64,000 nt of DNA. Source: Sphingobium sp. EM0848. GTDB lineage: Bacteria > Pseudomonadota > Alphaproteobacteria > Sphingomonadales > Sphingomonadaceae. The stretch covers positions 1,364,001-1,428,000 of the forward strand of contig NZ_JABXWB010000001.1 in the NCBI RefSeq assembly GCF_013375555.1, written 5' to 3'. Below the pieces are notes generated by a model. The model saw nothing but the letters and a program-made list of their open reading frames with translations. It did not search any database and had not been told where the DNA came from. How positions within the stretch are numbered: position 1 is the stretch's first letter; the number at the start of each line of letters is the position of its first letter. A program made the translations under genes and the position numbers. This document shows, piece by piece, positions 1 to 64,000 of this stretch.

Positions 1-207
1 CACATCGCGACACTGCCCGAAGTGCGGGAATGCTATATGCTGAACGGCGAAATCGACTTCATCCTGAAGGTCGTGGCAAAGGATTTGCAAAGCTTCCAGC
101 AATTCCTGACGTCGAAACTGACGCCCGCGCCCAATGTGGTAAGCGTCAAGACGTCGCTTACCATTCGCACATCGAAAAACCTGCCGGGTGTACCGTTGCC
201 CGTTTGA
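1..207 (+). CDS. Lrp/AsnC family regulator, C-terminal fragment
   Basis: The gene enters from the left edge; 68 residues in frame 1 remain before the TGA. They match the C-terminal effector-binding (RAM/AsnC_trans_reg) domain of Lrp-type regulators: a segment reading PEVRECYMLNGEIDFILKV is the typical strand that follows the N-terminal helix-turn-helix, which lies outside the window. These proteins are small DNA-binding repressors or activators that oligomerise through this domain and sense amino acids. The specific target cannot be told from the fragment. A strong hairpin terminator follows directly. Confidence 0.85.
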   Translation, partial: HIATLPEVRECYMLNGEIDFILKVVAKDLQSFQQFLTSKLTPAPNVVSVKTSLTIRTSKNLPGVPLPV

Positions 208-232
208 GGGCCGGTTAATGGTACAAATATAA

Positions 233-266
233 AAAGCCCTCCCCATCATGCGATGGGGAGGGCTTT
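233..266. terminator. Bidirectional intrinsic terminator
   Basis: A perfect 15-bp inverted repeat (233-247 with 252-266) has a 4-nt ATGC loop. It is flanked by A residues on the left and T residues on the right, so it can end transcription of the Lrp gene from the left and of the secreted repeat protein from the right. Confidence 0.9.
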
Positions 267-290
267 ATTATCCGTGACGGTCGACACCGA

Positions 291-1562
291 TCAACTTGCC
301 GGCGGCACGACCACCGGCTTGAGCGCTGTTTTACGGCTCTGCTGATCAACCCATACCGACCAGAAACCCGCATCATTGACCCAATTGCCCGTCGTCACTT
401 GTGCGAGCGCGGCTTTCGCGCCCGCCAGATCTCCCGAACGCGCCAGCGCCACGCCCAGCCGCGCATTGGCTTTACCCGTATCGACCCCACCCTTGCTCAA
501 GGCCAGCCGATATTGCTCGACCGCCTGGGGGAACTGGCTGAGCGAGAAATAGGTGTCGCCGACCGTCATCGCCGCTGATCCATCCTTGGCCGCCGCCGCC
601 TTTTTCGCTGCGGCAGGCAAGGCCGCGATTTCCTTGGCGGCCTTGGGGGTTGCGCTCTTCAACAATTGCGCCGTCGCCGCCTGAGTCAACGTAAGCTTGC
701 CCGCCGAACGCCCGGCCTCGATGATCGCCTTGGTTTCCGCGCTATAGCCGGTCTTGTCGGCCAACTGTGCATAGGCCTGATAGTCGCGTTCGCTCGCCAT
801 CGCGCCATTGGCGGCCTGCAAGCGATAAAGATCCAATTGAACCTGCGGGTCCATGCCCGGCGCACTCAGATAATTGGCCAGCGCGGACCGCCACTCGCCA
901 GCAGAATCATAATGGCTCAGCCGCTCACGATACAGTGCCCCCACATCGGACCAATCCCCCGCCTGATAGGCCATGGAGATGGCCCGGTCATACCAGGCCG
1001 CCGGGATCGGCTGTCCTGCCGTCCGCTGCCGGGCCAGCGCCTCCTGCACGAAAGCACGGGCATCCTTCGCCTTGTTCCGCCGCAGCGCGATATCCCCGCG
1101 CAGCATCGTCGCATCGATCGGGTCGTAGCCCAGCGTCTTGGCATAATCGAGCTGCGCCGTCGCATCGTCATAATTGCCGACGATGAAGGAGAGATAACCC
1201 GCAATATAGCGCAATCGCGGCATGTCCGTCTTGGGCACGGAGGATGTCTTGAACATATCGTTCAGCGCGACCCGTTGCGCCTGCCGATCGACCTTCAGCA
1301 CCGCCAGTTCGAACCGCAGCCCGGCGGCCACATAAGCCTCGAAATCGCTGACCGGCATCAGCCCGGAAATCTTCGCCTGAGCACCGGAAACATCGCCCGC
1401 CTTGATGGCGCTGTCTGCCGCCTGCGTCGCCGCGCGGAAACTGTCCGACATCTCGATCACGGGGCCAGCCGCAACCGGCTTCTTCGCCCCAGCCGGCGTC
1501 GCCAGCACAGCCGCTCCCGCCAACAGCGCACAGGTCAGAATCGAATGTCGCATCTTGGCCAT
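291..1562 (-). CDS. Secreted tetratricopeptide-type repeat protein (copy 1)
   Basis: About 423 residues. The open frame extends to 1640, but a signal peptide (MRHSILTCALLAGAAVLATPAGA) begins at 1553. An AAGGGG stretch lies about 10 nt ahead of the ATG at 1562, so the true start is 1562 or 1553. The body is alanine-rich alpha-helical repeats of TPR/Sel1 flavour, for example a late GDTYFSLSQFPQAVEQYRLAL unit typical of TPR. It probably acts in the periplasm as a scaffold; no enzymatic motif is seen. It is a tandem paralogue of the next gene: same length, same order, and a shared DYxxYAxxAxKTGY segment followed by an AGRSxGxL segment. No specific function is assignable. Confidence 0.8.
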   Translation of the reverse strand: MAKMRHSILTCALLAGAAVLATPAGAKKPVAAGPVIEMSDSFRAATQAADSAIKAGDVSGAQAKISGLMPVSDFEAYVAAGLRFELAVLKVDRQAQRVALNDMFKTSSVPKTDMPRLRYIAGYLSFIVGNYDDATAQLDYAKTLGYDPIDATMLRGDIALRRNKAKDARAFVQEALARQRTAGQPIPAAWYDRAISMAYQAGDWSDVGALYRERLSHYDSAGEWRSALANYLSAPGMDPQVQLDLYRLQAANGAMASERDYQAYAQLADKTGYSAETKAIIEAGRSAGKLTLTQAATAQLLKSATPKAAKEIAALPAAAKKAAAAKDGSAAMTVGDTYFSLSQFPQAVEQYRLALSKGGVDTGKANARLGVALARSGDLAGAKAALAQVTTGNWVNDAGFWSVWVDQQSRKTALKPVVVPPAS

Positions 1563-1670
1563 GTCAGCCATTCCCCTTGTCGCCTGGCCCTGACCAGCGC
1601 GTTGATCATGCTTGAAGATAAGGATGGCGCACCGCTCCATCGGAGCAGCGCGCCATATAAGCCCGAAAAA

Positions 1671-2945
1671 TCAGGCCTTGGTGGCGAGATAGGCCAGCCA
1701 AAGATCGGCGATCTTCTTGCGCGAACCGGCCTGCACCGACTGGAAAGCCGCCTTGGCCGAAGCGGTGTCGCCACCCAGCGCCTTGGCAATGCCCATGCGG
1801 CTGTTGATTTCGTCCGCGTCGACACCGCCCTTCTGCTTGGCGAGTTCGAACATGGCCGCCGCCTTGGTATAATCGCCATAGCCCAGATAGGCATCAGCGG
1901 TAGCCGCCGCGATCTTGCCGTTGGCGGCCTTCTTCGCATCAGCCTCGGCCGAACCCAGCGAACCCTTGTCGCCCGCAATCTTCGGCACGGCGGTCTGATA
2001 CAGGTCGCCACCCTGGCTGGCGCTCAGCACGCCCTTGCTGCGCCCGGCGTCGATCGCCGACTTCACTTCACCGTAAATGCCGGTCTTGGACGCCATTTCG
2101 GCATATTCCAGATAGTCCTGCGCGACCACCAGACCACCCGAAACCGCCATCAGACGGAGCACGTCGAGATTTTCGCGGTTGGAGATATTCGGATTGGCCT
2201 GCTGGAACAGGCGGACCAGCGTGCGCAGATTTTCACCGCTGGGATTGGCCTGATAGGCGAGCGTCGCCCATTCGGTGACTTCCGGCAGCTTTGCCGTCGC
2301 CGCGCGGCTGACGCCGATCTGATACCATTGGGCCGGCACCTGACCGCCCGCCGCCTTGGTCGCATCCGCCGCCGCCTTCAGCGCGACGAGGCCCTGCTGG
2401 TTCAACCCGCGCTGCGGCTCCACCGAAGCATTGGCGGTGCCGGCCTTGCCGAAATAGGCCTGCGCCAGCGTCACGTTCACCGCATCGGGCTTGTAACCGG
2501 CAGCAGCCGCAGCCTTGGCGCGTGAGATCGCCAGATCGTAATTCTTCGCCTGCAGCGCCTGATCAGCAGCCACCGCATTGAACTGGCCAACCTGTTCCGC
2601 CGGCGTCAGGCCGCTGTCGAGCATCTGCGTCAGCGCCTCACCCTGCATCGCGGCATCCTTGGCGGCGATGGAGGTGTTCAGCTTGACGGCACCGATCTGA
2701 TATTTGTCGTCATTCGACTTCGCCTTGCTATCCGCCTCGGCCAGCGCGGCCTTGGCGCCCGCAAAGTCCTGCTTGCCGGCAGCCGTCTGTGCCGCCTGGA
2801 GCGCCTTGATCACGTCAGGCGACACATTGAGCTTGGGCGCGCTGCTCTTTTCTTCCTTCTTCGCAAATGCCGGAGCCGATACGGCGCCGCCGGTCAGCGC
2901 GAGAGTCAGCGCGAGCGCCACGGGGGTAACAAAACGCATGTTCAT
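1671..2945 (-). CDS. Secreted tetratricopeptide-type repeat protein (copy 2)
   Basis: About 424 residues with an N-terminal signal peptide (MRFVTPVALALTLALTGG, cleaved near APAFA). A GAGGAG ribosome site lies just ahead of two close ATGs at 2945 and 2939; either may be used. The upstream extension of the open frame to 3254 has no coding character. The mature part is helical repeats with many Ala, Lys and Gln; the C-terminal unit DAYLGYGDYTKAAAMFELA looks like a TPR motif. Together with copy 1, 109 bp downstream on the same strand, it forms a duplicated pair, probably co-transcribed. Role unknown; a periplasmic or outer-membrane-associated scaffold is a guess. Confidence 0.8.
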   Translation of the reverse strand: MNMRFVTPVALALTLALTGGAVSAPAFAKKEEKSSAPKLNVSPDVIKALQAAQTAAGKQDFAGAKAALAEADSKAKSNDDKYQIGAVKLNTSIAAKDAAMQGEALTQMLDSGLTPAEQVGQFNAVAADQALQAKNYDLAISRAKAAAAAGYKPDAVNVTLAQAYFGKAGTANASVEPQRGLNQQGLVALKAAADATKAAGGQVPAQWYQIGVSRAATAKLPEVTEWATLAYQANPSGENLRTLVRLFQQANPNISNRENLDVLRLMAVSGGLVVAQDYLEYAEMASKTGIYGEVKSAIDAGRSKGVLSASQGGDLYQTAVPKIAGDKGSLGSAEADAKKAANGKIAAATADAYLGYGDYTKAAAMFELAKQKGGVDADEINSRMGIAKALGGDTASAKAAFQSVQAGSRKKIADLWLAYLATKA

Positions 2946-3159
2946 CTTCTCCTCTGCGCCCGGGGGACAGGCGGCCCTTGTATGACGCCGATAGGGGTCG
3001 GCGCGTGAATAACGTTTGAACAGCCTATATGCACGACTTGACAGCATGTCAGCCCCCGCCGCACGTTCTGGCGCGCTCTTCATGCATCTCATGGTTTGTG
3101 CAGTTCGTGCTTGGCGCGCGCGTGCGCGCGAGGGGTGACAGAATTGTTTCGCTCGGCTA

Positions 3160-5888
<2,729 letters not shown>

Positions 5889-5892
<4 letters not shown>

Positions 5893-6236
5893 CCGACCTC
5901 TTCGCCTACAAGATCCTGACGAAGGATCAGTATGACCAGCTGAAGACCGACGGCGTGTTCAAAGGCGCGCCCATCGATCTTCAGGACGGCTATATCCATA
6001 TGTCCACACGCGAACAGGCGGCCGAAACCGCCGCCAAACATTTCGCGGGTCAGGACAATCTGGTGATGGTGATGATCGACCTCGCCCCCTTCGGCGACGC
6101 GCTCAAATGGGAAGAGTCACGCGGCGGCGCCCTCTTCCCGCACCTCTATGGTGACCTCCCGCTCGGCGCAGTGGCGGGCAAGGTCGTCTTGCGGCTGGAC
6201 GAGCAGGGCAAGCATCTCTTCCCGGCAGGCTTCTAA
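5889..6236 (+). CDS. DUF952 family protein
   Basis: 115 residues from a GTG that overlaps the gyrA stop by 4 nt (GTGA), implying translational coupling. The family signature is clear: DGYIHMSTREQ followed by LKWEESRGGALFPHLYGDLP. DUF952 proteins are small, soluble and related to glutathione S-transferase-neighbouring or ADP-ribosyltransferase-like folds; the biochemical role is not established. The coupling to gyrA is probably positional rather than functional. Confidence 0.9.
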
Positions 6237-6314
6237 CCAACCTCCGTTCGTTTCTGGCGAAGGCGAGAAACGTGACTTAAAGCGCGCCCCTCCCGTCATT
6301 TCGGCAGCCGCAGC

Positions 6315-6346
6315 CGGCGCGAAATTGCCGGCTCGGCTTCGCGCCG
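6315..6346. other. Hairpin downstream of gyrA-DUF952
   Basis: A perfect 9-bp inverted repeat (CGGCGCGAA at 6315-6323 with TTCGCGCCG at 6338-6346) around a 14-nt loop. There is no T-tract, so a terminator role is only possible. The rest of 6237-6504 shows nothing coding. Confidence 0.4.
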
Positions 6347-6504
6347 CCTACCCAACGCTTTAATCCGCATGTCGCCAAACATTTTTTAAGGAACCGGTGA
6401 ACCACTGCGGCTCCCGGCGCAACTAACAAAGCGCCCTACTGTTTCTGCAGGACAGGGCACTTTTATCAACGCAGTTCCGGTGAGTAGATGAAGGAGCTTT
6501 TGCC

Positions 6505-6840
6505 ATGAAAGCCGCAATTATCTTATTTGGTGCCGCAGCCATTTCGTTCATGCCCGCATCGGCCTCTGCTCAAACATCGCCACCGGGCAACGGTCAGAAT
6601 AATGGACAAGGCTATTGGCATTCGGTGGGGCCGCCGGTCACGACTGGCCAACCCGATGAGGACTGCGAAGCGCTTATCGCGAGCGGCACAGGCGCCGATC
6701 CGGGGCATTCAGCTGACTCCGGCCACTCTGCATTCGGCGGAAGCGCCGGCGACGTTTATGCCGGCTCCCAGCCGCAAAATTCGCGCAATTCGGCAAGTGT
6801 GTCGCAGTACGACGTCGCCTGTTCCGAGCAGCCCTTGTGA
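6505..6840 (+). CDS. Small secreted protein of unknown function
   Basis: 111 residues with a GAAGGAG ribosome site 7-8 nt ahead of the ATG and a clear signal peptide (MKAAIILFGAAAISFMPASASA, cleaved before QTSPPG). The mature part, about 88 residues, is Gly/Ser/Asn/Gln-rich and low in complexity, with two cysteines (one in DEDCEAL, one in DVACSEQ) that could form a disulphide. Not recognised. It stands alone between gyrA-DUF952 and a convergent glycosyltransferase; a hairpin follows 20 nt after the stop. Confidence 0.7.
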   Translation: MKAAIILFGAAAISFMPASASAQTSPPGNGQNNGQGYWHSVGPPVTTGQPDEDCEALIASGTGADPGHSADSGHSAFGGSAGDVYAGSQPQNSRNSASVSQYDVACSEQPL

Positions 6841-6860
6841 TCTGAGCTGTACCCTCTTCA

Positions 6861-6891
6861 TGCGGCGTTCGGCTTTGGCTCGAACGCCGCA
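6861..6891. terminator. Hairpin between convergent genes
   Basis: A perfect 11-bp GC-rich inverted repeat (6861-6871 with 6881-6891) with a 9-nt loop lies between the small secreted gene and the oppositely oriented glycosyltransferase. It lacks a T-run, so its strength as a terminator is uncertain. Confidence 0.5.
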
Positions 6892-6989
6892 GTTCCATGT
6901 CATCCGACAATCGCGGACGATCACTTCGATTACGGCCGCCCCTTACCCGCGCGCGCACTGTGAACTTCAGCGAAAAATGGCCAAAACAG

Positions 6990-8099
6990 CTATTCCACCC
7001 TTTCCATCCGCACGACCTTCCCGCCCTTCACCCAATAATCATATCCGCCCCACCTGATCCGCCGCGACCCAGCCGCCGCCAACTGCATCCCCCAATGCGC
7101 CCAGCACACCGCAAAGGGCGCCAACATATCCCACCAAAGCGACCGCCGCGCCTTCTGCGCCTGCCCTGACTCCACCACGCCCCCAATAATCCGCCGCCGC
7201 ACCAGCACCCGCCCCACAGCCGCCGCATAGCCCACGGCCACGGCACTCCAGCCGCCCCAACCAAGCGCCCAGCCCCAGCCCAAGGCCTGCACCCCGACCA
7301 CAGCGCAGGCTATCAGCCACATCCCCGCGCTGTTGGTCAGGATATGCCGATACTGCCGCACGCCAAAGCCAAGCGCCCCGTGCCCCTGCAACGTGCTCGC
7401 CACCAGCAAGTCCCGCACTGGCCGCAACCGCAGCTTCGCGCGCCATCCGGCCAACCCGATCGCCATGTCATCGGACAGACGCCCGGCCAGAGCCGCATCC
7501 AGGTCCAGCCGCTCCGCCACCTCCCGCGTCAGCGCCATCGCCCCGCCCCAGGGCATGGTCGCACTGGCGGCACGGGGAAGGGTCGCAAGCTGCATCTCCA
7601 CTGCCCCCACCAGAGCCGCCTGCATATCCGCCTCCGGCAACAGCAACCGATAGCCGGTCACGATATCCGCCTTCCCCCGCACCAGAGGAAAGAGCAACCG
7701 CCCCACCAGCCGCGCCGGAGGCTCGATATCCGCGTCCACGAAAACCAGATAGCGGTCTCCCTCACGCAAAGCCCGCAAGGCCGCCCGCAATTTGTGCACC
7801 TTCTGCCCCTCATCGCTCGCAAGCCCGGCGCGAACGATCTGCACCCAGTCCCCCTCACGCGCCGCAAGAGCCTCAGCCGCTGCGCATCCTCCGCTCGAAG
7901 CAATCACCAGCCGGAAACGCACCGTTTGCGCCTTCAACCGCGCGATCAGCTCCGTCCCGCCGTTCCAATCATCCCGCACCGACAGCAGCACGACAACGCC
8001 CTCGGGCGCTTCCTCCTGCCTGTCCACCGGCAGATGCCGCCAGTAATTGAGTACCCCCAGCAGCGTCAGCCCCTGCAAGACCACCCATAACCAAAACAT
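6990..8099 (-). CDS. Glycosyltransferase family 2 membrane protein
   Basis: 369 residues. An N-terminal hydrophobic segment (residues 1-20) is followed by a GT-A fold: VVVLLSVRDDW, then the metal-binding DxD in FVDADIEP (D122/D124), then the RLSDDMAIG acceptor/base motif near residue 208. Hydrophobic helices follow (about 245-300). The arrangement resembles HpnI-like or ceramide-glucosyltransferase-like GT2 enzymes, which add a sugar to a membrane lipid. It is divergent from an acyltransferase 38 bp away, which supports a role in envelope lipid or glycolipid synthesis. The acceptor is not determinable. Confidence 0.8.
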   Translation of the reverse strand: MFWLWVVLQGLTLLGVLNYWRHLPVDRQEEAPEGVVVLLSVRDDWNGGTELIARLKAQTVRFRLVIASSGGCAAAEALAAREGDWVQIVRAGLASDEGQKVHKLRAALRALREGDRYLVFVDADIEPPARLVGRLLFPLVRGKADIVTGYRLLLPEADMQAALVGAVEMQLATLPRAASATMPWGGAMALTREVAERLDLDAALAGRLSDDMAIGLAGWRAKLRLRPVRDLLVASTLQGHGALGFGVRQYRHILTNSAGMWLIACAVVGVQALGWGWALGWGGWSAVAVGYAAAVGRVLVRRRIIGGVVESGQAQKARRSLWWDMLAPFAVCWAHWGMQLAAAGSRRIRWGGYDYWVKGGKVVRMERVE

Positions 8100-8137
8100 C
8101 GCAAATCCAAGCCCTTTACCGCCCCGACCGCTGCTGT

Positions 8138-9010
8138 ATGACGGCAGGCGCGATGCTCTCCAACCCCTTTCTCTTCACCCTGCTCCGCCTTCTCCCCGCC
8201 TCCTTCGCCTCATGGCTGGGCGGCTGGCTGTCGGCAAACATCGCGCGCAAATCGATGAAGCTGCGCGACCAGCGCGCCCGCGACAATCTTGCCCTCCTCC
8301 GCCCCGACCTCCCCGAAGCGACCCGCGAGGCGATCCTCACCCGCCGCTGGTTCAACCTTGGCCGTACCATGGCTGAGCTCGCCAATGTCGACAGGCTGGT
8401 GAACGCCCGGCACGTCACCATTGCAAATGAAGCCGCCTACCGCGAAGCGCTCGCCTCGCCGCGCCCGATGATCTTCCTGACGACCCATATCGGCAACTGG
8501 GACCTGCTGGCAGCGCATCTCAAGGCCTCGACCGACCGCCCTGGCCTCGGCGTATACGACCCGCCCGAAGACCCCGCGCAGGCCGCCATGCTGAAACGCG
8601 CTCGGGAAAGCTATATGGGCGAGGCGATCACCGGCAACAGCGGCGCCGCGCGCGCGATCCTGCGCCATCTGGCGGAAAAAGACCGCGCCATGCTCTACAT
8701 ATTGGTGGACGAACGGCGCGATCGTCAGGTCTGGTTCCCCCGTTTCGGCCGCGATCTGGAGCCATCGGGCAATCTCTCCATCGCCCTGCGCCTCGCCCGG
8801 CGCAGCGATGCCCGCTTCCTCCCCTTCACGCTTGCCCGGACCAAGGGCGCCCATTTCCACCTCGACTGGCACCCACCACTTGATCCCAACGAAATGGACG
8901 AAGTCGAAATGTTGAAGGCCATGGACGGCTTCCTCGGCAAAGCCTGCATCGACCATGCCGACCAATGGCTTGCCCTCCATGACATGGACCTGACCGCCCC
9001 AACCGCCTAA
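8138..9010 (+). CDS. Lysophospholipid/lipid A-type acyltransferase (LPLAT family)
   Basis: 290 residues. The catalytic HX4D motif is visible in THIGNWD (H117, D122), and the later GNLSIALRLARRSDA stretch is typical of HtrB/LpxL-like lauroyltransferases. An N-terminal hydrophobic segment (10-33) would anchor it to the inner membrane. It probably transfers a fatty acyl chain to a glycolipid or lipid A precursor. The divergent GT2 gene may share the short promoter region. The following trpF starts 10 nt after its stop. Confidence 0.82.
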   Translation: MTAGAMLSNPFLFTLLRLLPASFASWLGGWLSANIARKSMKLRDQRARDNLALLRPDLPEATREAILTRRWFNLGRTMAELANVDRLVNARHVTIANEAAYREALASPRPMIFLTTHIGNWDLLAAHLKASTDRPGLGVYDPPEDPAQAAMLKRARESYMGEAITGNSGAARAILRHLAEKDRAMLYILVDERRDRQVWFPRFGRDLEPSGNLSIALRLARRSDARFLPFTLARTKGAHFHLDWHPPLDPNEMDEVEMLKAMDGFLGKACIDHADQWLALHDMDLTAPTA

Positions 9011-9019
9011 AGCGCCTGC

Positions 9020-9661
9020 ATGTCCCGACTCGCCATCAAAATCTGCGGCCTTTCGACACCCGACACGGTAGGCGCCGCCATGCGGGCAGGCGCCACGCAT
9101 CTGGGCTTTGTCCATTTCCCCAAAAGCCCCCGCCATGTCGAAGCGGATCAGTTGCGCGCCCTCACCGCGCCGGTCCCTGCGCATATCGAGCGCGTCGCCG
9201 TTCTCGTCGACCCGACCGACGAAATCCTGACCGAACTCACCGCCGCGGGCGCCCTCACGGCCCTCCAACTCCACGGCAAGGAAAGCCCCGAACGCACCGC
9301 CGCCATCCGCGCCCGCTTCGCCATCCCTGTCTGGAAAGCCATTTCCGTCAAGACCCGCGCCGACATCGAAGCAGCCAAGGCTTACACCGGCGCCGCCGAT
9401 TTCCTCCTCTTCGACGCCAAGACCCCGGAAGGCGCGGCCCTTCCCGGCGGCATGGGCCTGCGTTTCGACTGGACGCTCCTGCGCGGCGCGCCCATATCCA
9501 CCCCCTGGGGCCTGTCGGGCGGCCTGGGCATCGACAATGTGGCAGAGGCCGTCCGCATCACCGCCGCCCCGCTGGTCGATGTTTCGTCCGGCGTCGAAAG
9601 CGCGCCGGGCATCAAGAGTGTGGACAAGATCATGGCCTTCTGCAATGCGGCGTCCTCATGA
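9020..9661 (+). CDS. trpF: Phosphoribosylanthranilate isomerase
   Basis: 213 residues, normal for TrpF. It isomerises N-(5-phosphoribosyl)anthranilate to CdRP in tryptophan synthesis. The family opening KICGLSTPDTV (catalytic Cys), the LQLHG strand and the C-terminal GLSGGLGIDNV and DVSSGVES phosphate-binding loops are present. First gene of a trpF-trpB-trpA-accD-folC run. Confidence 0.96.
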   Translation: MSRLAIKICGLSTPDTVGAAMRAGATHLGFVHFPKSPRHVEADQLRALTAPVPAHIERVAVLVDPTDEILTELTAAGALTALQLHGKESPERTAAIRARFAIPVWKAISVKTRADIEAAKAYTGAADFLLFDAKTPEGAALPGGMGLRFDWTLLRGAPISTPWGLSGGLGIDNVAEAVRITAAPLVDVSSGVESAPGIKSVDKIMAFCNAASS

Positions 9662-9740
9662 GGCAGCTAACCAGCACACGATGGCGTTGATCGCTTCGAA
9701 ACCCGCGAAGTGACCCACATTGCCTGACGAGATTGATCCG

Positions 9741-11009
9741 ATGACCGACACCATCACGCCGCCTATCACCTTGGCCAACAGCCTTCGCTCGCAGCCCGAC
9801 GCCTCCGGCCATTTCGGCGCTTTCGGCGGCCGTTATGTCGCCGAAACCCTGATGCCGCTGATCCTTGAGCTGGAGAAGGTCTATAAGGAAGCCCGCCAGG
9901 ACCCGGCCTTCGACGCCGAATTCACCGAATTGCTGCGCAGCTATGTCGGCCGCCCCAACCCGCTTTACTATGCCGAGCGCCTGACCGAAGCCCTGCGCGC
10001 TGAAGCCCCCGCAGGCCCAAATGGTCAGAAAAGGGGTGCCAAAATCTACCTCAAGCGCGAGGAACTGAACCACACCGGCGCGCATAAGATCAACAATTGC
10101 ATCGGCCAGGCGCTGCTCGCCCGCCGCATGGGCAAGAAGAAGGTCATCGCCGAAACCGGCGCGGGCCAGCATGGCGTCGCCACCGCGACCGTCGCGGCCC
10201 TGTTCGGCATGGAATGCAAGATTTTCATGGGCGCCAAGGACGTCGAGCGGCAGAAGCCCAACGTCTTTCGCATGAAGCTGCTGGGCGCGGAGGTCATCCC
10301 CGTCGTCTCCGGCTCGCAAACGCTGAAGGACGCAATGAACGACGCCCTGCGCCACTGGGTGTCGAACGTACACGACACTTTCTACATCATCGGCACGGCG
10401 GCGGGTCCGCACCCCTATCCGGAACTGGTCCGCGACTTCCAGTCGATCATCGGCCGGGAAGCCCGCGAGCAGATTCTGGAACTGGAAGGCCGCCTGCCCG
10501 ACATGCTGATCGCCCCGGTCGGCGGCGGCTCCAACGCCATCGGCCTGTTTCACCCCTTCCTCGATGATGCGGACGTCAAGATGATCGGCGTCGAAGCGGC
10601 GGGCGAGGGCCTGCAAGGCAAGCACGCCGCCTCCCTCGCGGGTGGCAAGTCGGGTATCTTGCACGGCAACCGCACCTATCTGCTTCAGGATGAGGACGGC
10701 CAGATCACCGAAGCGCACAGCATCTCCGCTGGCCTCGACTATCCCGGCATTGGCCCTGAACATAGCTGGCTGCACGAAATCGGCCGCGTCCAGTACATGC
10801 CAATCACCGACGATGAGGCGCTCGCCAGCTTCCAGAAGCTCTCCGCGCTTGAAGGCATCATCCCCGCGCTCGAATCCGCCCATGCGGTCGCCAGCGCGGA
10901 AAAAGTCGCGCCCACGCTCGACGCCGACCAGATACTGATCGTCAATCTCTCCGGCCGTGGTGACAAGGATATCTTCACCGTCGCCAGCGCCCTGGGTGTC
11001 GAAATATGA
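9741..11009 (+). CDS. trpB: Tryptophan synthase beta chain
   Basis: 422 residues from the ATG at 9741; an in-frame TTG at 9720 would add seven residues and is less likely. The PLP enzyme joins indole and serine. The Schiff-base lysine is Lys116 in HTGAHKINN, followed by the [11 protein letters not shown] loop. GGGSNAIG binds the PLP phosphate. 79 bp separate it from trpF. It overlaps trpA by 4 nt (ATGA). Confidence 0.97.
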
Positions 11010-11836
11010 CCGCTGACCGCCTTTCCGCCCGCTTCGCCGCCTGCAAGAGCGCAGGCCGCGCCGCCCTCGTCACCTTCGTGACGGCGGGCGATCCGACCGT
11101 GGCCGACACGCCCGCCATCCTCGACGCACTGGTCGAGGGCGGCGCGGATATCATCGAACTCGGCATGCCCTTCACCGATCCGATGGCCGACGGCCCCGCG
11201 ATCGAACTCGCCAACCTGCGCAGCCTCGGCTCGGGCACCAGGACGAAGGACATCTTCGCCCTCGCCACCGCCTTCCGCGAGCGCCATCCGGATACCCCAC
11301 TGGTGCTGATGGGCTATGCCAATCCGATGCTGGTGCGCGGCTCCGAATGGTTCGCCGACCAGTGCAAGGCCGCAGGCGTCGACGGCGTCATCTGCGTCGA
11401 TGTCCCGCCAGAGGAAGATGCCGAAATCGGCCCGGCCCTGCGCGCGGCGGGCATCCACCTGATCCGCCTCGCCACGCCGACCACCGATGCGGCCCGGCTG
11501 CCCGCCGTGCTGAACGGCGCCAGCGGCTTCCTCTACCATGTCGCCGTCGCAGGCATCACCGGCAAGCAGCAGGCCGCCCAAGCCGCCGTCGAACAGGCGG
11601 TCGCGAAGCTCAAGGCCGCCACCGACCTGCCCATCGCGGTCGGCTTCGGCGTGCGCTCCGCCGAGCAGGCCGCCGCCATCGGCCGCGTCGCCGACGGCGT
11701 CGTCGTGGGGTCCGCCATTGTCGACATCATCGGCTCGCACGGCGATGCCGCTCCGCCCTTCGTCAAGGATTTCGTTGCCGCCCTTCGCGGCGCGCTCAAC
11801 GCCAACAGCCCTCATTTCCGGGAGACCGCAGCATGA
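11006..11836 (+). CDS. trpA: Tryptophan synthase alpha chain
   Basis: 276 residues. It cleaves indole-3-glycerol phosphate and channels indole to TrpB. Catalytic Glu lies in [16 protein letters not shown]; the phosphate-binding [10 protein letters not shown] and VVGSAIVD strands are present. Start and stop overlap the neighbours by 4 nt each, so it is translationally coupled to trpB and accD. Confidence 0.97.
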
Positions 11837-12684
11837 GCTGGATCAACCGCGTCCGTAACGCCCTTCCCTTCATGGCCAAGAAGGAAACCACGGCGGAAAC
11901 GCTGTGGCACAAATGTCCGTCCTGCGCCGAGATGATCTTCATCAAGGAATGGGAAGACAATCTGTCCGTCTGCCCGCGTTGCGACCATCATGGCCGCATC
12001 GGCCCGTCGGAGCGTTTCGAACAGATTCTCGACGCCGGCTTCATCCTGTTGCCGACCCCGCATGTGCAGGAAGACCCGCTCAAATTCCGCGATTCCAAGC
12101 GTTATCCCGACCGCATGAAGGCCTCCCGCGCCTCGACCGGCGATCAGGACGCGCTGATCAATGCGCGCGGCGCCATCGATGACGTGCCGCTGGTTATGGG
12201 CGTGCAGAATTTCGCCTTCATGGGCGGTTCCATGGGCATGGGCGTCGGCGCAGCCTTCATCCAGGGCGTCAACGAAGCCATCGCCCACAAATGCCCCTAT
12301 GTGATCTTCACCGCAGCAGGCGGCGCACGCATGCAGGAGGGCATTCTCTCCCTCATGCAGATGCCGCGCTCGACCGTCGCAATCCAGAAGCTGCATGCGG
12401 CGGGCCTGCCCTATATCGTGGTCCTCACCGACCCCACCACCGGCGGCGTCACCGCCAGCTACGCCATGCTGGGCGACGTCCAGATCGCGGAACCCAATGC
12501 GCTGATCGGCTTCGCAGGCCAGCGCGTCATTGAAAGCACGATCCGCGAAAAGCTGCCCGACGGTTTCCAGCGCGCGGAATATCTGCTGGAACATGGGATG
12601 CTCGACATGGTCATCCACCGCAGCGAACTGCGCGACACGCTCGCCCGCGTCATCGGCTATCTGACGCCCCGCGCGGCGGCCTGA
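11833..12684 (+). CDS. accD: Acetyl-CoA carboxylase carboxyltransferase subunit beta
   Basis: 283 residues starting at the ATG that overlaps the trpA stop (ATGA); the longer open frame from 11347 is a shadow of trpA. An N-terminal zinc ribbon (C28, C31, C47, C50) is followed by the carboxyltransferase crotonase-like domain with [10 protein letters not shown] and [12 protein letters not shown] oxyanion segments. With AccA it makes malonyl-CoA. Linkage of trpA-accD-folC is a common alphaproteobacterial order. Confidence 0.97.
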
Positions 12685-12708
12685 CGGCGCATCCGGGGGA
12701 AAGCGTCG

Positions 12709-14031
12709 ATGGCCGACCACGCAGTCTCCGACGATCCGGGCGTCCAGGCCCAGCTAGACCGCCTCGCTACGCTATCGCCCGGCGCCGATATATTGGGACT
12801 GGACCGCATCACCCGGCTGCTTGACCGCATCGGCAACCCGCACCGCGCCCTCCCCCCGATCTTCCACGTCGCAGGCACCAATGGCAAGGGGTCGACCTGC
12901 GCCTTCCTGCGCGCGGCCCTCGAAGCGGACGGCAAGACCGTCCACGTCTTCACCTCGCCGCATCTGGTGCGCTTCAACGAACGCATCCGCATCAGCGGCA
13001 AGCTGATCACGGACGAAGCGCTCGCCCAATATCTTTCCCGCGTCCTCGACGTAGCGGAGGGGATCGGCGCCAGCTTCTTCGAAGTCACCACCGCCGCCGC
13101 CTTCCTCGCCTTCGCTGAACATCCCGCCGACGCCTGCATCATCGAAGTGGGCCTGGGCGGTCGCCTCGACGCCACCAATGTCATCGAAAAGCCCGTGATC
13201 TGCGGCATCGCCCAGCTCGGCCTCGACCATCAGAGCTTCCTTGGCACCACGCTCAAGGAAATCGCCGCCGAAAAGGCCGGCATCGCCAAGCCCGGCGCTC
13301 CGCTGGTGACGCAGCGCTATTCCGATTCGCTCTTTCCCGTGATGCTGGACGCCGCCGCCCGCAACCGGACCCAATGGTTCGCCATGGGCGAAAGCTGGGA
13401 CGCGGCCGCTTACCGGGACCGCCTCCATTATCGTGACGATCTCGGCCATCTCGACACGCCGCTGCCCCGCTTGCCCGGTGCGCATCAGGTCCAGAACGCC
13501 GCGCTGGCCTTCGCCATGTTGCGCCATCAGAACGTCATCCCGGTCGGCGAAGCGGCGTTGAAGGCCGCCCCGCTCTGGGCACATTGGCCCGCCCGTCTGC
13601 AAAGGCTCGACCGTGGACCGCTGCTGGAGCCCTTGCCGGAACGCACTGAGGCATGGCTCGACGGCGGCCATAATGCCGGAGCGGGCGAAGCGATCGCCGC
13701 CTTCTTCACCCCTGACCGGCTGGAAGGGCAAAAGCTCCAGCTCGTCATCGGTATGCTCTCCAACAAGGATCTGGACGCCTATCTCGTCCCCTTCGCCGGC
13801 CGCATTGCCCATATCCACGCCCTCCCGGTCCCTGGACATGACCATCATCCGCCCGAACGATTCGCCGCCATCGCGGATTTATGGGGCATATCCTGCACCG
13901 CGCATGACAATGCCGAGGGCGCCATCGCCGCCATTGCCGCACAGGCCCAGCCCGCGCCAAAGCTGCTGATTGCAGGCTCGCTTTACCTGGCAGGCGAAAT
14001 TTTGCGGCTGAACGGGCAATATCCCGACTGA
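12709..14031 (+). CDS. folC: Folylpolyglutamate/dihydrofolate synthase
   Basis: 440 residues, the normal length for bifunctional FolC. It adds L-glutamate to dihydropteroate and to folates using ATP. P-loop GTNGKGS at 56-62, then the TSPHLVRFNERI segment and the EVGLGGRLDATN metal/ATP motif; the Mur-ligase C-terminal domain has the DGGHNAGAG motif. Last gene of the trp-acc-fol run, 24 nt after accD. Confidence 0.95.
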   Translation: MADHAVSDDPGVQAQLDRLATLSPGADILGLDRITRLLDRIGNPHRALPPIFHVAGTNGKGSTCAFLRAALEADGKTVHVFTSPHLVRFNERIRISGKLITDEALAQYLSRVLDVAEGIGASFFEVTTAAAFLAFAEHPADACIIEVGLGGRLDATNVIEKPVICGIAQLGLDHQSFLGTTLKEIAAEKAGIAKPGAPLVTQRYSDSLFPVMLDAAARNRTQWFAMGESWDAAAYRDRLHYRDDLGHLDTPLPRLPGAHQVQNAALAFAMLRHQNVIPVGEAALKAAPLWAHWPARLQRLDRGPLLEPLPERTEAWLDGGHNAGAGEAIAAFFTPDRLEGQKLQLVIGMLSNKDLDAYLVPFAGRIAHIHALPVPGHDHHPPERFAAIADLWGISCTAHDNAEGAIAAIAAQAQPAPKLLIAGSLYLAGEILRLNGQYPD

Positions 14032-14037
14032 AATTAC

Positions 14038-14054
14038 TTGCGATTGACTCGCAA
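14038..14054. promoter_or_regulatory. TTGCGA-N5-TCGCAA palindrome (possible operator)
   Basis: A perfect 6-5-6 inverted repeat lies 46 nt ahead of the next start codon, just after the folC stop. The form resembles Fur-family (iron box) operators, but no regulator can be assigned from sequence alone. Confidence 0.45.
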
Positions 14055-14057
14055 TAG

Positions 14058-14094
14058 CGTACCTTCACCATCGAACGACAAGATAGAAGGTACG
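14058..14094 (+). promoter_or_regulatory. Hairpin sequestering the ribosome binding site
   Basis: CGTACCTTC at 14058-14066 and GAAGGTACG at 14086-14094 form a perfect 9-bp stem with a 19-nt loop. The right arm contains GAAGG, the only Shine-Dalgarno-like sequence ahead of the ATG at 14100, so folding would hide it. Confidence 0.4.
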
Positions 14095-14099
14095 AACGC

Positions 14100-14540
14100 A
14101 TGACCCATGGAGAGTCCCCCGCCCTCGATCAGCCCAGCCCGCTTCCCGGCGGCTATGGCAACCGGCTGTTCCTTTATGTGATGCGCCGCATGGCCACCGC
14201 CGGGGTCAACGATGCCCATGCCGCCAATGCGATGCTGGGCGCCTTTGGAAGAAGCTACCGCCGCCCACTGGTCCTGATGCGCGCGATGATGCTGGAACTG
14301 GCGCGCACGTCCAGCCGCAAGATCCTGATTGCTCCCTGTTGCTGCTCCCGCATGACGACGGACGAGGCGCTGATGATGCAGGCGGTGGGCGGCGCCCTGC
14401 GCAACCCGCGCACAGCCTATGACGATGTCGCGACCCTGCTCGGCAACGACCATGCGCTGGGCGCGCTCACCTGCCTGCAAGCGGTGGCACAGGCCCATAA
14501 TGATCTGGGCCGCCCGCTTGACCTTTATGCGGCAGGCTGA
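14100..14540 (+). CDS. Conserved hypothetical protein with CCC cysteine cluster
   Basis: 146 residues, helical and cytosolic, with no signal peptide or membrane segment. A striking IAPCCCSRMTTDE stretch puts three cysteines in a row near residue 80, followed by a second helix bundle with LMMQAVGGALRNP. This looks like a sphingomonad-restricted family (the DUF6628 type, from memory), with unknown function. The cysteine cluster and the palindrome upstream suggest metal or redox handling, but this is inference. Its 3' end overlaps the convergent AmpG-like gene by 16 bp. Confidence 0.75.
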   Translation: MTHGESPALDQPSPLPGGYGNRLFLYVMRRMATAGVNDAHAANAMLGAFGRSYRRPLVLMRAMMLELARTSSRKILIAPCCCSRMTTDEALMMQAVGGALRNPRTAYDDVATLLGNDHALGALTCLQAVAQAHNDLGRPLDLYAAG

Positions 14541-15847
14541 CCCGTGTCTCCCGCTGCGCTGCCGACGCTGGTTTCGACCAGACCGGCGCGCATCAGCAGC
14601 CAGAACAACAGGATTCCCGGCAGCGCCAACAGGGTCGTGAGCAGATAAAAGTCGACATAGCCGAAGCGTTCGATCAATGCCCCAGCCGTTGTCCCGGTCA
14701 GAAAGCGGCCCAATATGCTCGCCGCGGCGGAGATCATCGCATATTGGGCCGCAGTAAAGCGCAGATCGCACAGCGCGGAGAAATAGGCGACCACCGCGAC
14801 CCCACCGATCCCGCTCGCGAAATTCTCGAAACCGATGGCACCGGCCATGCCGAGATTGCTCTTCCCCACCGCCGCGAGCGCCGCGAAGCTGAAGTTGGAA
14901 ACGGCCATCAGGATCAGGCTGATCATGACCGACCGCTTCATCCCCAGTCGCGCATAGAGCACGCCGCCCACGAAAATTCCCGCCAGCAATGCCCAGAAAC
15001 CCACGCCGACATCGTAAAGCGCGATCTCGTCATTGCTGTAGCCCAGATCGTTGAACAGCAACCGGAATGTCAGATTGGCCAGCGTATCGCCAATCTTGTG
15101 AACGATGATGAACAGCAGGACGAGCAGCGCACCCCTGCGCCGGAAAAAGTCGACGAACGGACCCACAATCGCCTGCGCCAGATTGCCCATGCTCTTGCGA
15201 GTCGCGATTTCACGATGCCGTTCAGGCTCCCCCACGACCAGCGCCGCCAGCATTGCGGGCAGGGCGAAGAGCGAGCAGGCGAGATAGGCAATGGTCCAGT
15301 TCCAGTGCTGCGCGACCACCAGCCCCACGGCGCCGGCCGCCGCAGCGCCGATCCGCCAGCCATATTGCGACATGCCCGCGCCGATACCCAATTGTTCAGG
15401 CTTCAATATCTCGATGCGATAGCCGTCGATGATGATATCGAAGGTGGCGCCCGCTATGCCCAACAGGATCGCGGCTCGCACCGTCCCCATGATATCGGCC
15501 GCCGGATCCACGACCGCCAGATTGACCACGGCCGCCATCACCAGCAGCCCCGCCACCAGCATCCAGGACACGCGCTGCCCCATGCGATGCAACAGAGGCA
15601 GTTTCACCCCCTCTATCACCCATGCCCACAGCCATTTGAAATTATAGGCCAGCAAAACCAGACTGAAGGTGGTGACGCTTTTCTTGTCGATCCCGTCCTG
15701 CGCCAGTCGCGACGCCAGATTGGCCCCGATCATCGCAAAGGGAAAACCGGAGGATATCCCCAGGAAAAGCGCGGCCAGGGGCGCTTTCTCGACATAGGGT
15801 TTGACCGCATCCAGCCAGCTTCCGGTACCCTTGGCGATGTCGGTCAT
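14525..15847 (-). CDS. AmpG-like MFS permease
   Basis: 440 residues from the ATG at 15847 (MTDIAKGTG); the open frame to 15910 adds an implausible leader. About 12 hydrophobic segments. The LFLGISSGFPFAMIGANLASRL opening and the DIIIDGYRIEIL segment between helices 4 and 5 are typical of AmpG, which imports anhydromuropeptides for peptidoglycan recycling. No beta-lactamase regulator is nearby, so the role is recycling or a related solute. The 3' end overlaps the hypothetical gene on the other strand. Confidence 0.83.
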   Translation of the reverse strand: MTDIAKGTGSWLDAVKPYVEKAPLAALFLGISSGFPFAMIGANLASRLAQDGIDKKSVTTFSLVLLAYNFKWLWAWVIEGVKLPLLHRMGQRVSWMLVAGLLVMAAVVNLAVVDPAADIMGTVRAAILLGIAGATFDIIIDGYRIEILKPEQLGIGAGMSQYGWRIGAAAAGAVGLVVAQHWNWTIAYLACSLFALPAMLAALVVGEPERHREIATRKSMGNLAQAIVGPFVDFFRRRGALLVLLFIIVHKIGDTLANLTFRLLFNDLGYSNDEIALYDVGVGFWALLAGIFVGGVLYARLGMKRSVMISLILMAVSNFSFAALAAVGKSNLGMAGAIGFENFASGIGGVAVVAYFSALCDLRFTAAQYAMISAAASILGRFLTGTTAGALIERFGYVDFYLLTTLLALPGILLFWLLMRAGLVETSVGSAAGDTGQPAA

Positions 15848-15931
15848 AAATATGTGCGCCCCCGAATGAATTGATCGGTGCCACCATATGAACAAATGCC
15901 GCCGAGGCAAGCCGCGCCGCAGTGCTGAAAA

Positions 15932-16390
15932 TCAGGCAGCATCCTCAAACAGATGCAATCCCTCGGGAAATCGCGGCAACGGCTTCCCACGCAACAGAGC
16001 GTCCAGCACTTCGATCGCCGCCAGCAGGTCCCGAGGCGCATAGGGCTTCGTCAGACAGCCCAACGCCACTTCCCGCGCATCGACGGGGCAGGCGCCAGTC
16101 ACGAACAGCACCGATACGCCCTTGCCCGCAGCGAAGCGGGCCAGGTCGATCCCGGTCTTCCTGCCATGCAGCATCACGTCCGCAATGACCAGATCGACGC
16201 TCTCTTCCTCAATGACACTGACAGCATGGGCATATTCATCGACGGTCGCGGTCACGCGATAGCCGGCCATCTCCAGCACATGTTCATTGTCGAAGGCAAC
16301 CAGCGGCTCGTCCTCAACCACCAGCACGCTGCGAATGGCCTTGCGGCGCCCCCGCGCCCCGGCTTCCCCTTTTACCAGCCCGAAAAACAT
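15932..16390 (-). CDS. Single-domain response regulator
   Basis: 152 residues holding only a CheY-like receiver domain (about 21-130). Acidic pair E26/D27 in VLVVEDEPL, phospho-acceptor D71 in VIADVMLHG, Thr98 in FVTGA and Lys115-Pro116 in LTKPYAP are all present. No output domain. Such stand-alone receivers in sphingomonads act in phosphorelays with HWE or HisKA_2 kinases; no kinase lies nearby. It is divergent from the pseudouridine synthase gene. Confidence 0.88.
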   Translation of the reverse strand: MFFGLVKGEAGARGRRKAIRSVLVVEDEPLVAFDNEHVLEMAGYRVTATVDEYAHAVSVIEEESVDLVIADVMLHGRKTGIDLARFAAGKGVSVLFVTGACPVDAREVALGCLTKPYAPRDLLAAIEVLDALLRGKPLPRFPEGLHLFEDAA

Positions 16391-16551
16391 TTGCCGATCC
16401 GCCCCAATTGCGCCATTCAGCCGACCAATGTGCGATGCCCCAAGCGGGTCTCTTGTCGTCCCGGCACATTGGCGTCAGGACAGCATCATTAGTCAATTTT
16501 CTGGCGCTCCCGATATGGGAATGCCATCCCGTTTTGAAAAGGAACTTTTCC

Positions 16552-17478
16552 GTGGAACCGCCGAAAAAATCTGGACCGCCGCGCCGGTCAGGCCCCGGCG
16601 GTCCCAGGCGTCCGGCCGGCACCAAAACCGGCACTCCGGTCACGCCCGGTTCCCGCCCGGCACGCCCGCCGTTCAAAAAGGCGAAAACGGCCCCAGCGAA
16701 GCCCGCAAACCCACATCCTGCCCGGGCGGCGGCAGCTGCCGGTGGCAAGACTGAGCCTCAACGGATCGCGAAACTGCTCGCCCGCGCCGGCGTCGCCTCC
16801 CGCCGCGAGATCGAACGGATGATCGAGGAAGGCCGCATCACCCTGAACGGCGAAGCGATCACGACCCCCGCGACGCTGCTCTCGTCGCTCCACGGCATTG
16901 CGGTCGACGGCAATCCGGTCGCTCAGCCTGCGCCCACCCGCCTGTTCCTTTTCCACAAGCCATCGGGTTTCCTGACCACCGAGCGCGACCCGCGCGGCCG
17001 CCCGACCATCTACGACAAGCTGCCTGCGGATCTGCCTCGGGTCATGCCGATCGGCCGTCTCGACATGACGACCGAAGGGCTGCTGCTGCTGACCACCGAC
17101 GGCGAGTTCAAGCGGCAGATGGAACTGCCCTCCACTGGCGTGCCGCGCACCTACAGGGCACGGGCGTTCGGCGAGGTCAGCCAGAATCAGCTTGAGGACC
17201 TGTTCGAAGGCATAGAAATCGACGGTATCCGCTACGGCCAGATTGAGGCCAATCTGGAACGCCGTACCGGCCGGAACCAGTGGATTGAAATGACCCTGAC
17301 CGAAGGCAAAAACCGCGAAGTCCGCCGCGTCCTCGAACATCTGGGCCTTCAGGTGAATCGCCTGATCCGCACCAGCTACGGCCCCTTCCACCTTGGTGAA
17401 CTGGCCTCCGGCGCGGTTGAGGAGGTTCGCCAGCACGACCTCATCCTCTTCCGCAAGAGTCTGAAGGCGCCGAGATGA
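16552..17478 (+). CDS. 23S rRNA pseudouridine synthase, RluB/RsuA family
   Basis: 308 residues from a GTG at 16552 with AAGGAAC 7-8 nt upstream; the longer frame from 16408 has no family match at its N-terminus. A basic, Pro/Lys/Arg-rich disordered leader (about 1-65) precedes an S4 domain (RIAKLLARAGVASRREIERM) and the catalytic domain with Asp in PIGRLDMTTEGLLLLTTDG and GKNREVRR. It converts uridine to pseudouridine in rRNA, probably RluB type (position 2605), as judged by family. It overlaps rsmD by 4 nt. Confidence 0.9.
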   Translation: MEPPKKSGPPRRSGPGGPRRPAGTKTGTPVTPGSRPARPPFKKAKTAPAKPANPHPARAAAAAGGKTEPQRIAKLLARAGVASRREIERMIEEGRITLNGEAITTPATLLSSLHGIAVDGNPVAQPAPTRLFLFHKPSGFLTTERDPRGRPTIYDKLPADLPRVMPIGRLDMTTEGLLLLTTDGEFKRQMELPSTGVPRTYRARAFGEVSQNQLEDLFEGIEIDGIRYGQIEANLERRTGRNQWIEMTLTEGKNREVRRVLEHLGLQVNRLIRTSYGPFHLGELASGAVEEVRQHDLILFRKSLKAPR

Positions 17479-18014
17479 GGATCATCGCAGGCCAATGGCG
17501 GGGACGCCCGCTGTCCGCGCCCAAGGGTGATGCCACCCGTCCCACGGCGGACCGCACCCGCGAAACGCTGTTCTCCATGCTGCTGAGCCGCATCGGTTCC
17601 TTTGAAGGCTTGACGGTGGGCGATTTTTTCGCCGGTTCCGGGGCCCTCGGCTTCGAAGCCCTCTCGCGCGGTGCCGCAAGCTGCATTTTCGTGGAACAGG
17701 ATCGCGCCGCCCTCGACGTGATCCGGGCAAATGGCGATAAATTGGGCATCCGTCCGGACGTCCGCCAAAGCAGCGTCCTGTCCCTCGGCCCGGCGGGCAA
17801 AGCGCTGGACCTCATCTTCATGGACCCGCCCTATAATACGGGAGCGGGATCGGTGGCGCTCGACAAGCTGAGCCGTCTGGGCTGGACCGGACCCGCCACC
17901 TGGATCAGCATAGAAACCGACCGCCGCGAGGACGTGGAGGTCAAGGGCTTCGCCATTGAAGCCACTCGCGATGTCGGCAAAGCCCGTCTCACACTGTTAA
18001 GAGCAGAAGAGTGA
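17475..18014 (+). CDS. rsmD: 16S rRNA (guanine966-N2)-methyltransferase
   Basis: 179 residues, normal for RsmD. MRIIAGQWRGRPL opening, substrate loop RPTADRTRETLFSML, SAM motif DFFAGSGALGFEAL and catalytic MDPPY are visible. It methylates G966 of 16S rRNA. Translationally coupled to the preceding pseudouridine synthase (ATGA), giving a two-gene rRNA modification operon that ends at a hairpin. Confidence 0.95.
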   Translation: MRIIAGQWRGRPLSAPKGDATRPTADRTRETLFSMLLSRIGSFEGLTVGDFFAGSGALGFEALSRGAASCIFVEQDRAALDVIRANGDKLGIRPDVRQSSVLSLGPAGKALDLIFMDPPYNTGAGSVALDKLSRLGWTGPATWISIETDRREDVEVKGFAIEATRDVGKARLTLLRAEE

Positions 18015-18031
18015 CCATATGATTGGGAATC

Positions 18032-18064
18032 CCTGGCTCCCGCGCAGACAGGAGCCAGGTTTCG
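18032..18064. terminator. Hairpin terminator between rsmD and the globin gene
   Basis: A perfect 9-bp stem (18032-18040 with 18051-18059) and 10-nt loop, followed by TTTCGATTT on the plus strand. It separates convergent genes. Confidence 0.7.
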
Positions 18065-18073
18065 ATTTCCGGT

Positions 18074-18523
18074 TCAGGCCGCTTCGGCGTCCTCATAAGC
18101 CACCGCTTCCTTGGCGATCAGAATATTCGCCAGAAACCAATAGGCCTGCCCCCAGGCGTTGAGCACGGCATCGGTCGCCACCTCTGCCCCCAACACATCC
18201 CGAATAGCCGGCAACAGCGCCTCAGCCACCTTGGGGTAATGCTCGGCCTTTACGCCAGTTTCGACATGGCGCTGCACCATCCGCGCAACCGCGCCGTCAA
18301 GCGCCTGCAACTTGTCGATATTTTCAGCATAGCCCAGTATGGCCGCAGCCAGTCGCTTGGGCTGCTCGCCGCTTTCCTGCGCGGCCTGGTCGAACATGTC
18401 CCTGATCGATGCATCCTGAAACAGCCGTGCATACATGGCCGTCGTGATTTCCACCCCATGCTGACGCAGCGCGGGTGCGGTAGCCTTGACGATGGCGATG
18501 GTGTCGGCGGTCAACTGGGTCAT
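18074..18523 (-). CDS. Stand-alone globin (flavohaemoglobin-type haem domain)
   Basis: 149 residues from the ATG at 18523, with GGAAAGG upstream; the frame extends to 18877 antisense to the regulator and is not used. The sequence follows the haem domain of flavohaemoglobin Hmp: MTQLTADTIAIVKATAPAL, TyrB10 equivalent Y31 in MYARLF, and proximal His86 in QRHVETGVKAEHY. No FAD/NAD reductase domain follows, so it needs an external reductase for nitric oxide dioxygenation, or acts as an NO/O2 carrier. Divergent from an NsrR-like repressor with an operator between them, supporting a nitrosative-stress role. Confidence 0.9.
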   Translation of the reverse strand: MTQLTADTIAIVKATAPALRQHGVEITTAMYARLFQDASIRDMFDQAAQESGEQPKRLAAAILGYAENIDKLQALDGAVARMVQRHVETGVKAEHYPKVAEALLPAIRDVLGAEVATDAVLNAWGQAYWFLANILIAKEAVAYEDAEAA

Positions 18524-18552
18524 GAAATGCACCTTTCCTTGGAGACTCGATG

Positions 18553-18588
18553 AAGGTGTATTTAAATTGCATCTTTTAAGATGTAAAT
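18553..18588. promoter_or_regulatory. NsrR-type operator in the globin/nsrR intergenic region
   Basis: AAGGTGTATTT-A-AATTGCATCTT (18553-18575) is an 11-1-11 dyad matching the geometry and bases of NsrR sites. A further half-site, AAGATGTAAAT (18578-18588), abuts it. The dyad is 30 bp ahead of the globin start and about 60 bp ahead of the regulator start, so both could be repressed. Confidence 0.8.
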
Positions 18589-18634
18589 AGAATGAATGTT
18601 TGAATGCGCCGTTCGCGCTTTTAACGGTGACTCC

Positions 18635-19126
18635 ATGCAATTGACCCGCCACACCGACTATGCCCTGCGCGTCCTGATCCACCTTGTGGTGGCGCCCTCC
18701 GGCCGCGCCACGATATGGGAAATTGCCGACACTTACGGCCTGTCGCGCAACCATCTTATGAAGGTCGTCCATCATCTGGGTCAGGGAGGATTTCTCGATA
18801 CCCAGCGCGGACGCGGCGGCGGCTTCACCCTCGCCCGTCCGCCTGAAACGATCAGCATCGGAGAAGTGGTCCGCCATTGCGAACCCGATATGAACATGGC
18901 CGACTGCGGCTCCTGCGCGATCCGCCCCGCCTGCGGCCTGTCAGGCATATTAAAGGCGGCCACCGCCGCCTTCCTCGCCGTCCTCGATCAGCACAGCCTG
19001 GCCGATGCATCGCGCGACCGGGCCGGGTTGGCGGCGATCATCGCCGCCCTGCCCGGCCCGAACGCCTTACCTAATGATGCCTGCGCGCCGTCTTCTTCAT
19101 CGCCCGCGGCGCCTCACTCGGATTGA
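18635..19126 (+). CDS. nsrR: Rrf2-family NO-sensing repressor, NsrR-like
   Basis: 163 residues from the ATG at 18635. Winged helix MQLTRHTDYALRVLIHL with GLSRNHLMKVVHHL recognition helix, wing GGGFTLARP, then a cysteine cluster C91, C94 and C100 (CGSCAIRPAC) that would bind a 2Fe-2S or 4Fe-4S cluster. This spacing is close to NsrR. The divergent globin and the intervening NsrR-like dyad fit an NO-responsive repressor. The C-terminus is extended with Ser/Pro and overlaps the next convergent gene by 56 bp. Confidence 0.88.
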   Translation: MQLTRHTDYALRVLIHLVVAPSGRATIWEIADTYGLSRNHLMKVVHHLGQGGFLDTQRGRGGGFTLARPPETISIGEVVRHCEPDMNMADCGSCAIRPACGLSGILKAATAAFLAVLDQHSLADASRDRAGLAAIIAALPGPNALPNDACAPSSSSPAAPHSD

Positions 19127-19478
19127 TGCAACTGTCCTGTACGGTCTTGCTGCACAGCGGATAGTTTTTCGCCTCGATCGGCGGCGGCGTCATATTGCCG
19201 CCAACGGTCGCCGGATTGGCTGAACTGCCAACCGGCGCGGTCGGATCCCTGGGCACACCGGCCGGCGCCGGAGCCATCCCTGTATCAGGCGGCACGGCCC
19301 CTGTCGGCTGCCCCGCATTGGGGTCCGCCCCCACAGGCGACGTGGCCTGAACGGGCGGAGGCGACGCATTGGCGGCAGGCTGCTGTGCGGATGCGGGCAT
19401 ATCCTGCGCGACAGCGAATCCGGTGACGCCGGAACCAAAGGCCAGCATGGCCGCGCCCGCAAATAGGATCGATTTCAT
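19071..19478 (-). CDS. Small secreted Pro/Ala-rich protein
   Basis: 135 residues from the ATG at 19478, with AAAGGA 8-9 nt ahead. Signal peptide MKSILFAGAAMLAFGSG, cleavage near VAQDMPAS. The middle is Pro/Ala/Gly-rich and disordered. The C-terminus has two cysteines (PLCSKTVQDSCINP) and a basic tail (MKKTARRHH). No known domain. The 3' end overlaps the nsrR coding region by 56 bp on the opposite strand, which supports both reading frames being compact but makes the exact extent of one of them less certain. Confidence 0.6.
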   Translation of the reverse strand: MKSILFAGAAMLAFGSGVTGFAVAQDMPASAQQPAANASPPPVQATSPVGADPNAGQPTGAVPPDTGMAPAPAGVPRDPTAPVGSSANPATVGGNMTPPPIEAKNYPLCSKTVQDSCINPSEAPRAMKKTARRHH

Positions 19479-19611
19479 CGGGATCATCCTTTCATTCTTC
19501 TTCACCCCGTTCCGCCGCGTGGGCTGAAGAAAAAACCGGATTTGTGACGCCAGCGTTCCGGCCACGACGACGAACCGTGGCTCACTTGCCGCAAGATGAA
19601 CCCTTTCCCTG

Positions 19612-20007
19612 TCAAACCTCTGGATAGCGATCGAATTTCGGCAAATCGCAGGCCGCCTCCATCCAGGGAGCGGCTTCCGCATATTGCACATGAACGGCCG
19701 GCGGAAAGGCCGACTGATCATCCAGCGTCGCCGTCTGGATATCCACCATGCCCGGAAAGGCAACGGCATTGTGGTAGAACAACCCCGTTCCGCAGGTCCC
19801 GCAAAACTGCCTTATGGCATTTTCCGACGACCGGTAACTCACCGGCTCACCGCTCACAGTCACCATATTTTCGGGGAACAATGCCCAGCCGACCATGGGC
19901 GCGCCGGCGCTTTTCCGGCAATCGGAGCAATGGCAAAGCACGCTATAAGCCGGTTCGCCCCGCGCTTCATATTGGATCGCCCCGCATTGGCACCTTCCCG
20001 TAACCAC
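19612..20007 (-). CDS. GFA/CENP-V family zinc protein
   Basis: 131 residues. Zinc-binding cysteines are in GRCQCGAIQYE, LCHCSDCRKS and CGTCGTGLFYH. The family includes S-(hydroxymethyl)glutathione synthase-like proteins; the usual annotation is glutathione-dependent formaldehyde-activating-like, though the real activity is mostly untested. A lone gene ahead of uvrD on the opposite strand. Confidence 0.9.
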   Translation of the reverse strand: MVTGRCQCGAIQYEARGEPAYSVLCHCSDCRKSAGAPMVGWALFPENMVTVSGEPVSYRSSENAIRQFCGTCGTGLFYHNAVAFPGMVDIQTATLDDQSAFPPAVHVQYAEAAPWMEAACDLPKFDRYPEV

Positions 20008-20104
20008 GGCCTTTCTCCTTGCATGATTCTCCTTTTGTTCTCATAAACGACGGGCGGGCGCAAGAGCGCGCGCCCTTGCCGCCCTTCGTTCCGCACCCTA
20101 GTTG

Positions 20105-22387
20105 ATGGCCATGACCCTGCCCGCTCCCTCACCCGACGATCCCGCCTATCTTCAGGGCCTCAACGAACCGCAGCGGGAAGCTGTACTCACCACAGAAGGC
20201 CCGGTCCTTGTCCTCGCCGGCGCGGGCACGGGCAAGACCGCCGCCCTCACCGCCCGGCTCGCCCATCTGATCGCCACCCGCCGCGCCTACCCTTCGGAAA
20301 TCCTCGCCGTCACCTTCACGAACAAGGCGGCCCGCGAAATGCGTGAGCGTGTCGGACGCATGATCGGTCCGGCGGTCGAGGGCATGCCCTGGCTCGGCAC
20401 CTTCCACGCCATCGCGGCGAAGATGTTGCGCCGCCACGCCGAACTGGTGGGCCTGCAATCCAATTTCACCATCCTTGACACCGACGATCAGCTTCGCCTG
20501 CTAAGACAACTCGTCCAGGCCGAAGGGATCGACGAAAAGCGCTGGCCCGTACGCCAACTGGCTGGTCTGATCGACCAATGGAAGAACCGGGGATGGACCC
20601 CGGAGGAAATCGGCGCAGGCGAAAGCGAAGGCTATGCCAATGGTCGGGGGCAGAAGCTCTACGCCGCCTATCAGGCCCGGCTGCGCGATGTGAATGCCTG
20701 CGATTTCGGTGACCTCCTGCTGCATGCTCTCACCATATTGAAACGCCATCGCGACGTTCTGGAAAGCTATCAGCAGCGCTTCCGCTACATCATGGTGGAT
20801 GAATATCAGGATACGAACAGCAGCCAATATCTCTGGCTCCGCCTGCTCGCCCAACAACGCAAGAATATCTGCTGCGTGGGCGACGACGATCAGTCCATCT
20901 ACAGTTGGCGCGGCGCGGAGGTCGCCAACATCCTTCGCTTCGAAAAGGACTTTCCGGGCGCGAAAATCGTTCGCCTCGAACAAAATTACCGCTCGACTCC
21001 CCATATCCTGGGCGCAGCGTCCGGCGTGATCGCGGAAAATGGCAATCGCCTCGGCAAGACGCTCTGGACCGAGATCGACGTGGGCGAGAAGGTGCGCATC
21101 ATCGGCGTGTGGGACGGCCCGGAGGAAGCGCGCCGCGTCGGCGACGAAATCGAATCGATCGAACGCAGCGGCCAGTCGCTGGATCAGGTCGCCATCCTCG
21201 TCCGCGCCCAGCATCAGACCCGCGAATTCGAAGACCGCTTCATCCAGATCGGCCTGCCCTATCGTATCGTTGGCGGCTTTCGCTTTTACGAACGCGCTGA
21301 AATTCGCGACGCGCTCGCCTATCTGCGCCTCGTCAACCAGCCCGCCGACGACCTTGCCTTCGAGCGAATCGTCAACGTTCCCAAACGCGGCCTGGGCGAC
21401 AAGGCGGTCGAAAAGCTCCACCGGCTCGCCCGCGCCGAATCCATTCCCCTGACGCTTGCCGCCGCGCGCATCCTCGACACCGATGAACTCACGCCCCAGG
21501 CCCGCCGCAGCCTTGGCGCCTTCATCGGCGACCTTGCCCGCTGGCGCGACCGCGCCGCGCAACTGCCCCACGCCGAACTCGCCCGGCAGATATTGGACGA
21601 AAGCGGCTACACCGCCATGCTTCAGGCCGAGCGCACCGCCGAAAGCGCGGGGCGGCTGGAGAACCTCAACGAACTCACCCGCGCCATGGAGGAATATGAA
21701 ACGCTGGGCGCGTTCCTCGAACATGTGTCGCTGGTTATGGACAATGAGGCGCAACAAGACGAGCGCAAGGTCACAATCATGACCATCCACGCCGCCAAGG
21801 GGCTGGAATTCGACACGGTATTCCTCGCGGGCTGGGAAGAAGGCATCTTCCCGTCACAGCGCGCCCTCGACGAAGGCGGCCTCAATTCCCTGGAGGAAGA
21901 ACGCCGCCTCGCCTATGTCGCGCTCACCCGCGCGCGGAAACGCTGCATCGTCCTCCACGCCGCCAATCGCCGCATCTACGGCCAGTGGACCAGTTCCATT
22001 CCCTCCCGATTCGTGGGCGAATTGCCGCCCGAACATGTGGAGGAGGAAAGCAGCATGTCCGGCGGCGCCTCGCTCTGGCGCGCCAACTGGTCCGAGCGGG
22101 CCGACCCCTTCGCCAATGTCCAGCGCGGCACGGGACGAGGCCCCGGCTGGCAACGCGCGCAACAAAGCGGGCATTTTGTGAAGGAGCCGGTCCGCATCGT
22201 CGAGGCCCGCGCGTCCGCCGTTTCACTCGGCAACAAGGGTCGCGACGACATGAGCGTCGGTCTGCGCGTCTTCCACCAGAAATTCGGCTACGGCACAGTC
22301 GCGGAGATCGAAGGCAACAAGTTGGAGATAGATTTCGAAACAGCGGGCCGGAAGCGGGTCATGGACAGCTTCGTCCAGCCCGCATGA
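20105..22387 (+). CDS. UvrD/PcrA-type DNA helicase
   Basis: 760 residues from an ATG at 20105 (a TTG at 20102 and an ATG at 20111 are alternatives; no clear ribosome site). SF1A 3'-5' helicase. Walker A GAGTGKT near residue 40, TFTNKAAREM, Walker B MVDEYQDTN, motif III GDDDQSIYSWRGA, motif IV QNYRST, motif V TIHAAKGLEFD, motif VI VALTRARKR. The C-terminal part resembles the UvrD/PcrA Tudor-like domain (VFHQKFGYGTVAEIEGNKLEIDF). It acts in nucleotide excision and mismatch repair. It overlaps a GNAT gene by 4 nt. Confidence 0.94.
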   Translation: MAMTLPAPSPDDPAYLQGLNEPQREAVLTTEGPVLVLAGAGTGKTAALTARLAHLIATRRAYPSEILAVTFTNKAAREMRERVGRMIGPAVEGMPWLGTFHAIAAKMLRRHAELVGLQSNFTILDTDDQLRLLRQLVQAEGIDEKRWPVRQLAGLIDQWKNRGWTPEEIGAGESEGYANGRGQKLYAAYQARLRDVNACDFGDLLLHALTILKRHRDVLESYQQRFRYIMVDEYQDTNSSQYLWLRLLAQQRKNICCVGDDDQSIYSWRGAEVANILRFEKDFPGAKIVRLEQNYRSTPHILGAASGVIAENGNRLGKTLWTEIDVGEKVRIIGVWDGPEEARRVGDEIESIERSGQSLDQVAILVRAQHQTREFEDRFIQIGLPYRIVGGFRFYERAEIRDALAYLRLVNQPADDLAFERIVNVPKRGLGDKAVEKLHRLARAESIPLTLAAARILDTDELTPQARRSLGAFIGDLARWRDRAAQLPHAELARQILDESGYTAMLQAERTAESAGRLENLNELTRAMEEYETLGAFLEHVSLVMDNEAQQDERKVTIMTIHAAKGLEFDTVFLAGWEEGIFPSQRALDEGGLNSLEEERRLAYVALTRARKRCIVLHAANRRIYGQWTSSIPSRFVGELPPEHVEEESSMSGGASLWRANWSERADPFANVQRGTGRGPGWQRAQQSGHFVKEPVRIVEARASAVSLGNKGRDDMSVGLRVFHQKFGYGTVAEIEGNKLEIDFETAGRKRVMDSFVQPA

Positions 22388-22869
22388 TCTGTCGTTGGAG
22401 ACAAATGCGCGGACCTGACCTGCCGGCGGTCAAGGCGATCTCCGACGCGGTCCACGGCGCTTATACGGAGAGCGAATCGATCTATGCGGAAAGGCTGGCG
22501 CTCTACCCCTCAGGCTGCCTGATATTGGAAGGCGACGGAATGCCAATCGGTTATCTCATCGCCCATCCCTGGCACAGCCGGACGCCGCCGCCCCTGAACA
22601 TACCTCTTGGCGCGATTCCCGCCGATGCCGACACCTATTATCTGCATGACATCGCGCTGCTGCCCGCTGCCCGAGGCAATGGCGCAGGCGTTCAGGCTAC
22701 CATATTGGCTATGAGCGAGGCCGGAAAAGCCGGGTTCGACACGATCACATTAATGGCAGTAAACGGCGCCGATCGTTTCTGGGCCTCGCAGGGCTTCAGC
22801 CCAGTCGCAGACCAGCCAGCCCTTTACGGTCCTGAAGCGCAATTTATGTGGCGCCCTTTGCCCCGCTAG
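22384..22869 (+). CDS. GNAT family N-acetyltransferase
   Basis: 161 residues from the ATG overlapping the helicase stop (ATGA). Acetyl-CoA-binding motif A is visible as YLHDIALLPAARGNGAGVQATIL, followed by the ITLMAVNGADRFWASQGF strand-helix. Substrate unknown. The stop codon TAG lies at the target of the IS630 element: TA is the insertion target and the first base of the element supplies the G, so the reading frame end is unchanged. Confidence 0.85.
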   Translation: MICRWRQMRGPDLPAVKAISDAVHGAYTESESIYAERLALYPSGCLILEGDGMPIGYLIAHPWHSRTPPPLNIPLGAIPADADTYYLHDIALLPAARGNGAGVQATILAMSEAGKAGFDTITLMAVNGADRFWASQGFSPVADQPALYGPEAQFMWRPLPR

Positions 22870-22886
22870 AGCAGTGAGCACAAAGT

Positions 22887-22910
22887 AGGAATCGCGGACG
22901 ATTCCTTTTT
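22887..22910 (+). terminator. Hairpin plus T5 inside the left end of the insertion sequence
   Basis: AGGAATCG and CGATTCCT form an 8-bp stem with a CGGA loop, followed directly by further T residues. It has the form of an intrinsic terminator and lies upstream of the transposase start, so it would block read-through from the helicase-GNAT operon into the element. Confidence 0.65.
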
Positions 22911-22948
22911 GCGCGGATTTGTGATTCATGTGCCTGTGGAGGTGAACC

Positions 22949-23329
22949 ATGGGCAGAGCATATTCGGCTGATTTGCGGGAACGGATATCGGCGCACGTAA
23001 GGGCGGGACACTCGCGCCGGGCGGCGGCCCGCCATTTCGGTGTGAGCGCGAGTTGCGCAGTGAAGTTGTTGCAGCGAGTGGAACGAACAGGTTCGGCTGC
23101 TTCTTCACGAATAGGGCGGCCACGCGGCGCTGGTAAGTTGGCGCCGTATATGGCCCGGTTGACGGGCTGGGTGGATAGGGAACCAGACATCGGCATGTCG
23201 GAGCTGTCCAACAAGCTTGCAGCGGAGACGGGCGTAGTTGCCCATCCGGCATCCCTCTCGCGGGTGCTGATCCAGGCTGGCTATCGGGTAAAAAAAAACG
23301 CTGCTGGCCAGCGAGTGCGGACGCGATGA
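22949..23329 (+). CDS. IS630 transposase, N-terminal part (orfA)
   Basis: 126 residues with an excellent GGAGGTGA ribosome site. The N-terminal helix-turn-helix DNA-binding domain (YSADLRERISAHVRAGHSRR, HFGVSASCAVKLLQR) binds the terminal repeats. The frame runs through a run of nine A residues at 23290-23298 and ends shortly after. Homologues continue with KKTLLASE, which lies in the next frame; expression of full transposase therefore needs a frame change at the A run. Confidence 0.9.
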   Translation: MGRAYSADLRERISAHVRAGHSRRAAARHFGVSASCAVKLLQRVERTGSAASSRIGRPRGAGKLAPYMARLTGWVDREPDIGMSELSNKLAAETGVVAHPASLSRVLIQAGYRVKKNAAGQRVRTR

Positions 23330-23906
23330 TGTCGCTCATGCGCGACTGCGATGGCGCCTCGACCGGCAGCCGCAGATGCGCGCAAAGCCTCATCACCTCG
23401 TCTTTCTGGATGAGACGGCGACCACCACGAAGATGACCAAGCTTCGTGGCCGGGCGCCAAAAGGAGAGCGTCTCAAGGCCCGCGCTCCGTTCGGTCATTG
23501 GAAAACGCAAACCTTCATCGCGGGGCTGCGCTGCGATTGCTTGGTTGCCCCGTGGGTGATCGACCAACCGATGAACCGGCGCCTGTTCGAAACCTATATC
23601 GAAACCCAGTTGGCGCCAACGCTCAGCCCCGGCGATGTTGTGATCGCCGACAATCTGTCGAGCCACAAAAGCGAAAAGGTCAAAGCCTGCCTTAAAGAGC
23701 GAGGTGCGTGGATCCTTTTCCTCCCCGCTTATTCACCCGATTTGAACCCAATAGAAATGGCCTTCGCTAAATTGAAATCGCACCTGCGACGGATCGGGGC
23801 GCGGACCATCGATGAGCTATGGAAGGCTCTCGGACATATCTGCGACCTCTATTCTGCCGAAGAATGTTGGGAATATTTCAAGGCCGCCGGATATGCGTCC
23901 AACTAA
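23292..23906 (+). CDS. IS630 transposase, C-terminal catalytic part (orfB)
   Basis: About 204 residues open from the A run at 23290-23298; the first internal ATG is at 23376. DDE catalytic residues: Asp in LVFLDET, Asp in VVIADNLSSHKS, Glu in YSPDLNPIEMAFAKLK. Frame change from orfA is +1 (or -2). Slippage at A9 by the ribosome or by RNA polymerase would fuse the two parts; a simple inactivating indel is the alternative. Confidence 0.88.
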   Translation, partial: KKTLLASECGRDDVAHARLRWRLDRQPQMRAKPHHLVFLDETATTTKMTKLRGRAPKGERLKARAPFGHWKTQTFIAGLRCDCLVAPWVIDQPMNRRLFETYIETQLAPTLSPGDVVIADNLSSHKSEKVKACLKERGAWILFLPAYSPDLNPIEMAFAKLKSHLRRIGARTIDELWKALGHICDLYSAEECWEYFKAAGYASN

Positions 23907-24047
23907 TCGCTCACCGCTCTAGCCGTTCGCCAAGCCGGACTCGTGCCTATATGAAATCGGACGCTGGACGTGCGCGAAGGGCGGAGACAAAACGGCATCG
24001 ACCCGAAGCCGCTTTCCATGATGTCGGGAATAATCGTTTCGGAAAAT

Positions 24048-24123
24048 TGGTGGAGCCTAGCGGGATCGAACCGCTGACCTCCTGCATGCCATGCAGGCGC
24101 TCTCCCAGCTGAGCTAAGGCCCC
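24048..24123 (-). tRNA. tRNA-Ala(GGC), copy 1
   Basis: 76 nt including an encoded CCA end. Acceptor GGGGCCT, D-loop AGCTCAGCTGGGAGAGC, anticodon stem CCTGC/GCAGG with loop ATGGCAT (anticodon GGC), T-loop GGTTCGATCCC. It reads alanine GCC/GCU codons. An identical copy lies 168 bp upstream on the same strand. Confidence 0.97.
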
Positions 24124-24254
24124 ATCGTTGCGCGGCATCATACCGCATCCCAATGGATCAGGCCATGACCGGCATGAAGCCGTCGGCCATATCTTCGACG
24201 CAAGGTCATTCATAACCTCACGACACCCCTCGCTTGCGCTCGGGAGTTTTTCGG

Positions 24255-24277
24255 GAAAATGTCCCCCGGACATTTTC
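24255..24277. terminator. Perfect 10-bp palindrome between the two tRNA-Ala genes
   Basis: GAAAATGTCC and GGACATTTTC flank a CCC loop. It lies just downstream of tRNA-Ala copy 2, read leftward, and could be its terminator or processing structure. The motif with its CGGGAGTTTTTCGGG flank looks like a repeated intergenic unit. Confidence 0.5.
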
Positions 24278-24291
24278 TTTCTCCGAAAAAC

Positions 24292-24367
24292 TGGTGGAGC
24301 CTAGCGGGATCGAACCGCTGACCTCCTGCATGCCATGCAGGCGCTCTCCCAGCTGAGCTAAGGCCCC
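24292..24367 (-). tRNA. tRNA-Ala(GGC), copy 2
   Basis: Identical in all 76 nt to copy 1 and likely transcribed first. A plausible leftward promoter lies at 24414-24442. Confidence 0.97.
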
Positions 24368-24378
24368 GTTTCCAGTCT

Positions 24379-24400
24379 GGCGCCGTTTGGGTCCGGCGCC
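24379..24400. other. 7-bp hairpin in the tRNA-Ala leader
   Basis: GGCGCCG and CGGCGCC pair around an 8-nt loop, between the TIGR02300 gene stop and the first tRNA. It may help end the TIGR02300 transcript or mark the tRNA leader; there is no T-tract. Confidence 0.35.
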
Positions 24401-24413
24401 CCGGAGGTCGCTG

Positions 24414-24442
24414 CCATTAGGTGGCGGCGAACTCCTTGGCAA
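24414..24442 (-). promoter_or_regulatory. Putative sigma-70 promoter for the tRNA-Ala pair
   Basis: Read leftward: -35 TTGCCA (24437-24442), 17-bp spacer, -10 TAATGG (24414-24419). It lies about 47 bp before the tRNA, overlapping the intergenic space after the TIGR02300 gene. Confidence 0.4.
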
Positions 24443-24455
24443 GCACAAAATTCAA

Positions 24456-24791
24456 TTAATTGTCGTCGTCGCCGTCGTCGCCGCCAGCATCGACGCCCAG
24501 ATCGTCGTCACCGCCCAGATCGACGTCATTATCCGGCGAATCGCCGTCATCATCCACGTCCAGATCCAGGTCCAGATCGTCGTCAGCCGTCTCACGTTCG
24601 CCATCGGCGGTTTCGATGATCTTCTTGGGCGCTTCCTCATAGGGCAGCGGCTGCTTCGACTTCAGCACCGGCTCGGGCTCCCAGGCCGTACCGCAGTTGA
24701 TGCAGGTGACCGGGTCATCCTTGCCCAGGTCGTAGAAGCGCGTGGCGCATTTCGGGCAGGTACGCTTCGTGCCCCATTCAGCCTTGACCAT
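24456..24791 (-). CDS. TIGR02300 family acidic zinc-ribbon protein
   Basis: 111 residues. N-terminal zinc ribbon (CPKC and CINC, residues about 12-33) with the FYDLG signature of this family. The C-terminal half is almost entirely Asp/Glu/Gly (DDDLDLDLDVDDDGD and similar), giving a very acidic tail. The family is common in Alphaproteobacteria and of unknown function; a nucleic-acid- or metal-associated role is only a guess. Divergent from aroA. Confidence 0.92.
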   Translation of the reverse strand: MVKAEWGTKRTCPKCATRFYDLGKDDPVTCINCGTAWEPEPVLKSKQPLPYEEAPKKIIETADGERETADDDLDLDLDVDDDGDSPDNDVDLGGDDDLGVDAGGDDGDDDN

Positions 24792-24938
24792 GTCCGGCCT
24801 TGTCCTTCTTGCGAGTGCTCAAAACAGAGATTACGCGGCACGACTGGGTCGCCCGCGAAGAGACGGCGCCTTGCCATAGCGAAACCGCGCTGTCAAAAGC
24901 CGGGCGCATTTTTTCAAGTTTTGCAGACGGATTGACCC

Positions 24939-26279
24939 GTGACCGCTTCTTCCGACCAGCCCACCCCGATGACCTTCACCACTGCGCCCGCGCTTTCCGG
25001 CTCGATCACCGTGCCGGGCGACAAGAGCATTTCACACCGCTCGCTGATGCTTTCCGCCCTGGCCGTGGGCGAAAGCCGGGTCGAAGGACTGCTGGAGGGG
25101 GAGGACGTTCTCGCCACCGCCGCCGCCATGCGGGCCATGGGCGCCGACATCCGGCGCAATGCCGACGGCATCTGGCATATCCATGGCGTCGGCGTAGGTG
25201 GCCTGCTGCAACCCGACAGCGCACTCGACATGGGCAATAGCGGCACCTCGACCCGCCTTCTCATGGGCCTGATCGCCAGCCACGCCATCACTGCCACCTT
25301 CGTGGGTGACGCCTCCCTCAGCAAGCGCCCCATGGCCCGCGTCACCGAACCGCTCTCCCGCATGGGCGCAAGCTTCACCACCAGCCCCGGCGACCGCCTG
25401 CCGCTCACCATGCGCGGCGCCTGCCCGGCCGTGCCGCTGGACTACCGCCTCCCCGTCGCCTCGGCACAGGTCAAGTCGGCGATCCTGCTCGCGGGCCTCA
25501 ACGCCCCCGGCATCACCCGCATCGTGGAACCGATCCCGACCCGCGACCATAGTGAGCGGATGCTCAAGGGCTTCGGCGCCGATCTCAATGTCGAAATCGA
25601 AGCCGACGGCGCCCGCATCATCACGCTCAAGGGAGAAGCCGAACTTCGCCCGCAATCGATCACCGTCCCCGGCGACCCCTCCTCCGCCGCCTTCCCGATG
25701 GTCGCCGCGCTGCTGGTCCCCGGCTCGAAAGTCACCATCGCCAATGTTGGCCTCAACGCGACCCGCGCAGGCCTGATCGACCTGCTGCGCGAAATGGGTG
25801 GGGATATCGTCATCGAAAATCCACGCGAAGTCGGCGGAGAGCCGGTTGGCGACCTCATCATCACCGCTTCGGCTCTGAAGGGTGTCGACCCCGACCCGGC
25901 GCGCGCGCCGTCGATGATCGACGAATATCCCGTCGCCTTCATCGCCGCAGCTTTCGCGGAAGGGCACAGCACTTTCCGCGGCCTTGAGGAATTGCGCGTC
26001 AAGGAATCGGACCGCATCGCCACCATGGCAACCGGCCTGCGCGCCATTGGCGTTCGCGTAGAGGAACTGGAAGACGGCATTGTCATCGAGGGTAGCGGCG
26101 GCGCGCTCCTGCCCGGCGGCGGCCCCATCTCCACAAAACTCGACCATCGTATCGCCATGAGCTTCGCAGTGGCGGGCCTCGTCTCGAAAAACGGCGTGGC
26201 CATCGACGACATGCGTCCCGTCGCCACCAGCTTCCCCGGCTTCACCGGCCTGCTGCAGGCACTCGGAGCCCTGATATGA
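24939..26279 (+). CDS. aroA: 3-phosphoshikimate 1-carboxyvinyltransferase (EPSP synthase)
   Basis: 446 residues from a GTG at 24939 (ATG at 24969 possible). It condenses PEP with shikimate-3-phosphate. PGDKSISHRSLM, GNSGTSTRLLMGL, SAQVKSAILLAGL and the APSMIDEYP / EELRVKESDR motifs are present. By whole-sequence resemblance it is nearer to the CP4-type (class II) enzymes than to E. coli AroA. The position equivalent to the CP4 alanine next to GN appears to be Gly (GNSGT), so glyphosate tolerance cannot be assumed. It is the first gene of aroA-(membrane protein)-cmk. Confidence 0.95.
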   Translation: MTASSDQPTPMTFTTAPALSGSITVPGDKSISHRSLMLSALAVGESRVEGLLEGEDVLATAAAMRAMGADIRRNADGIWHIHGVGVGGLLQPDSALDMGNSGTSTRLLMGLIASHAITATFVGDASLSKRPMARVTEPLSRMGASFTTSPGDRLPLTMRGACPAVPLDYRLPVASAQVKSAILLAGLNAPGITRIVEPIPTRDHSERMLKGFGADLNVEIEADGARIITLKGEAELRPQSITVPGDPSSAAFPMVAALLVPGSKVTIANVGLNATRAGLIDLLREMGGDIVIENPREVGGEPVGDLIITASALKGVDPDPARAPSMIDEYPVAFIAAAFAEGHSTFRGLEELRVKESDRIATMATGLRAIGVRVEELEDGIVIEGSGGALLPGGGPISTKLDHRIAMSFAVAGLVSKNGVAIDDMRPVATSFPGFTGLLQALGALI

Positions 26280-26527
26280 CCTTCGACTTCGCCAACATCA
26301 TAGGCCTGATCGGCAGCGGCCTGATGATCGCCGCCTATGCCTATAGCAATGTGGCGAAGGTGCTGAATTTCACCCTGTTCAACCTGCTGAACCTGATCGG
26401 CGCCCTGCTGCTCATTTCCTCGCTGATGGTTCACTTCAACATCGCATCGATGGCGCTGGAAGTCGTCTGGGCCTTCATTGCGCTCATCGGCCTCACCAAG
26501 GCGCTGCGGAAAGGCAAAGCATCATGA
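26276..26527 (+). CDS. Small CBU_0592-like membrane protein
   Basis: 83 residues, overlapping aroA and cmk by 4 nt at each end (ATGA). Three hydrophobic helices: IIGLIGSGLMIAAYAY, FNLLNLIGALLLISSLMV and MALEVVWAFIALIGLTKAL. The family is a frequent, uncharacterised sphingomonad/gammaproteobacterial membrane protein, often near aroA or cmk. No enzymatic motif. Confidence 0.85.
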   Translation: MTFDFANIIGLIGSGLMIAAYAYSNVAKVLNFTLFNLLNLIGALLLISSLMVHFNIASMALEVVWAFIALIGLTKALRKGKAS

Positions 26528-27159
26528 TCATCGCCGTCGACGGCCCCGCCGCCTCGGGCAAAGGCACGATCGCCAAGGCGCTCGGCCGCCATTATAGCCT
26601 GCCCGTCCTCGACACCGGCCTGCTCTACCGGGCGGTAGGTCTGGCTGTACTCAAGGCCGGCGGCGATCCCGACCATGAAGCGGACGCTCTTGCCGCCTGT
26701 GATTTCGAGGATGCCGTCCTGACAGACCCTGCCCTGCGCAGCGAGGCCGTAGGCTCCCTCGCCTCGCGCGTGTCCACTCATCAGAGCGTCCGCCAGGCGC
26801 TGGTAAAGCGCCAGCGCGACTTCGCCACCCAGCCAAGCGGCGCAATCCTCGACGGCCGGGACATCGCCACCGTCATTGCCCCTGATGCCGATGCCAAGAT
26901 CTTCGTCACCGCGAGCGTTCACGTCCGCGCCCAGCGCCGCTATGACGATGCCCTGTCCCATGGCGGCCATCCCGATATGGACAGCCTGATCGCGGACATT
27001 CAGGCCCGCGACACCCGCGACATGAGCCGCGACCATGCCCCGCTGCGTATGGCCGATGGAGCGGACTTGCTCGATACCAGCAATTTGACTATAGACGCCG
27101 CCGTCCAGCAGGCCATTACACTGGTGGACGCCCAGTTGGAACGTCGGCAACAGGCCTGA
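26524..27159 (+). CDS. cmk: Cytidylate kinase
   Basis: 211 residues. It phosphorylates CMP and dCMP. P-loop AVDGPAASGKGTIAKAL, the DTGLLYRAVGLAVL CMP-binding segment, LDGRDIATVIAPDA and the DTRDMSRDHAPL lid are visible. Coupled by ATGA to the preceding membrane protein; a terminator follows. Confidence 0.96.
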   Translation: MIIAVDGPAASGKGTIAKALGRHYSLPVLDTGLLYRAVGLAVLKAGGDPDHEADALAACDFEDAVLTDPALRSEAVGSLASRVSTHQSVRQALVKRQRDFATQPSGAILDGRDIATVIAPDADAKIFVTASVHVRAQRRYDDALSHGGHPDMDSLIADIQARDTRDMSRDHAPLRMADGADLLDTSNLTIDAAVQQAITLVDAQLERRQQA

Positions 27160-27168
27160 CGCGATGCC

Positions 27169-27197
27169 GGGTGCCGGGGATTCCCAGGCGCCCTTTT
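27169..27197 (+). terminator. Intrinsic terminator after cmk
   Basis: GGGTGCC (27169-27175) pairs with GGCGCCC (27187-27193), one G-U, with an inner GGG/CCC extension, followed by TTTT. It separates the aroA-cmk operon from rpsA. Confidence 0.75.
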
Positions 27198-27330
27198 CGC
27201 TTATCCACAGGGCGTCGACTCGTTAGGGCCGAACGGATGTTCGCGTGCTATTCGGGTGCGCGGGCGGTTTGGCCTGAAAGACCACCGGATACAACCGGTA
27301 GGCCAGTAATGACGAGTGAAGGACTTAAAT

Positions 27331-29043
27331 ATGGCCTCTACGGCATTCCCCTCGCGCGACGATTTCGCCGCGCTTCTCAATGATTCTCTCGGTGGCGAGG
27401 ACGGCGGCTTCGAAGGCCGTGTCGTCAAGGGCACCGTTACCGGCATCGAAAACGACATGGCGCTGATCGACGTCGGCCTGAAGTCGGAAGGCCGCGTGCC
27501 GCTGCGCGAATTCGCCGCGCCCGGCCAGAAGGCTGACCTGAAGGTCGGCGACGAAGTCGAAGTCTATGTCGACCGCGTCGAAAACGCCCATGGCGAAGCC
27601 ATGCTGTCGCGCGACCGCGCTCGCCGCGAAGCCGCCTGGGACAAGCTCGAAGCCGAGTTCACCGAAAATGCCCGCGTCGAAGGCGTCATCTTCGGCCGCG
27701 TCAAGGGCGGCTTCACCGTCGACCTCGACGGCGCCGTGGCGTTCCTCCCCGGCTCGCAGGTCGATATCCGCCCCGTGCGCGACGTCACCCCGCTGATGGA
27801 CATTCCGCAGCCCTTCCAGATCCTCAAGATGGATCGCCGCCGCGGCAACATCGTCGTGTCGCGCCGCGCCATTCTGGAAGAAACCCGCGCCGAACAGCGC
27901 AGCGGCCTCATCCAGACGCTGGCCGAAGGTCAGATCATCGAGGGCGTCGTCAAGAACATCACCGATTACGGTGCGTTCGTTGATCTGGGCGGCATCGATG
28001 GCCTGCTGCACGTCACCGACCTGTCGTACAAGCGCATCAACCACCCGAACGAGATGATCAACATCGGCGACACCGTCCGCGTTCAGATCATCCGCATCAA
28101 CCGCGACACCCAGCGCATCAGCCTTGGCATGAAGCAGCTGGAAAGCGATCCGTGGGAAGGCGCCGCCGCCAAGTACCCGGTCGGTGCGAAGCTGTCGGGC
28201 CGCGTCACGAACATCACCGAATATGGTGCGTTCGTCGAGCTGGAGCCGGGCATCGAAGGTCTGGTCCACGTTTCGGAAATGTCCTGGACCAAGAAGAACG
28301 TCCACCCCGGCAAGATCGTTTCGACCAGCCAGGAAGTCGACGTCATCGTTCTGGAAGTCGATCCCGAAAAGCGCCGCATCTCGCTCGGCCTCAAGCAGGC
28401 CCAGAACAACCCCTGGGACAGCTTTGCCGAACGTCACCCGATCGGCTCGACCGTCGAGGGCGAAGTCAAGAACGCGACCGAATTCGGCCTGTTCATCGGC
28501 CTGGACGGCGACGTGGACGGCATGGTCCACATGTCGGACATCGCATGGGGCATTTCGGGCGAAGACGCGCTGGCTCTGCACCGCAAGGGCGAGACGGTTC
28601 AGGCCGTCGTTCTCGACATCGACGTCGAGAAGGAGCGCATCAGCCTCGGCATGAAGCAGCTTGAGCGTGGTGGTCCGGCCGCTGGCGGCACCGCTGCTGC
28701 TGCTGCTGGCCTGTCCAAGAACTCGATCGTCACCGTGACGGTTCTGGAAGTGCGCGACGGCGGTCTGGAAGTCCAGGCTGGCGAAGACGGCGCCGCCGGC
28801 TTCATCAAGCGCAGCGACCTTGGCCGCGACCGCGACGAACAGCGTCCGGAACGCTTCCAGGTCGGCCAGAAGTTCGACGCCATGGTCACCGGTTTCGACC
28901 GCGCCAAGAAGCCGACCTTCTCGGTCAAGGCGATGCAGATCGCTGAAGAGAAGCAGGCTGTCGCACAGTACGGCTCGTCCGACAGCGGTGCGTCGCTTGG
29001 CGATATTCTTGGTGAAGCATTGAAAGCCAAGAGCGAAGGTTAA
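27331..29043 (+). CDS. rpsA: 30S ribosomal protein S1
   Basis: 570 residues from the ATG at 27331 (AAGGAC 7 nt upstream); an in-frame GTG at 27316 is less likely. Binds mRNA and the 30S subunit. Six S1 (OB-fold) repeats run along the protein; the third to fifth show the recurrent GAFVDLGGIDGLLHVTDLS, GAFVELEPGIEGLVHVSEMS and GLFIGLDGDVDGMVHMSDI pattern, each closed by an RISLGMKQ-type strand. A short Ala-rich linker (Gly-Gly-Thr-Ala5) sits before the last repeat. Strong terminator after the stop. Confidence 0.97.
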   Translation: MASTAFPSRDDFAALLNDSLGGEDGGFEGRVVKGTVTGIENDMALIDVGLKSEGRVPLREFAAPGQKADLKVGDEVEVYVDRVENAHGEAMLSRDRARREAAWDKLEAEFTENARVEGVIFGRVKGGFTVDLDGAVAFLPGSQVDIRPVRDVTPLMDIPQPFQILKMDRRRGNIVVSRRAILEETRAEQRSGLIQTLAEGQIIEGVVKNITDYGAFVDLGGIDGLLHVTDLSYKRINHPNEMINIGDTVRVQIIRINRDTQRISLGMKQLESDPWEGAAAKYPVGAKLSGRVTNITEYGAFVELEPGIEGLVHVSEMSWTKKNVHPGKIVSTSQEVDVIVLEVDPEKRRISLGLKQAQNNPWDSFAERHPIGSTVEGEVKNATEFGLFIGLDGDVDGMVHMSDIAWGISGEDALALHRKGETVQAVVLDIDVEKERISLGMKQLERGGPAAGGTAAAAAGLSKNSIVTVTVLEVRDGGLEVQAGEDGAAGFIKRSDLGRDRDEQRPERFQVGQKFDAMVTGFDRAKKPTFSVKAMQIAEEKQAVAQYGSSDSGASLGDILGEALKAKSEG

Positions 29044-29073
29044 GTCTCCTTCGATATCTAACTAAAGTAATAG

Positions 29074-29106
29074 AGCCCGCCGGAACTTAACTCCGGCGGG
29101 CTTTTT
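29074..29106 (+). terminator. Intrinsic terminator after rpsA
   Basis: 11-bp perfect stem AGCCCGCCGGA/TCCGGCGGGCT with a 7-nt loop, followed by TTTT. Confidence 0.95.
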
Positions 29107-29145
29107 CTATTCCCAGAATGAGAAAAACATACCGATATTGGACAA

Positions 29146-29174
29146 TTGTCAGAAGGTTAAGGATTCAGTATAAA
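29146..29174 (+). promoter_or_regulatory. Sigma-70 promoter of ihfB
   Basis: -35 TTGTCA (29146-29151) and -10 TATAAA (29169-29174) with a 17-bp spacer, each one mismatch from consensus. It lies 36 bp ahead of the ihfB ATG and after the rpsA terminator. Confidence 0.75.
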
Positions 29175-29210
29175 TTAACTGGGAACCAGAAGGGGGAGTC
29201 TGGAGGACCA

Positions 29211-29498
29211 ATGATACGCTCGGAACTGATACAGAAACTGGCTGAGGAAAATCCAAACCTCAACCTCCAGGAAGTCGAAAGGATCGTCGATCTCTTTTTC
29301 AAGGAGATTGTCGACCGCCTTTCCAACGGCGGACGCGTCGAGCTGAGAGGCTTTGGCGCGTTCACAACCCGCGCCCGTGATGCACGCACCGGTCGCAATC
29401 CGCGAACCGGTGAACAGGTGCCCGTGGACGCCAAGCGCGTTCCCTATTTCAAGCCCGGCAAGGAAATGCGGGAACGGCTGAACGATAAGGTGGTGTAG
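29211..29498 (+). CDS. ihfB: Integration host factor subunit beta
   Basis: 95 residues from the ATG at 29211 with GGAGG 6 nt upstream; the longer frame from 29118 includes the promoter and is not coding. HU/IHF fold: [34 protein letters not shown], then the beta arm [14 protein letters not shown] with the [12 protein letters not shown]-intercalating proline loop. With IhfA it bends DNA. Downstream of rpsA as in many Proteobacteria. Confidence 0.95.
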
Positions 29499-29554
29499 TC
29501 TGTAACACATCCTTGACCTGTGCGCTGTTAGCCTTCAGGGGAAGTCTGCCTCAA

Positions 29555-29640
29555 GCGGACGTGGCGAAATCGGTATACGCAGCGGACTTAAAATCCGCCT
29601 CCCCCTGGGAATGCGGGTTCAAGTCCCGCCGTCCGCACCA
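29555..29640 (+). tRNA. tRNA-Leu(UAA)
   Basis: 86 nt with CCA encoded; long variable arm typical of class II. Anticodon stem GCGGA/TCCGC with loop CTTAAAA (anticodon UAA), T-loop GGTTCAAGTCC. 56 nt after the ihfB stop. Confidence 0.96.
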
Positions 29641-29717
29641 GCGCACAGGCAAAGACCGGCCGGTTCCTTCCTAACCTTAAAGCTGGATATTTGCGGTATT
29701 TGCCGCAATGATTGACC

Positions 29718-31502
29718 ATGGCCGGCGCAATCAATCCCCAAAGTTTCAGCGATTCCCTCGTCATTCTTGGTGCAGCGGGACTGGTCATTCCCGGCTTCGC
29801 CCGGTTTCGCATCAGCCCCGTCATCGGTTTCATTCTGGTCGGACTGGCGGTGGGGCCATCGGGGCTGGGCGCCTTGGTCAGCCAATATCCCTGGCTTTAC
29901 CATGTGACCATTTCCGATAGAGCGGCCATAGAACCCTTTGCCGAACTGGGCGTCATATTGCTGCTCTTTTCCATCGGACTGGAACTGAGCTTCCGGCGCT
30001 TATGGATCATGAGAGCGCAAGTATTCGGTGTTGGCGCTGCAGAATTAATTGGCGGCGGAGCACTCATTGCACTTGGCCTTTACTTGCTGGGGCAATCGCC
30101 TGCGGGCGCATTTGGCCTGGGGCTGGCTTTAGCGCTGTCGTCCACGGCGGTTGTGCTTCCCATGGTCGGGACGCAAAGCGCCGTCGGCCGCGCCGCTTTT
30201 TCCATGCTGCTTTTCGAGGATCTGGCGCTCGTTCCCATCATCTTCATGCTGGGTGCGCTGGCGCCATCGGTCGCCGCCAGCCCCGAGGGGCCTTGGAATG
30301 AACTGGCCAATACGCTGATCAAGAGCGGCATCACCATCAGCATCATGCTGGTGCTGGGGCGTGTCTGCCTTCCGCATATTTTCCGGCAGGCAGCGCGCAC
30401 CAAAAGCCCGGAAGTGTTTCTGGCTGCAAGCCTGCTGGTCGTCATCGTGTCCAGCATGGCGACCTCTATCGCCGGGCTTTCGCCGATCGTCGGCGCGCTG
30501 CTAGCGGGCCTGTTGATCGCGGAGACGGATTATCATGGCGAGGTCGAGGTGATGACCGCGCCGTTCAAGGGGCTGGCGCTAGGGGTGTTCCTGATCACGG
30601 TCGGCATGGGCCTGGACGTGCGGGTAATCCTGGCCAACTGGCCGACGCTCGTTCTCGCGGTGGTGGGCGTCGTCCTCGCCAAGACCATTGTAACAGCCGC
30701 GCTGCTCTATATATCGGGCGCACGCAAGGGCGTCGCGCTGGAAGTCGGCGTGTTGATGGCGAGTCCGTCGGAAACCACCCTGATCGTGCTTTCCGCCGCC
30801 GCCGCCGCGCAGTTGATCCTGCCGTCCACTGCCGCCTTCTGGCAGATTGTAACCGCCATCGGTCTCACCATCACGCCGCTTCTGGCACGACTGGGCCATG
30901 ACATCGCGCGGCGGTTGGAAATGGCGCTGGGCGAGGAAGCCGTCGAAGTCAGCGAGGATCATGCGGAGGCTGCCGCCGTGGTGATCGGCTTCGGCCGGGT
31001 CGGGCATATGGTCTGCGACCTTCTGCGCCTGCACAATCAGCGTTTCATTGTCGTTGAATCCGACCCCGATGTCGTTGCGGAGGCGCGGCGCGGTGGTTAC
31101 CCCATATTGTTCGGCGACGTGGCGCGGACAGAGATGCTCGACAAGCTGCGCCTGGGCCATGCCAGGGCCTTGATCCTGACCATGGACGATCCGGTCCTGT
31201 CCGTCCGCTTGACGAAGCGCGTGCGCGGCTGGGTGCCGGACCTGCCGATCATTGCCCGCGCACGCGACACCGATCATGCCGCGCAACTCTACCGCGCCGG
31301 GGCGAGCGATGCGGTGCCCGAAACGCTGGAAAGCTCCCTCCAGCTTGCGGAGACGGCGCTCGTCGATCTGGGCGTGGCGATGGGGCCGGTGATCGCATCC
31401 ATCCATCAGACCCGCGAGGATCTGCGGATGGGGATCAAGGATGCGGCGCAACTCGAAACGGCGCCGAAGCTCCGGCGCCTGCGGCCCGACGAGGTGCCTT
31501 AA
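29718..31502 (+). CDS. KefB-like monovalent cation:proton antiporter (CPA2) with TrkA-N domain
   Basis: 594 residues from the ATG at 29718. About 12 membrane helices (residues 10-395), including the [15 protein letters not shown] and [17 protein letters not shown] motifs of the CPA2 antiporter fold. A cytosolic TrkA-N/RCK domain follows ([25 protein letters not shown]), which binds NAD(H) and gates transport. It exports K+ or Na+ in exchange for protons. It ends in a 4-bp TTAA shared with the oppositely oriented glutaminase gene. Confidence 0.9.
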
Positions 31503-32437
31503 CCCTCGTCCTGCGGCGGGCTGAAAACCGACCAGCCTGTGCGCCGGGCCAGTTCCTCCAGAGCCAATGTGCCAAGCCGGCTATTGCCATTTTCATTAAG
31601 ACCAGGCGACCAGACCGCGATGGAGGCGCGGCCGGGAACGATTGCCAATATGCCGCCGCCCACGCCAGACTTGCCGGGAATGCCGACACGAAAGGCGAAA
31701 TCCCCCGAGGCGTCATAATGGCCGCAGGTCAGCATCAAAGCATTGATACGCTTGGCGCGGCTGGAGGAAACGACCCGGCCGCCTTCCGGATGCCGCCCGT
31801 CAAGCATCAGGTAACGGCCCGCCAAAGCGAGCTGGCGGCAACTCATTTCCATGGCGCAGTGGTGAAAATAGGTGCCCAGCACCAGATCGACGGGATGACG
31901 GACATTGCCGAAGGCGCGCATATAATTGGCGAGCGCCATGTTGCGGAATCCCGTCGCCGTTTCCGATGCCGCCACGGTTTCGTTGATGGCGATGCTGTCA
32001 TCGCCGGCCAGATAGCGGACGAATTGCAGCATCTCACCAATCGCGACGCGGGGTTGATGACCGCCCAGATTGACGTCCGCGACGACGATTGCGCCCGCGT
32101 TGATGAAGGGGTTTCGCGGAATGCCCTGTTCCTGCTCCAACTGCACGATGGAATTGAAAGCGTTGCCGGACGGTTCCCGCCCCACCCTTTCCCAAAGCTG
32201 GTCGCCGACCTTGCCCAGGGCAAGGGTCAGGGCAAAGACCTTCGAAATGGACTGGATGGAGAAGCCCACATCGGAATCGCCGCCCTCAATCAATCGGCCG
32301 TCCGCCGTGGCGATGGCGATGCCGAACTGGCCAGGATCGACCTTCGCGAGTTCCGGTATGTAGCTCGCGACCGTGCCGCGATCTTCACGGATGGCTGCGG
32401 CGGCAACGATTTCGGCCAGAATGGCGGAGAGGTCCAT
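31499..32437 (-). CDS. glsA: Glutaminase A
   Basis: 312 residues. Beta-lactamase-like serine enzyme hydrolysing glutamine to glutamate and ammonia. Catalytic Ser63 and Lys66 lie in [28 protein letters not shown] and [13 protein letters not shown] carry the remaining conserved parts. Convergent with the antiporter. Glutaminases can help acid or nitrogen balance. Confidence 0.93.
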
Positions 32438-32634
32438 GGGCGATCAGCTTTCGGATCGGAAGGATTGTGGTGACATAGGCCACACTATAGAAGCGCGGGA
32501 AAGCTCCGACAGGGGGTGCGGGACAGAATGTTTTGCGCTGGTCGGTCAAATGGCTTCTCCGCATATTTGCCGCTGTCATAGCTCGCGCGATCCTGTAGAG
32601 GCCGCGATAAGACCCCCTAGCAGGAGCCAAGCCC

Positions 32635-33615
32635 ATGACTTTCCGTATGCCCGCCGAATGGGCGCCGCATGAATGGACCTGGATCGGCTTTCCCACCTAT
32701 CCCAAGGAATGGCCCGGCGCTTTCGATGAAGCGCGCCAACAGATCGCGGCCTTTGCCAATGCGCTTCACGGCAAGGGGGAAGATGTGCGGCTGGTGGTCG
32801 CTCATGACGGCGATGCCGATGTCGCGCGCGGGCTAGTGACACCGGGCGTCACGATCGTGGTGCAGAAGCTGGGCGACATATGGCTGCGCGACACGGCGCC
32901 GATCGCGGTGATGCGCGGGACTGAGCGGGCGCTGGTGGATTTCGGCTTCAACGGCTGGGGCGGCAAATATCGGATGCCCGGCGATGAGGATATCGGCGCG
33001 CGGCTGGCGGCTATGACGGGCCTGCCGACCTCCACCCAGCATTGGGTGTTCGAAGGCGGCGCGGTCGACACTGACGGCACCGGGCTGTTCGTGACGACCG
33101 AGCAATGCCTGCTCAATCCCAATCGCAACCCGGAACTGGACCGGGGGAAGATCGAGACATTGCTGGCGGGATCGTTGGGTCTGTCCGACATGCTCTGGCT
33201 GGGGGACGGGCTGCTCAACGATCATACGGACGGACATGTCGACAATCTGGCGCGCTTCGTGGCACCGGGCGTTCTGGCGCTGCCCGAGGCGAGTACGGAG
33301 GATGACCCCAATGCCGCCATCTATGCGGATGCGCGGGCGCGGGCGAAGGCTTTCGGGGTCGAGGTGGCGTCGATCCCCTCCCCCGGCCGCGTCGTCGTGG
33401 ATGGGGAGGTCATTCCGGCAAGCTACATGAATTTCTATGTTGGCAATGCTGCCGTCATCGTGCCCATCTATGGCCAGCCAAATGATCAGGCGGCTCTGGA
33501 TGCGTTCAAACCCTTTTTCCCCGGTCGGGAGATCATCGGCCTGCGCAGCGACGCGATCCTTTCGGGCGGCGGCAGCTTCCACTGTTGCAGCCAGCAGATG
33601 CCGGCGGGCGAATGA
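32635..33615 (+). CDS. aguA: Agmatine deiminase
   Basis: 326 residues. It hydrolyses agmatine to N-carbamoylputrescine and ammonia. Substrate residues in MPAEWAPHEWTWIGFP and IWLRDTAP, plus HVDNLARFV, and the catalytic cysteine Cys317 in GGGSFHCCSQQ are seen. First gene of an aguA-DUF3147-aguB-monooxygenase operon (ATGA overlap with the next gene), so arginine-derived putrescine synthesis is likely. Confidence 0.93.
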   Translation: MTFRMPAEWAPHEWTWIGFPTYPKEWPGAFDEARQQIAAFANALHGKGEDVRLVVAHDGDADVARGLVTPGVTIVVQKLGDIWLRDTAPIAVMRGTERALVDFGFNGWGGKYRMPGDEDIGARLAAMTGLPTSTQHWVFEGGAVDTDGTGLFVTTEQCLLNPNRNPELDRGKIETLLAGSLGLSDMLWLGDGLLNDHTDGHVDNLARFVAPGVLALPEASTEDDPNAAIYADARARAKAFGVEVASIPSPGRVVVDGEVIPASYMNFYVGNAAVIVPIYGQPNDQAALDAFKPFFPGREIIGLRSDAILSGGGSFHCCSQQMPAGE

Positions 33616-33965
33616 GCGCGATGCTCGCGCTGCGCGCGCTGATTTCCGGCGTCATCATCGCCATCGTATCAGTGGTGTCGCGGCGCTATCCGGCGTTGGG
33701 AGCGCTGATCGCGTCGCTGCCGCTGATTTCGGTGATGGGGATGATCTGGCTGTGGAACGACAGGCCGGATGCCGAAAATATGGCGCGCCATGCGGAGGCG
33801 ACATTCTATTATGTCATCCCCTCGCTGCCGATGTTCCTGCTGATCCCGATGTTGCTGCGGCGGGGCGTAGCCTTTGCACCCGCACTGATCGCGGGTTGCG
33901 TGCTGACGATCCTGCTCTATCTCCTGACCGTTGCCGTTGCCGCCCGGTTGGGCATTCGTTTGTAG
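33612..33965 (+). CDS. DUF3147 family small membrane protein
   Basis: 117 residues, overlapping aguA by 4 nt. About four hydrophobic helices (LRALISGVIIAIVSVV, LGALIASLPLISVMGMIWL, YYVIPSLPMFLLIPMLL, AGCVLTILLYLLTVAV). DUF3147 members are uncharacterised; the placement inside a polyamine operon might hint at a transport or membrane-sensing role, which is only inference. Confidence 0.85.
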   Translation: MSAMLALRALISGVIIAIVSVVSRRYPALGALIASLPLISVMGMIWLWNDRPDAENMARHAEATFYYVIPSLPMFLLIPMLLRRGVAFAPALIAGCVLTILLYLLTVAVAARLGIRL

Positions 33966-33976
33966 GGTTCTGATCC

Positions 33977-34825
33977 ATGACCAAAGTTACCGTCGCCGCG
34001 CTCCAACTGGCCTTTTCCGACGACCGGGCGGACAATATCGACATGGTCGCCGGCCATGTGGTGAAGGCCGCCGCGCGGGGCGCGAAAATCGTGCTGCCGC
34101 CGGAACTGTTCGAAGGCCCCTATTTCTGCAAGGTCGAGGACGAGGCGCTGTTCGCCAACGCGCTACCCCTGGACGAGCATCCGGCCGTGCAGGAAATGCG
34201 CAAGGTGGCCAAGGCCGAGGGCGTCTATATCCCCACCAGTTTCTTCGAGCGCGACGGCCATCACTATTACAACTCGCTCGCCATGATCGATGATGAGGGC
34301 GAGATCATGGGCGTTTATCGCAAGAGCCATATTCCCGACGGGCCGGGCTATGAGGAGAAATATTATTTCCGTCCCGGCAATTCGGGCTTCAAGGTGTGGA
34401 AGACGAAGTTCGGCACCATCGGCGTCGGCATCTGCTGGGACCAATGGTATCCCGAAACCGCGCGGGTCATGGCGCTGATGGGGGCGGAGATGCTGTTCTA
34501 CCCGACCGCCATCGGCTCCGAACCCTATGATGCCGACCTTGATACCAGCCGCATGTGGCGCCGGGCAATGATCGGTCACGCGGTCAGCAACTGCATGCCG
34601 GTGATCGCCGCCAACCGCATCGGTGAGGAAGACGGGCAGAAATTCTACGGCCACAGCTTCATCACCGACCAGTGGGGCGATTTCGCTGCGGAGGCTGATG
34701 CGAAGGACAATGGCGCGCTGGTGGCGACGCTGGACTTGGAGCAGGCCAGGATGCATCGTGCCGGCATGGGCTTCTTCCGCGACCGGCGGCCGGAGCTTTA
34801 TACACGGATCGCGCAGGACATCTAA
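33977..34825 (+). CDS. aguB: N-carbamoylputrescine amidase
   Basis: 282 residues, nitrilase superfamily. The Glu-Lys-Cys triad is E43 in LPPELFEG, K116 in VYRKSHIPDG and C153 in GICWDQW. It completes the agmatine route to putrescine. Starts 11 nt after the DUF3147 stop; co-transcribed with aguA. Confidence 0.94.
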   Translation: MTKVTVAALQLAFSDDRADNIDMVAGHVVKAAARGAKIVLPPELFEGPYFCKVEDEALFANALPLDEHPAVQEMRKVAKAEGVYIPTSFFERDGHHYYNSLAMIDDEGEIMGVYRKSHIPDGPGYEEKYYFRPGNSGFKVWKTKFGTIGVGICWDQWYPETARVMALMGAEMLFYPTAIGSEPYDADLDTSRMWRRAMIGHAVSNCMPVIAANRIGEEDGQKFYGHSFITDQWGDFAAEADAKDNGALVATLDLEQARMHRAGMGFFRDRRPELYTRIAQDI

Positions 34826-34842
34826 CAAGCAGGAGAGAGACG

Positions 34843-35133
34843 ATGACCGTTGCCCGCCACTATATCATGCACGCGAAGGAAGGCATGGACGCCGAACTGG
34901 AAACCGCCCTACGCGCGGTGGCGGATGCGGTTCGCCCCCTGCCCGGCTGCGAAGGCGTGGAAATGCTGCGCGACCTTGGCAATGAGCGGCGATTCGTCTT
35001 CATCGAGAAATGGGCCGATATAGACGCGCACAAGGCGGCCGGCGCGGTGCTGGACAAGGGCCTGTTCGCGCCGATGATGGCCGCGCTCGACGGGCCGCCG
35101 GACGGCGCCTATTTCGACTATCTCATCCGCTGA
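34843..35133 (+). CDS. ABM-type monooxygenase family protein
   Basis: 96 residues, ferredoxin-like alpha/beta fold. YIMHAKEGMDAELETALRAV, CEGVEMLRDL and RFVFIEKWADIDAHKAA match the antibiotic-biosynthesis monooxygenase (quinol monooxygenase-like) family. Follows aguB by 17 nt (AGGAGAG ribosome site). Substrate unknown; function within a polyamine operon is unclear. Confidence 0.82.
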   Translation: MTVARHYIMHAKEGMDAELETALRAVADAVRPLPGCEGVEMLRDLGNERRFVFIEKWADIDAHKAAGAVLDKGLFAPMMAALDGPPDGAYFDYLIR

Positions 35134-35142
35134 TCGATCGCC

Positions 35143-35796
35143 TTATTTGCTGAGCGTCAGGGCGCGGGCAAAGACGGCTTCGAACATTTCCGCCGTCAGA
35201 CGGCCGGTATTCTGATTGTATCGGGAGCAGTGATAGCTGTCGATCACGATCCGGCCGTCGGGCATGCGATGCTCGGCAAGATGAGCGAAGCGCGCCTTGG
35301 GTAGCTTGCCGCCCAACGACTTGACTGTTGACTGGTGCGCGATCTGGCCAAGGGCGATGAAGACGCGGGCATGGGGAAGCGCCGCGACCGTGGGCTTCAG
35401 AAAAGCGCGGCAGTTGCGGATTTCCTCCGGCAGCGGTTTGTTCTGCGGCGGCAGGCACTTCACCGCGTTGACGATGATGATGTTGCGCAGGGCCAGCCCA
35501 TCGTCCGGCCGCGCGTCATAACTGCCTTCTGTCAGGCCGAATTTGCCGAGCGTGGCAAACAACAGGTCGCCTGCAAAATCACCGGTGAACGGACGGCCAG
35601 TGCGGTTGGCGCCGTTCTTGCCTGGGGCAAGGCCGACAATGGCAATTCGTCCCGCCGGGTCGCCAAAGGACGGCACCGGCGCGTTCCACCAGTCGGGATG
35701 CTCCGCCCGGCATTCCTTGCGAAAAGCGACAAGGCGGGGACAGAGCCCGCAATCATGGGGCGGTTCGGTGTGCGGGATGGGGCTTTGCAGCGTCAT
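35143..35796 (-). CDS. Uracil-DNA glycosylase, family 5 (UDGb)
   Basis: 217 residues. Motif A GLAPGKNGANRTGRPFTGD, Asn/Val-rich NAVKCLPPQNKP and motif B YHCSRYNQNTGRLT are of the UDGb type. Cysteines in CGLCPRLVAFRKEC, NAVKC and YHCSR are well placed for the 4Fe-4S cluster of this family. It removes uracil and other damaged bases. Divergent from folK across 23 bp. Confidence 0.88.
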   Translation of the reverse strand: MTLQSPIPHTEPPHDCGLCPRLVAFRKECRAEHPDWWNAPVPSFGDPAGRIAIVGLAPGKNGANRTGRPFTGDFAGDLLFATLGKFGLTEGSYDARPDDGLALRNIIIVNAVKCLPPQNKPLPEEIRNCRAFLKPTVAALPHARVFIALGQIAHQSTVKSLGGKLPKARFAHLAEHRMPDGRIVIDSYHCSRYNQNTGRLTAEMFEAVFARALTLSK

Positions 35797-35819
35797 GAAG
35801 ACCCGATAGGCGCTGCATC

Positions 35820-36320
35820 ATGGCCAAGACAAGCATTCCTCACCTTTATGCGCTGGCGCTGGGATCGAACCGGCCATTGTCGGCGCAACTCGCGCCTGCC
35901 CGGATATTGGATGCAGCGGTGGAGAGGATCGGCGCGCTGGGCGCCGTTCAGGCCGTGGCGCCCGTATTGACCACGCCGCCTGTCGGACCTTCACGCCGGG
36001 TCTTCGCCAATGGCGCGCTGATCGTGAAAAGTGACTTGCCACCCGATATGATGCTGGCCCGATTGCAGGAGATCGAACGATCGCTTGGCCGCCGCCGATT
36101 CAGACGCTGGGGCGCGCGCAGCATCGACATCGACATCATCTTCTGGTCAGGCGGGCGATGGAACAGCCGATCGCTGCATATCCCCCATCCGGCTTTTCGG
36201 CAGAGAGATTTCGTGTTGAAGCCCCTTTGCGCCATCATTCCGCACTGGCGCGACCCTGTTTCCGGCCTTTCGATACGTCAATTGCTCGTCCGATTACGAA
36301 AAGCGATTTCTGGAGGTTGA
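35820..36320 (+). CDS. folK: 2-amino-4-hydroxy-6-hydroxymethyldihydropteridine diphosphokinase
   Basis: 166 residues. HPPK transfers pyrophosphate from ATP in folate synthesis. LALGSNRPL opening, LTTPPVGPSRRVFANGAL, LQEIERSLGRRRFRRWGARSIDIDI with the metal-binding Asp pair, and IPHPAFRQRDFVLKPL are diagnostic. Confidence 0.94.
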   Translation: MAKTSIPHLYALALGSNRPLSAQLAPARILDAAVERIGALGAVQAVAPVLTTPPVGPSRRVFANGALIVKSDLPPDMMLARLQEIERSLGRRRFRRWGARSIDIDIIFWSGGRWNSRSLHIPHPAFRQRDFVLKPLCAIIPHWRDPVSGLSIRQLLVRLRKAISGG

Positions 36321-36345
36321 CCATCCGCATCGCCGCCTCTAGTGC
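36317..36345 (+). promoter_or_regulatory. Possible promoter of tRNA-Lys
   Basis: -35-like TTGACC (36317-36322), 17-bp spacer and weaker -10-like TAGTGC (36340-36345), 21 bp before the tRNA. It begins inside the last codons of folK. Confidence 0.35.
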
Positions 36346-36365
36346 GTGCGAACCTCAAAACATGA

Positions 36366-36441
36366 GGGCCCTTAGCTCAGTCGGTAGAGCAACTGACTTT
36401 TAATCAGTAGGTCGCTGGTTCGAATCCAGCAGGGCTCACCA
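36366..36441 (+). tRNA. tRNA-Lys(UUU)
   Basis: 76 nt with CCA encoded; acceptor GGGCCCT/AGGGCTC (one G-U), anticodon stem ACTGA/TCAGT, loop CTTTTAA (anticodon UUU), T-loop GGTTCGAATCC. Confidence 0.96.
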
Positions 36442-36457
36442 CCTCTCGCCGCTCCGG

Positions 36458-36565
36458 TCAGGCCAATGCCTTTACGAGGATCGCGGCGAAGCACCAGATT
36501 TCGATCGACATCAACAGGCCGAACAGAATGCCGAACATGGCATGAGGCTTTAGCGCATCGTCCAT
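36458..36565 (-). CDS. Predicted 35-residue single-helix membrane protein
   Basis: An ORF below normal size cut-offs: ATG at 36565 with GGAGAGGG 1-3 nt ahead (slightly close), 35 codons, stop TGA at 36458. The product begins MDDALKPHAMFGILFGLLM and has one hydrophobic helix (about residues 10-31, with SIEIWCFAAILVKAL at the end), as in small inner-membrane regulators. Convergent with tRNA-Lys. No homologue can be named. The remaining 36566-36799 stretch shows nothing coding on either strand. Confidence 0.5.
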   Translation of the reverse strand: MDDALKPHAMFGILFGLLMSIEIWCFAAILVKALA

Positions 36566-36799
36566 CGCCCTCTCCAATTTCTCATTTCTTTCTGCAAGAT
36601 GAACGAGTTAGCCGAGCAATCGGTTCCCAGGGAATTTCAACGCGCCTTTGAAGCACCATGTCGTTGCACGGCATTGTGGCCGCAATCCCGGTAATTGCGG
36701 GGAGGAGAGCCGACGAAAGCCAGGCTCATTTTCATGAGGGCGCTAAATTCGGCGGCGCCGGATCGATCATCGATCATCCTGCGCCGCTCAAGCAACGTG

Positions 36800-37972
36800 T
36801 CAGAGCCGTTCGATGATGGTGACGTTGGCCATACCGCCTGCTTCGCACATGGTTTGCAAACCGTAGCGGCCACCCCGGTCGTGGAGAGCGCTGACCAGCG
36901 TCGCCATCAGCTTCGCGCCAGACCCGCCGAGCGGATGACCGAGTGAAATCGCGCCACCGTGGACGTTGAGTTTTGCCGGGTCGGCTCCCAACGCCTGCGC
37001 CCAAGCCAGCGGGACTGGGGCGAAGGCCTCGTTGACTTCATAGAGATCGATGTCGGCGAGCTTCATGCCGGCTCTCGCCAGCGCCTTTTCCGTCGCGGGG
37101 ATCGGGGCTTCGAGCATGATGACGGGATCGTGCCCCAGCACGGTCATCTCATGGATGCGGGCGAGCGGCGTCAGGCCATGAGCCTTGAGCCCGCGTTCAT
37201 TGACCACCAGCAACGCGGCGGCACCGTCGCAAATCTGGCTGGCATTGGCGGCTGAGATCACGCCGCCCTCGGTCAGCAGCTTGACGCTGGCGATCTTTTC
37301 CAGGGTCGCGTCGAAGCGGATGCCTTCGTCGATTGTGTGGAGGACGGTTTCGCCCTCCGGGGTCACGACTTCGAGGGGGATGATTTCGGCGTCGAACTTG
37401 CCTGCCTGCGTGGCGGCGGTGGCGCGGCGGTGGCTTTCAAGCGCATAGGCGTCGAGGACTTCGCGGCTGAGGCCATATTTCTTGGCCAGCATTTCCGCGC
37501 CGCCAAACTGGCTGAAGGGCTGGTTGGGATAGCGCGCTTCGATGCCGGGGCTGCGATAAGTGCCGAAGCCATGTTTGGCGGGCAGCGTCCACGGCAGACC
37601 CATGGGTACGCGGGTCATGCTTTCGACGCCCGCTGCGATCACCACGTCCTGCACGCCGGACATGACGGTGGCGGCGGCGAAGTGCAGCGCCTGTTGCGAG
37701 GAGCCGCATTGGCGGTCGACATGGGTGCCAGGGACGGATTCCGGCAGGCCGCTGGCGAGGACGGCGTTGCGGGCGATGTTCGCGCCCTGCTCGCCACCGG
37801 GGCAGGCGCAGCCCATGATGACATCCTCGACGGCGGCGGGGTCAATCCGCGAGCGTTCGACCAGCCCTGCGAGGACTTTGCCCGCCAGATCGGCGGGGTG
37901 GACGGCGGCAAGGCGACCGCCACGCTTGCCGCCAGCGCTGCGCGCGACGGCCGCGATATAGGCTTCAGCCAT
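36800..37972 (-). CDS. Acetyl-CoA C-acyltransferase (thiolase)
   Basis: 390 residues. AGGAGA lies ahead of the ATG at 37972. Nucleophilic Cys89 in [13 protein letters not shown], the [15 protein letters not shown]-terminal segment with catalytic His, and a second Cys in [10 protein letters not shown]. It cleaves 3-ketoacyl-CoA or condenses acetyl-CoA. It follows npdG by 14 bp on the same strand, so it is the last gene of the tetR-fbiC-npdG-thiolase operon. Confidence 0.9.
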
Positions 37973-37986
37973 TTATTTTTCTCCTG

Positions 37987-38652
37987 TCAGACGCCGGTGA
38001 TGCGGATTCCGGAGCCGGGGACCTTATATTTGCGGTTGAGGGCGATGAGGACGGAGGTCAGTCCTTCGGCCACCACCGAATTGCACAACGGCCCGGCATT
38101 CCATGCACGCAGGCCAATCTCTTGCGCGAGCGCGACCACCATGTCGGCGGCTTCGCTGTCGTCGGCGCAGACGAGGACATCGCATTCAATCTCCTCATCC
38201 AGCTTGGTGAGGTGATGAGCGCTGATATTCTGGAAGGCGGAAACGACGCGCACCCCCTCGCCCAGCATCTTCTGCACGGCTTCGACGGCTGAGCCGCCTT
38301 CGGGGAGTTGCACGCGGCTGACCTTGGGCGGGACCAGAGGCACCGTCACGTCGATCAGTATCTTGCCCGCCAGCGCGGGTTCGACATCCTTCACCGTCGA
38401 TTGCTGCGCGGCATAGGGCACGGCGAGGACGACGATATCGGCCTGCGCGGCGGCTTCCGGGTTGGCGGCGCCGGTGATGGTGCCGTTGCCCAATATCTCG
38501 TTCATCTGGGCGGCGGCTTCCTGCGCGCGCTCGGCGGTGCGGCTGCCGATGATGACCTTGTGGCCCTTATGCGCCCAGCGGAGCGCGAGGCCGCCGCCTT
38601 CCTTGCCGGTGCCGCCAAGGACGGCGATGCTCGCCAGAGTGTCATTCTGCAT
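37987..38652 (-). CDS. npdG: NADPH-dependent F420 reductase (F420H2:NADP+ oxidoreductase)
   Basis: 221 residues from ATG 38652 with AGGAGA upstream; a TTG at 38658 would add two residues. NADP-binding GGTGKEGGGLALRWA at 13-27 and GSRTAERAQ (2'-phosphate pocket), LAVPYAAQQSTV, and SAFQNISAHHL match the NpdG/Fno family. It moves hydride between NADPH and coenzyme F420. It overlaps the fbiC 3' end by 11 bp and lies in the same operon. The assignment is by motif and by fbiC linkage. Confidence 0.85.
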   Translation of the reverse strand: MQNDTLASIAVLGGTGKEGGGLALRWAHKGHKVIIGSRTAERAQEAAAQMNEILGNGTITGAANPEAAAQADIVVLAVPYAAQQSTVKDVEPALAGKILIDVTVPLVPPKVSRVQLPEGGSAVEAVQKMLGEGVRVVSAFQNISAHHLTKLDEEIECDVLVCADDSEAADMVVALAQEIGLRAWNAGPLCNSVVAEGLTSVLIALNRKYKVPGSGIRITGV

Positions 38653-41035
38653 ATTCAAATCTCTCCTGTTCTTTCCGGCGTTTGCGCGGGGGCGTGAGGA
38701 TCATCGGCGTGAGTTCCTCAGCGGCCATGCCGCGGTCGTGAATGTCCTGCGTCACCGCGCCATAGGCCGTGCTGCGCTGGCGCGGGGTGCGGCTGAGCGA
38801 GCGGATCAGCGCCTCCATCGCGGCGGGCGGCATTTCCTGACCGTGCTGGGTGCCGGCGGCGCGGGAGATGCTCTCGTTCATCAGCGTGCCGCCAAGGTCG
38901 TTGGCGCCCGAAGTGAGGCAGGCCTTCACGCCCTCGGGGCCAAGCTTCACCCAACTGGTCTGGATCGAGCGGATATGCGGGTGCAGCGCGAGCCGGGCGA
39001 CGGCGTGCATCAGGCGGACTTCGCGGAAGGTCGGGCCATGGCGCGCCTCTCCGCGCAGGCCCATGGGCGCTTCCATATGGACGAAGGGCAGCGGCACGAA
39101 CTCGGTGAAACCGCCGGTGCGGCGCTGGAGGTCGCGGATGCGGATCAGGTGGCGCGCCCAATGGCGGGGGGTGTCGACATGGCCGAACATGATGGTGGCG
39201 GTGGTGGTGAAGCCGACCTTATGCGCGGTTTCGACCACCTCCAGCCATTGCTCGGTGTTGAGCTTGTCGGGGCAGATTTGCGCGCGGACTTCTTCGTCGA
39301 GGATTTCCGCCGCCGTGCCGGGAAGCGTGTCGAGGCCGGCGTCCTTCAGGCGGAGGAGGAATTGTTCGACCGTCAGGCCAAGGGTCGCGGCGCCCTGTGA
39401 CACTTCCAGCGGGGAGAAGGCGTGGATGTGCATCTCCGGCACGGCGGCGCGAACCGCTTTGGCGAGATTGATGTAAGTGTCGCCGGTATAATGGGGGTGG
39501 ATGCCGCCTTGCAGGCAGACCTCGGTGCCGCCGCGTTCCCATGCCTCGCGGGTGCGGCGGATGACTTCTTCGAGGTCGAGGTCATAGGGTTTGCCGCGCA
39601 GTTCCTCCGCCTTGTCGCCCTTGGAGAAGGCGCAGAAGCTGCATTTATAGGCGCAGATATTGGTGTAGTTGATGTTGCGGTTGACGACATAGGTGATCTC
39701 GTCACCCATCACCTGTTCGCGCAAGGCGTCGGCGCTGTCGCAAATATGTTCAAGGTCGGTTTCGCGGGCGGAGAAGAGGGTCGTGATCTCCTCCTCTGCC
39801 AGCAGTTCACCCGCCATGGCGCGCTTGACGATGGCGGCGATCTTCGGGTCGACCGGCAGGGTCGAGGGACGCGTGACGCGGGGCTCCAGCGCGATGCCCG
39901 GCGACCATCTGTCCTCGCGGGCGAAGCCCTCCGCATCGGCATGGGCGAGGATGTCGCGCACCATCGCAGCGTCCTGCCAGCGGGCATTATCCTGCGCATA
40001 GGCCGGATAGACCGGCAGGCGCGCAACCAGCATCCTCCCTTCGCCTTCGGTCGCCATGCGCAGGCGCTCGACTTCGGGCCAGGGGGCCTCAGGGTTCACA
40101 TGGTCGGGCGTGACCGGCGAGACGCCGCCCCAATCGTTGATCCCGGCCGACAGCAGGCGCGGGAAGTCAGACGCCGAGAGATTGGGCGGCGCCTGAATGT
40201 TCATCTGCGGCCCCAGGATCAGGCGGGCGGCGGCAATGGTCCAAAGCAGTTCGTCCATGTCCGGCTCAGGCGCATGGGCCATCACCGTGCGCTCCTTGGC
40301 GCGGAAATTCTGGACGATCACCTCCTGAATATGGCCGTAGCGTTCGTGCAGGTCGCGAATGGCTTTAAGCGCTTCGATCCGCTCTGCGCGGGTTTCGCCG
40401 ATGCCGATCAATATGCCGGTGGTGAAGGGAATTTGCAGTTCGCCCGCGAGGCGGATGGTTTCGAGGCGCGCCGCCGGTTCCTTGTCGGGCGAGCGGTAAT
40501 GCGCGCCGCCCTTCTGGCAGAGGCGATCGGACACGGACTCCAGCATCAGGCCTTGGCTCACCGACACGCGGCGAAGCGCGGCCATCTCCTCACGGGTCAT
40601 GACGCCTGCATTGATATGCGGCAGCAGCCCGGTTTCGTCGCGCACCAGCGCGGCCATTTCGGTGAGATAGGAGATGGTCGTGGCATGGCCGAGCCGCGCC
40701 AGTTCTTCACGGGCGGCGGCGAAGCGCAGTTCCGGCTTGTCGCCCAGCGTGAACAGCGCCTCGGTGCAGCCCGCCGCCTGGCCTGCACGGGCGACGGCCA
40801 GCACCTCCTCGCGGGTCATATAGGCGTTCTCGCCCGGACGCGGCGGCTGGGAAAAGGTGCAATAATGGCAGAGATTGCGGCAGAGCTGCGTCAGCGGGAT
40901 GAACACCTTGCGCGACCAGCTCTGAACCCGGCCATGCCCCTCATCACGCAGCCCAGAGGCCGCAAGAAGAAGATCAGGCAAGGGCGCTTCCAAAAACGCA
41001 TTCATCGCCTTTGATCCAAAAAACTCTCCAGCCAT
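38642..41035 (-). CDS. fbiC: 7,8-didemethyl-8-hydroxy-5-deazariboflavin synthase (FbiC, CofG-CofH fusion)
   Basis: 797 residues from ATG 41035 (MAGEFFGSKAMNAF); the frame to 41290 adds a non-homologous leader. Two radical SAM domains in one chain: CofG-like cluster C52-C56-C59 (CRNLCHYC), and CofH-like cluster C461-C465-C468 (CAYKCSFC). It makes the deazaflavin Fo from tyrosine and a flavin precursor, the first step of coenzyme F420. Domain order with CofG first is as in actinobacterial FbiC. No cofC, cofD or cofE lies in the window. Lies 52 bp after tetR; overlaps npdG. Confidence 0.95.
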   Translation of the reverse strand: MAGEFFGSKAMNAFLEAPLPDLLLAASGLRDEGHGRVQSWSRKVFIPLTQLCRNLCHYCTFSQPPRPGENAYMTREEVLAVARAGQAAGCTEALFTLGDKPELRFAAAREELARLGHATTISYLTEMAALVRDETGLLPHINAGVMTREEMAALRRVSVSQGLMLESVSDRLCQKGGAHYRSPDKEPAARLETIRLAGELQIPFTTGILIGIGETRAERIEALKAIRDLHERYGHIQEVIVQNFRAKERTVMAHAPEPDMDELLWTIAAARLILGPQMNIQAPPNLSASDFPRLLSAGINDWGGVSPVTPDHVNPEAPWPEVERLRMATEGEGRMLVARLPVYPAYAQDNARWQDAAMVRDILAHADAEGFAREDRWSPGIALEPRVTRPSTLPVDPKIAAIVKRAMAGELLAEEEITTLFSARETDLEHICDSADALREQVMGDEITYVVNRNINYTNICAYKCSFCAFSKGDKAEELRGKPYDLDLEEVIRRTREAWERGGTEVCLQGGIHPHYTGDTYINLAKAVRAAVPEMHIHAFSPLEVSQGAATLGLTVEQFLLRLKDAGLDTLPGTAAEILDEEVRAQICPDKLNTEQWLEVVETAHKVGFTTTATIMFGHVDTPRHWARHLIRIRDLQRRTGGFTEFVPLPFVHMEAPMGLRGEARHGPTFREVRLMHAVARLALHPHIRSIQTSWVKLGPEGVKACLTSGANDLGGTLMNESISRAAGTQHGQEMPPAAMEALIRSLSRTPRQRSTAYGAVTQDIHDRGMAAEELTPMILTPPRKRRKEQERFEYAE

Positions 41036-41087
41036 TCGTAGAATCCTATCCCATCTTCTTCTTTTTTGGCGGCAACGGGCTTTAACT

Positions 41088-41807
41088 TCAACCCACCGGG
41101 CCGGGGCGTTCAAGCCCAAAACCCTCTTTCCTGGGAATATCAGCCAACATTTCCAGCGGCAGGTCAATCGGCGCAGCCAGCAAGGCGACGAGCGATTGGG
41201 CGAAATGCTCCAGGCTCGCATCATTGCCCCACATGGGATGGTCGCGACTATGATCCACAAGGGCACGTTGCCGCGCGGACAGGACGGCACTGATATAAGC
41301 CCCCATGAACACGAAACGCTGATTTTGAATGGCCGCCGGCAGATGCGGCATCAACTTGCGCAAATGGTCGAGGCACCGGCCATAGGCGCTGTTCCATGCG
41401 GGATCGATGGCATCCAGCATCATGTCCCTGTGGGTCATGGCGAAGATGACGATGAACTGCACATAATGTTCATCCGGCAAGGCAATGACTGGGCGGATCA
41501 GGACATCGACGACCTCGCGGATCGTGCGCGGACCGCCCTGCCCCTCCAGCGAATCGAGCGCGGCATTGCGCTCCCGGTCCAGCGCTACCGCTCCGTCCAT
41601 AACGATGGCGCGGACCAGCGCTTCCTTGGACCCGAAATAATAGCCGACCGCGCCGTGATTTTTCTGGCCCGCCGCCGCCGCGATTTCTCGCACGGTCACG
41701 CCATCGACGCCCCGTTCCGCGAACAGGCGCAGGGCGACTTTCTTCAATTGCTCTGCAGCCGTGCTGCGAGCCACTTCATCGGCCTTGGCGAGTTGAAGTC
41801 TGACCAT
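41088..41807 (-). CDS. TetR family transcriptional regulator (TetR-1)
   Basis: 239 residues from ATG 41807 (MVRLQLAKADE). The frame to 41849 would overlap a palindrome that looks like its operator, so the shorter start is preferred. N-terminal helix-turn-helix (LRLFAERGVDGVTVREIAAAAG, GAVGYYFGSKEALVRAIV). It heads the leftward F420 operon and is divergent from the kinase-led operon, so it probably controls both. The ligand, perhaps a CoA ester, is unknown. Confidence 0.88.
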   Translation of the reverse strand: MVRLQLAKADEVARSTAAEQLKKVALRLFAERGVDGVTVREIAAAAGQKNHGAVGYYFGSKEALVRAIVMDGAVALDRERNAALDSLEGQGGPRTIREVVDVLIRPVIALPDEHYVQFIVIFAMTHRDMMLDAIDPAWNSAYGRCLDHLRKLMPHLPAAIQNQRFVFMGAYISAVLSARQRALVDHSRDHPMWGNDASLEHFAQSLVALLAAPIDLPLEMLADIPRKEGFGLERPGPVG

Positions 41808-41839
41808 GTGTGCATTTTTCTCATTGCCAAGCGGGTTCG

Positions 41840-41860
41840 TCAAGTGCATTATCCACTTGA
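41840..41860. promoter_or_regulatory. Candidate TetR-1 operator
   Basis: TCAAGTG-N7-CACTTGA is a perfect 7-bp inverted repeat between tetR-1 and the kinase gene, positioned to cover a promoter in both directions. An extra AAGTGG lies near 41902. Confidence 0.6.
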
Positions 41861-41904
41861 TCTAATCAACGATCCAACAGTCGAAAAAAGTGAGGGATGT
41901 CTAA

Positions 41905-42927
41905 GTGGAATCAGCGGTCGACATCGAGTCGCTGGCGGCGTGGATGACGGATCAGGGGCTTGGCTCCGGTCCGCTGACCAACGTGACGCCGCTTGCGGGA
42001 GGGACGCAGAATATCCTGCTGCGCTTCAGCCGTGACGGGCGCGATTATGTGTTCCGGCGTCCGCCTGCGCACCCCCGCCCGAACAGCAATGAGACGATGC
42101 GGCGGGAGGCTCGCGTGCTGCGTGCGCTGGCCGGGACGGCGGTGCCGCATCCGGCGCTGATCGCCGATTGTGGCGACGAGAGCGTGCTGGGCGTCGCCTT
42201 CTATCTGATGGAGCCGGTGAATGGCTTCAATCCGGTCGGGCAGTTGCCGGAACCGCATGCCAGTTCGTCGGATATGCGCCATGTCATGGGATTGGCGCTG
42301 GTGGACGGGATCGCGGCCTTGGGGGCACTGGATCATGAAGCGTTGGGCTTGGCCGATTTCGGCAAGCCGGAGAATTTTCTGGGGCGGCAGGTGGATCGCT
42401 GGCGCTCGCAACTGGCTGGCTATGCCGAATTTGATGGTTGGACGGGACCAGAGGTGCTGCCTTCGGTTGCGGCGGTCGGGGACTGGCTGGAGCGGCATCG
42501 ACCAGAGCGGTTCAAACCCGGCATCATGCATGGCGACTATCATCTCGCCAATGTGATGTATCGGCCGGATGGACCGGAGCTGGCGGCGATCATCGACTGG
42601 GAACTGGCGACGATTGGCGATCCGCTGCTGGACCTTGGCTGGGTACTCGCGACTTGGCCGGATGGAAAATCGGAAAGTACCGTATCGGTTACGCCGTGGG
42701 AGGGATTTCCGACCGCTGGTGAGTTGGTGACGCGCTATGCGGAAGGGTCGGCGCGCGATCTGTCGGCGGTTGACTGGTATCATGTGCTGGCCTGCTACAA
42801 GCTCGGCATCCTGCTGGAGGGCACTTACGCCCGCGCCTGCGCCGGGAAGGCGCCGCGCGAGACCGGCGACAAACTCCACGGCCGGGCCATTCATCTTTTC
42901 GAGCGCGCCGAAGCGCTGATCCGCTGA
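41905..42927 (+). CDS. APH-fold phosphotransferase, acyl-CoA dehydrogenase-associated (LvaA/ACAD11 kinase-like)
   Basis: 340 residues from a GTG. Aminoglycoside-phosphotransferase fold with an intact catalytic loop HGDYHLAN (H209, D211, N216) and metal-binding Asp231 in IIDWELATIGDP, plus LGWVLATW. Proteins of this type next to acyl-CoA dehydrogenases include LvaA and the N-terminal domains of ACAD10/11, known to phosphorylate the hydroxyl of 4-hydroxyacyl-CoA. First gene of the rightward operon, 22 bp before the SDR gene. The substrate is inferred. Confidence 0.85.
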   Translation: MESAVDIESLAAWMTDQGLGSGPLTNVTPLAGGTQNILLRFSRDGRDYVFRRPPAHPRPNSNETMRREARVLRALAGTAVPHPALIADCGDESVLGVAFYLMEPVNGFNPVGQLPEPHASSSDMRHVMGLALVDGIAALGALDHEALGLADFGKPENFLGRQVDRWRSQLAGYAEFDGWTGPEVLPSVAAVGDWLERHRPERFKPGIMHGDYHLANVMYRPDGPELAAIIDWELATIGDPLLDLGWVLATWPDGKSESTVSVTPWEGFPTAGELVTRYAEGSARDLSAVDWYHVLACYKLGILLEGTYARACAGKAPRETGDKLHGRAIHLFERAEALIR

Positions 42928-42949
42928 CAAATATGAGAGGGAATTTCCT

Positions 42950-43690
42950 TTGACCAACGAACTCGACTTCACCGGAAAGACGGTGCTGGTGGTCGGCGGA
43001 TCGAGCGGCATCGGCAACGGCATGGCCCAAGCCTTCCGCCAGCGCGGCGCGCAGGTCCATGTCTGGGGCACGCGAGCCAGCGCGGCGGATTATGCGGGCG
43101 AGGAAGGCTCCGATTTGGAAGGCGTCGGCTATACTCAGGTCGATGTCAGCGATGCGGCGGCGATCGCGGCGGCGCCGGTGCCTTTCGACAGGCTCGACGT
43201 GCTGATCCATTCGCAGGGGGCGGTGCTCTACCGGCGGCAGGAGTTTGAGGCCGAGGGCTGGAACAAGGTGATGGCGGTCAATCTCGACTCCATCCTTCAT
43301 ATTTCCAACCTGTGCCGGGAAGCGCTCGCCGCCGCCAAGGGATCGATCATCGTCGTCAGTTCCATCGGCGCGTTCAAGGCGACCTTCGGCAATCCCGCCT
43401 ATGCGGCGTCCAAGGCGGGCGCGGTCAATCTGGTGCGGGCGCTGGCGATTGCCTGGGCGGGCGACGGCATCCGCGTCAACGGTATCGCGCCCAGTCTGGT
43501 CGACACCAAGATGACCAAGGTGACGATGGACAATGACGAGCGACGGAACCGTGCGCTGGCGAAGATTCCGTTGGGGCGCTTCGGATCGGTCGAGGAAATG
43601 GCGGGCGTGGCGCTGTTCCTCGCTTCTCCCCTCTCCGGTTATATTTGCGGGCAGACTCTGGTCGTCGATGGCGGCCTCACGCTCACCTGA
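42950..43690 (+). CDS. Short-chain dehydrogenase/reductase
   Basis: 246 residues from a TTG (GAGAGGG ribosome site 7 nt upstream). Cofactor loop [11 protein letters not shown] at 16-26, catalytic Ser138, Tyr151 and Lys155 in YAASK. NAD(P)-linked interconversion of a ketone and an alcohol, perhaps 4-oxo/4-hydroxy acyl in this setting. Placed between the kinase and the acyl-CoA dehydrogenase. Confidence 0.9.
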
Positions 43691-43713
43691 ATTTTTCCAA
43701 GAAGGATCATCCC

Positions 43714-44940
43714 ATGGACTTCGAATATTCCGACAAGGTGAAGGCGCTGAGGGCGCAGCTCATCGATTTCATGGACGCGCATGTCTATCCGATCGAGAAG
43801 GAGCGTGACCATTTCCACCATGATCCGGCGAACCTGTGGAAGCGCTGGCCGGGAACGGAAGAGATCAAGGCCAAGGCGAAGGAAGCCGGTCTGTGGAACC
43901 TGTTCCTGCCGCATGAATATGGCGAATGGAGTCCAGGTTTAACCAATCTGGAATATGCGCCGCTGGCCGAGATCATGGGCCGCGTGATCGGGTCGTCGGA
44001 ATATTTCAACTGCTCCGCGCCGGATACGGGCAATATGGAAGTGCTGGCCCGCTATGGCACGCCGGAACAGCAGGAGAAGTGGCTGAAGCCGCTGCTCGAT
44101 GGCACGATCCGTTCCTCCTATGTGATGACGGAGCCGGAGGTCGCCTCCTCGGACGCGACCAATGTTTCCACCACCATCATCGCGGATGGTGATGATTATG
44201 TGATCAATGGCCGGAAATGGTGGATTTCGGGCGCGCTCGATCCCAATACGAAGCTGTTCATCCTGCTTGGCAAGACGCCCAATGACGGGCCGCGTCACCA
44301 GCAGCATTCGCAGATCCTCATCCCCGCCGGTACGCCCGGCATCGAGATCATCCGACCGCTCGATGTGCTGAACGCGGTGCATTCGCCCGGCGGCCATGCC
44401 GAGATGCTGTTCAAGGATGTGCGCGTGCCCAAGGCGAACCTCATTCTTGGCGAAGGGCGCGGGTTCGAGATCGCGCAGGGTCGCCTTGGGCCGGGTCGCA
44501 TCCATCACTGCATGCGGCTCATCGGGCAGGCGCAGCGGGCGCTGGAATATATGGCGCGGCGGGTGAACAACCGGGTCGCCTTCGGCCGCAAGCTCGCGGA
44601 TCAGGGGAGCATTCGGCAGGACATCGCCCTCTCCTTCTGCGAGATCGAGCAGGCGCGGTTGCTGACGCTGAAGGCCGCCGATGCGATGGACCGCTATGGC
44701 AACAAGGTCGCCAAGGACCTGATCGCCGCCATCAAGATCGTCGCTCCGCGCATGACCCAGACGGTCGCGGATCGCGCCATGCAGGTGTTTGGCGGCATCG
44801 GCATTTCGAGCGATTTCCCGCCTGCCGCCGCCTTCATGAACGCGCGTTACCTGCGCTTCGCTGATGGGCCGGACGAGGTACATATGGCGCAGCTTGGCAA
44901 GCTCAAGATCGCTGAACTCAACGAACTGCCGGTGCGGTAA
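43714..44940 (+). CDS. Acyl-CoA dehydrogenase family protein (ACAD10/11-like)
   Basis: 408 residues from ATG 43714 with AAGGA 6 nt ahead; the longer open frame from 43645 is the end of the SDR region. FAD enzyme: [54 protein letters not shown] and [10 protein letters not shown] close the active site. The alignment with the kinase two genes before suggests a phosphoryl-acyl-CoA lyase/isomerase role rather than simple dehydrogenation. Confidence 0.87.
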
Positions 44941-44946
44941 GCCGGA

Positions 44947-45022
44947 GCATCCAGCGCAAAAGTGGGAACCGGTTTTGCGCGAACCGGGATGCGGCAACGA
45001 AGACGAGAGCGCATCGCGCTCT
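44947..45022. repeat. Foldback intergenic repeat unit
   Basis: GCGCAAAA/TTTTGCGC (44954-44961 and 44973-44980) enclosed by GCATCC/GGATGC (44947-44952 and 44987-44992), then AGAGCGC-ATC-GCGCTCT (45006-45022). The sequence GCGCAAAAGTGGGAACCGG is like a repetitive extragenic palindrome found in many Alphaproteobacteria. It occupies the only large gap inside the rightward operon. Confidence 0.7.
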
Positions 45023-45041
45023 AACCGGAAAGGCGAGGATC

Positions 45042-46370
45042 ATGCTGATGAGTACGCAGAACCAGACCGACCAAGCCAGTCGATTGGGAACAAGCTGGTG
45101 GATGGTGGCGGTTCTGTTCGGGCTATATGTGCTGAGCTGGGTCGACCGGCTAATCGTGTCGATGCTGGTGACGCCGATCAAGGCGCATCTGCTGCTGTCC
45201 GATGTGCAGATCAGCATGATCACTTCGACCAGCTTTGCGATCTTCTATGCGATTTTCGGGCTGCCGCTCGGCTGGGCTGCGGATCGTTTTTCGCGGCGCT
45301 GGATCATCTTTGGCGGCGTGGTGATCTGGGGGATTGCGACCACGGCTTGCGGGTTCGCGCAGACCTATAAGGCTTTGCTGATCGGGCGGATTTTCGTGGG
45401 CGTGGGCGAGGCCGCGCTGCTGCCTGCCGCCTATTCGCTGATTGCCGATGCCTTCCCGCCGCATCTGCTGACGCGGGCGACCTCGACCTTTCAGATGGCG
45501 GGCAAGGTGGGGTCGGCGACCGCCTTTGCCTTGGGGGGCGTCGCCATTGCCTTTGCGGCGGCGCATACCGGCATCCACATTCCCTTTCATGGCCCGGCCC
45601 AGCCGTGGCAGCTCGTCATGATGATGGTCGGCCTGCCGGGGATCATCTTCGCGCTGCTGCTGTTCACCTTTCCTGATCCGGGCCGCAAGAAGCTGCCGGG
45701 CGCGGCCTCCGTCGCCGCTTCGGGGGAAATCCGGGCCTTCGTTTCACGCAACTGGAAGCTGCTGGCGCTGATGCTATTGGGCACCTCCTGCCTTGCCATG
45801 TGCGGCTATTCGATGACCAACTGGGTGCCCGCCTATATCGAGCGGCATTTCGGCTGGAAACCAGTGCAATATGGGCTGGCGCTCAGCATGATGAACATTG
45901 TGTCGGCCGTGTCGCTGGTGGTGAATGGCTGGATCGTCGACCGTCTGTTCGCGGGCGGCATGAAGGACGCGCATCTGCGCTTCTATGGCTGGCTGATCCT
46001 GGGGTTCCTGCCGGTCGTCGGCTATATGTTCTTCGCCACCAACGTCTATGTGTTCCTCGCCTGCTATTGCGTGGCGCAGTTCATCACCGTGCCGTTCATG
46101 GTCTATGTGTCGTCGGTCATGGGGCTGATCGCTCCCGCCACGATCCGGGCGCGGATGCTGGCATTCTTCCTGTTCGTCTTCACCATTCTCGGCCTCGGCG
46201 CGGGGCCAGCGATCGTCGCGGCGCTGACCGAATATGTGTTCCATGACGAGGGCGCGCTGGGGCAGTCGCTCGCCGTCGTGGTGACGGTCTGTTCGGTGAT
46301 CGCCTTGATCTCCTTCCGCATGGCGCTGCGCTATCTGGCGCCCGCCATTGCTTCCCGAAAGGACGTTTGA
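45042..46370 (+). CDS. MFS transporter
   Basis: 442 residues, about 12 membrane helices (first at WMVAVLFGLYVLSWVDRLIVS). GLPLGWAADRFSRR carries the MFS loop 2-3 motif. Of spinster/4-hydroxybenzoate-carrier general type; likely imports the growth substrate or a product acid. The ATG at 45042 follows a GGATC (weak) site; a second ATG is at 45048. One-nt overlap (TGATG) with the ligase gene. Confidence 0.87.
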   Translation: MLMSTQNQTDQASRLGTSWWMVAVLFGLYVLSWVDRLIVSMLVTPIKAHLLLSDVQISMITSTSFAIFYAIFGLPLGWAADRFSRRWIIFGGVVIWGIATTACGFAQTYKALLIGRIFVGVGEAALLPAAYSLIADAFPPHLLTRATSTFQMAGKVGSATAFALGGVAIAFAAAHTGIHIPFHGPAQPWQLVMMMVGLPGIIFALLLFTFPDPGRKKLPGAASVAASGEIRAFVSRNWKLLALMLLGTSCLAMCGYSMTNWVPAYIERHFGWKPVQYGLALSMMNIVSAVSLVVNGWIVDRLFAGGMKDAHLRFYGWLILGFLPVVGYMFFATNVYVFLACYCVAQFITVPFMVYVSSVMGLIAPATIRARMLAFFLFVFTILGLGAGPAIVAALTEYVFHDEGALGQSLAVVVTVCSVIALISFRMALRYLAPAIASRKDV

Positions 46371-47905
46371 TGTCTTTGAGCCTAAGCGGGGTCGATCCCG
46401 CGCGTCGCGACCAACTCGCCCTTGCCGATGAGCGGGTGACTTATGACTGGCACCAGTTGGACGAGTTGCTCAACCGGGCGGCCAATGCGCTGAATGGCCT
46501 TGACCTGACCGAGCGGCGGGTGGCGGTATTCGCGCCCAACAGCGCCGAGACGGTCATCGCCTATGTCGCCTGTCTGGAAGCGGGCATTTCGAGCGTGCCG
46601 GTGAGCTTTCACCTGACGCCTTCGGAGGCAGCCTATATTTTGAAGGACAGCGGTGCGGTGGCGTTGCTCGTCGGGCCGGAAACGATGGAGGCCGGGCTGG
46701 CCGCCGCCGCAGAGGCTGGCGTCAAGACGGTGATCGGCTGGCGTTGTCCGGATCGGGAGGGCGTCATCCATTGGGAAGACTGGATCGCCGCCGCTTCGAC
46801 CGATGAACCCGATCCCGAAGTGCCGCCCCTGCCGCATCTCCATTACACGTCGGGCACGACCGGGCGGCCCAAGGCGACCGAGACGCCACCCCCCTATTTT
46901 CCGCGCGTCGCTACGGTAAAGGCTCTGGCCGAAGCGATCCGGCCCAAGATCACGCCTTCGCCGGGCATTGCGGTGGGGCCGCTTTATCATACCGGGCCGC
47001 TTGGCATGGCGCGCAATGTGTTTGGCGGCATGAGCCTCATCACAGTCGAGCATTTCGACGCGGAACAGACGCTGGCGCTGATCGAGAAATATAGGGTCGC
47101 AGGCTCCGTGATGGTGCCCACCCATTTCCAGCGGATGCTGGCACTGCCCGAAGAGGTGCGCGCCAAATATGATGTGTCGAGCATCCAGCGCCTCGCCCAC
47201 ACCGGCGCGGCCTGTCCCCGTGCGGTGAAGCAGGCGATGATCGACTGGTTCGGGCCGGTGCTGGTGGAGGCCTATGGCGGGACCGAGGCGGGGTCGACCA
47301 CCTTCATCACTTCGCAGGAATGGCTGGAGCGGCCGGGGTCCGTGGGCAAGGCGCTCCCGCCCTTCCAGACGGAGATTTATGGCGAGGATGGGCAATTGCT
47401 GGGACCGAATGAGGTCGGGCAGGTCTATTTCCGCGACACCAGCGGCCATGGCATCGTCTATCGCGGCGACCCGGGAAAGACCGCCGCTGCCCATATCTCG
47501 CCGGGCGTCTTTACGCTGGGCGAGATGGGTTATGTGGATGCGGAGGGCTATCTCTTCATCACCGATCGCGTGTCGGACATGATCGTGAGCGGCGGGGTGA
47601 ACATCTATCCCGCCGAGTCCGAACATGTGCTGCTGCGCCATCCCAAGGTGGCGGACGTCGCCGTGGTCGCCGCGCCCAATGCCGAAATGGGCGAGGAAGC
47701 GCGGGCGCTGGTCATTCCCAAGGATGCGGGCGATCCGCCGACTCCGCAAGAACTCAACGCCTTCTGCCGGGCGAACCTCGCTGGTTACAAATGCCCGCGT
47801 GGCTATGAGATGGTCGACGACATCGGCCGCACCGTCATGGGCAAGGTCAATAAGAAGGCGCTGCGCCAGCGCTTCTGGCCTTCTGATCGCACCATCGGGG
47901 GTTGA
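46370..47905 (+). CDS. AMP-dependent acyl-CoA synthetase/ligase
   Basis: 511 residues from the ATG at 46370 overlapping the MFS stop. P-loop YTSGTTGRPK at 159-168, GGTEAGSTTFI, the ITDRVSDMIVSGGVNIYPAE hinge and the GKVNKKALR catalytic lysine near the C-terminus are typical. It converts a carboxylic acid to its CoA ester using ATP. It would activate the substrate for the kinase/dehydrogenase steps. Confidence 0.92.
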   Translation: MSLSLSGVDPARRDQLALADERVTYDWHQLDELLNRAANALNGLDLTERRVAVFAPNSAETVIAYVACLEAGISSVPVSFHLTPSEAAYILKDSGAVALLVGPETMEAGLAAAAEAGVKTVIGWRCPDREGVIHWEDWIAAASTDEPDPEVPPLPHLHYTSGTTGRPKATETPPPYFPRVATVKALAEAIRPKITPSPGIAVGPLYHTGPLGMARNVFGGMSLITVEHFDAEQTLALIEKYRVAGSVMVPTHFQRMLALPEEVRAKYDVSSIQRLAHTGAACPRAVKQAMIDWFGPVLVEAYGGTEAGSTTFITSQEWLERPGSVGKALPPFQTEIYGEDGQLLGPNEVGQVYFRDTSGHGIVYRGDPGKTAAAHISPGVFTLGEMGYVDAEGYLFITDRVSDMIVSGGVNIYPAESEHVLLRHPKVADVAVVAAPNAEMGEEARALVIPKDAGDPPTPQELNAFCRANLAGYKCPRGYEMVDDIGRTVMGKVNKKALRQRFWPSDRTIGG

Positions 47906-47910
47906 GCTTC

Positions 47911-49989
47911 ATGCGTTTTGTCCTGCCCTTGTTATTATTGCTCGCCGCCTGCGCGCCCTCGGGTGTGGCGAAACGCGATGGCAGCGACTGGCCCGGCTAT
48001 GGCGGCATCGATGAGAACCATTATAGCCCACTCACGCAGATCAATGATGGCAATGTCGGGAAGCTGAAGCTCGCCTGGTATCATGACATCACCAGCGGCG
48101 GGGCGAGCCTGTCCGCGCCGATCGCGGTGGACGGCATCGTCTATTATGCCTCGGGCTACAGCGTCATTCATGCGCTGGATGCCGCGACCGGGCGGGAATT
48201 GTGGACCTATGATCCGCAAAGCTGGAAGGTCGCCGGGCAGAAGATGCGCGCCGCCTGGGGCATCAGAGGCATCGCCTATGACAATGGCATGGTCTTTACC
48301 GGGACCATCGATGGCCGCCTGATCGCGATCAACGCCCGGTCCGGCCATCCCGTCTGGACCGCGCAGACCATCGGCAAGGATGACGAGCGCTATGTCACCC
48401 GCGCGCCCTGGGTGTTCAAGGGCAAGGTGATCATTGGCCATGGCGGGGCGGACTTCGCGCCGGTCCGGGGCTATGTGACCGCCTATGACCAGCAGACGGG
48501 GAAGCAGCTCTGGCGCTTCTATACCGTGCCGGGCGACCCGAAGCTGGGTTTCGAGAATAAGGCGATGGCGATGGCCGCCAAGACCTGGACCGGGCAATGG
48601 TGGAAATATGGCGGCGGCGGGACGGCCTGGAACGCCATGGCCTATGACCCCAAATATAACCGCATCTATATCGGGGTCGGCAATGGTTCTCCGTGGAACC
48701 GGAAGATCAGGTCGCCGGGGGGCGGGGACAATTTGTTCCTCTGCTCCATCGTCGCGCTGGACGCGGATACGGGCGAATATGTCTGGCATTATCAGACCAA
48801 TCCCGGCGAGACATGGGACTTCAACAGCGCGATGGATATGGAGCTGACCCGGCTCACCATCGGGGGGAAAGAGCGCGATGTGCTGATGCACGCGCCGAAG
48901 AATGGCTTTTTCTATGTGATTGACCGGGCGACGGGGAAGCTGATCTCCGCCCGCAATATCGTGCCGGTCAACTGGGCGAGCGGCATCGACATCAAGAGCG
49001 GACGGCCGATCGAAAATCCGGCGGCGCGCTATCCGGACGGAAAAGCGGCGATCGTCTACCCCTCCCCCTTCGGTGCGCATAATATCGAGGCGATGTCGTT
49101 CAATCCGGGGACGGGCCTTGTTTATATCCCGACCATGGATCAGGGCCGCGTCTATATCGACACGGCTGAACCCTTTCAGGGCTGGAAGCATCTGAATGGC
49201 CAGCGGCTCAGCACTGGCACCGGCGCGCCGCCTCCGGGCGTGGTGCCGGATCGACCCGCAACCAGCTTCCTCCTCGCCTGGAATCCGGTGACGCAGAGCG
49301 AGGCCTGGCGCGTGCCGATGCAGGGCATAAGGGGCGGCGGCGGCACGGCGACCACGGCAGGCAATCTGCTGTTTCAGGGCAATGCGGTGGGCAAGTTCGT
49401 CGCCTATGCCGCGAAAAGCGGGAAGCCGCTCTGGTCCTTCGACGCGCAGACGGCGGTGATGGCGCAGCCGATCACCTACAAGGCGCGCGGCAGGCAATAT
49501 GTGACGGTGATCGCAGGGGCACGTTTCCCCAGCGCCACCGGCACGGGGCATGAGTGGAATTACCGCACCCAACAATGGCGCGTCCTCACCTTCGCGCTAG
49601 ATGGGAAGGCTGCCTTGCCACCAGTCCAACCCGTCGAAACGCCGGTCATCGACATGCCCGATTTCGCCGTCGATCCGGCCAAAGCCACCATCGGCGCAGG
49701 CGTTTTCGGACAGCGTTGCTCCATCTGTCACGGCGCCAATGCGGTGTCGGGCGGCATGGCGCCGGACCTGCTCCAGTCGGGCGTGCCGCTGGATACCGCC
49801 AGCTTCAAGGACGTGCTGCACAAGGGCATCCTGCGCGAACGAGGCATGCCGCGCTTCGAGGAACTGACCGACGTCGAGATCGAAGGTCTGCAACATTATT
49901 TCCGCCAACGCGCCCGCGAGGTTCTGGCCGCGCAAGCCGCCGCCAGGCCGGGCGCCCAGACACATAGAGGCTTGAATGAAGGTCAATGA
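47911..49989 (+). CDS. Lipoprotein PQQ-dependent alcohol dehydrogenase with C-terminal cytochrome c (copy 1)
   Basis: 692 residues from ATG 47911. Lipobox LAAC ends an 16-residue signal (MRFVLPLLLLLAACAP), implying a membrane-anchored periplasmic protein. Eight-bladed PQQ beta-propeller with blade motifs such as AARTGxxxWxY-like WTYDPQS, DADTGEYVWHYQTNPGE and LMHAPKNGFFYVIDRATGKL. C-terminal haem motif CSICH at 603-607. The vicinal Cys-Cys common in these enzymes is replaced: AAWGIRGIAY. Probable catalytic Asp in GGGDN. Oxidises an alcohol and passes electrons to cytochromes. Confidence 0.9.
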   Translation: MRFVLPLLLLLAACAPSGVAKRDGSDWPGYGGIDENHYSPLTQINDGNVGKLKLAWYHDITSGGASLSAPIAVDGIVYYASGYSVIHALDAATGRELWTYDPQSWKVAGQKMRAAWGIRGIAYDNGMVFTGTIDGRLIAINARSGHPVWTAQTIGKDDERYVTRAPWVFKGKVIIGHGGADFAPVRGYVTAYDQQTGKQLWRFYTVPGDPKLGFENKAMAMAAKTWTGQWWKYGGGGTAWNAMAYDPKYNRIYIGVGNGSPWNRKIRSPGGGDNLFLCSIVALDADTGEYVWHYQTNPGETWDFNSAMDMELTRLTIGGKERDVLMHAPKNGFFYVIDRATGKLISARNIVPVNWASGIDIKSGRPIENPAARYPDGKAAIVYPSPFGAHNIEAMSFNPGTGLVYIPTMDQGRVYIDTAEPFQGWKHLNGQRLSTGTGAPPPGVVPDRPATSFLLAWNPVTQSEAWRVPMQGIRGGGGTATTAGNLLFQGNAVGKFVAYAAKSGKPLWSFDAQTAVMAQPITYKARGRQYVTVIAGARFPSATGTGHEWNYRTQQWRVLTFALDGKAALPPVQPVETPVIDMPDFAVDPAKATIGAGVFGQRCSICHGANAVSGGMAPDLLQSGVPLDTASFKDVLHKGILRERGMPRFEELTDVEIEGLQHYFRQRAREVLAAQAAARPGAQTHRGLNEGQ

Positions 49990-52051
49990 CGTCGTCACCT
50001 ATGAGGTGGAAGGCCCCATCGCGGTCATCACGGTCAACTCGCCGCCGGTGAACGCGCTTTCCAATGCCGTGCGGCAGGGCGTCGCGGGCGCGGTACAGAC
50101 CGCCATCGGCGACAGCAGCGTGGGCGCGATGGTGCTGATCTGCGAGGGGCGCACCTTCTTCGCCGGGGCGGACATCACCGAATTCGGCAAGCCGCCTGTC
50201 GAGCCGACCCTGCGCAACCTCCAACTGGTCGTGGAGAACGCCACCAAGCCAGTGATCGCCGCCATCCATGGCACGGCGCTGGGCGGCGGGCTGGAACTGG
50301 CGCTGGTGGCCCATTATCGCATTGCCGTGCCTTCGGCCAAATGCGGGCTGCCGGAGGTGAATCTCGGCCTGCTGCCGGGCGCCGGCGGCACGCAGCGTTT
50401 GCCGCGCATCGTCGGGGTCGAAAAGGCGCTGGATCTCATCACCTCCGGCGCGCCGGTCGGGGCAAAGGCCGCGAAGGAGATGGGGCTGGTCGATGAACTG
50501 GCGGCAGAGGGCAATCTGCGCGCCGACGCCATCGCCTTTGCGAACCGAGTGCTGGAGGAAAAGTGCCCCTTGCTCAAGGTCCGCGACCGCACCGAAAAGC
50601 TGGACGAAGCACGCGGCAAGCCGGAAATCTTCGCGGATTTCAGAAAGGCCAATGCCAAGAAATTCCGCGGCTTCAACGCTCCAGAAGCAATCATCCGCTG
50701 CATCGAGGGGGCGCTGGAAAAGCCCTTTGACGAGGGCATGGTCTATGAGCGCCAGTTGTTCAATGAACTTCAGGAAGACAGCCAGTCCGCCGCCCAGCGT
50801 CATGTCTTCTTCGCGGAGCGGCAGGCGGCCAAGATTGACGGCATTCCCGCCGACACGCCCGCTCTGCCCATCGCCAGGGTCGGCGTGATCGGCGCGGGCA
50901 CCATGGGCGGCGGCATCGCGATGAACTTCGCCAATGTCGGCATCCCCGTGACCCTTGTGGAGACGAATGAGGAGGCTCTGTTCCGGGGCCTGCGCATCAT
51001 TCGCGGCAATTATGAAACCACCGCGAAGAAGGGCAGGATGAAGCCCGAGGATGTCGATACCCGCATGGGCCTGCTGACCGGCTCTGTCGCGATGGAGGAT
51101 CTGGCCGACTGCGACCTCATCATCGAGGCGGTTTTCGAGAATCTCGACGTCAAGCGCGAAGTGTTCGGCAAGCTCGACAGGATAGCCAAGCCCGGCGCGA
51201 TCCTCGCCACCAACACCAGCTATCTCGACATTGACGACATCGCCGTCGCCACTTCCCGGCCGGAGAGCGTCTGCGGCCTGCACTTCTTCTCACCCGCCAA
51301 TGTGATGAAACTGCTGGAAGTGGTCCGCACCAAGGATACGAAACCCGAAATCACCGTCACCGCCATGAAACTCGCCAAGACCATCGGCAAGATCGGCGTG
51401 CTGGTGGGCAATGGCTTTGGCTTTGTCGGCAACCGCATCCTTGCTGCGCGCAACACGCAGGCGGACCTGCTGGTGCTGGAGGGCGCAACGCCATGGGCCG
51501 TGGACAAGATACTCTATGACTTCGGCTTTGCCATGGGGCATTTCCAGATGCGCGATCTGGTGGGGCTCGACGTCGGCTGGACCCGCGAGGCGACCAGTTC
51601 CGCCAATGTGCGGGAAATCCTCAATGAAATGGGCCGCCATGGGCAGAAAACAAAGGGCGGCTATTATGACTATGACGAGAACCGCAAGCAGACGCCCTCC
51701 CCCATCGCCATGCAGGTTATCGAGGATTTCGCTGCCAAGCAGGGCATCGCCCGGCGCGAGGTGAGCGACGCAGAAATCCACGACCGCATCCTCTTCGCCA
51801 TGGTGAATGAGGGTGCGCGTATTCTTGATGAAGGCATCGCGTCACGGGCGTCGGATATCGATATCGTCTGGATCACCGGTTACGGCTGGCCGAAATATCG
51901 TGGCGGCCCGATGTTCTGGGCGGATTTGCAGGGCCTCCCGACCGTACTCGAAAAGCTGAAGGCGCTCGAAGCCACCCATGGCGAGGCATTCAAGCCCTCC
52001 CCATTGATCGAACGGCTGGTGGCCAAGGGCAAGGGGTTCAAGGACGCATGA
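49976..52051 (+). CDS. FadB-type enoyl-CoA hydratase/3-hydroxyacyl-CoA dehydrogenase fusion
   Basis: 691 residues, start overlapping the PQQ gene by 14 bp. N-terminal crotonase domain ([35 protein letters not shown]), middle Rossmann motif [14 protein letters not shown] near residue 302, then the 3-hydroxyacyl-CoA dehydrogenase C-terminal part with [14 protein letters not shown] and GFVGNRIL. Two central beta-oxidation steps on one chain. It overlaps the next gene by 4 bp. Confidence 0.93.
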
Positions 52052-53199
52052 TCAGAGGAAACCGCATCGCCATCACCGGGGTCGGTGAAACGCCCTTCCT
52101 GCGCAAAGGCGAGGAAGGAGTCATGAAGATGATGACCCGCGCCAGCCTCGCGGCGATTGCCGATGCGGGCCTGACGCCGAAGGACATCGACGGCTATATC
52201 TCCAACAAATATGCGGGGCATGGGTCGGACGAGGTCGCCTTTGCGATAGGAGCGGGCGAGAAGCGTTTCTGCGCCACCACCGACAGCGTCGGCGGCACGG
52301 CCACTTCGGGGCAGGCGCTGCAACTGGCGCAAATGGCGATCGAGGCGGGTCTGGCGCGGCATGTGTTGGTGCCCTATGCGATCCAGTCGACCAAGCCCGG
52401 CGGCGTCTATGGCTTCCATGCGCGCGAGCCGCAGAAGGCCGGGATCGAAATGCCGGTCGGCTTCTTCGGCCAGCCCACCTATTTCGCGAGCATGGCGAAC
52501 CGCTATGCCCATGAATATGGCATGACGGAAGAGGAGCAGGCCGCGATCCCCATGACCTATCGGGCCTGGGCGGTGCTGACGCCGAGCGCGCAGCGGCGCG
52601 ATCCGATGGATTTGGAAGCCTATCGCCAGTCGCCGATGATCTCGACGCCATTGCGGGCGGCGGATTGCTGCCTCACCACCGATGGCGGCGGCGCCTATGT
52701 GGTGAGCGCCATTGAGGAAGCGCGCGACATGCCCCATCCCGTGGTGAGCGTGCAGGGGCTGGGACTAGGCTTCAACAACTGGCCGCAGGGGGTGCTGTTC
52801 ACCCAGACGCCCTGCACCTACGACTTTCCCGGCGAGGTATCGGCGAAACTGGCCTATGCCATGGCGGGCTGCGATCCCAAGGACTTGGACCTGGCGCAAA
52901 TCTATGACGGCTTCACCATCTCAGCGCTGGTGCAGACCGAGATGCTGGGCCTGTGCGAGCGGGGCGAAGGGCCGCGCTTCTATGCAGCAGGGCATGGGAT
53001 GCCGGGCGGACGAATGCCGATCAACACCAGCGGCGGGCATATGTCGGGCGGCTATGTGCCCGGCATGAACCTGCTGATCGAGGCGGTGCGGCAGTTGCGT
53101 GGGCAGGAAGGCGAGCGGCAGGTGCCGGACGCGAAGCTCTGCGCCGTGGCCGGGCTGGGCGGCAACAATCATTCCACCACCATTTTGGCGCGGAGCTGA
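52048..53199 (+). CDS. Thiolase-like lipid-transfer (SCP-x/Ltp2-like) protein, probable aldolase
   Basis: 383 residues. Thiolase fold with C-terminal NTSGGHMSGGYVPGMNLLIEAVRQLRG as in SCP-x/Ltp2 proteins, but the segment around TDSVGGTATSGQALQLAQMAI lacks the nucleophilic Cys expected in NCxTG of true thiolases. With a DUF35 partner directly behind, it resembles the Ltp2-type retro-aldolases of steroid side-chain degradation. Whether it is an aldolase or a thiolase is inference. Overlaps the FadB gene by 4 bp. Confidence 0.75.
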   Translation: MIRGNRIAITGVGETPFLRKGEEGVMKMMTRASLAAIADAGLTPKDIDGYISNKYAGHGSDEVAFAIGAGEKRFCATTDSVGGTATSGQALQLAQMAIEAGLARHVLVPYAIQSTKPGGVYGFHAREPQKAGIEMPVGFFGQPTYFASMANRYAHEYGMTEEEQAAIPMTYRAWAVLTPSAQRRDPMDLEAYRQSPMISTPLRAADCCLTTDGGGAYVVSAIEEARDMPHPVVSVQGLGLGFNNWPQGVLFTQTPCTYDFPGEVSAKLAYAMAGCDPKDLDLAQIYDGFTISALVQTEMLGLCERGEGPRFYAAGHGMPGGRMPINTSGGHMSGGYVPGMNLLIEAVRQLRGQEGERQVPDAKLCAVAGLGGNNHSTTILARS

Positions 53200-53202
53200 T
53201 CC

Positions 53203-53619
53203 ATGGGCATTCCGGTTTACCCTCCCAAGATCGAGGACCCGCTGTTCCAGGGCTATTATGACGGACTGGAAGCGGGCGAACTGCGCATCACCGCCGATGC
53301 CGAGACGGGCGAATGGATTTGGTATCCGCCCGAAGTCATCCCCGGAAAGCCCGACGCCGTGCTGGAATGGCGCCCGGTTTCGGTAGAGGGCTGCGCCTAC
53401 ACCTTCACCACCGTCATCCGCAGCCTGCTGCCCGGCGATCACAAGGCGGAAGTACCCTTCACCGTGGTCCTGTTCGAACCGGATGACGCGCCGGGCGTGC
53501 GCGTGCCGGGGCTATTGGTCGAAGCCGAGGGAATGGAACCGCGCTGCGGGATGCGGTTGAGGTTTCAACCGGTGCAGGCGGGGGACCACAAGATTGCAGG
53601 CTTCGCGCCCATTGGTTGA
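53203..53619 (+). CDS. DUF35 OB-fold partner of the thiolase-like protein
   Basis: 138 residues, ATG 3 nt after the preceding stop. The EWRPVSVEGCAYTFTTV and PGDHKAEVPFTVVLFE segments are of the OB domain of DUF35 proteins. The usual zinc-ribbon cysteines at about residues 25-50 are replaced (DAETG, GKPDA), so zinc is probably not bound. Partners stabilise or complete the active site of lipid-transfer thiolase-like proteins. Confidence 0.78.
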   Translation: MGIPVYPPKIEDPLFQGYYDGLEAGELRITADAETGEWIWYPPEVIPGKPDAVLEWRPVSVEGCAYTFTTVIRSLLPGDHKAEVPFTVVLFEPDDAPGVRVPGLLVEAEGMEPRCGMRLRFQPVQAGDHKIAGFAPIG

Positions 53620-53629
53620 GGAACCTGTC

Positions 53630-54667
53630 ATGGAAATGGGCCGCCGCGAGCTTTTGGTGAGCGGGATGGCCATGGCCCTTGCCGGTTGCGCGGGATCGGG
53701 AGGGATCGGCCAGCCCTCGCCGCCCAAACCGCTCAGCGTCACCGACTTCACGCTGGTCCGGGGCAATCTGGACGCGCCCGAGGGCATAGCGAGCAGCCCC
53801 GACGGCCGCCTGTTCGTCTCCAATGGCGGCGGCGCCATCGGCGTGCTGGAACATGACGGCACCCTCCGCCAGATCGGCAAGGCGCTCGCCCCCAATGGCG
53901 TCGCGGTCGACCGCGAAGGCCGCGTCATCGTCGCCAATATGGGCCTGCTCAACAAGGGGCCGGGTCCGCTGCAGCGGATCGACGTCGCGACGGGCACGGT
54001 CGAAACACTGGTTTCGGAACTGGAGGGCCGGCAACTGGTCGCCTCCAACGGCCCGGCAACGGCGCGCAATGGCGATATCTACTGCACGCACAGCACATGG
54101 GGACCGATCGGCAATATCGGCACGACCACAGCGTCGGGCTTTATCTACAGGTGCGCGCCCGACGGCCATGCGTCCATTGTCGCCCGTGATCTACGCGGGG
54201 TGAACGGTCTCTGCCTCGATCGGGAAGAGCGCCATGTCTATGCCTCCCTGACCGCCGAAGGACGCATCCGGCGCTGGCGGCGGCAAGCGGATGGGTCACT
54301 TACCGATCCACAGGATTATGGCCCGCAACTGGGCGTGGTGGCGCCCGATCAACAGGCGAAGGACATTCGCGCCATGCCTGCATCGGAACGCGCGGACCTT
54401 GGCTATTGCGACGGTATCGCGTTCGATCAGGCGGGCAATCTCTGGGTAACGCTGCCCTTCGCAAACCGGATCGTTGCCATTACGCCGGACGGCCGGAAGG
54501 TGGAGATTGCGCATGATTCTGAAGGAAAAATGCTCTCCAGCCCGACCAATCTGTGCTGGGGCGGGGCGGACCTGCGCGATCTTTATATTGTCTCACGGGC
54601 GAGCGGGATGGTGGTCAAGGCCCGAACGGATGTCGCGGGCCTGCCGTTGGCGAACTGGCCAGGCTAA
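53630..54667 (+). CDS. SMP-30/gluconolactonase-like lipoprotein
   Basis: 345 residues from ATG 53630 (GAGGAAC 5-6 nt ahead). A lipobox LAGC in MAMALAGCAGSGG implies a lipoprotein, with a twin-Arg-like RRELLVSGM start. Six-bladed propeller typical of SMP-30/strictosidine synthase-like proteins: GIASSPDGRLFVSNGGG, GVNGLCLDREERHVYASLT, CDGIAFDQAGNLWV. Probable periplasmic lactonase. Last gene of the rightward operon, convergent with an NTF2-like gene 7 bp away. Confidence 0.82.
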   Translation: MEMGRRELLVSGMAMALAGCAGSGGIGQPSPPKPLSVTDFTLVRGNLDAPEGIASSPDGRLFVSNGGGAIGVLEHDGTLRQIGKALAPNGVAVDREGRVIVANMGLLNKGPGPLQRIDVATGTVETLVSELEGRQLVASNGPATARNGDIYCTHSTWGPIGNIGTTTASGFIYRCAPDGHASIVARDLRGVNGLCLDREERHVYASLTAEGRIRRWRRQADGSLTDPQDYGPQLGVVAPDQQAKDIRAMPASERADLGYCDGIAFDQAGNLWVTLPFANRIVAITPDGRKVEIAHDSEGKMLSSPTNLCWGGADLRDLYIVSRASGMVVKARTDVAGLPLANWPG

Positions 54668-54674
54668 GCGCAGA

Positions 54675-55319
54675 TCAGCTTCCCTCGAATTGCTGACGCA
54701 TCCTGTAATAATCGTCGTTCGGATATTTCTCGCTATGCTGCCCGGCGGGCCATTGCGCATAGGTGGTTTCCGACGGGAATGCGGGGGAGGTATAGTCCGA
54801 CAGGCCCCGGCGGCGGATGATCTTCCACTCACCGTTGCGCCGTTCCAGATCGTCCAGATAGCGCCCCTGGAAGAACTGGTCCTCCTCGCCCGTGCCATCT
54901 TTCCGGTCGCGGCGATGTTGCGCGAAATAATAGCATTCGGAAAAGGCTCTATCCCCCTTCACCTCGACCGAAACGTTGGAAATGTGATGGCAGGCATATT
55001 TGAGGCCTGAGACGATCTTGAAGGCAAAGCCCACGAAATCCGACGATTTGCCCTCGAACTTCCCATGTTTGTGGGTCGATTCCGGCCAGAACAGCGACTT
55101 CATCAGTGCTTCATCCGCCCGGTCATTGGCGCGGGCATAGGCATAAAGCAGTTCGGTGATCGCCTGTCTGGATTCGATCGCATCGAGACGATCGGCCACG
55201 CTTGCCATTGGCTTACCCTTTCCCTTGACGGTCGCGGCCGAAGCCTGCCCTACCGCCGCCAGACCAAAGGGAACGGCCAGCATGGCAGCCAGCGTTCCGC
55301 GACGATTTTGCGCTTCCAT
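54675..55319 (-). CDS. Secreted NTF2-like (SnoaL-type) protein
   Basis: 214 residues from ATG 55319 with GGAG 7 nt upstream (an ATG at 55325 overlaps the LLM stop). Signal with twin-Arg (NRRGTLAAMLAVPFGLAAVGQASA). NTF2-like cone fold: DRLDAIESRQAITELLYAYARANDRADE, SDFVGFAFKIV, CHHISNVSVEVKGDRAFSEC and RYLDDLERRNGEWKIIRRRG. Family members include SnoaL-like isomerases/dehydratases and scaffolds. Last gene of the second leftward operon. Confidence 0.82.
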   Translation of the reverse strand: MEAQNRRGTLAAMLAVPFGLAAVGQASAATVKGKGKPMASVADRLDAIESRQAITELLYAYARANDRADEALMKSLFWPESTHKHGKFEGKSSDFVGFAFKIVSGLKYACHHISNVSVEVKGDRAFSECYYFAQHRRDRKDGTGEEDQFFQGRYLDDLERRNGEWKIIRRRGLSDYTSPAFPSETTYAQWPAGQHSEKYPNDDYYRMRQQFEGS

Positions 55320-55321
55320 GC

Positions 55322-56329
55322 TCATTCTCCCGCCATTTCCAGCAAGCCCGGTTCGGCCTTCAGGCGCGGCAGCACGTCCTTTTCGAACAGGCGCAGGCTC
55401 CGCCACGAAATTTCGGGATCGAGCCCGCCCAGCAGCGCGTGGAAAGTAACCGCCGTGCCGCGCCCCAGATCCTTCAGATAGGCGAAGCATTCGTCCGGCG
55501 TCAGCACCTTGATATTGGGCATGGCTTTCAGAGCCTCGACCGTCTCCGCCGCGTTATAGCGGGTCTGGCCGGTGCCGCGTTCCTTGGCCCATTCGGCATA
55601 GGTGTTGGTCGCATAGGCGACATGCGGCGCCACCAGAGGCCAGTCGCGATCCGGGTCGTCCGATACATAGAGGAAGCTCGCCGCAGGCTTGCGCAGTTCC
55701 TCCGGCGGCCCGAAGCCCGCCTTTGCCCGCTCCTCCTTATAGAGGGTGAAGAGGTCGGGATGGCCGGGGAAATATTGATAACCGCCCTTGGCCGCGCGGA
55801 TGGCGGACTTGTCGGTCGAACCACCCATGTAGATTTTGGGACCGCCCGGCGTTGCTGGCGCAGGCGTCACCCGGACCGTGCGACCGTGAAATTCGAAAGG
55901 CTCGCCGGTCCATGCATGTTTCAGCGTCGCCATCGCTTCGTTCATGATGGCGAGCCGCTTGGTGATGTCGCGGTCGAACATCTCGAACTCATGCGGCCGA
56001 TAACCCATGCCCGCCGTCAGCCAGACACGCCCCGGCGCGATATTGTCGAGCACAGCCAGATCCTCTGCCAACCGCAGCGGATCGTGCATCGTCACCACCA
56101 GCGCCGAAAGATGCGCGACGATATTCTCCGTCGCGCCCAGGATGGAGGCGGCCTGTATCATGGAGGACGGGCAATAGCCCCCCTCCGCGCCGTGATGTTC
56201 GGCCAGGAACACCTGCGTGAAACCGAGCTTATCGGCCCATTGCGCCTGTTCGATGGCGGTGCGGTAGAGCAGGGGATGCGGCGCGCCGAAATCCGGGCGG
56301 TTCATGTCGTAGCGAAGGTTCAGTTGCAC
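55322..56329 (-). CDS. LLM class flavin- or F420-dependent oxidoreductase
   Basis: 335 residues. TIM barrel of the luciferase-like monooxygenase type: LNLRYDMNRPDFGA, VFLAEHHGAEGGYCPS, ILGATENIVAHLSALVV, NIAPGRVWLTAGMGYRPHEFEMF and KIYMGGSTDKSAIRAA. The subfamily uses FMNH2 or reduced F420. The cluster also offers a flavin reductase and, on the other operon, NpdG, so the cofactor is open. 2 bp ahead of the NTF2-like gene. Confidence 0.87.
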   Translation of the reverse strand: MQLNLRYDMNRPDFGAPHPLLYRTAIEQAQWADKLGFTQVFLAEHHGAEGGYCPSSMIQAASILGATENIVAHLSALVVTMHDPLRLAEDLAVLDNIAPGRVWLTAGMGYRPHEFEMFDRDITKRLAIMNEAMATLKHAWTGEPFEFHGRTVRVTPAPATPGGPKIYMGGSTDKSAIRAAKGGYQYFPGHPDLFTLYKEERAKAGFGPPEELRKPAASFLYVSDDPDRDWPLVAPHVAYATNTYAEWAKERGTGQTRYNAAETVEALKAMPNIKVLTPDECFAYLKDLGRGTAVTFHALLGGLDPEISWRSLRLFEKDVLPRLKAEPGLLEMAGE

Positions 56330-56359
56330 CTTGGCGGTTCCTCTCTTGTCTTTTTCCTG

Positions 56360-58756
56360 TCAGGCGGCGGAAACGCGCGACTGGATGCGGCCCTTGACGT
56401 CCGCAGCCTGCATCGCCTTGCCGCTTTCGATGAGCGCATCGATCTCCGCGTCCGAATAGCCGATCTCGCTCAAAATCTGCCGCGTATGCTCGCCCAGACG
56501 GGGCGCGGAGCCTTTGGCGAGGCTCGGGGTACGGCTGAAGTGCATGAAGCTGCCGAACTGGCGGACATGGCCGTACATGGAGTCGAAATTCTCGATCACC
56601 CGGTTGCTCGCCGTCGCCCAGTCCTGCCAGAGCGCTTCACGGACCCAGCTTGTCTCGCGGGCGATTTCGCTCGGCGCTCCGGCGGCTTCGAGAAGCGCAT
56701 GGGCCACCTCGCTGCTCTGGCCTGCGAAGAGTGGCTTGAGCACCTCCAGCAAAGCCGCGTCATGGGTCGAACGGTCGCGCGCCGTGGCGAAGCGGGGATC
56801 GCCCAGCCATTGTTCCTGCCCCATGGCCTTGGCCAGCGCGGCAAAACGCTCGTCCGACCGGCAACTGATGCAAAGCCAGCCGTCGCTGGTCCTGTAAATC
56901 CGGTCGAGCGCGTTGAAGCCCGCCTGCTCCTTGTCCAGCCGGAAGCCGTAGACCACCTTCCTGTCGGCATCGAGGAAATGTTCGGAGGTCGTCCACAGGC
57001 TCGAATGAAGCTGCGGTATCTCCATATAATCGCCCTTGCCGGTGACGGAGCGATGTTCAAGACCCATCAAAATGCCCGCCGCGCCGAGGAAGCCGTTATT
57101 ATAATCCTCATTGCCGAACACCGCGCGGGTCGGCGGATTACCCTCGCCGCCCCCTTCGTAGAGCAGGCCGGTCCAGCCCGACACGAGCGGCGCGAAGCTC
57201 TTGAGCAGCGACTTCGGCCCCTTCGAGCCATAGCCGGGCAGATAGACATAGATGAGGCGCGGGTTGAGTTTCGACAGCGCCTCATAACCGATGCCGAGCT
57301 TGTCGGCCTTGCCGGGGCGGAGGTTGTGCGTGACCACATCCGCCGTCGCCACCAGCTTGAGCGCAGCCGCCAACGCTTCCGGGTCCTTGAGATTGAGGAC
57401 AATGTCGCGCTTGCCGCGCTGGGCCGCGTCGAAACAGTCGGGCAACGGACGCATCTGGTCGCCGCCGGGCGTTTCCACCTTGATGACGTCCGCGCCAAGA
57501 TCCGACAGCAGGCGCCCGCCATAGCCGACCGCGAAGAAGGAGGAGAAATCCACCACCCTGATGCCTTCCAGCGGCCGGTCGAGCGGCTTGCCGTCGGCGG
57601 CGAGCGTAGCGCGACGGCGAGCAATCAGGTTCGCCAGAGCGTCATTGTCCGCGCCCACTTCCGGGGCTGGCCTCGGCGCGGGGGCTGGAGCGTTCGCCAT
57701 GCGCACAGCGGGCGCGGCCTGATAGATGGTGCCGAAGTCCTTGTCCGGCATCGCAATGCGCTGGCCGACAAATTCCACCTGATCGTCGAGCAGCACTTCG
57801 GCAGGCTCCAACACGGGGAGCGCCGCCACGTCCGCTGCCTGGAACAGGGAAATCCATTCGGCGCGCGGTCTGGTCTTGAAGGCATCGAAAATCTCGACGC
57901 GGGCAATATTATATTCATCGTCGGTCAGCGGCACCGACATTTCCGGCGCGGTTACGGTCTGGATGCGGTCACCAAAGCCCAGCACGTCCATCGCCGCCTT
58001 GAAACCGCCCTGCCCACCCGTGTGCATCTGAAGATAGAGGCCGTCGCCGCATTCAAACATGCCGGTCGCCAGCCGGGTTTTCCCGAAGCGGTCCACCGCA
58101 CCGGAATCGCCCGCCTTGATGTAGCTGATCCCTTCTTCCTGCCACCAATTGTTCATCGGCGACTGGGCGATCATGGCGTCCAGCAGCGAAGCTTCGACCC
58201 GCTGGCCCTTGCCGATATGGCGGCGGGCGCGAACCGCCGACAGCGCGCCGATCACGCCGAGAAACGCCTGCCCATAATGCAACGCCGGATGGCCGAGATA
58301 GACGGGTCCGGGCCGGAAGCTGCTGGATCGGTCGATCATCGTACCGAGCAGCGCCGCGGCAAGGGATTCGCCATGAGGGCGCCCCGCAAAGGGCGTGTCC
58401 GCGCCATAGGCGGTCAGCGCGCAGACGATCAGTTCAGGAAAATCGCGGGCCAGACTCTCGCCGTTCAGCCCCAGCGCCGCCGCATCCTCTTCCTCCAGCG
58501 CATGGATGAAGATATCCGCCCCTTCGAGCAGACCGCGCAAAGACTGGAGGCCTTCCGCCGCCCGCACATCCAGTTCGACGCTGCGCTTCGACCGGTCCCA
58601 GCTCTTGCGGCTGAGGTCATGGGCGAAGAAGGCACCGCCCTTGGGCTCAACCTTCAGCACGTCCGCGCCATGATCAGCAAGCAGCATGGCGGCAATGGCA
58701 ACAGGCATTTGATCCGCCAATTCAATGACGGTCAGATGATCCAGGGGACCGGGCAT
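56360..58756 (-). CDS. CaiB/BaiF-type CoA-transferase, tandem double domain
   Basis: 798 residues from ATG 58756 (MPGPLDHL, AGGAG 7 nt ahead). Two type III CoA-transferase domains in one chain: the first (1-about 390) opens with HLTVIELADQMP and has ADVLKVEPKGGAFFAHD; the second (about 400-798) has IRVVDFSSFFAVGYGGRLLSDLGADVIKVETPGGDQ. Normal members are about 400 residues and dimerise; the fusion brings both halves together. It would transfer CoA between two acids. 151 bp upstream is empty except for an inverted repeat. Confidence 0.88.
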   Translation of the reverse strand: MPGPLDHLTVIELADQMPVAIAAMLLADHGADVLKVEPKGGAFFAHDLSRKSWDRSKRSVELDVRAAEGLQSLRGLLEGADIFIHALEEEDAAALGLNGESLARDFPELIVCALTAYGADTPFAGRPHGESLAAALLGTMIDRSSSFRPGPVYLGHPALHYGQAFLGVIGALSAVRARRHIGKGQRVEASLLDAMIAQSPMNNWWQEEGISYIKAGDSGAVDRFGKTRLATGMFECGDGLYLQMHTGGQGGFKAAMDVLGFGDRIQTVTAPEMSVPLTDDEYNIARVEIFDAFKTRPRAEWISLFQAADVAALPVLEPAEVLLDDQVEFVGQRIAMPDKDFGTIYQAAPAVRMANAPAPAPRPAPEVGADNDALANLIARRRATLAADGKPLDRPLEGIRVVDFSSFFAVGYGGRLLSDLGADVIKVETPGGDQMRPLPDCFDAAQRGKRDIVLNLKDPEALAAALKLVATADVVTHNLRPGKADKLGIGYEALSKLNPRLIYVYLPGYGSKGPKSLLKSFAPLVSGWTGLLYEGGGEGNPPTRAVFGNEDYNNGFLGAAGILMGLEHRSVTGKGDYMEIPQLHSSLWTTSEHFLDADRKVVYGFRLDKEQAGFNALDRIYRTSDGWLCISCRSDERFAALAKAMGQEQWLGDPRFATARDRSTHDAALLEVLKPLFAGQSSEVAHALLEAAGAPSEIARETSWVREALWQDWATASNRVIENFDSMYGHVRQFGSFMHFSRTPSLAKGSAPRLGEHTRQILSEIGYSDAEIDALIESGKAMQAADVKGRIQSRVSAA

Positions 58757-58876
58757 CTCATCACTCCTATGGCGGGTCATGCCCGCTGCCTTTTTACGGA
58801 ATTATCTTTATGGCTTCACATCGTTCGACGGATCGAAAAATGCTCTCATATGCAGGAAACACCAGTTTGATCCTCA

Positions 58877-58894
58877 GTGCAAGAAATTTTGCAC
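58877..58894. promoter_or_regulatory. GTGCAA-N6-TTGCAC dyad upstream of the CoA-transferase gene
   Basis: A perfect 6-bp inverted repeat 120 bp before the ATG of the CoA-transferase. Its half-sites (TTGCA/TGCAA) occur in two stronger palindromes in the cluster, suggesting a shared regulator, although the order here is reversed. Confidence 0.4.
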
Positions 58895-58907
58895 CATAGG
58901 TTCAAAT

Positions 58908-59561
58908 TCATTCCGCAGCCTTGTCCTTCATCGCCAGACGAGAGGGGTCGTAGCGGGGCCGTTCCATCTGAAAGCTGTCGCTGTTGCGGACATACCAACC
59001 GCTGCCATGGGTGCGGCCAATCAGCTTCATCGCGGGCGTGTCGAAATAGACCCGCTCCCGGTCGGTGATGAATTCATCCTTGATGTGCGCCATCAGGATT
59101 TCGCCGATAATCACGGTCTGCATCGCGCCGATGTCCATGGCGGCGACCTTGCGGCATTCGAAGCTGACGGGGCTGGACGCGATGCGCGGCGGCGCAACGA
59201 CGACAGACGGCGCGGTTTCGATGCCAGCATAGTCGATCTCGCTGACATCAGCGGGCGCATCGACGCTGCACAGGTTCATTTTCTCTGCGTCGCCCTCACA
59301 GACGAGATTCACGACGAACTCGCCGGTCGCGATGATGTTGGAGGCAGTGTTCTTCAGGCCGCGCGAGGCCGGTTCCTTGAGCAAGCCGAGCACCACCAGA
59401 GGCGGCTCCGTCCCGACGCAGTTGAAAAAGCTGTAGGGCGCGGCGTTCAAAATACCGTCCACCGACTGGCTGGTGATCCAGGCGATGGGGCGTGGCGTGA
59501 TCGTCGAATTGACGATCTTGTACCGCGTGACCATCGGAAGCTCGCGCATATCGAATTGCAT
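58908..59561 (-). CDS. Flavin reductase family protein (FMN split barrel)
   Basis: 217 residues from ATG 59561 with AGGGAGG upstream. ITPRPIAWITSQSVDGILNAAPYSFFNCVG, GLLKEPASRGLKNTASNI and ECRKVAAMDIGAMQTVIIGEI mark the flavin reductase-like domain. It may provide FMNH2 to the LLM protein of the same operon. 13 bp after the enoyl-CoA hydratase. Confidence 0.88.
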   Translation of the reverse strand: MQFDMRELPMVTRYKIVNSTITPRPIAWITSQSVDGILNAAPYSFFNCVGTEPPLVVLGLLKEPASRGLKNTASNIIATGEFVVNLVCEGDAEKMNLCSVDAPADVSEIDYAGIETAPSVVVAPPRIASSPVSFECRKVAAMDIGAMQTVIIGEILMAHIKDEFITDRERVYFDTPAMKLIGRTHGSGWYVRNSDSFQMERPRYDPSRLAMKDKAAE

Positions 59562-59574
59562 GGCCGGGCCTCCC

Positions 59575-60384
59575 TTATTGTGCTGCCCTGGCGGCCGCTT
59601 TCGCGGCGGCGCGGGCCTTGAAACGTTCCCTTGCGCGGGGCACTTCCTCACCCGTCTGACAGGCGTGGCAATAGACCAGTTCCAGCGCATGGGTGGTCGC
59701 CAGATCGCCACTTTCCGCCTGCTGAAGCAGCCTTTTCGTCAGTTCGACCGCATGGCGGTTGCCATCCCCGATTGTCCGGCCCAGAGCCATGGCCGCATCG
59801 ACGGCGGCGCCCGGCGCCATGACCCGGCTGACAAGTCCCAGCGACAGCGCCTCCGTCGCATCCAGCGTCCGGCCCGAAAAGATGATCTCCGCCGCCCGCG
59901 CCCGGCCCAGTTGTTTCGTCAGGAACCAGGCGGCGCCACCGTCGGGCACCAGCCCGAATTCAAGGAAAGGCGCTCCGAAGCGCGCATTGTCGGCGGCAAA
60001 GATCATGTCGCAGGCCATGGCAAGGCTCCATGACACACCGAAGGCACCGCCCTCCACCGCCGCCACGGTCGGGATCGGCAGGGCGCGGACGCGGCTGATG
60101 ATCCGCTGCCCCATTTCAAGGCGGGCCGCCAGCGCCAGCGCGCCTCCCCCCCTTGCGGGCGGCACCTTCACATCGCCGCCATTGCTGAAATAACCTTCCG
60201 CGCCGCTGATAATCAGCAGCCGGGCGGGCGTCGCATTTTCAAGGACGTCGAGCGCGGCCGAAAATTGCTCCCACATCGCAAAGGACACGGTATTTTTCGC
60301 ACGGGGACGGTTGAGGACAATATGCGCGATCCCCTGATCGTCCAGATCGAACAGCAGTTCAGGGGTTTCGCTTACCGCGTTCAT
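59575..60384 (-). CDS. Enoyl-CoA hydratase/isomerase family protein
   Basis: 269 residues. Crotonase fold: LNRPRAKNTVSFAMWEQF, the oxyanion loop GAEGYFSNGGDVK, AVEGGAFGVSWSLAMACDM and RFGAPFLEFGLVPDGGAAWFL. Position of the usual catalytic Glu in GAPFLEFGL is kept; the second is not obvious. Hydrates or isomerises an enoyl-CoA. First gene of the second leftward operon; a palindrome lies upstream at 60458-60481. Confidence 0.9.
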   Translation of the reverse strand: MNAVSETPELLFDLDDQGIAHIVLNRPRAKNTVSFAMWEQFSAALDVLENATPARLLIISGAEGYFSNGGDVKVPPARGGGALALAARLEMGQRIISRVRALPIPTVAAVEGGAFGVSWSLAMACDMIFAADNARFGAPFLEFGLVPDGGAAWFLTKQLGRARAAEIIFSGRTLDATEALSLGLVSRVMAPGAAVDAAMALGRTIGDGNRHAVELTKRLLQQAESGDLATTHALELVYCHACQTGEEVPRARERFKARAAAKAAARAAQ

Positions 60385-60457
60385 CTCTCGCTCTCCATTC
60401 CCGCGCCTTTCCGTGGGCGCAGGAACTGACTAGCCGACAGGGCGCCCCTCTTCAAGT

Positions 60458-60481
60458 AAATTTGCATATATGTGCAAATTT
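60458..60481. promoter_or_regulatory. Candidate TetR-2 operator at the second leftward operon
   Basis: AAATTTGCA-TATATG-TGCAAATTT is a perfect 9-bp inverted repeat, 74 bp before the enoyl-CoA hydratase start. Its core TTGCA-N6-TGCAA recurs at 63479-63494. Confidence 0.65.
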
Positions 60482-60509
60482 TCAAGGAGATTGGCGGGCA
60501 TGCGCAAAT

Positions 60510-61250
60510 TCATGCCGCGACAGCCTTGGGCCGCTGGATGGTAGGCAGCGCCGCCATGCCACGCTCCGCAACGTCCTTGATCAATGCTTCCGCATCCTTG
60601 CGCGCGGCGCCCTTGAGCGCGCCGAGCAGGCAGGTCAGATAACTGCTGACCAGGCGGATGATCACCTCGTCATCGGGGATTCGCCCCTGCGCCCAATCGT
60701 TGATGGTCGCATATTCGAAACGCACCAGATCCTCGACCAGCTTGTCGACATCGACCCAGGGCTGAATCTGCTTCTTGGCCTCCAGCACCTCGATCCACTG
60801 GCGGTTATGGTGGACCGCCGGGGAGTGCATCGCCGCCCAGATGTCATGGTCGACATCGGAGCTGAAATAGAGCGCCATGATCGCCTTGATATAGTTGCGA
60901 ATCTTCCGGTTACGCTGCACGACGGAAATCATGCGTTCCAGATTGTGCTGCATCGTGCCGGGTTCGCTGGAATAGGCGATGCGGCTCACATATTCGTCGA
61001 AATATTCCTGAATGGCGGAGGCGATCATCCGCTCGCGAGTCTGGAACGCATTGTAGAGCGTGCGCTTGGCCACGCCGGCACGCTGGCCGATCTCGTTCAT
61101 GCTGAGCGCGGCGATACCCTGTTCGGCGATAACCTTCCGTGTTTCCTCCAGAATTCGGCGGCGCCGCTCGATGATGGCGGGGCTGGAATAGGTCTGTGGC
61201 CGCTCGCCGCTTTCCTTCAATTCGTCGTTCGCTTTACTCGCCAAAGTCAC
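60510..61250 (-). CDS. TetR family transcriptional regulator (TetR-2)
   Basis: 246 residues. Helix-turn-helix part RRRILEETRKVIAEQGIAALSMNEIGQRAGVAKRTLYNAFQTRERMI. Long C-terminal ligand domain with YLTCLLGALKGAARKDAEALI. A GCGCAAATTCATC stretch upstream (61312-61324) resembles half of the operator at 60458-60481, consistent with self-regulation. Confidence 0.88.
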   Translation of the reverse strand: MTLASKANDELKESGERPQTYSSPAIIERRRRILEETRKVIAEQGIAALSMNEIGQRAGVAKRTLYNAFQTRERMIASAIQEYFDEYVSRIAYSSEPGTMQHNLERMISVVQRNRKIRNYIKAIMALYFSSDVDHDIWAAMHSPAVHHNRQWIEVLEAKKQIQPWVDVDKLVEDLVRFEYATINDWAQGRIPDDEVIIRLVSSYLTCLLGALKGAARKDAEALIKDVAERGMAALPTIQRPKAVAA

Positions 61251-61338
61251 TCGCCTTCATAACCAGATGCCGTCTCTTCCACGGCAGATCATAGCGGGAT
61301 TGCTTGAACGCGCAAATTCATCGTCCCTGATAAGGTGG

Positions 61339-61369
61339 AAAAACCCGCCCCACCCGAAGGCGGGACGGG
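61339..61369 (-). terminator. Intrinsic terminator of the second PQQ dehydrogenase gene
   Basis: Read leftward: 11-bp stem with two G-U pairs (61359-61369 with 61344-61354), TTCG tetraloop and a T5 run at 61339-61343. It lies 14 bp beyond the stop. Confidence 0.9.
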
Positions 61370-61382
61370 GCAGCCCGACCAG

Positions 61383-63431
61383 TCACTTCCCCTTGGGCGC
61401 GGTTTCCCGCGCGCGCTGGCGGATATAATGGCGCAACCCTTCCAGTTCCGCGTCGGTCAACTGGCTGAAGGAGCCCATGCCCCGCGCCATCAGCGCGCCG
61501 TCATGCACCACCGACTTGAAGGTTTCCGCGTCCAGCGGAACGCCCGACTTGCGCAGGTCCGGCGCCGCGCCGCCCGCCATCATGCCCGAACCATGGCAGA
61601 TGACGCAGCTGCTGTTGTAGATGCCCGCGCCGATCTTCGCCTTGTCCGCGTCCACCACGAAAGCGGGATCGTCCTGGATCGGTTCGTCCACCGGATCGAC
61701 CTTGGGCAGCTTCTTCGCGCCGCCGATGGTGAAGGTCAGCAAACGCCGCTGCTGCTGGCGATAGTCCCAGTTGGGCGAATTGGGGAAGCTGCTGCGGAAG
61801 CCCGTGATGACGCTGACATATTGCACGCCGCCGACCGTATAGCTGATCGGCGCGGACAGGATGCCGTTCTGCGCCGGCCAGGACCAGAGCTTGCGCCCTG
61901 TCGTGGCGGAGAAAGCATTCAACATGCCGTCATTGGTGCCCTGAAACACCAGATTGCCCGCCGTCGCCAGGGTCCCGCCGTTGAACACGCCGGGCTGCGG
62001 CACAGACCAGGCGATCTTGTTATTGGCGACATCATAGGCGACGAGCTTGCTGACGGCAGCCGGCGGAACAAGATTAGCCGGCGGCGCGCCCAGCCCGGTG
62101 TTCACCATCATGCCCGGCTTGTATTTCCAGTCCTTCAGGTTCGGCGGATCGGTGACGACCCGGCCGCCCTCCATGACGGGGATATAGCTGTAGCCAGTCT
62201 TGGGACTGAACGACATCGCCTGAATCCCGTGCGCGCCGTTGGGGAAGGGATACATGATGAAGGCCGTGCCGTTGGGATAGGCGGCTTCGGGATTCAGTTC
62301 CGGCTTGCCTGTTACCGGATCGATGCGCTTGGCCCAATTCTGCTTCGAAAATTCGCCTGCATGGATGAATTTGCCGGTTTCGCGGTCGATGGCATAGAAG
62401 AAACCGTTCTTCGGCGCGTGCATCAGCACCGACCGCTTTTTGCCGCCGATCATGATATCCGCCAACTGGATATCCATCGCGTCGTTCCAGTCATAGCTGT
62501 TTTCAGGGTTCACCTGATAGTGCCAGACATATTCGCCGGTCTTCACGTCCAGCGCGACGATGGAGGAGAGGTAGAGATTGTCACCGCCGCCGGGGCTGCG
62601 GATCTTTTCATTCCACGGGAAGCCGTTACCGGTGCCGAGATAGATGCGGTCATATTTGGCGTCATAGGCCATGGCGTGCCAGACGGAGCCGCCACCACCC
62701 CATTTCCACCATTCGCCGGTCCATGTCTTGGCGGCGGCCTCCATCGCCTTATTCTCGAAACCCTTGGCCGGATCGCCGGGCACGACATGCCAGCGCCACG
62801 CCTTCTTGCCGGTCTTGATGTCATAGGCGGTCACATAGCCGCGCACCGGGCTGTAATCCGCGCCGCCAAAGCCGATCACCACCTTGTCGCCGGCAACCCA
62901 TGGCGGGCCGGTGATATAGCCGCCCTCCGCCTCATCCAGCGTCTTGACCGACCAGCGCGGCTTGCCGGTCTTGGCATCGACCGCGATCAGGCGGCCTTCA
63001 CGCGTGGCGGTGAAGATGGTGCCGTCCTTATAGGCGATGCCGCGCGTGCCCCACCCCGCGCGCATCCGCCATTTCGCCTCGGGCTGGCTCGCCACATCGG
63101 GATCATATTGCCACAGCAGCTTACCGGTGCGCGCATCGACCGCATGGACGACGCTGAGGCCCACCGCGAAATAGATGACGCCGTCGACCTCCAGCGGCTG
63201 GGTATAGCTGTCATAGGTGTCGATATCATAGGACCAGGCAAGGCCGAGCTTTCCGACATTCTGCTCGCTGATCTGCGCGAGCGGGCTATAATGCTGCTCA
63301 TTGTCGTCGCCGCCATAGCTGGACCAGTTCACCGCCGTCGGCCCTGCACTTTCCGCCGAGCGGGAGATGACAGCGGTGGAGAGCGTCAGAACCGCGGCCC
63401 CCGCCGCCAGTGCCGAAATTCTTGCCTTCAT
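61383..63431 (-). CDS. PQQ-dependent dehydrogenase with C-terminal cytochrome c (copy 2)
   Basis: 682 residues from ATG 63431 (MKARISALAAGAAVLTLSTA signal; GAGG 9 nt ahead). Same architecture as copy 1: WSSYGGDDNEQHYSPLAQI opening, eight W-motif blades, RMRAGWGTRGIAY in place of the vicinal Cys-Cys, CVICH haem site at 609-613. It is a soluble periplasmic protein, unlike the lipoprotein copy. A palindrome with TTGCA half-sites lies 45 bp upstream. Confidence 0.92.
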   Translation of the reverse strand: MKARISALAAGAAVLTLSTAVISRSAESAGPTAVNWSSYGGDDNEQHYSPLAQISEQNVGKLGLAWSYDIDTYDSYTQPLEVDGVIYFAVGLSVVHAVDARTGKLLWQYDPDVASQPEAKWRMRAGWGTRGIAYKDGTIFTATREGRLIAVDAKTGKPRWSVKTLDEAEGGYITGPPWVAGDKVVIGFGGADYSPVRGYVTAYDIKTGKKAWRWHVVPGDPAKGFENKAMEAAAKTWTGEWWKWGGGGSVWHAMAYDAKYDRIYLGTGNGFPWNEKIRSPGGGDNLYLSSIVALDVKTGEYVWHYQVNPENSYDWNDAMDIQLADIMIGGKKRSVLMHAPKNGFFYAIDRETGKFIHAGEFSKQNWAKRIDPVTGKPELNPEAAYPNGTAFIMYPFPNGAHGIQAMSFSPKTGYSYIPVMEGGRVVTDPPNLKDWKYKPGMMVNTGLGAPPANLVPPAAVSKLVAYDVANNKIAWSVPQPGVFNGGTLATAGNLVFQGTNDGMLNAFSATTGRKLWSWPAQNGILSAPISYTVGGVQYVSVITGFRSSFPNSPNWDYRQQQRRLLTFTIGGAKKLPKVDPVDEPIQDDPAFVVDADKAKIGAGIYNSSCVICHGSGMMAGGAAPDLRKSGVPLDAETFKSVVHDGALMARGMGSFSQLTDAELEGLRHYIRQRARETAPKGK

Positions 63432-63476
63432 GGGTTTCATCCTCTTTCTTCGGCGCGCATGGCCGGCGCAGCCTTT

Positions 63477-63496
63477 TATTGCACCATCGTGCAATA
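63477..63496. promoter_or_regulatory. Palindromic operator between the PQQ dehydrogenase and hydratase genes
   Basis: TATTGCAC-CATC-GTGCAATA is a perfect 8-bp inverted repeat (TTGCA-N6-TGCAA core). A matching half-site TATTGCAC lies at 63552-63559. It can act on both divergent genes. Confidence 0.65.
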
Positions 63497-63606
63497 TTAT
63501 GCCGTTGTCAACGCGTCTCCTCAATTGACAGGGCCAGCTTTGCAGATTTAATATTGCACCAAAGATCATATTTTAGGAGCAGGGCCGTGAAACGCAGGGG
63601 AAGGCG

Positions 63607-64000
63607 ATGACTGTCCGGGTCGAAAAGCGGGCTTCAACCGCCATCGTCACGCTCGACCAGCCGGGCCGCGCCAATGCCTTCACCATGGCGATGCGCGAGG
63701 AAATATGGCGCACTTTCGAGGAGTTGGGAGAGGATGACGAGGTTCGCGCCATCATCCTGACTGGCGCTAACGGACAATTTTGCTCCGGGGCCGATACCGG
63801 CGACATGGGCCATCAGAGCACGGCCGCTTTCCTGCGGCGAATGCGCTGGCTGCACCGGATGGTGAAGGCGATTGGCGGCATCCGCAAGCCCGTGATCGCG
63901 GCGATCGACGGCGCCTGCGTCGGCGCGGGATGGAGCCTGGCGCTGGCCTGCGACATCGCCATCGCCACGCCGAACGCGCGCTTCTGCCAGAGCTTCGGCC
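63607..64000 (+). CDS. Enoyl-CoA hydratase/isomerase family protein (3' end beyond window)
   Basis: At least 131 residues from ATG 63607 (GGGGAAGG ribosome site), open to the window end. Crotonase features: VTLDQPGRANAFTMAMREEI, the oxyanion loop GANGQFCSGADTGDM, and CVGAGWSLALACDIAIATPNARFCQSFG. Divergent from the PQQ dehydrogenase. The C-terminal third and stop are not visible. Confidence 0.9.
   Translation, partial: MTVRVEKRASTAIVTLDQPGRANAFTMAMREEIWRTFEELGEDDEVRAIILTGANGQFCSGADTGDMGHQSTAAFLRRMRWLHRMVKAIGGIRKPVIAAIDGACVGAGWSLALACDIAIATPNARFCQSFG

Follow-up and report, generated by a model that had tools for sequence, protein, structure and literature searches.

The 64,000-nucleotide stretch of Sphingobium sp. 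EM0848 DNA analysed here (the window) contains a divergon that belongs to a catabolic supercluster of approximately 45 kb and lies at one end of it. We read it as the end of a sphingomonad supercluster with its own supply of the rare redox cofactor F420, in which F420 would be made along with the pathway and F420H2 would be used in the same pathway; our estimate of the probability of this reading is about two thirds. Since the sole fbiC gene of the genome, with which F420 synthesis begins, sits in the catabolic cluster and the relatives keep this arrangement, F420 is probably substrate-dependent, being made only when the hydroxylated organic acid of the cluster is present. The locus is best read as supplying F420, under induction by the substrate, to a sphingomonad pathway not described before.

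The layout given in the preliminary description, with fbiC and npdG joined to a tetR gene and a thiolase gene in a leftward arm, divergent from a ten-gene CoA-ester operon, is confirmed, and its coordinates hold. On the minus strand, fbiC (38642-41005, in an open frame reaching to 41290; probable start ATG 41005) is indeed a fused CofG-CofH, as had been claimed: it matches NF006687 (CofGH, 1141 bits at a cut-off of 1018), TIGR03550 and TIGR03551, and the two radical SAM clusters of the CX3CX2C type are intact at residues 42 and 451 of the 787-aa form. It is followed by npdG (37987-38658), encoding an NADPH:F420 oxidoreductase (TIGR01915, 231 bits at a cut-off of 149.8; GxGxxG motif), the two frames as listed overlapping by 17 bases. 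The end gene of the arm encodes an acetyl-CoA C-acyltransferase (thiolaseA, 36800-37972; NF005077, 697 bits at a cut-off of 590), and its ortholog closes the F420 operon, at the far end, in Sphingobium scionense, Novosphingobium sediminicola and Novosphingobium sp. SG707. A whole-genome search gave one match for fbiC. The absence of cofD and cofE homologues, by which the preliminary description would have been refuted, is not what the genome presents: CofC, CofD and CofE are encoded outside the divergon (G000:C1:2654658-2656923) with PF01996, PF01933 and PF01983 above their cut-offs, and judged by its genes the F420 synthesis set is complete. No operator-like site was found in the 680 bases searched upstream of cofE-cofD-cofC.

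Between the arms lies the tetR1 repressor gene (41088-41807, minus strand, in an open frame of 41088-41849; TetR_N and TetR_C_30 domains), for which ATG 41807 is the likely start because our strain has ATGGT(C/T)AG in common with G201 and G011. A core, GTCAAGTGCATTATCCA (41839-41855), matches the genome exactly at one place and is kept in nine divergons, of which three have fbiC as the first left gene and one (G011) has no F420 gene; the conserved block of the relatives reads GTCAAG-N-G(C/A)AT(T/A)ATC from 41839 on. Presumably, this core combines the rightward -10 element (CATTAT, with TTGCCA 17 bp upstream) with an overlapping leftward -35 element (TTGAC), so that it spans both presumed promoters. 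We presume it to be the target region of TetR1, and it may be a promoter instead of an operator. From this arrangement we infer the co-regulation of fbiC with the rightward operon. In G320, G362, G084 and G156, the region upstream of the kinase gene gave no match to the core.

The perfect palindrome reported earlier between the start sites (TCAAGTG-N7-CACTTGA, 41840-41860) is present; its left arm is conserved in relatives and its right arm is not. Since inverted repeats with arms of 7 bp and spacers of 0-9 bp number 67 in the window, the palindrome alone is weak evidence. The pattern GTCAAGYGNATTATCCA has a single exact match in the genome, at the intergenic site of the divergon, and seven further matches with one or two mismatches, six of them with two, versus four for a reversed control pattern. 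A one-mismatch site considered as a second operator was rejected, as it reads as falling inside an RND-type transporter gene.

The rightward operon (41905-54667, plus strand) does comprise ten genes, as described before, and it is not generic, for it carries a pair of the ACAD10/11 (LvaA/LvaC) type. The first gene encodes an APH-fold kinase of the LvaA/ACAD11 kinase-domain type (41905-42927; PF01636; PDB 3dxp 152 bits, 9o56 147 bits, ACAD11 8v3v 96 bits) with the HGD..N motif. Next comes a short-chain dehydrogenase (SDR; 42950-43690; PF13561), which we take to be in the place of LvaD and to form part of the likeness to the lva operon. It is followed by an ACAD10/11-type acyl-CoA dehydrogenase (43714-44940), predicted to eliminate phosphate from 4-phosphoacyl-CoA, whose best PDB matches are the putative ACAD 4hr3 (408 bits) and ACAD11 2wbi (404 bits), the next kind scoring 142 bits. 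It has R257, R262, HCMR at 265-268 and D384, that is, the upstream Arg, HCMR and catalytic Asp expected of this type beside an adjoining APH-type kinase; among the cluster ACADs, HCMR occurs in 15 of 16 (HAMR in G401) and DGPDE in all 16. The arm continues with an MFS transporter (45102-46370; PF07690), an acyl-CoA ligase in an LvaE-like place (46367-47905; PF00501; the true start may be downstream), a PQQ alcohol dehydrogenase with a cytochrome c domain (47902-49989; TIGR03075, 503 bits at a cut-off of 480; PF13442) and, by similarity, a FadJ-like enoyl-CoA hydratase/3-hydroxyacyl-CoA dehydrogenase (49976-52051). It ends with a lipid-transfer-protein-like SCP2-thiolase (52048-53199; PDB 6ok1 lipid-transfer protein, 185 bits), a DUF35/ChsH2-type OB-fold partner (53203-53619; PF01796, 21.4 bits, below the cut-off of 27.1) and an SMP-30/gluconolactonase-like protein (53594-54667; PF08450). 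The DUF35 gene adjoins the SCP2-thiolase gene in most cluster maps and was not called in G133. As the arm carries a split ACAD10/11 (kinase plus ACAD), it probably handles 4-hydroxyacyl-CoA; the SCP2/DUF35 pair and the pimeloyl-type ACAD pairs suggest that the substrate is a side chain or an alicyclic acid, and nothing narrower.

We suppose that TetR1 binds the conserved core and blocks both arms until it is released by an acyl-CoA or acid of the pathway. Then the right arm would import and activate the acid and reduce or phosphorylate its 4-oxygen; elimination of the phosphate would give an enoyl-CoA, leading to beta-oxidation and side-chain cleavage. Meanwhile FbiC would make Fo, CofC, CofD and CofE would complete F420, and NpdG would charge it with hydride from NADPH. 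The resulting F420H2 would be consumed by a reductase of the same pathway, namely LLM7 in G212 and G201 and another, perhaps unlinked, enzyme in our strain.

The arrangement recurs among relatives. Seven further genomes have fbiC opposite the same operon (G133, G201, G212, S. scionense, N. sediminicola, SG707 and Sphingomonas sp. 67-36); the full F420 set diverges from it in S. scionense, N. sediminicola and SG707, and cofC, cofD and cofE are on the same arm in these three, in Sphingomonas sp. 67-36 and in G201. Because the gene maps were made with a codon-usage gene finder, they are approximate for small genes and for starts; the kinase gene of Sphingomonas sp. 67-36 escaped this program and was read by eye. 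Of the 17 cluster genomes, 13 carry F420 genes within the cluster or next to it (two of them on short contigs). Among 397 genomes, 57 are fbiC-positive, including 11/11 of those with an ACAD ortholog of at least 77% identity (hypergeometric 2e-10, counts not independent of ancestry; the cut was chosen after the gap between 77 and 73% had been seen). Counted by genus, the figures are 8/8 against 27/96 (1.7e-5, likewise not independent of ancestry). The earlier proposal that F420 supply is tied to the pathway is partly supported, by the complete gene set, the seven other genomes, the linkage of two fbiC lineages to the supercluster and the conserved promoter region; it loses the palindrome as a conserved feature and the generic operon, and its F420-linked step in the pathway is a prediction.

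The main alternative is that the F420 genes are passengers beside the catabolic operon, inherited as a block, and that the cofactor serves unrelated enzymes elsewhere, such as LLM6 and FDOR-A on contig C5. These F420-type candidates are indeed on another contig, and LLM6 occurs in 17 of the 397 genomes, all fbiC-positive, lying away from the listed fbiC in 11 of these 17. Moreover, four cluster genomes (G011, G156, G296 and G401) have fbiC elsewhere and none in the cluster stretches examined. Against this, the left arm carries the full set in five genomes, fbiC is encoded in 17/17 cluster genomes, and two fbiC lineages are linked with this supercluster and its one ACAD clade (AU p = 7e-6; a second AU test, with 18 rows, was picked after the tree was seen). 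We hold the passenger explanation to be unlikely. In the ACAD tree (32 loci given, L185 yielding no row), one G201 paralog falls inside the cluster clade. Some findings count against the preferred reading: relatives of fbiC with 76-93% identity in G331, G143, G114 and G088 lack the ten-gene operon in the 10-20 kb examined, the core is present in G011 and absent at the kinase gene of four other genomes, and cofE-cofD-cofC of our strain are outside the divergon.

The preferred reading is weakened in that no F420-dependent enzyme is assignable within the window, and no F420H2-dependent LLM hydride transferase of the npd type was recognised there. By comparison with TIGR03619 (cut-off 166.9), LLM7 of G201 scores 201.1 bits, LLM6 of G011 (L044) 168.6 and the LLM6 of our strain 159.6, just under the cut-off. 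The F420-type LLM7 belongs to the clusters of G212 and G201, where its gene stands downstream of the F420 genes; the contig that encodes it in G308 also carries cluster genes. As a universal client LLM7 was rejected, its close orthologs (82-100% identity) being confined to G201, G308 and G212 among the 17 genomes searched. The same holds for LLM6, not found in the cluster genomes G397-G400, G201, G308, G212 and G156, and for FDOR-A (PF04075), present in 5/17; orthologs of LLM6 and LLM7 are both absent from S. scionense, N. sediminicola, SG707 and Sphingomonas sp. 67-36. The latter has five LLMs, those common with our strain being the window LLM, an MsnO8-type and the L125 type; a further universal LLM is not supported, as no L125 relative was among the loci of G397-G399 that were compared. 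This comparison covered, in four genomes, the 30 of 42 LLM places that were listed with a locus.

On the right the arm is joined by module B, on the minus strand: a SnoaL-like protein (54675-55325; PF13577) adjoining the LLM in most cluster maps, the luciferase-like monooxygenase (LLM) itself (55322-56329), a double family III CoA-transferase (56360-58780; PF02515 in two stretches), a flavin reductase-like protein (FlavR, 58908-59561; PF01613; PDB 4z85, 3bpk), an enoyl-CoA hydratase (59575-60384; PF00378), the regulator tetR2 (60510-61250; PF00440) and a second PQQ alcohol dehydrogenase (61383-63569; PF01011). One can suggest that this LLM or FlavR takes the hydride of F420H2, which is compatible with pathway-coupled F420 supply and would provide its missing step. 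The window LLM was found in 13/17 cluster genomes, above any other LLM examined, in a search of all of them but G401; G201 and G308, which are without it, have LLM7, and G206 gave no match. An LLM of this type lies one gene from fbiC in G320, G362 and G084, and all 10 genomes with a match at E <1e-70 (397 searched) are fbiC-positive. However, its closest solved relatives by profile are luciferases (luciferase alpha 92 bits, F420 enzymes at most 27), it has an EHH motif and reaches only 85.6 bits with TIGR03619, and FlavR resembles a nitroreductase and a flavin reductase component. The window LLM is probably FMN-dependent, is not favoured as an F420 enzyme and is kept as a quite improbable client. 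Its single-sequence structure prediction (mean pLDDT 40.2) was set aside. A bolder form of the preferred reading, which we consider doubtful, is that the whole biosynthetic set and the charging enzyme form a pathway-specific, on-demand regulon, induced by the substrate, of an undescribed 4-hydroxyacyl-CoA catabolic supercluster, F420H2 feeding a new client such as the luciferase-type LLM with the flavin reductase.

Compared with known systems, the SCP2-thiolase and DUF35/OB-fold pair is similar in sequence to the Ltp2-ChsH2(DUF35) complex (PDB 6ok1), a steroid side-chain aldolase. The npd clusters are catabolic, with npdG supplying F420H2 and an F420H2-dependent LLM hydride transferase in the pathway; fbiC is not known to be part of them. 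Our cluster is likewise catabolic and has npdG, and it differs in containing F420 biosynthesis and in the lack of a recognised LLM hydride transferase in the window. Such clusters for picrate and 2,4-dinitrophenol are named for Rhodococcus and Nocardioides in a 2021 review (PMC8498797). The kinase and the ACAD with equivalents of R626, R631, HCMR and the catalytic Asp (the ACAD10/11 motif of PMC12440821), together with the adjoining CoA ligase, resemble the lva operon in Pseudomonas putida and ACAD10/ACAD11 of mammals (PMC12440821, PMC11342911). Unlike lva, the pair diverges from F420 genes and belongs to a much larger cluster with PQQ dehydrogenases, FadJ-like, SCP2-thiolase/DUF35 and lactonase-like proteins, an LLM and, in some relatives, a P450, and it would extend ACAD10/11 chemistry in bacteria to substrates other than levulinate. 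Other Alphaproteobacteria also have F420 genes accompanied by an NADPH-linked F420 reductase (Fno), and according to the review (PMC8498797), two of them contained F420 only in trace amounts, no client enzyme was studied, and no non-actinobacterial F420 enzyme from those bacteria had been studied experimentally. Here, unlike in them, the F420 genes go with a specific regulator and pathway. Were F420 synthesis to stay repressed as long as the substrate is absent, trace F420 in ordinary media would be expected, which could explain these two cases; if our reading is true, the cluster offers named strains and a pathway, along with a regulator and a promoter region, for finding a proteobacterial F420 client.

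The leftward genes tetR1, fbiC, npdG and a thiolase gene (36800-41807) stand back to back with a rightward operon of ten genes (41905-54667), in which an APH-fold kinase comes first and an SMP-30-type protein last. Gene content and family models confirm the preliminary description of F420 genes in a divergon with a catabolic operon: FbiC, in which two CX3CX2C motifs are preserved, scores above the cut-off of the curated CofGH model, and NpdG exceeds that of the NADPH:F420 reductase model. An absence of cofD or cofE, named there as evidence against the reading, was not found, since the window's own genome (G000; 5.64 Mb, five contigs), with a single fbiC match, carries one cofE-cofD-cofC set on the divergon contig, about 1.25 Mb apart. 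These genes share only 36-54% identity with their counterparts in Sphingobium scionense, Novosphingobium sediminicola, Novosphingobium sp. SG707 and Sphingomonas sp. 67-36; thus, G000 uses a diverged set. The proposal that F420 supply would be switched on with a pathway that would itself use F420 is in part supported and strengthened by the comparative data.

In the family, fbiC was detected (E < 1e-60) in 57 of the 397 genomes surveyed. Neighbourhoods were taken for 40 of 69 other listed fbiC matches and later for six more; the same kinase-SDR-ACAD operon stands opposite a divergent fbiC-npdG pair in loci L037 (genome G201), L039 (G212) and L040 (G133), the first of which also has cofE, cofD and cofC after npdG. 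Among the best 80 loci of a contig scan with an alignment of four acyl-CoA dehydrogenases (ACADs), tetR1-fbiC-npdG-cofE-cofD-cofC-thiolase faces this operon in S. scionense DSM 19371, N. sediminicola DSM 27057 and SG707, as does fbiC-npdG-cofE-cofD-cofC in the Sphingomonas sp. 67-36 MAG.

In the first three of these relatives, the divergon is flanked by module B (PQQ dehydrogenase, tetR2, enoyl-CoA hydratase, flavin reductase, double CoA-transferase, luciferase-like monooxygenase (LLM), SnoaL) and module C (paired ACADs, CurA-type reductase, CoA-transferases, thiolase, SDR, hydratase, in some with P450 and ferredoxin). The modules are contiguous in G320, G362 and G084, but there fbiC-npdG heads module C, with cofE added in two. 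The double-length family III CoA-transferase of the window (56360-58780, minus strand) has two PF02515 stretches within one chain, and its relatives are present in most cluster maps. All 17 cluster genomes (G000, G011, G084, G133, G156, G201, G206, G212, G296, G308, G320, G362, G397-G401) encode fbiC, and 11 (G000, G084, G133, G201, G212, G320, G362, G397-G400) carry F420 genes on the same contig as the cluster. G206 and G308 have them on short contigs beside a cluster gene, namely the double CoA-transferase and the end of tetR1, respectively. No F420 genes occur within the cluster stretches examined in G011, G156 (where contig C161 starts at the double CoA-transferase), G296 and G401, the last two being partial or deviant clusters. 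A sulfatase (PF00884; L040:13684-16002) adjoins the G133 cluster and a 65% relative lies in that of G296 (L161:3031 on), hinting at a sulfated substrate.

Every genome with an ACAD at least 77% identical to that of the window (43714-44940, plus strand) is fbiC-positive (11/11; 2e-10), as are those matching the window LLM (55322-56329, minus strand) at E < 1e-70 (10/10; 2e-9); orthologs of LLM6, another LLM group, were found in fbiC-positive genomes only (17/17 at E < 1e-75; 5e-16), all three being simple hypergeometric values that ignore ancestry. Counted by genus, the ACAD association is 8/8 versus 27/96 (1.7e-5, likewise ignoring ancestry). The fbiC tree (53 proteins) depends less on ancestry than these counts. 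One clade holds fbiC of nine cluster genomes with G331, G143, G088 and G114; a second, distant from it, holds that of G206, G084, G320 and G362, with G156. Constraining these nine and four, 13 in all, to one group was rejected (p-AU 7.5e-6), as was a wider set of 18 (p-AU 5.5e-6). The 16 cluster ACADs form one clade (support 100/99), with one G201 paralog nested in it. Two distant fbiC clades against a single ACAD clade suggest that F420 genes joined the supercluster at least twice, or underwent exchange.

The perfect palindrome described between the arms (TCAAGTG-N7-CACTTGA, 41840-41860) exists, but its right arm is not kept in relatives, and with 67 comparable inverted repeats in the window it is not an unusual feature. 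Common to nine divergons (G000, S. scionense, N. sediminicola, SG707, G201, G011, G212, Sphingomonas sp. 67-36 and G133) is GTCAAG-N-G(C/A)AT(T/A)ATC, present in G011 without an F420 gene. CAT(T/A)AT follows TTGC(C/A)(A/T) by 17 bp in 8/9 of them, which makes the two a fair predicted -10 and -35 of the right arm; TTGAC on the opposite strand is a predicted -35 of the left arm, whose first gene in G212, G133 and Sphingomonas sp. 67-36 is fbiC itself. The tetR1-like/kinase divergons of G095 and G340, with no F420 genes in the stretch, have the exact palindrome TTATCCA-NN-TGGATAA, of which the window retains the left half, then NN-TGA. Therefore, TetR1 would bind near TTATCCA, a few bases right of the axis of the longer palindrome. 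Even with five mismatches allowed, the motif of the nine divergons was not found ahead of the kinase gene in G320, G362, G084 and G156, so control must differ there.

None of the F420-type candidates is common to all 17 cluster genomes; LLM7, LLM6 and a PF04075 protein were each rejected as a universal client. Either the enzyme that uses F420 would vary between lineages, or it would be one whose F420 dependence has escaped recognition. The window LLM has luciferase alpha as its best profile match (92 bits; F420 enzymes at most 27), an EHH motif and a flavin reductase-like gene nearby (58908-59561, minus strand). LLM7 and LLM6 are F420-type by TIGR03619: the former lies downstream of the F420 genes on the same strand in G212 and G201, whereas LLM6 immediately precedes fbiC in six loci (L044-L049). 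The LLM6 copy of L044 scores 168.6 bits, and that of G000 (G000:C5:1701869-1702741; L132:1474-2349 +, L155) 159.6, just below the 166.9 cut-off. The G000 copy lies behind an old-yellow-enzyme-type protein, with a second ACAD (57% to that of the window) a few genes away. The sole PF04075 protein of G000, of the FDOR-A/F420H2-dependent quinone reductase family (G000:C5:19032-19358; L324:9024-9464, minus strand; 130 bits), adjoins other CoA-ester genes; the family matches in 5/17 sphingomonad cluster genomes, and a table in a 2021 review assigns the FDOR group to Actinobacteria and Chloroflexi (PMC8498797). Sphingomonad F420 gene clusters often adjoin differing LLM types (L041-L049, L061, L071), which suggests that more than one pathway of the family may have recruited F420. 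Among the matches listed from the open-licence literature, no title or abstract opening concerned F420 in sphingomonads or an F420 operon controlled by a catabolic regulator; the sources used were the F420 review PMC8498797, PMC12440821, PMC11342911 and PMC6279831.

As for the right arm, its ACAD matches the putative ACAD 4hr3 (408 bits) and ACAD11 2wbi (404 bits), other solved ACADs reaching at most 142 bits. It also has the residues linked to 4-phosphoacyl-CoA in the ACAD11 structure paper (PMC12440821). Cluster ACADs have HCMR in 15/16 and the Asp in 16/16. For the kinase, the ACAD11 kinase domain (96 bits) ranks after two single-domain kinases among the matches, and the closest solved structure to the SCP2-thiolase is 6ok1. 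The predicted 4-hydroxyacyl-CoA step is well supported by the ACAD matches and residues, the kinase match and the lva-like gene set. Like the lva operon of Pseudomonas putida, the right arm combines the kinase and ACAD with a CoA ligase (PMC12440821, PMC11342911). Its SDR completes the lva arrangement.
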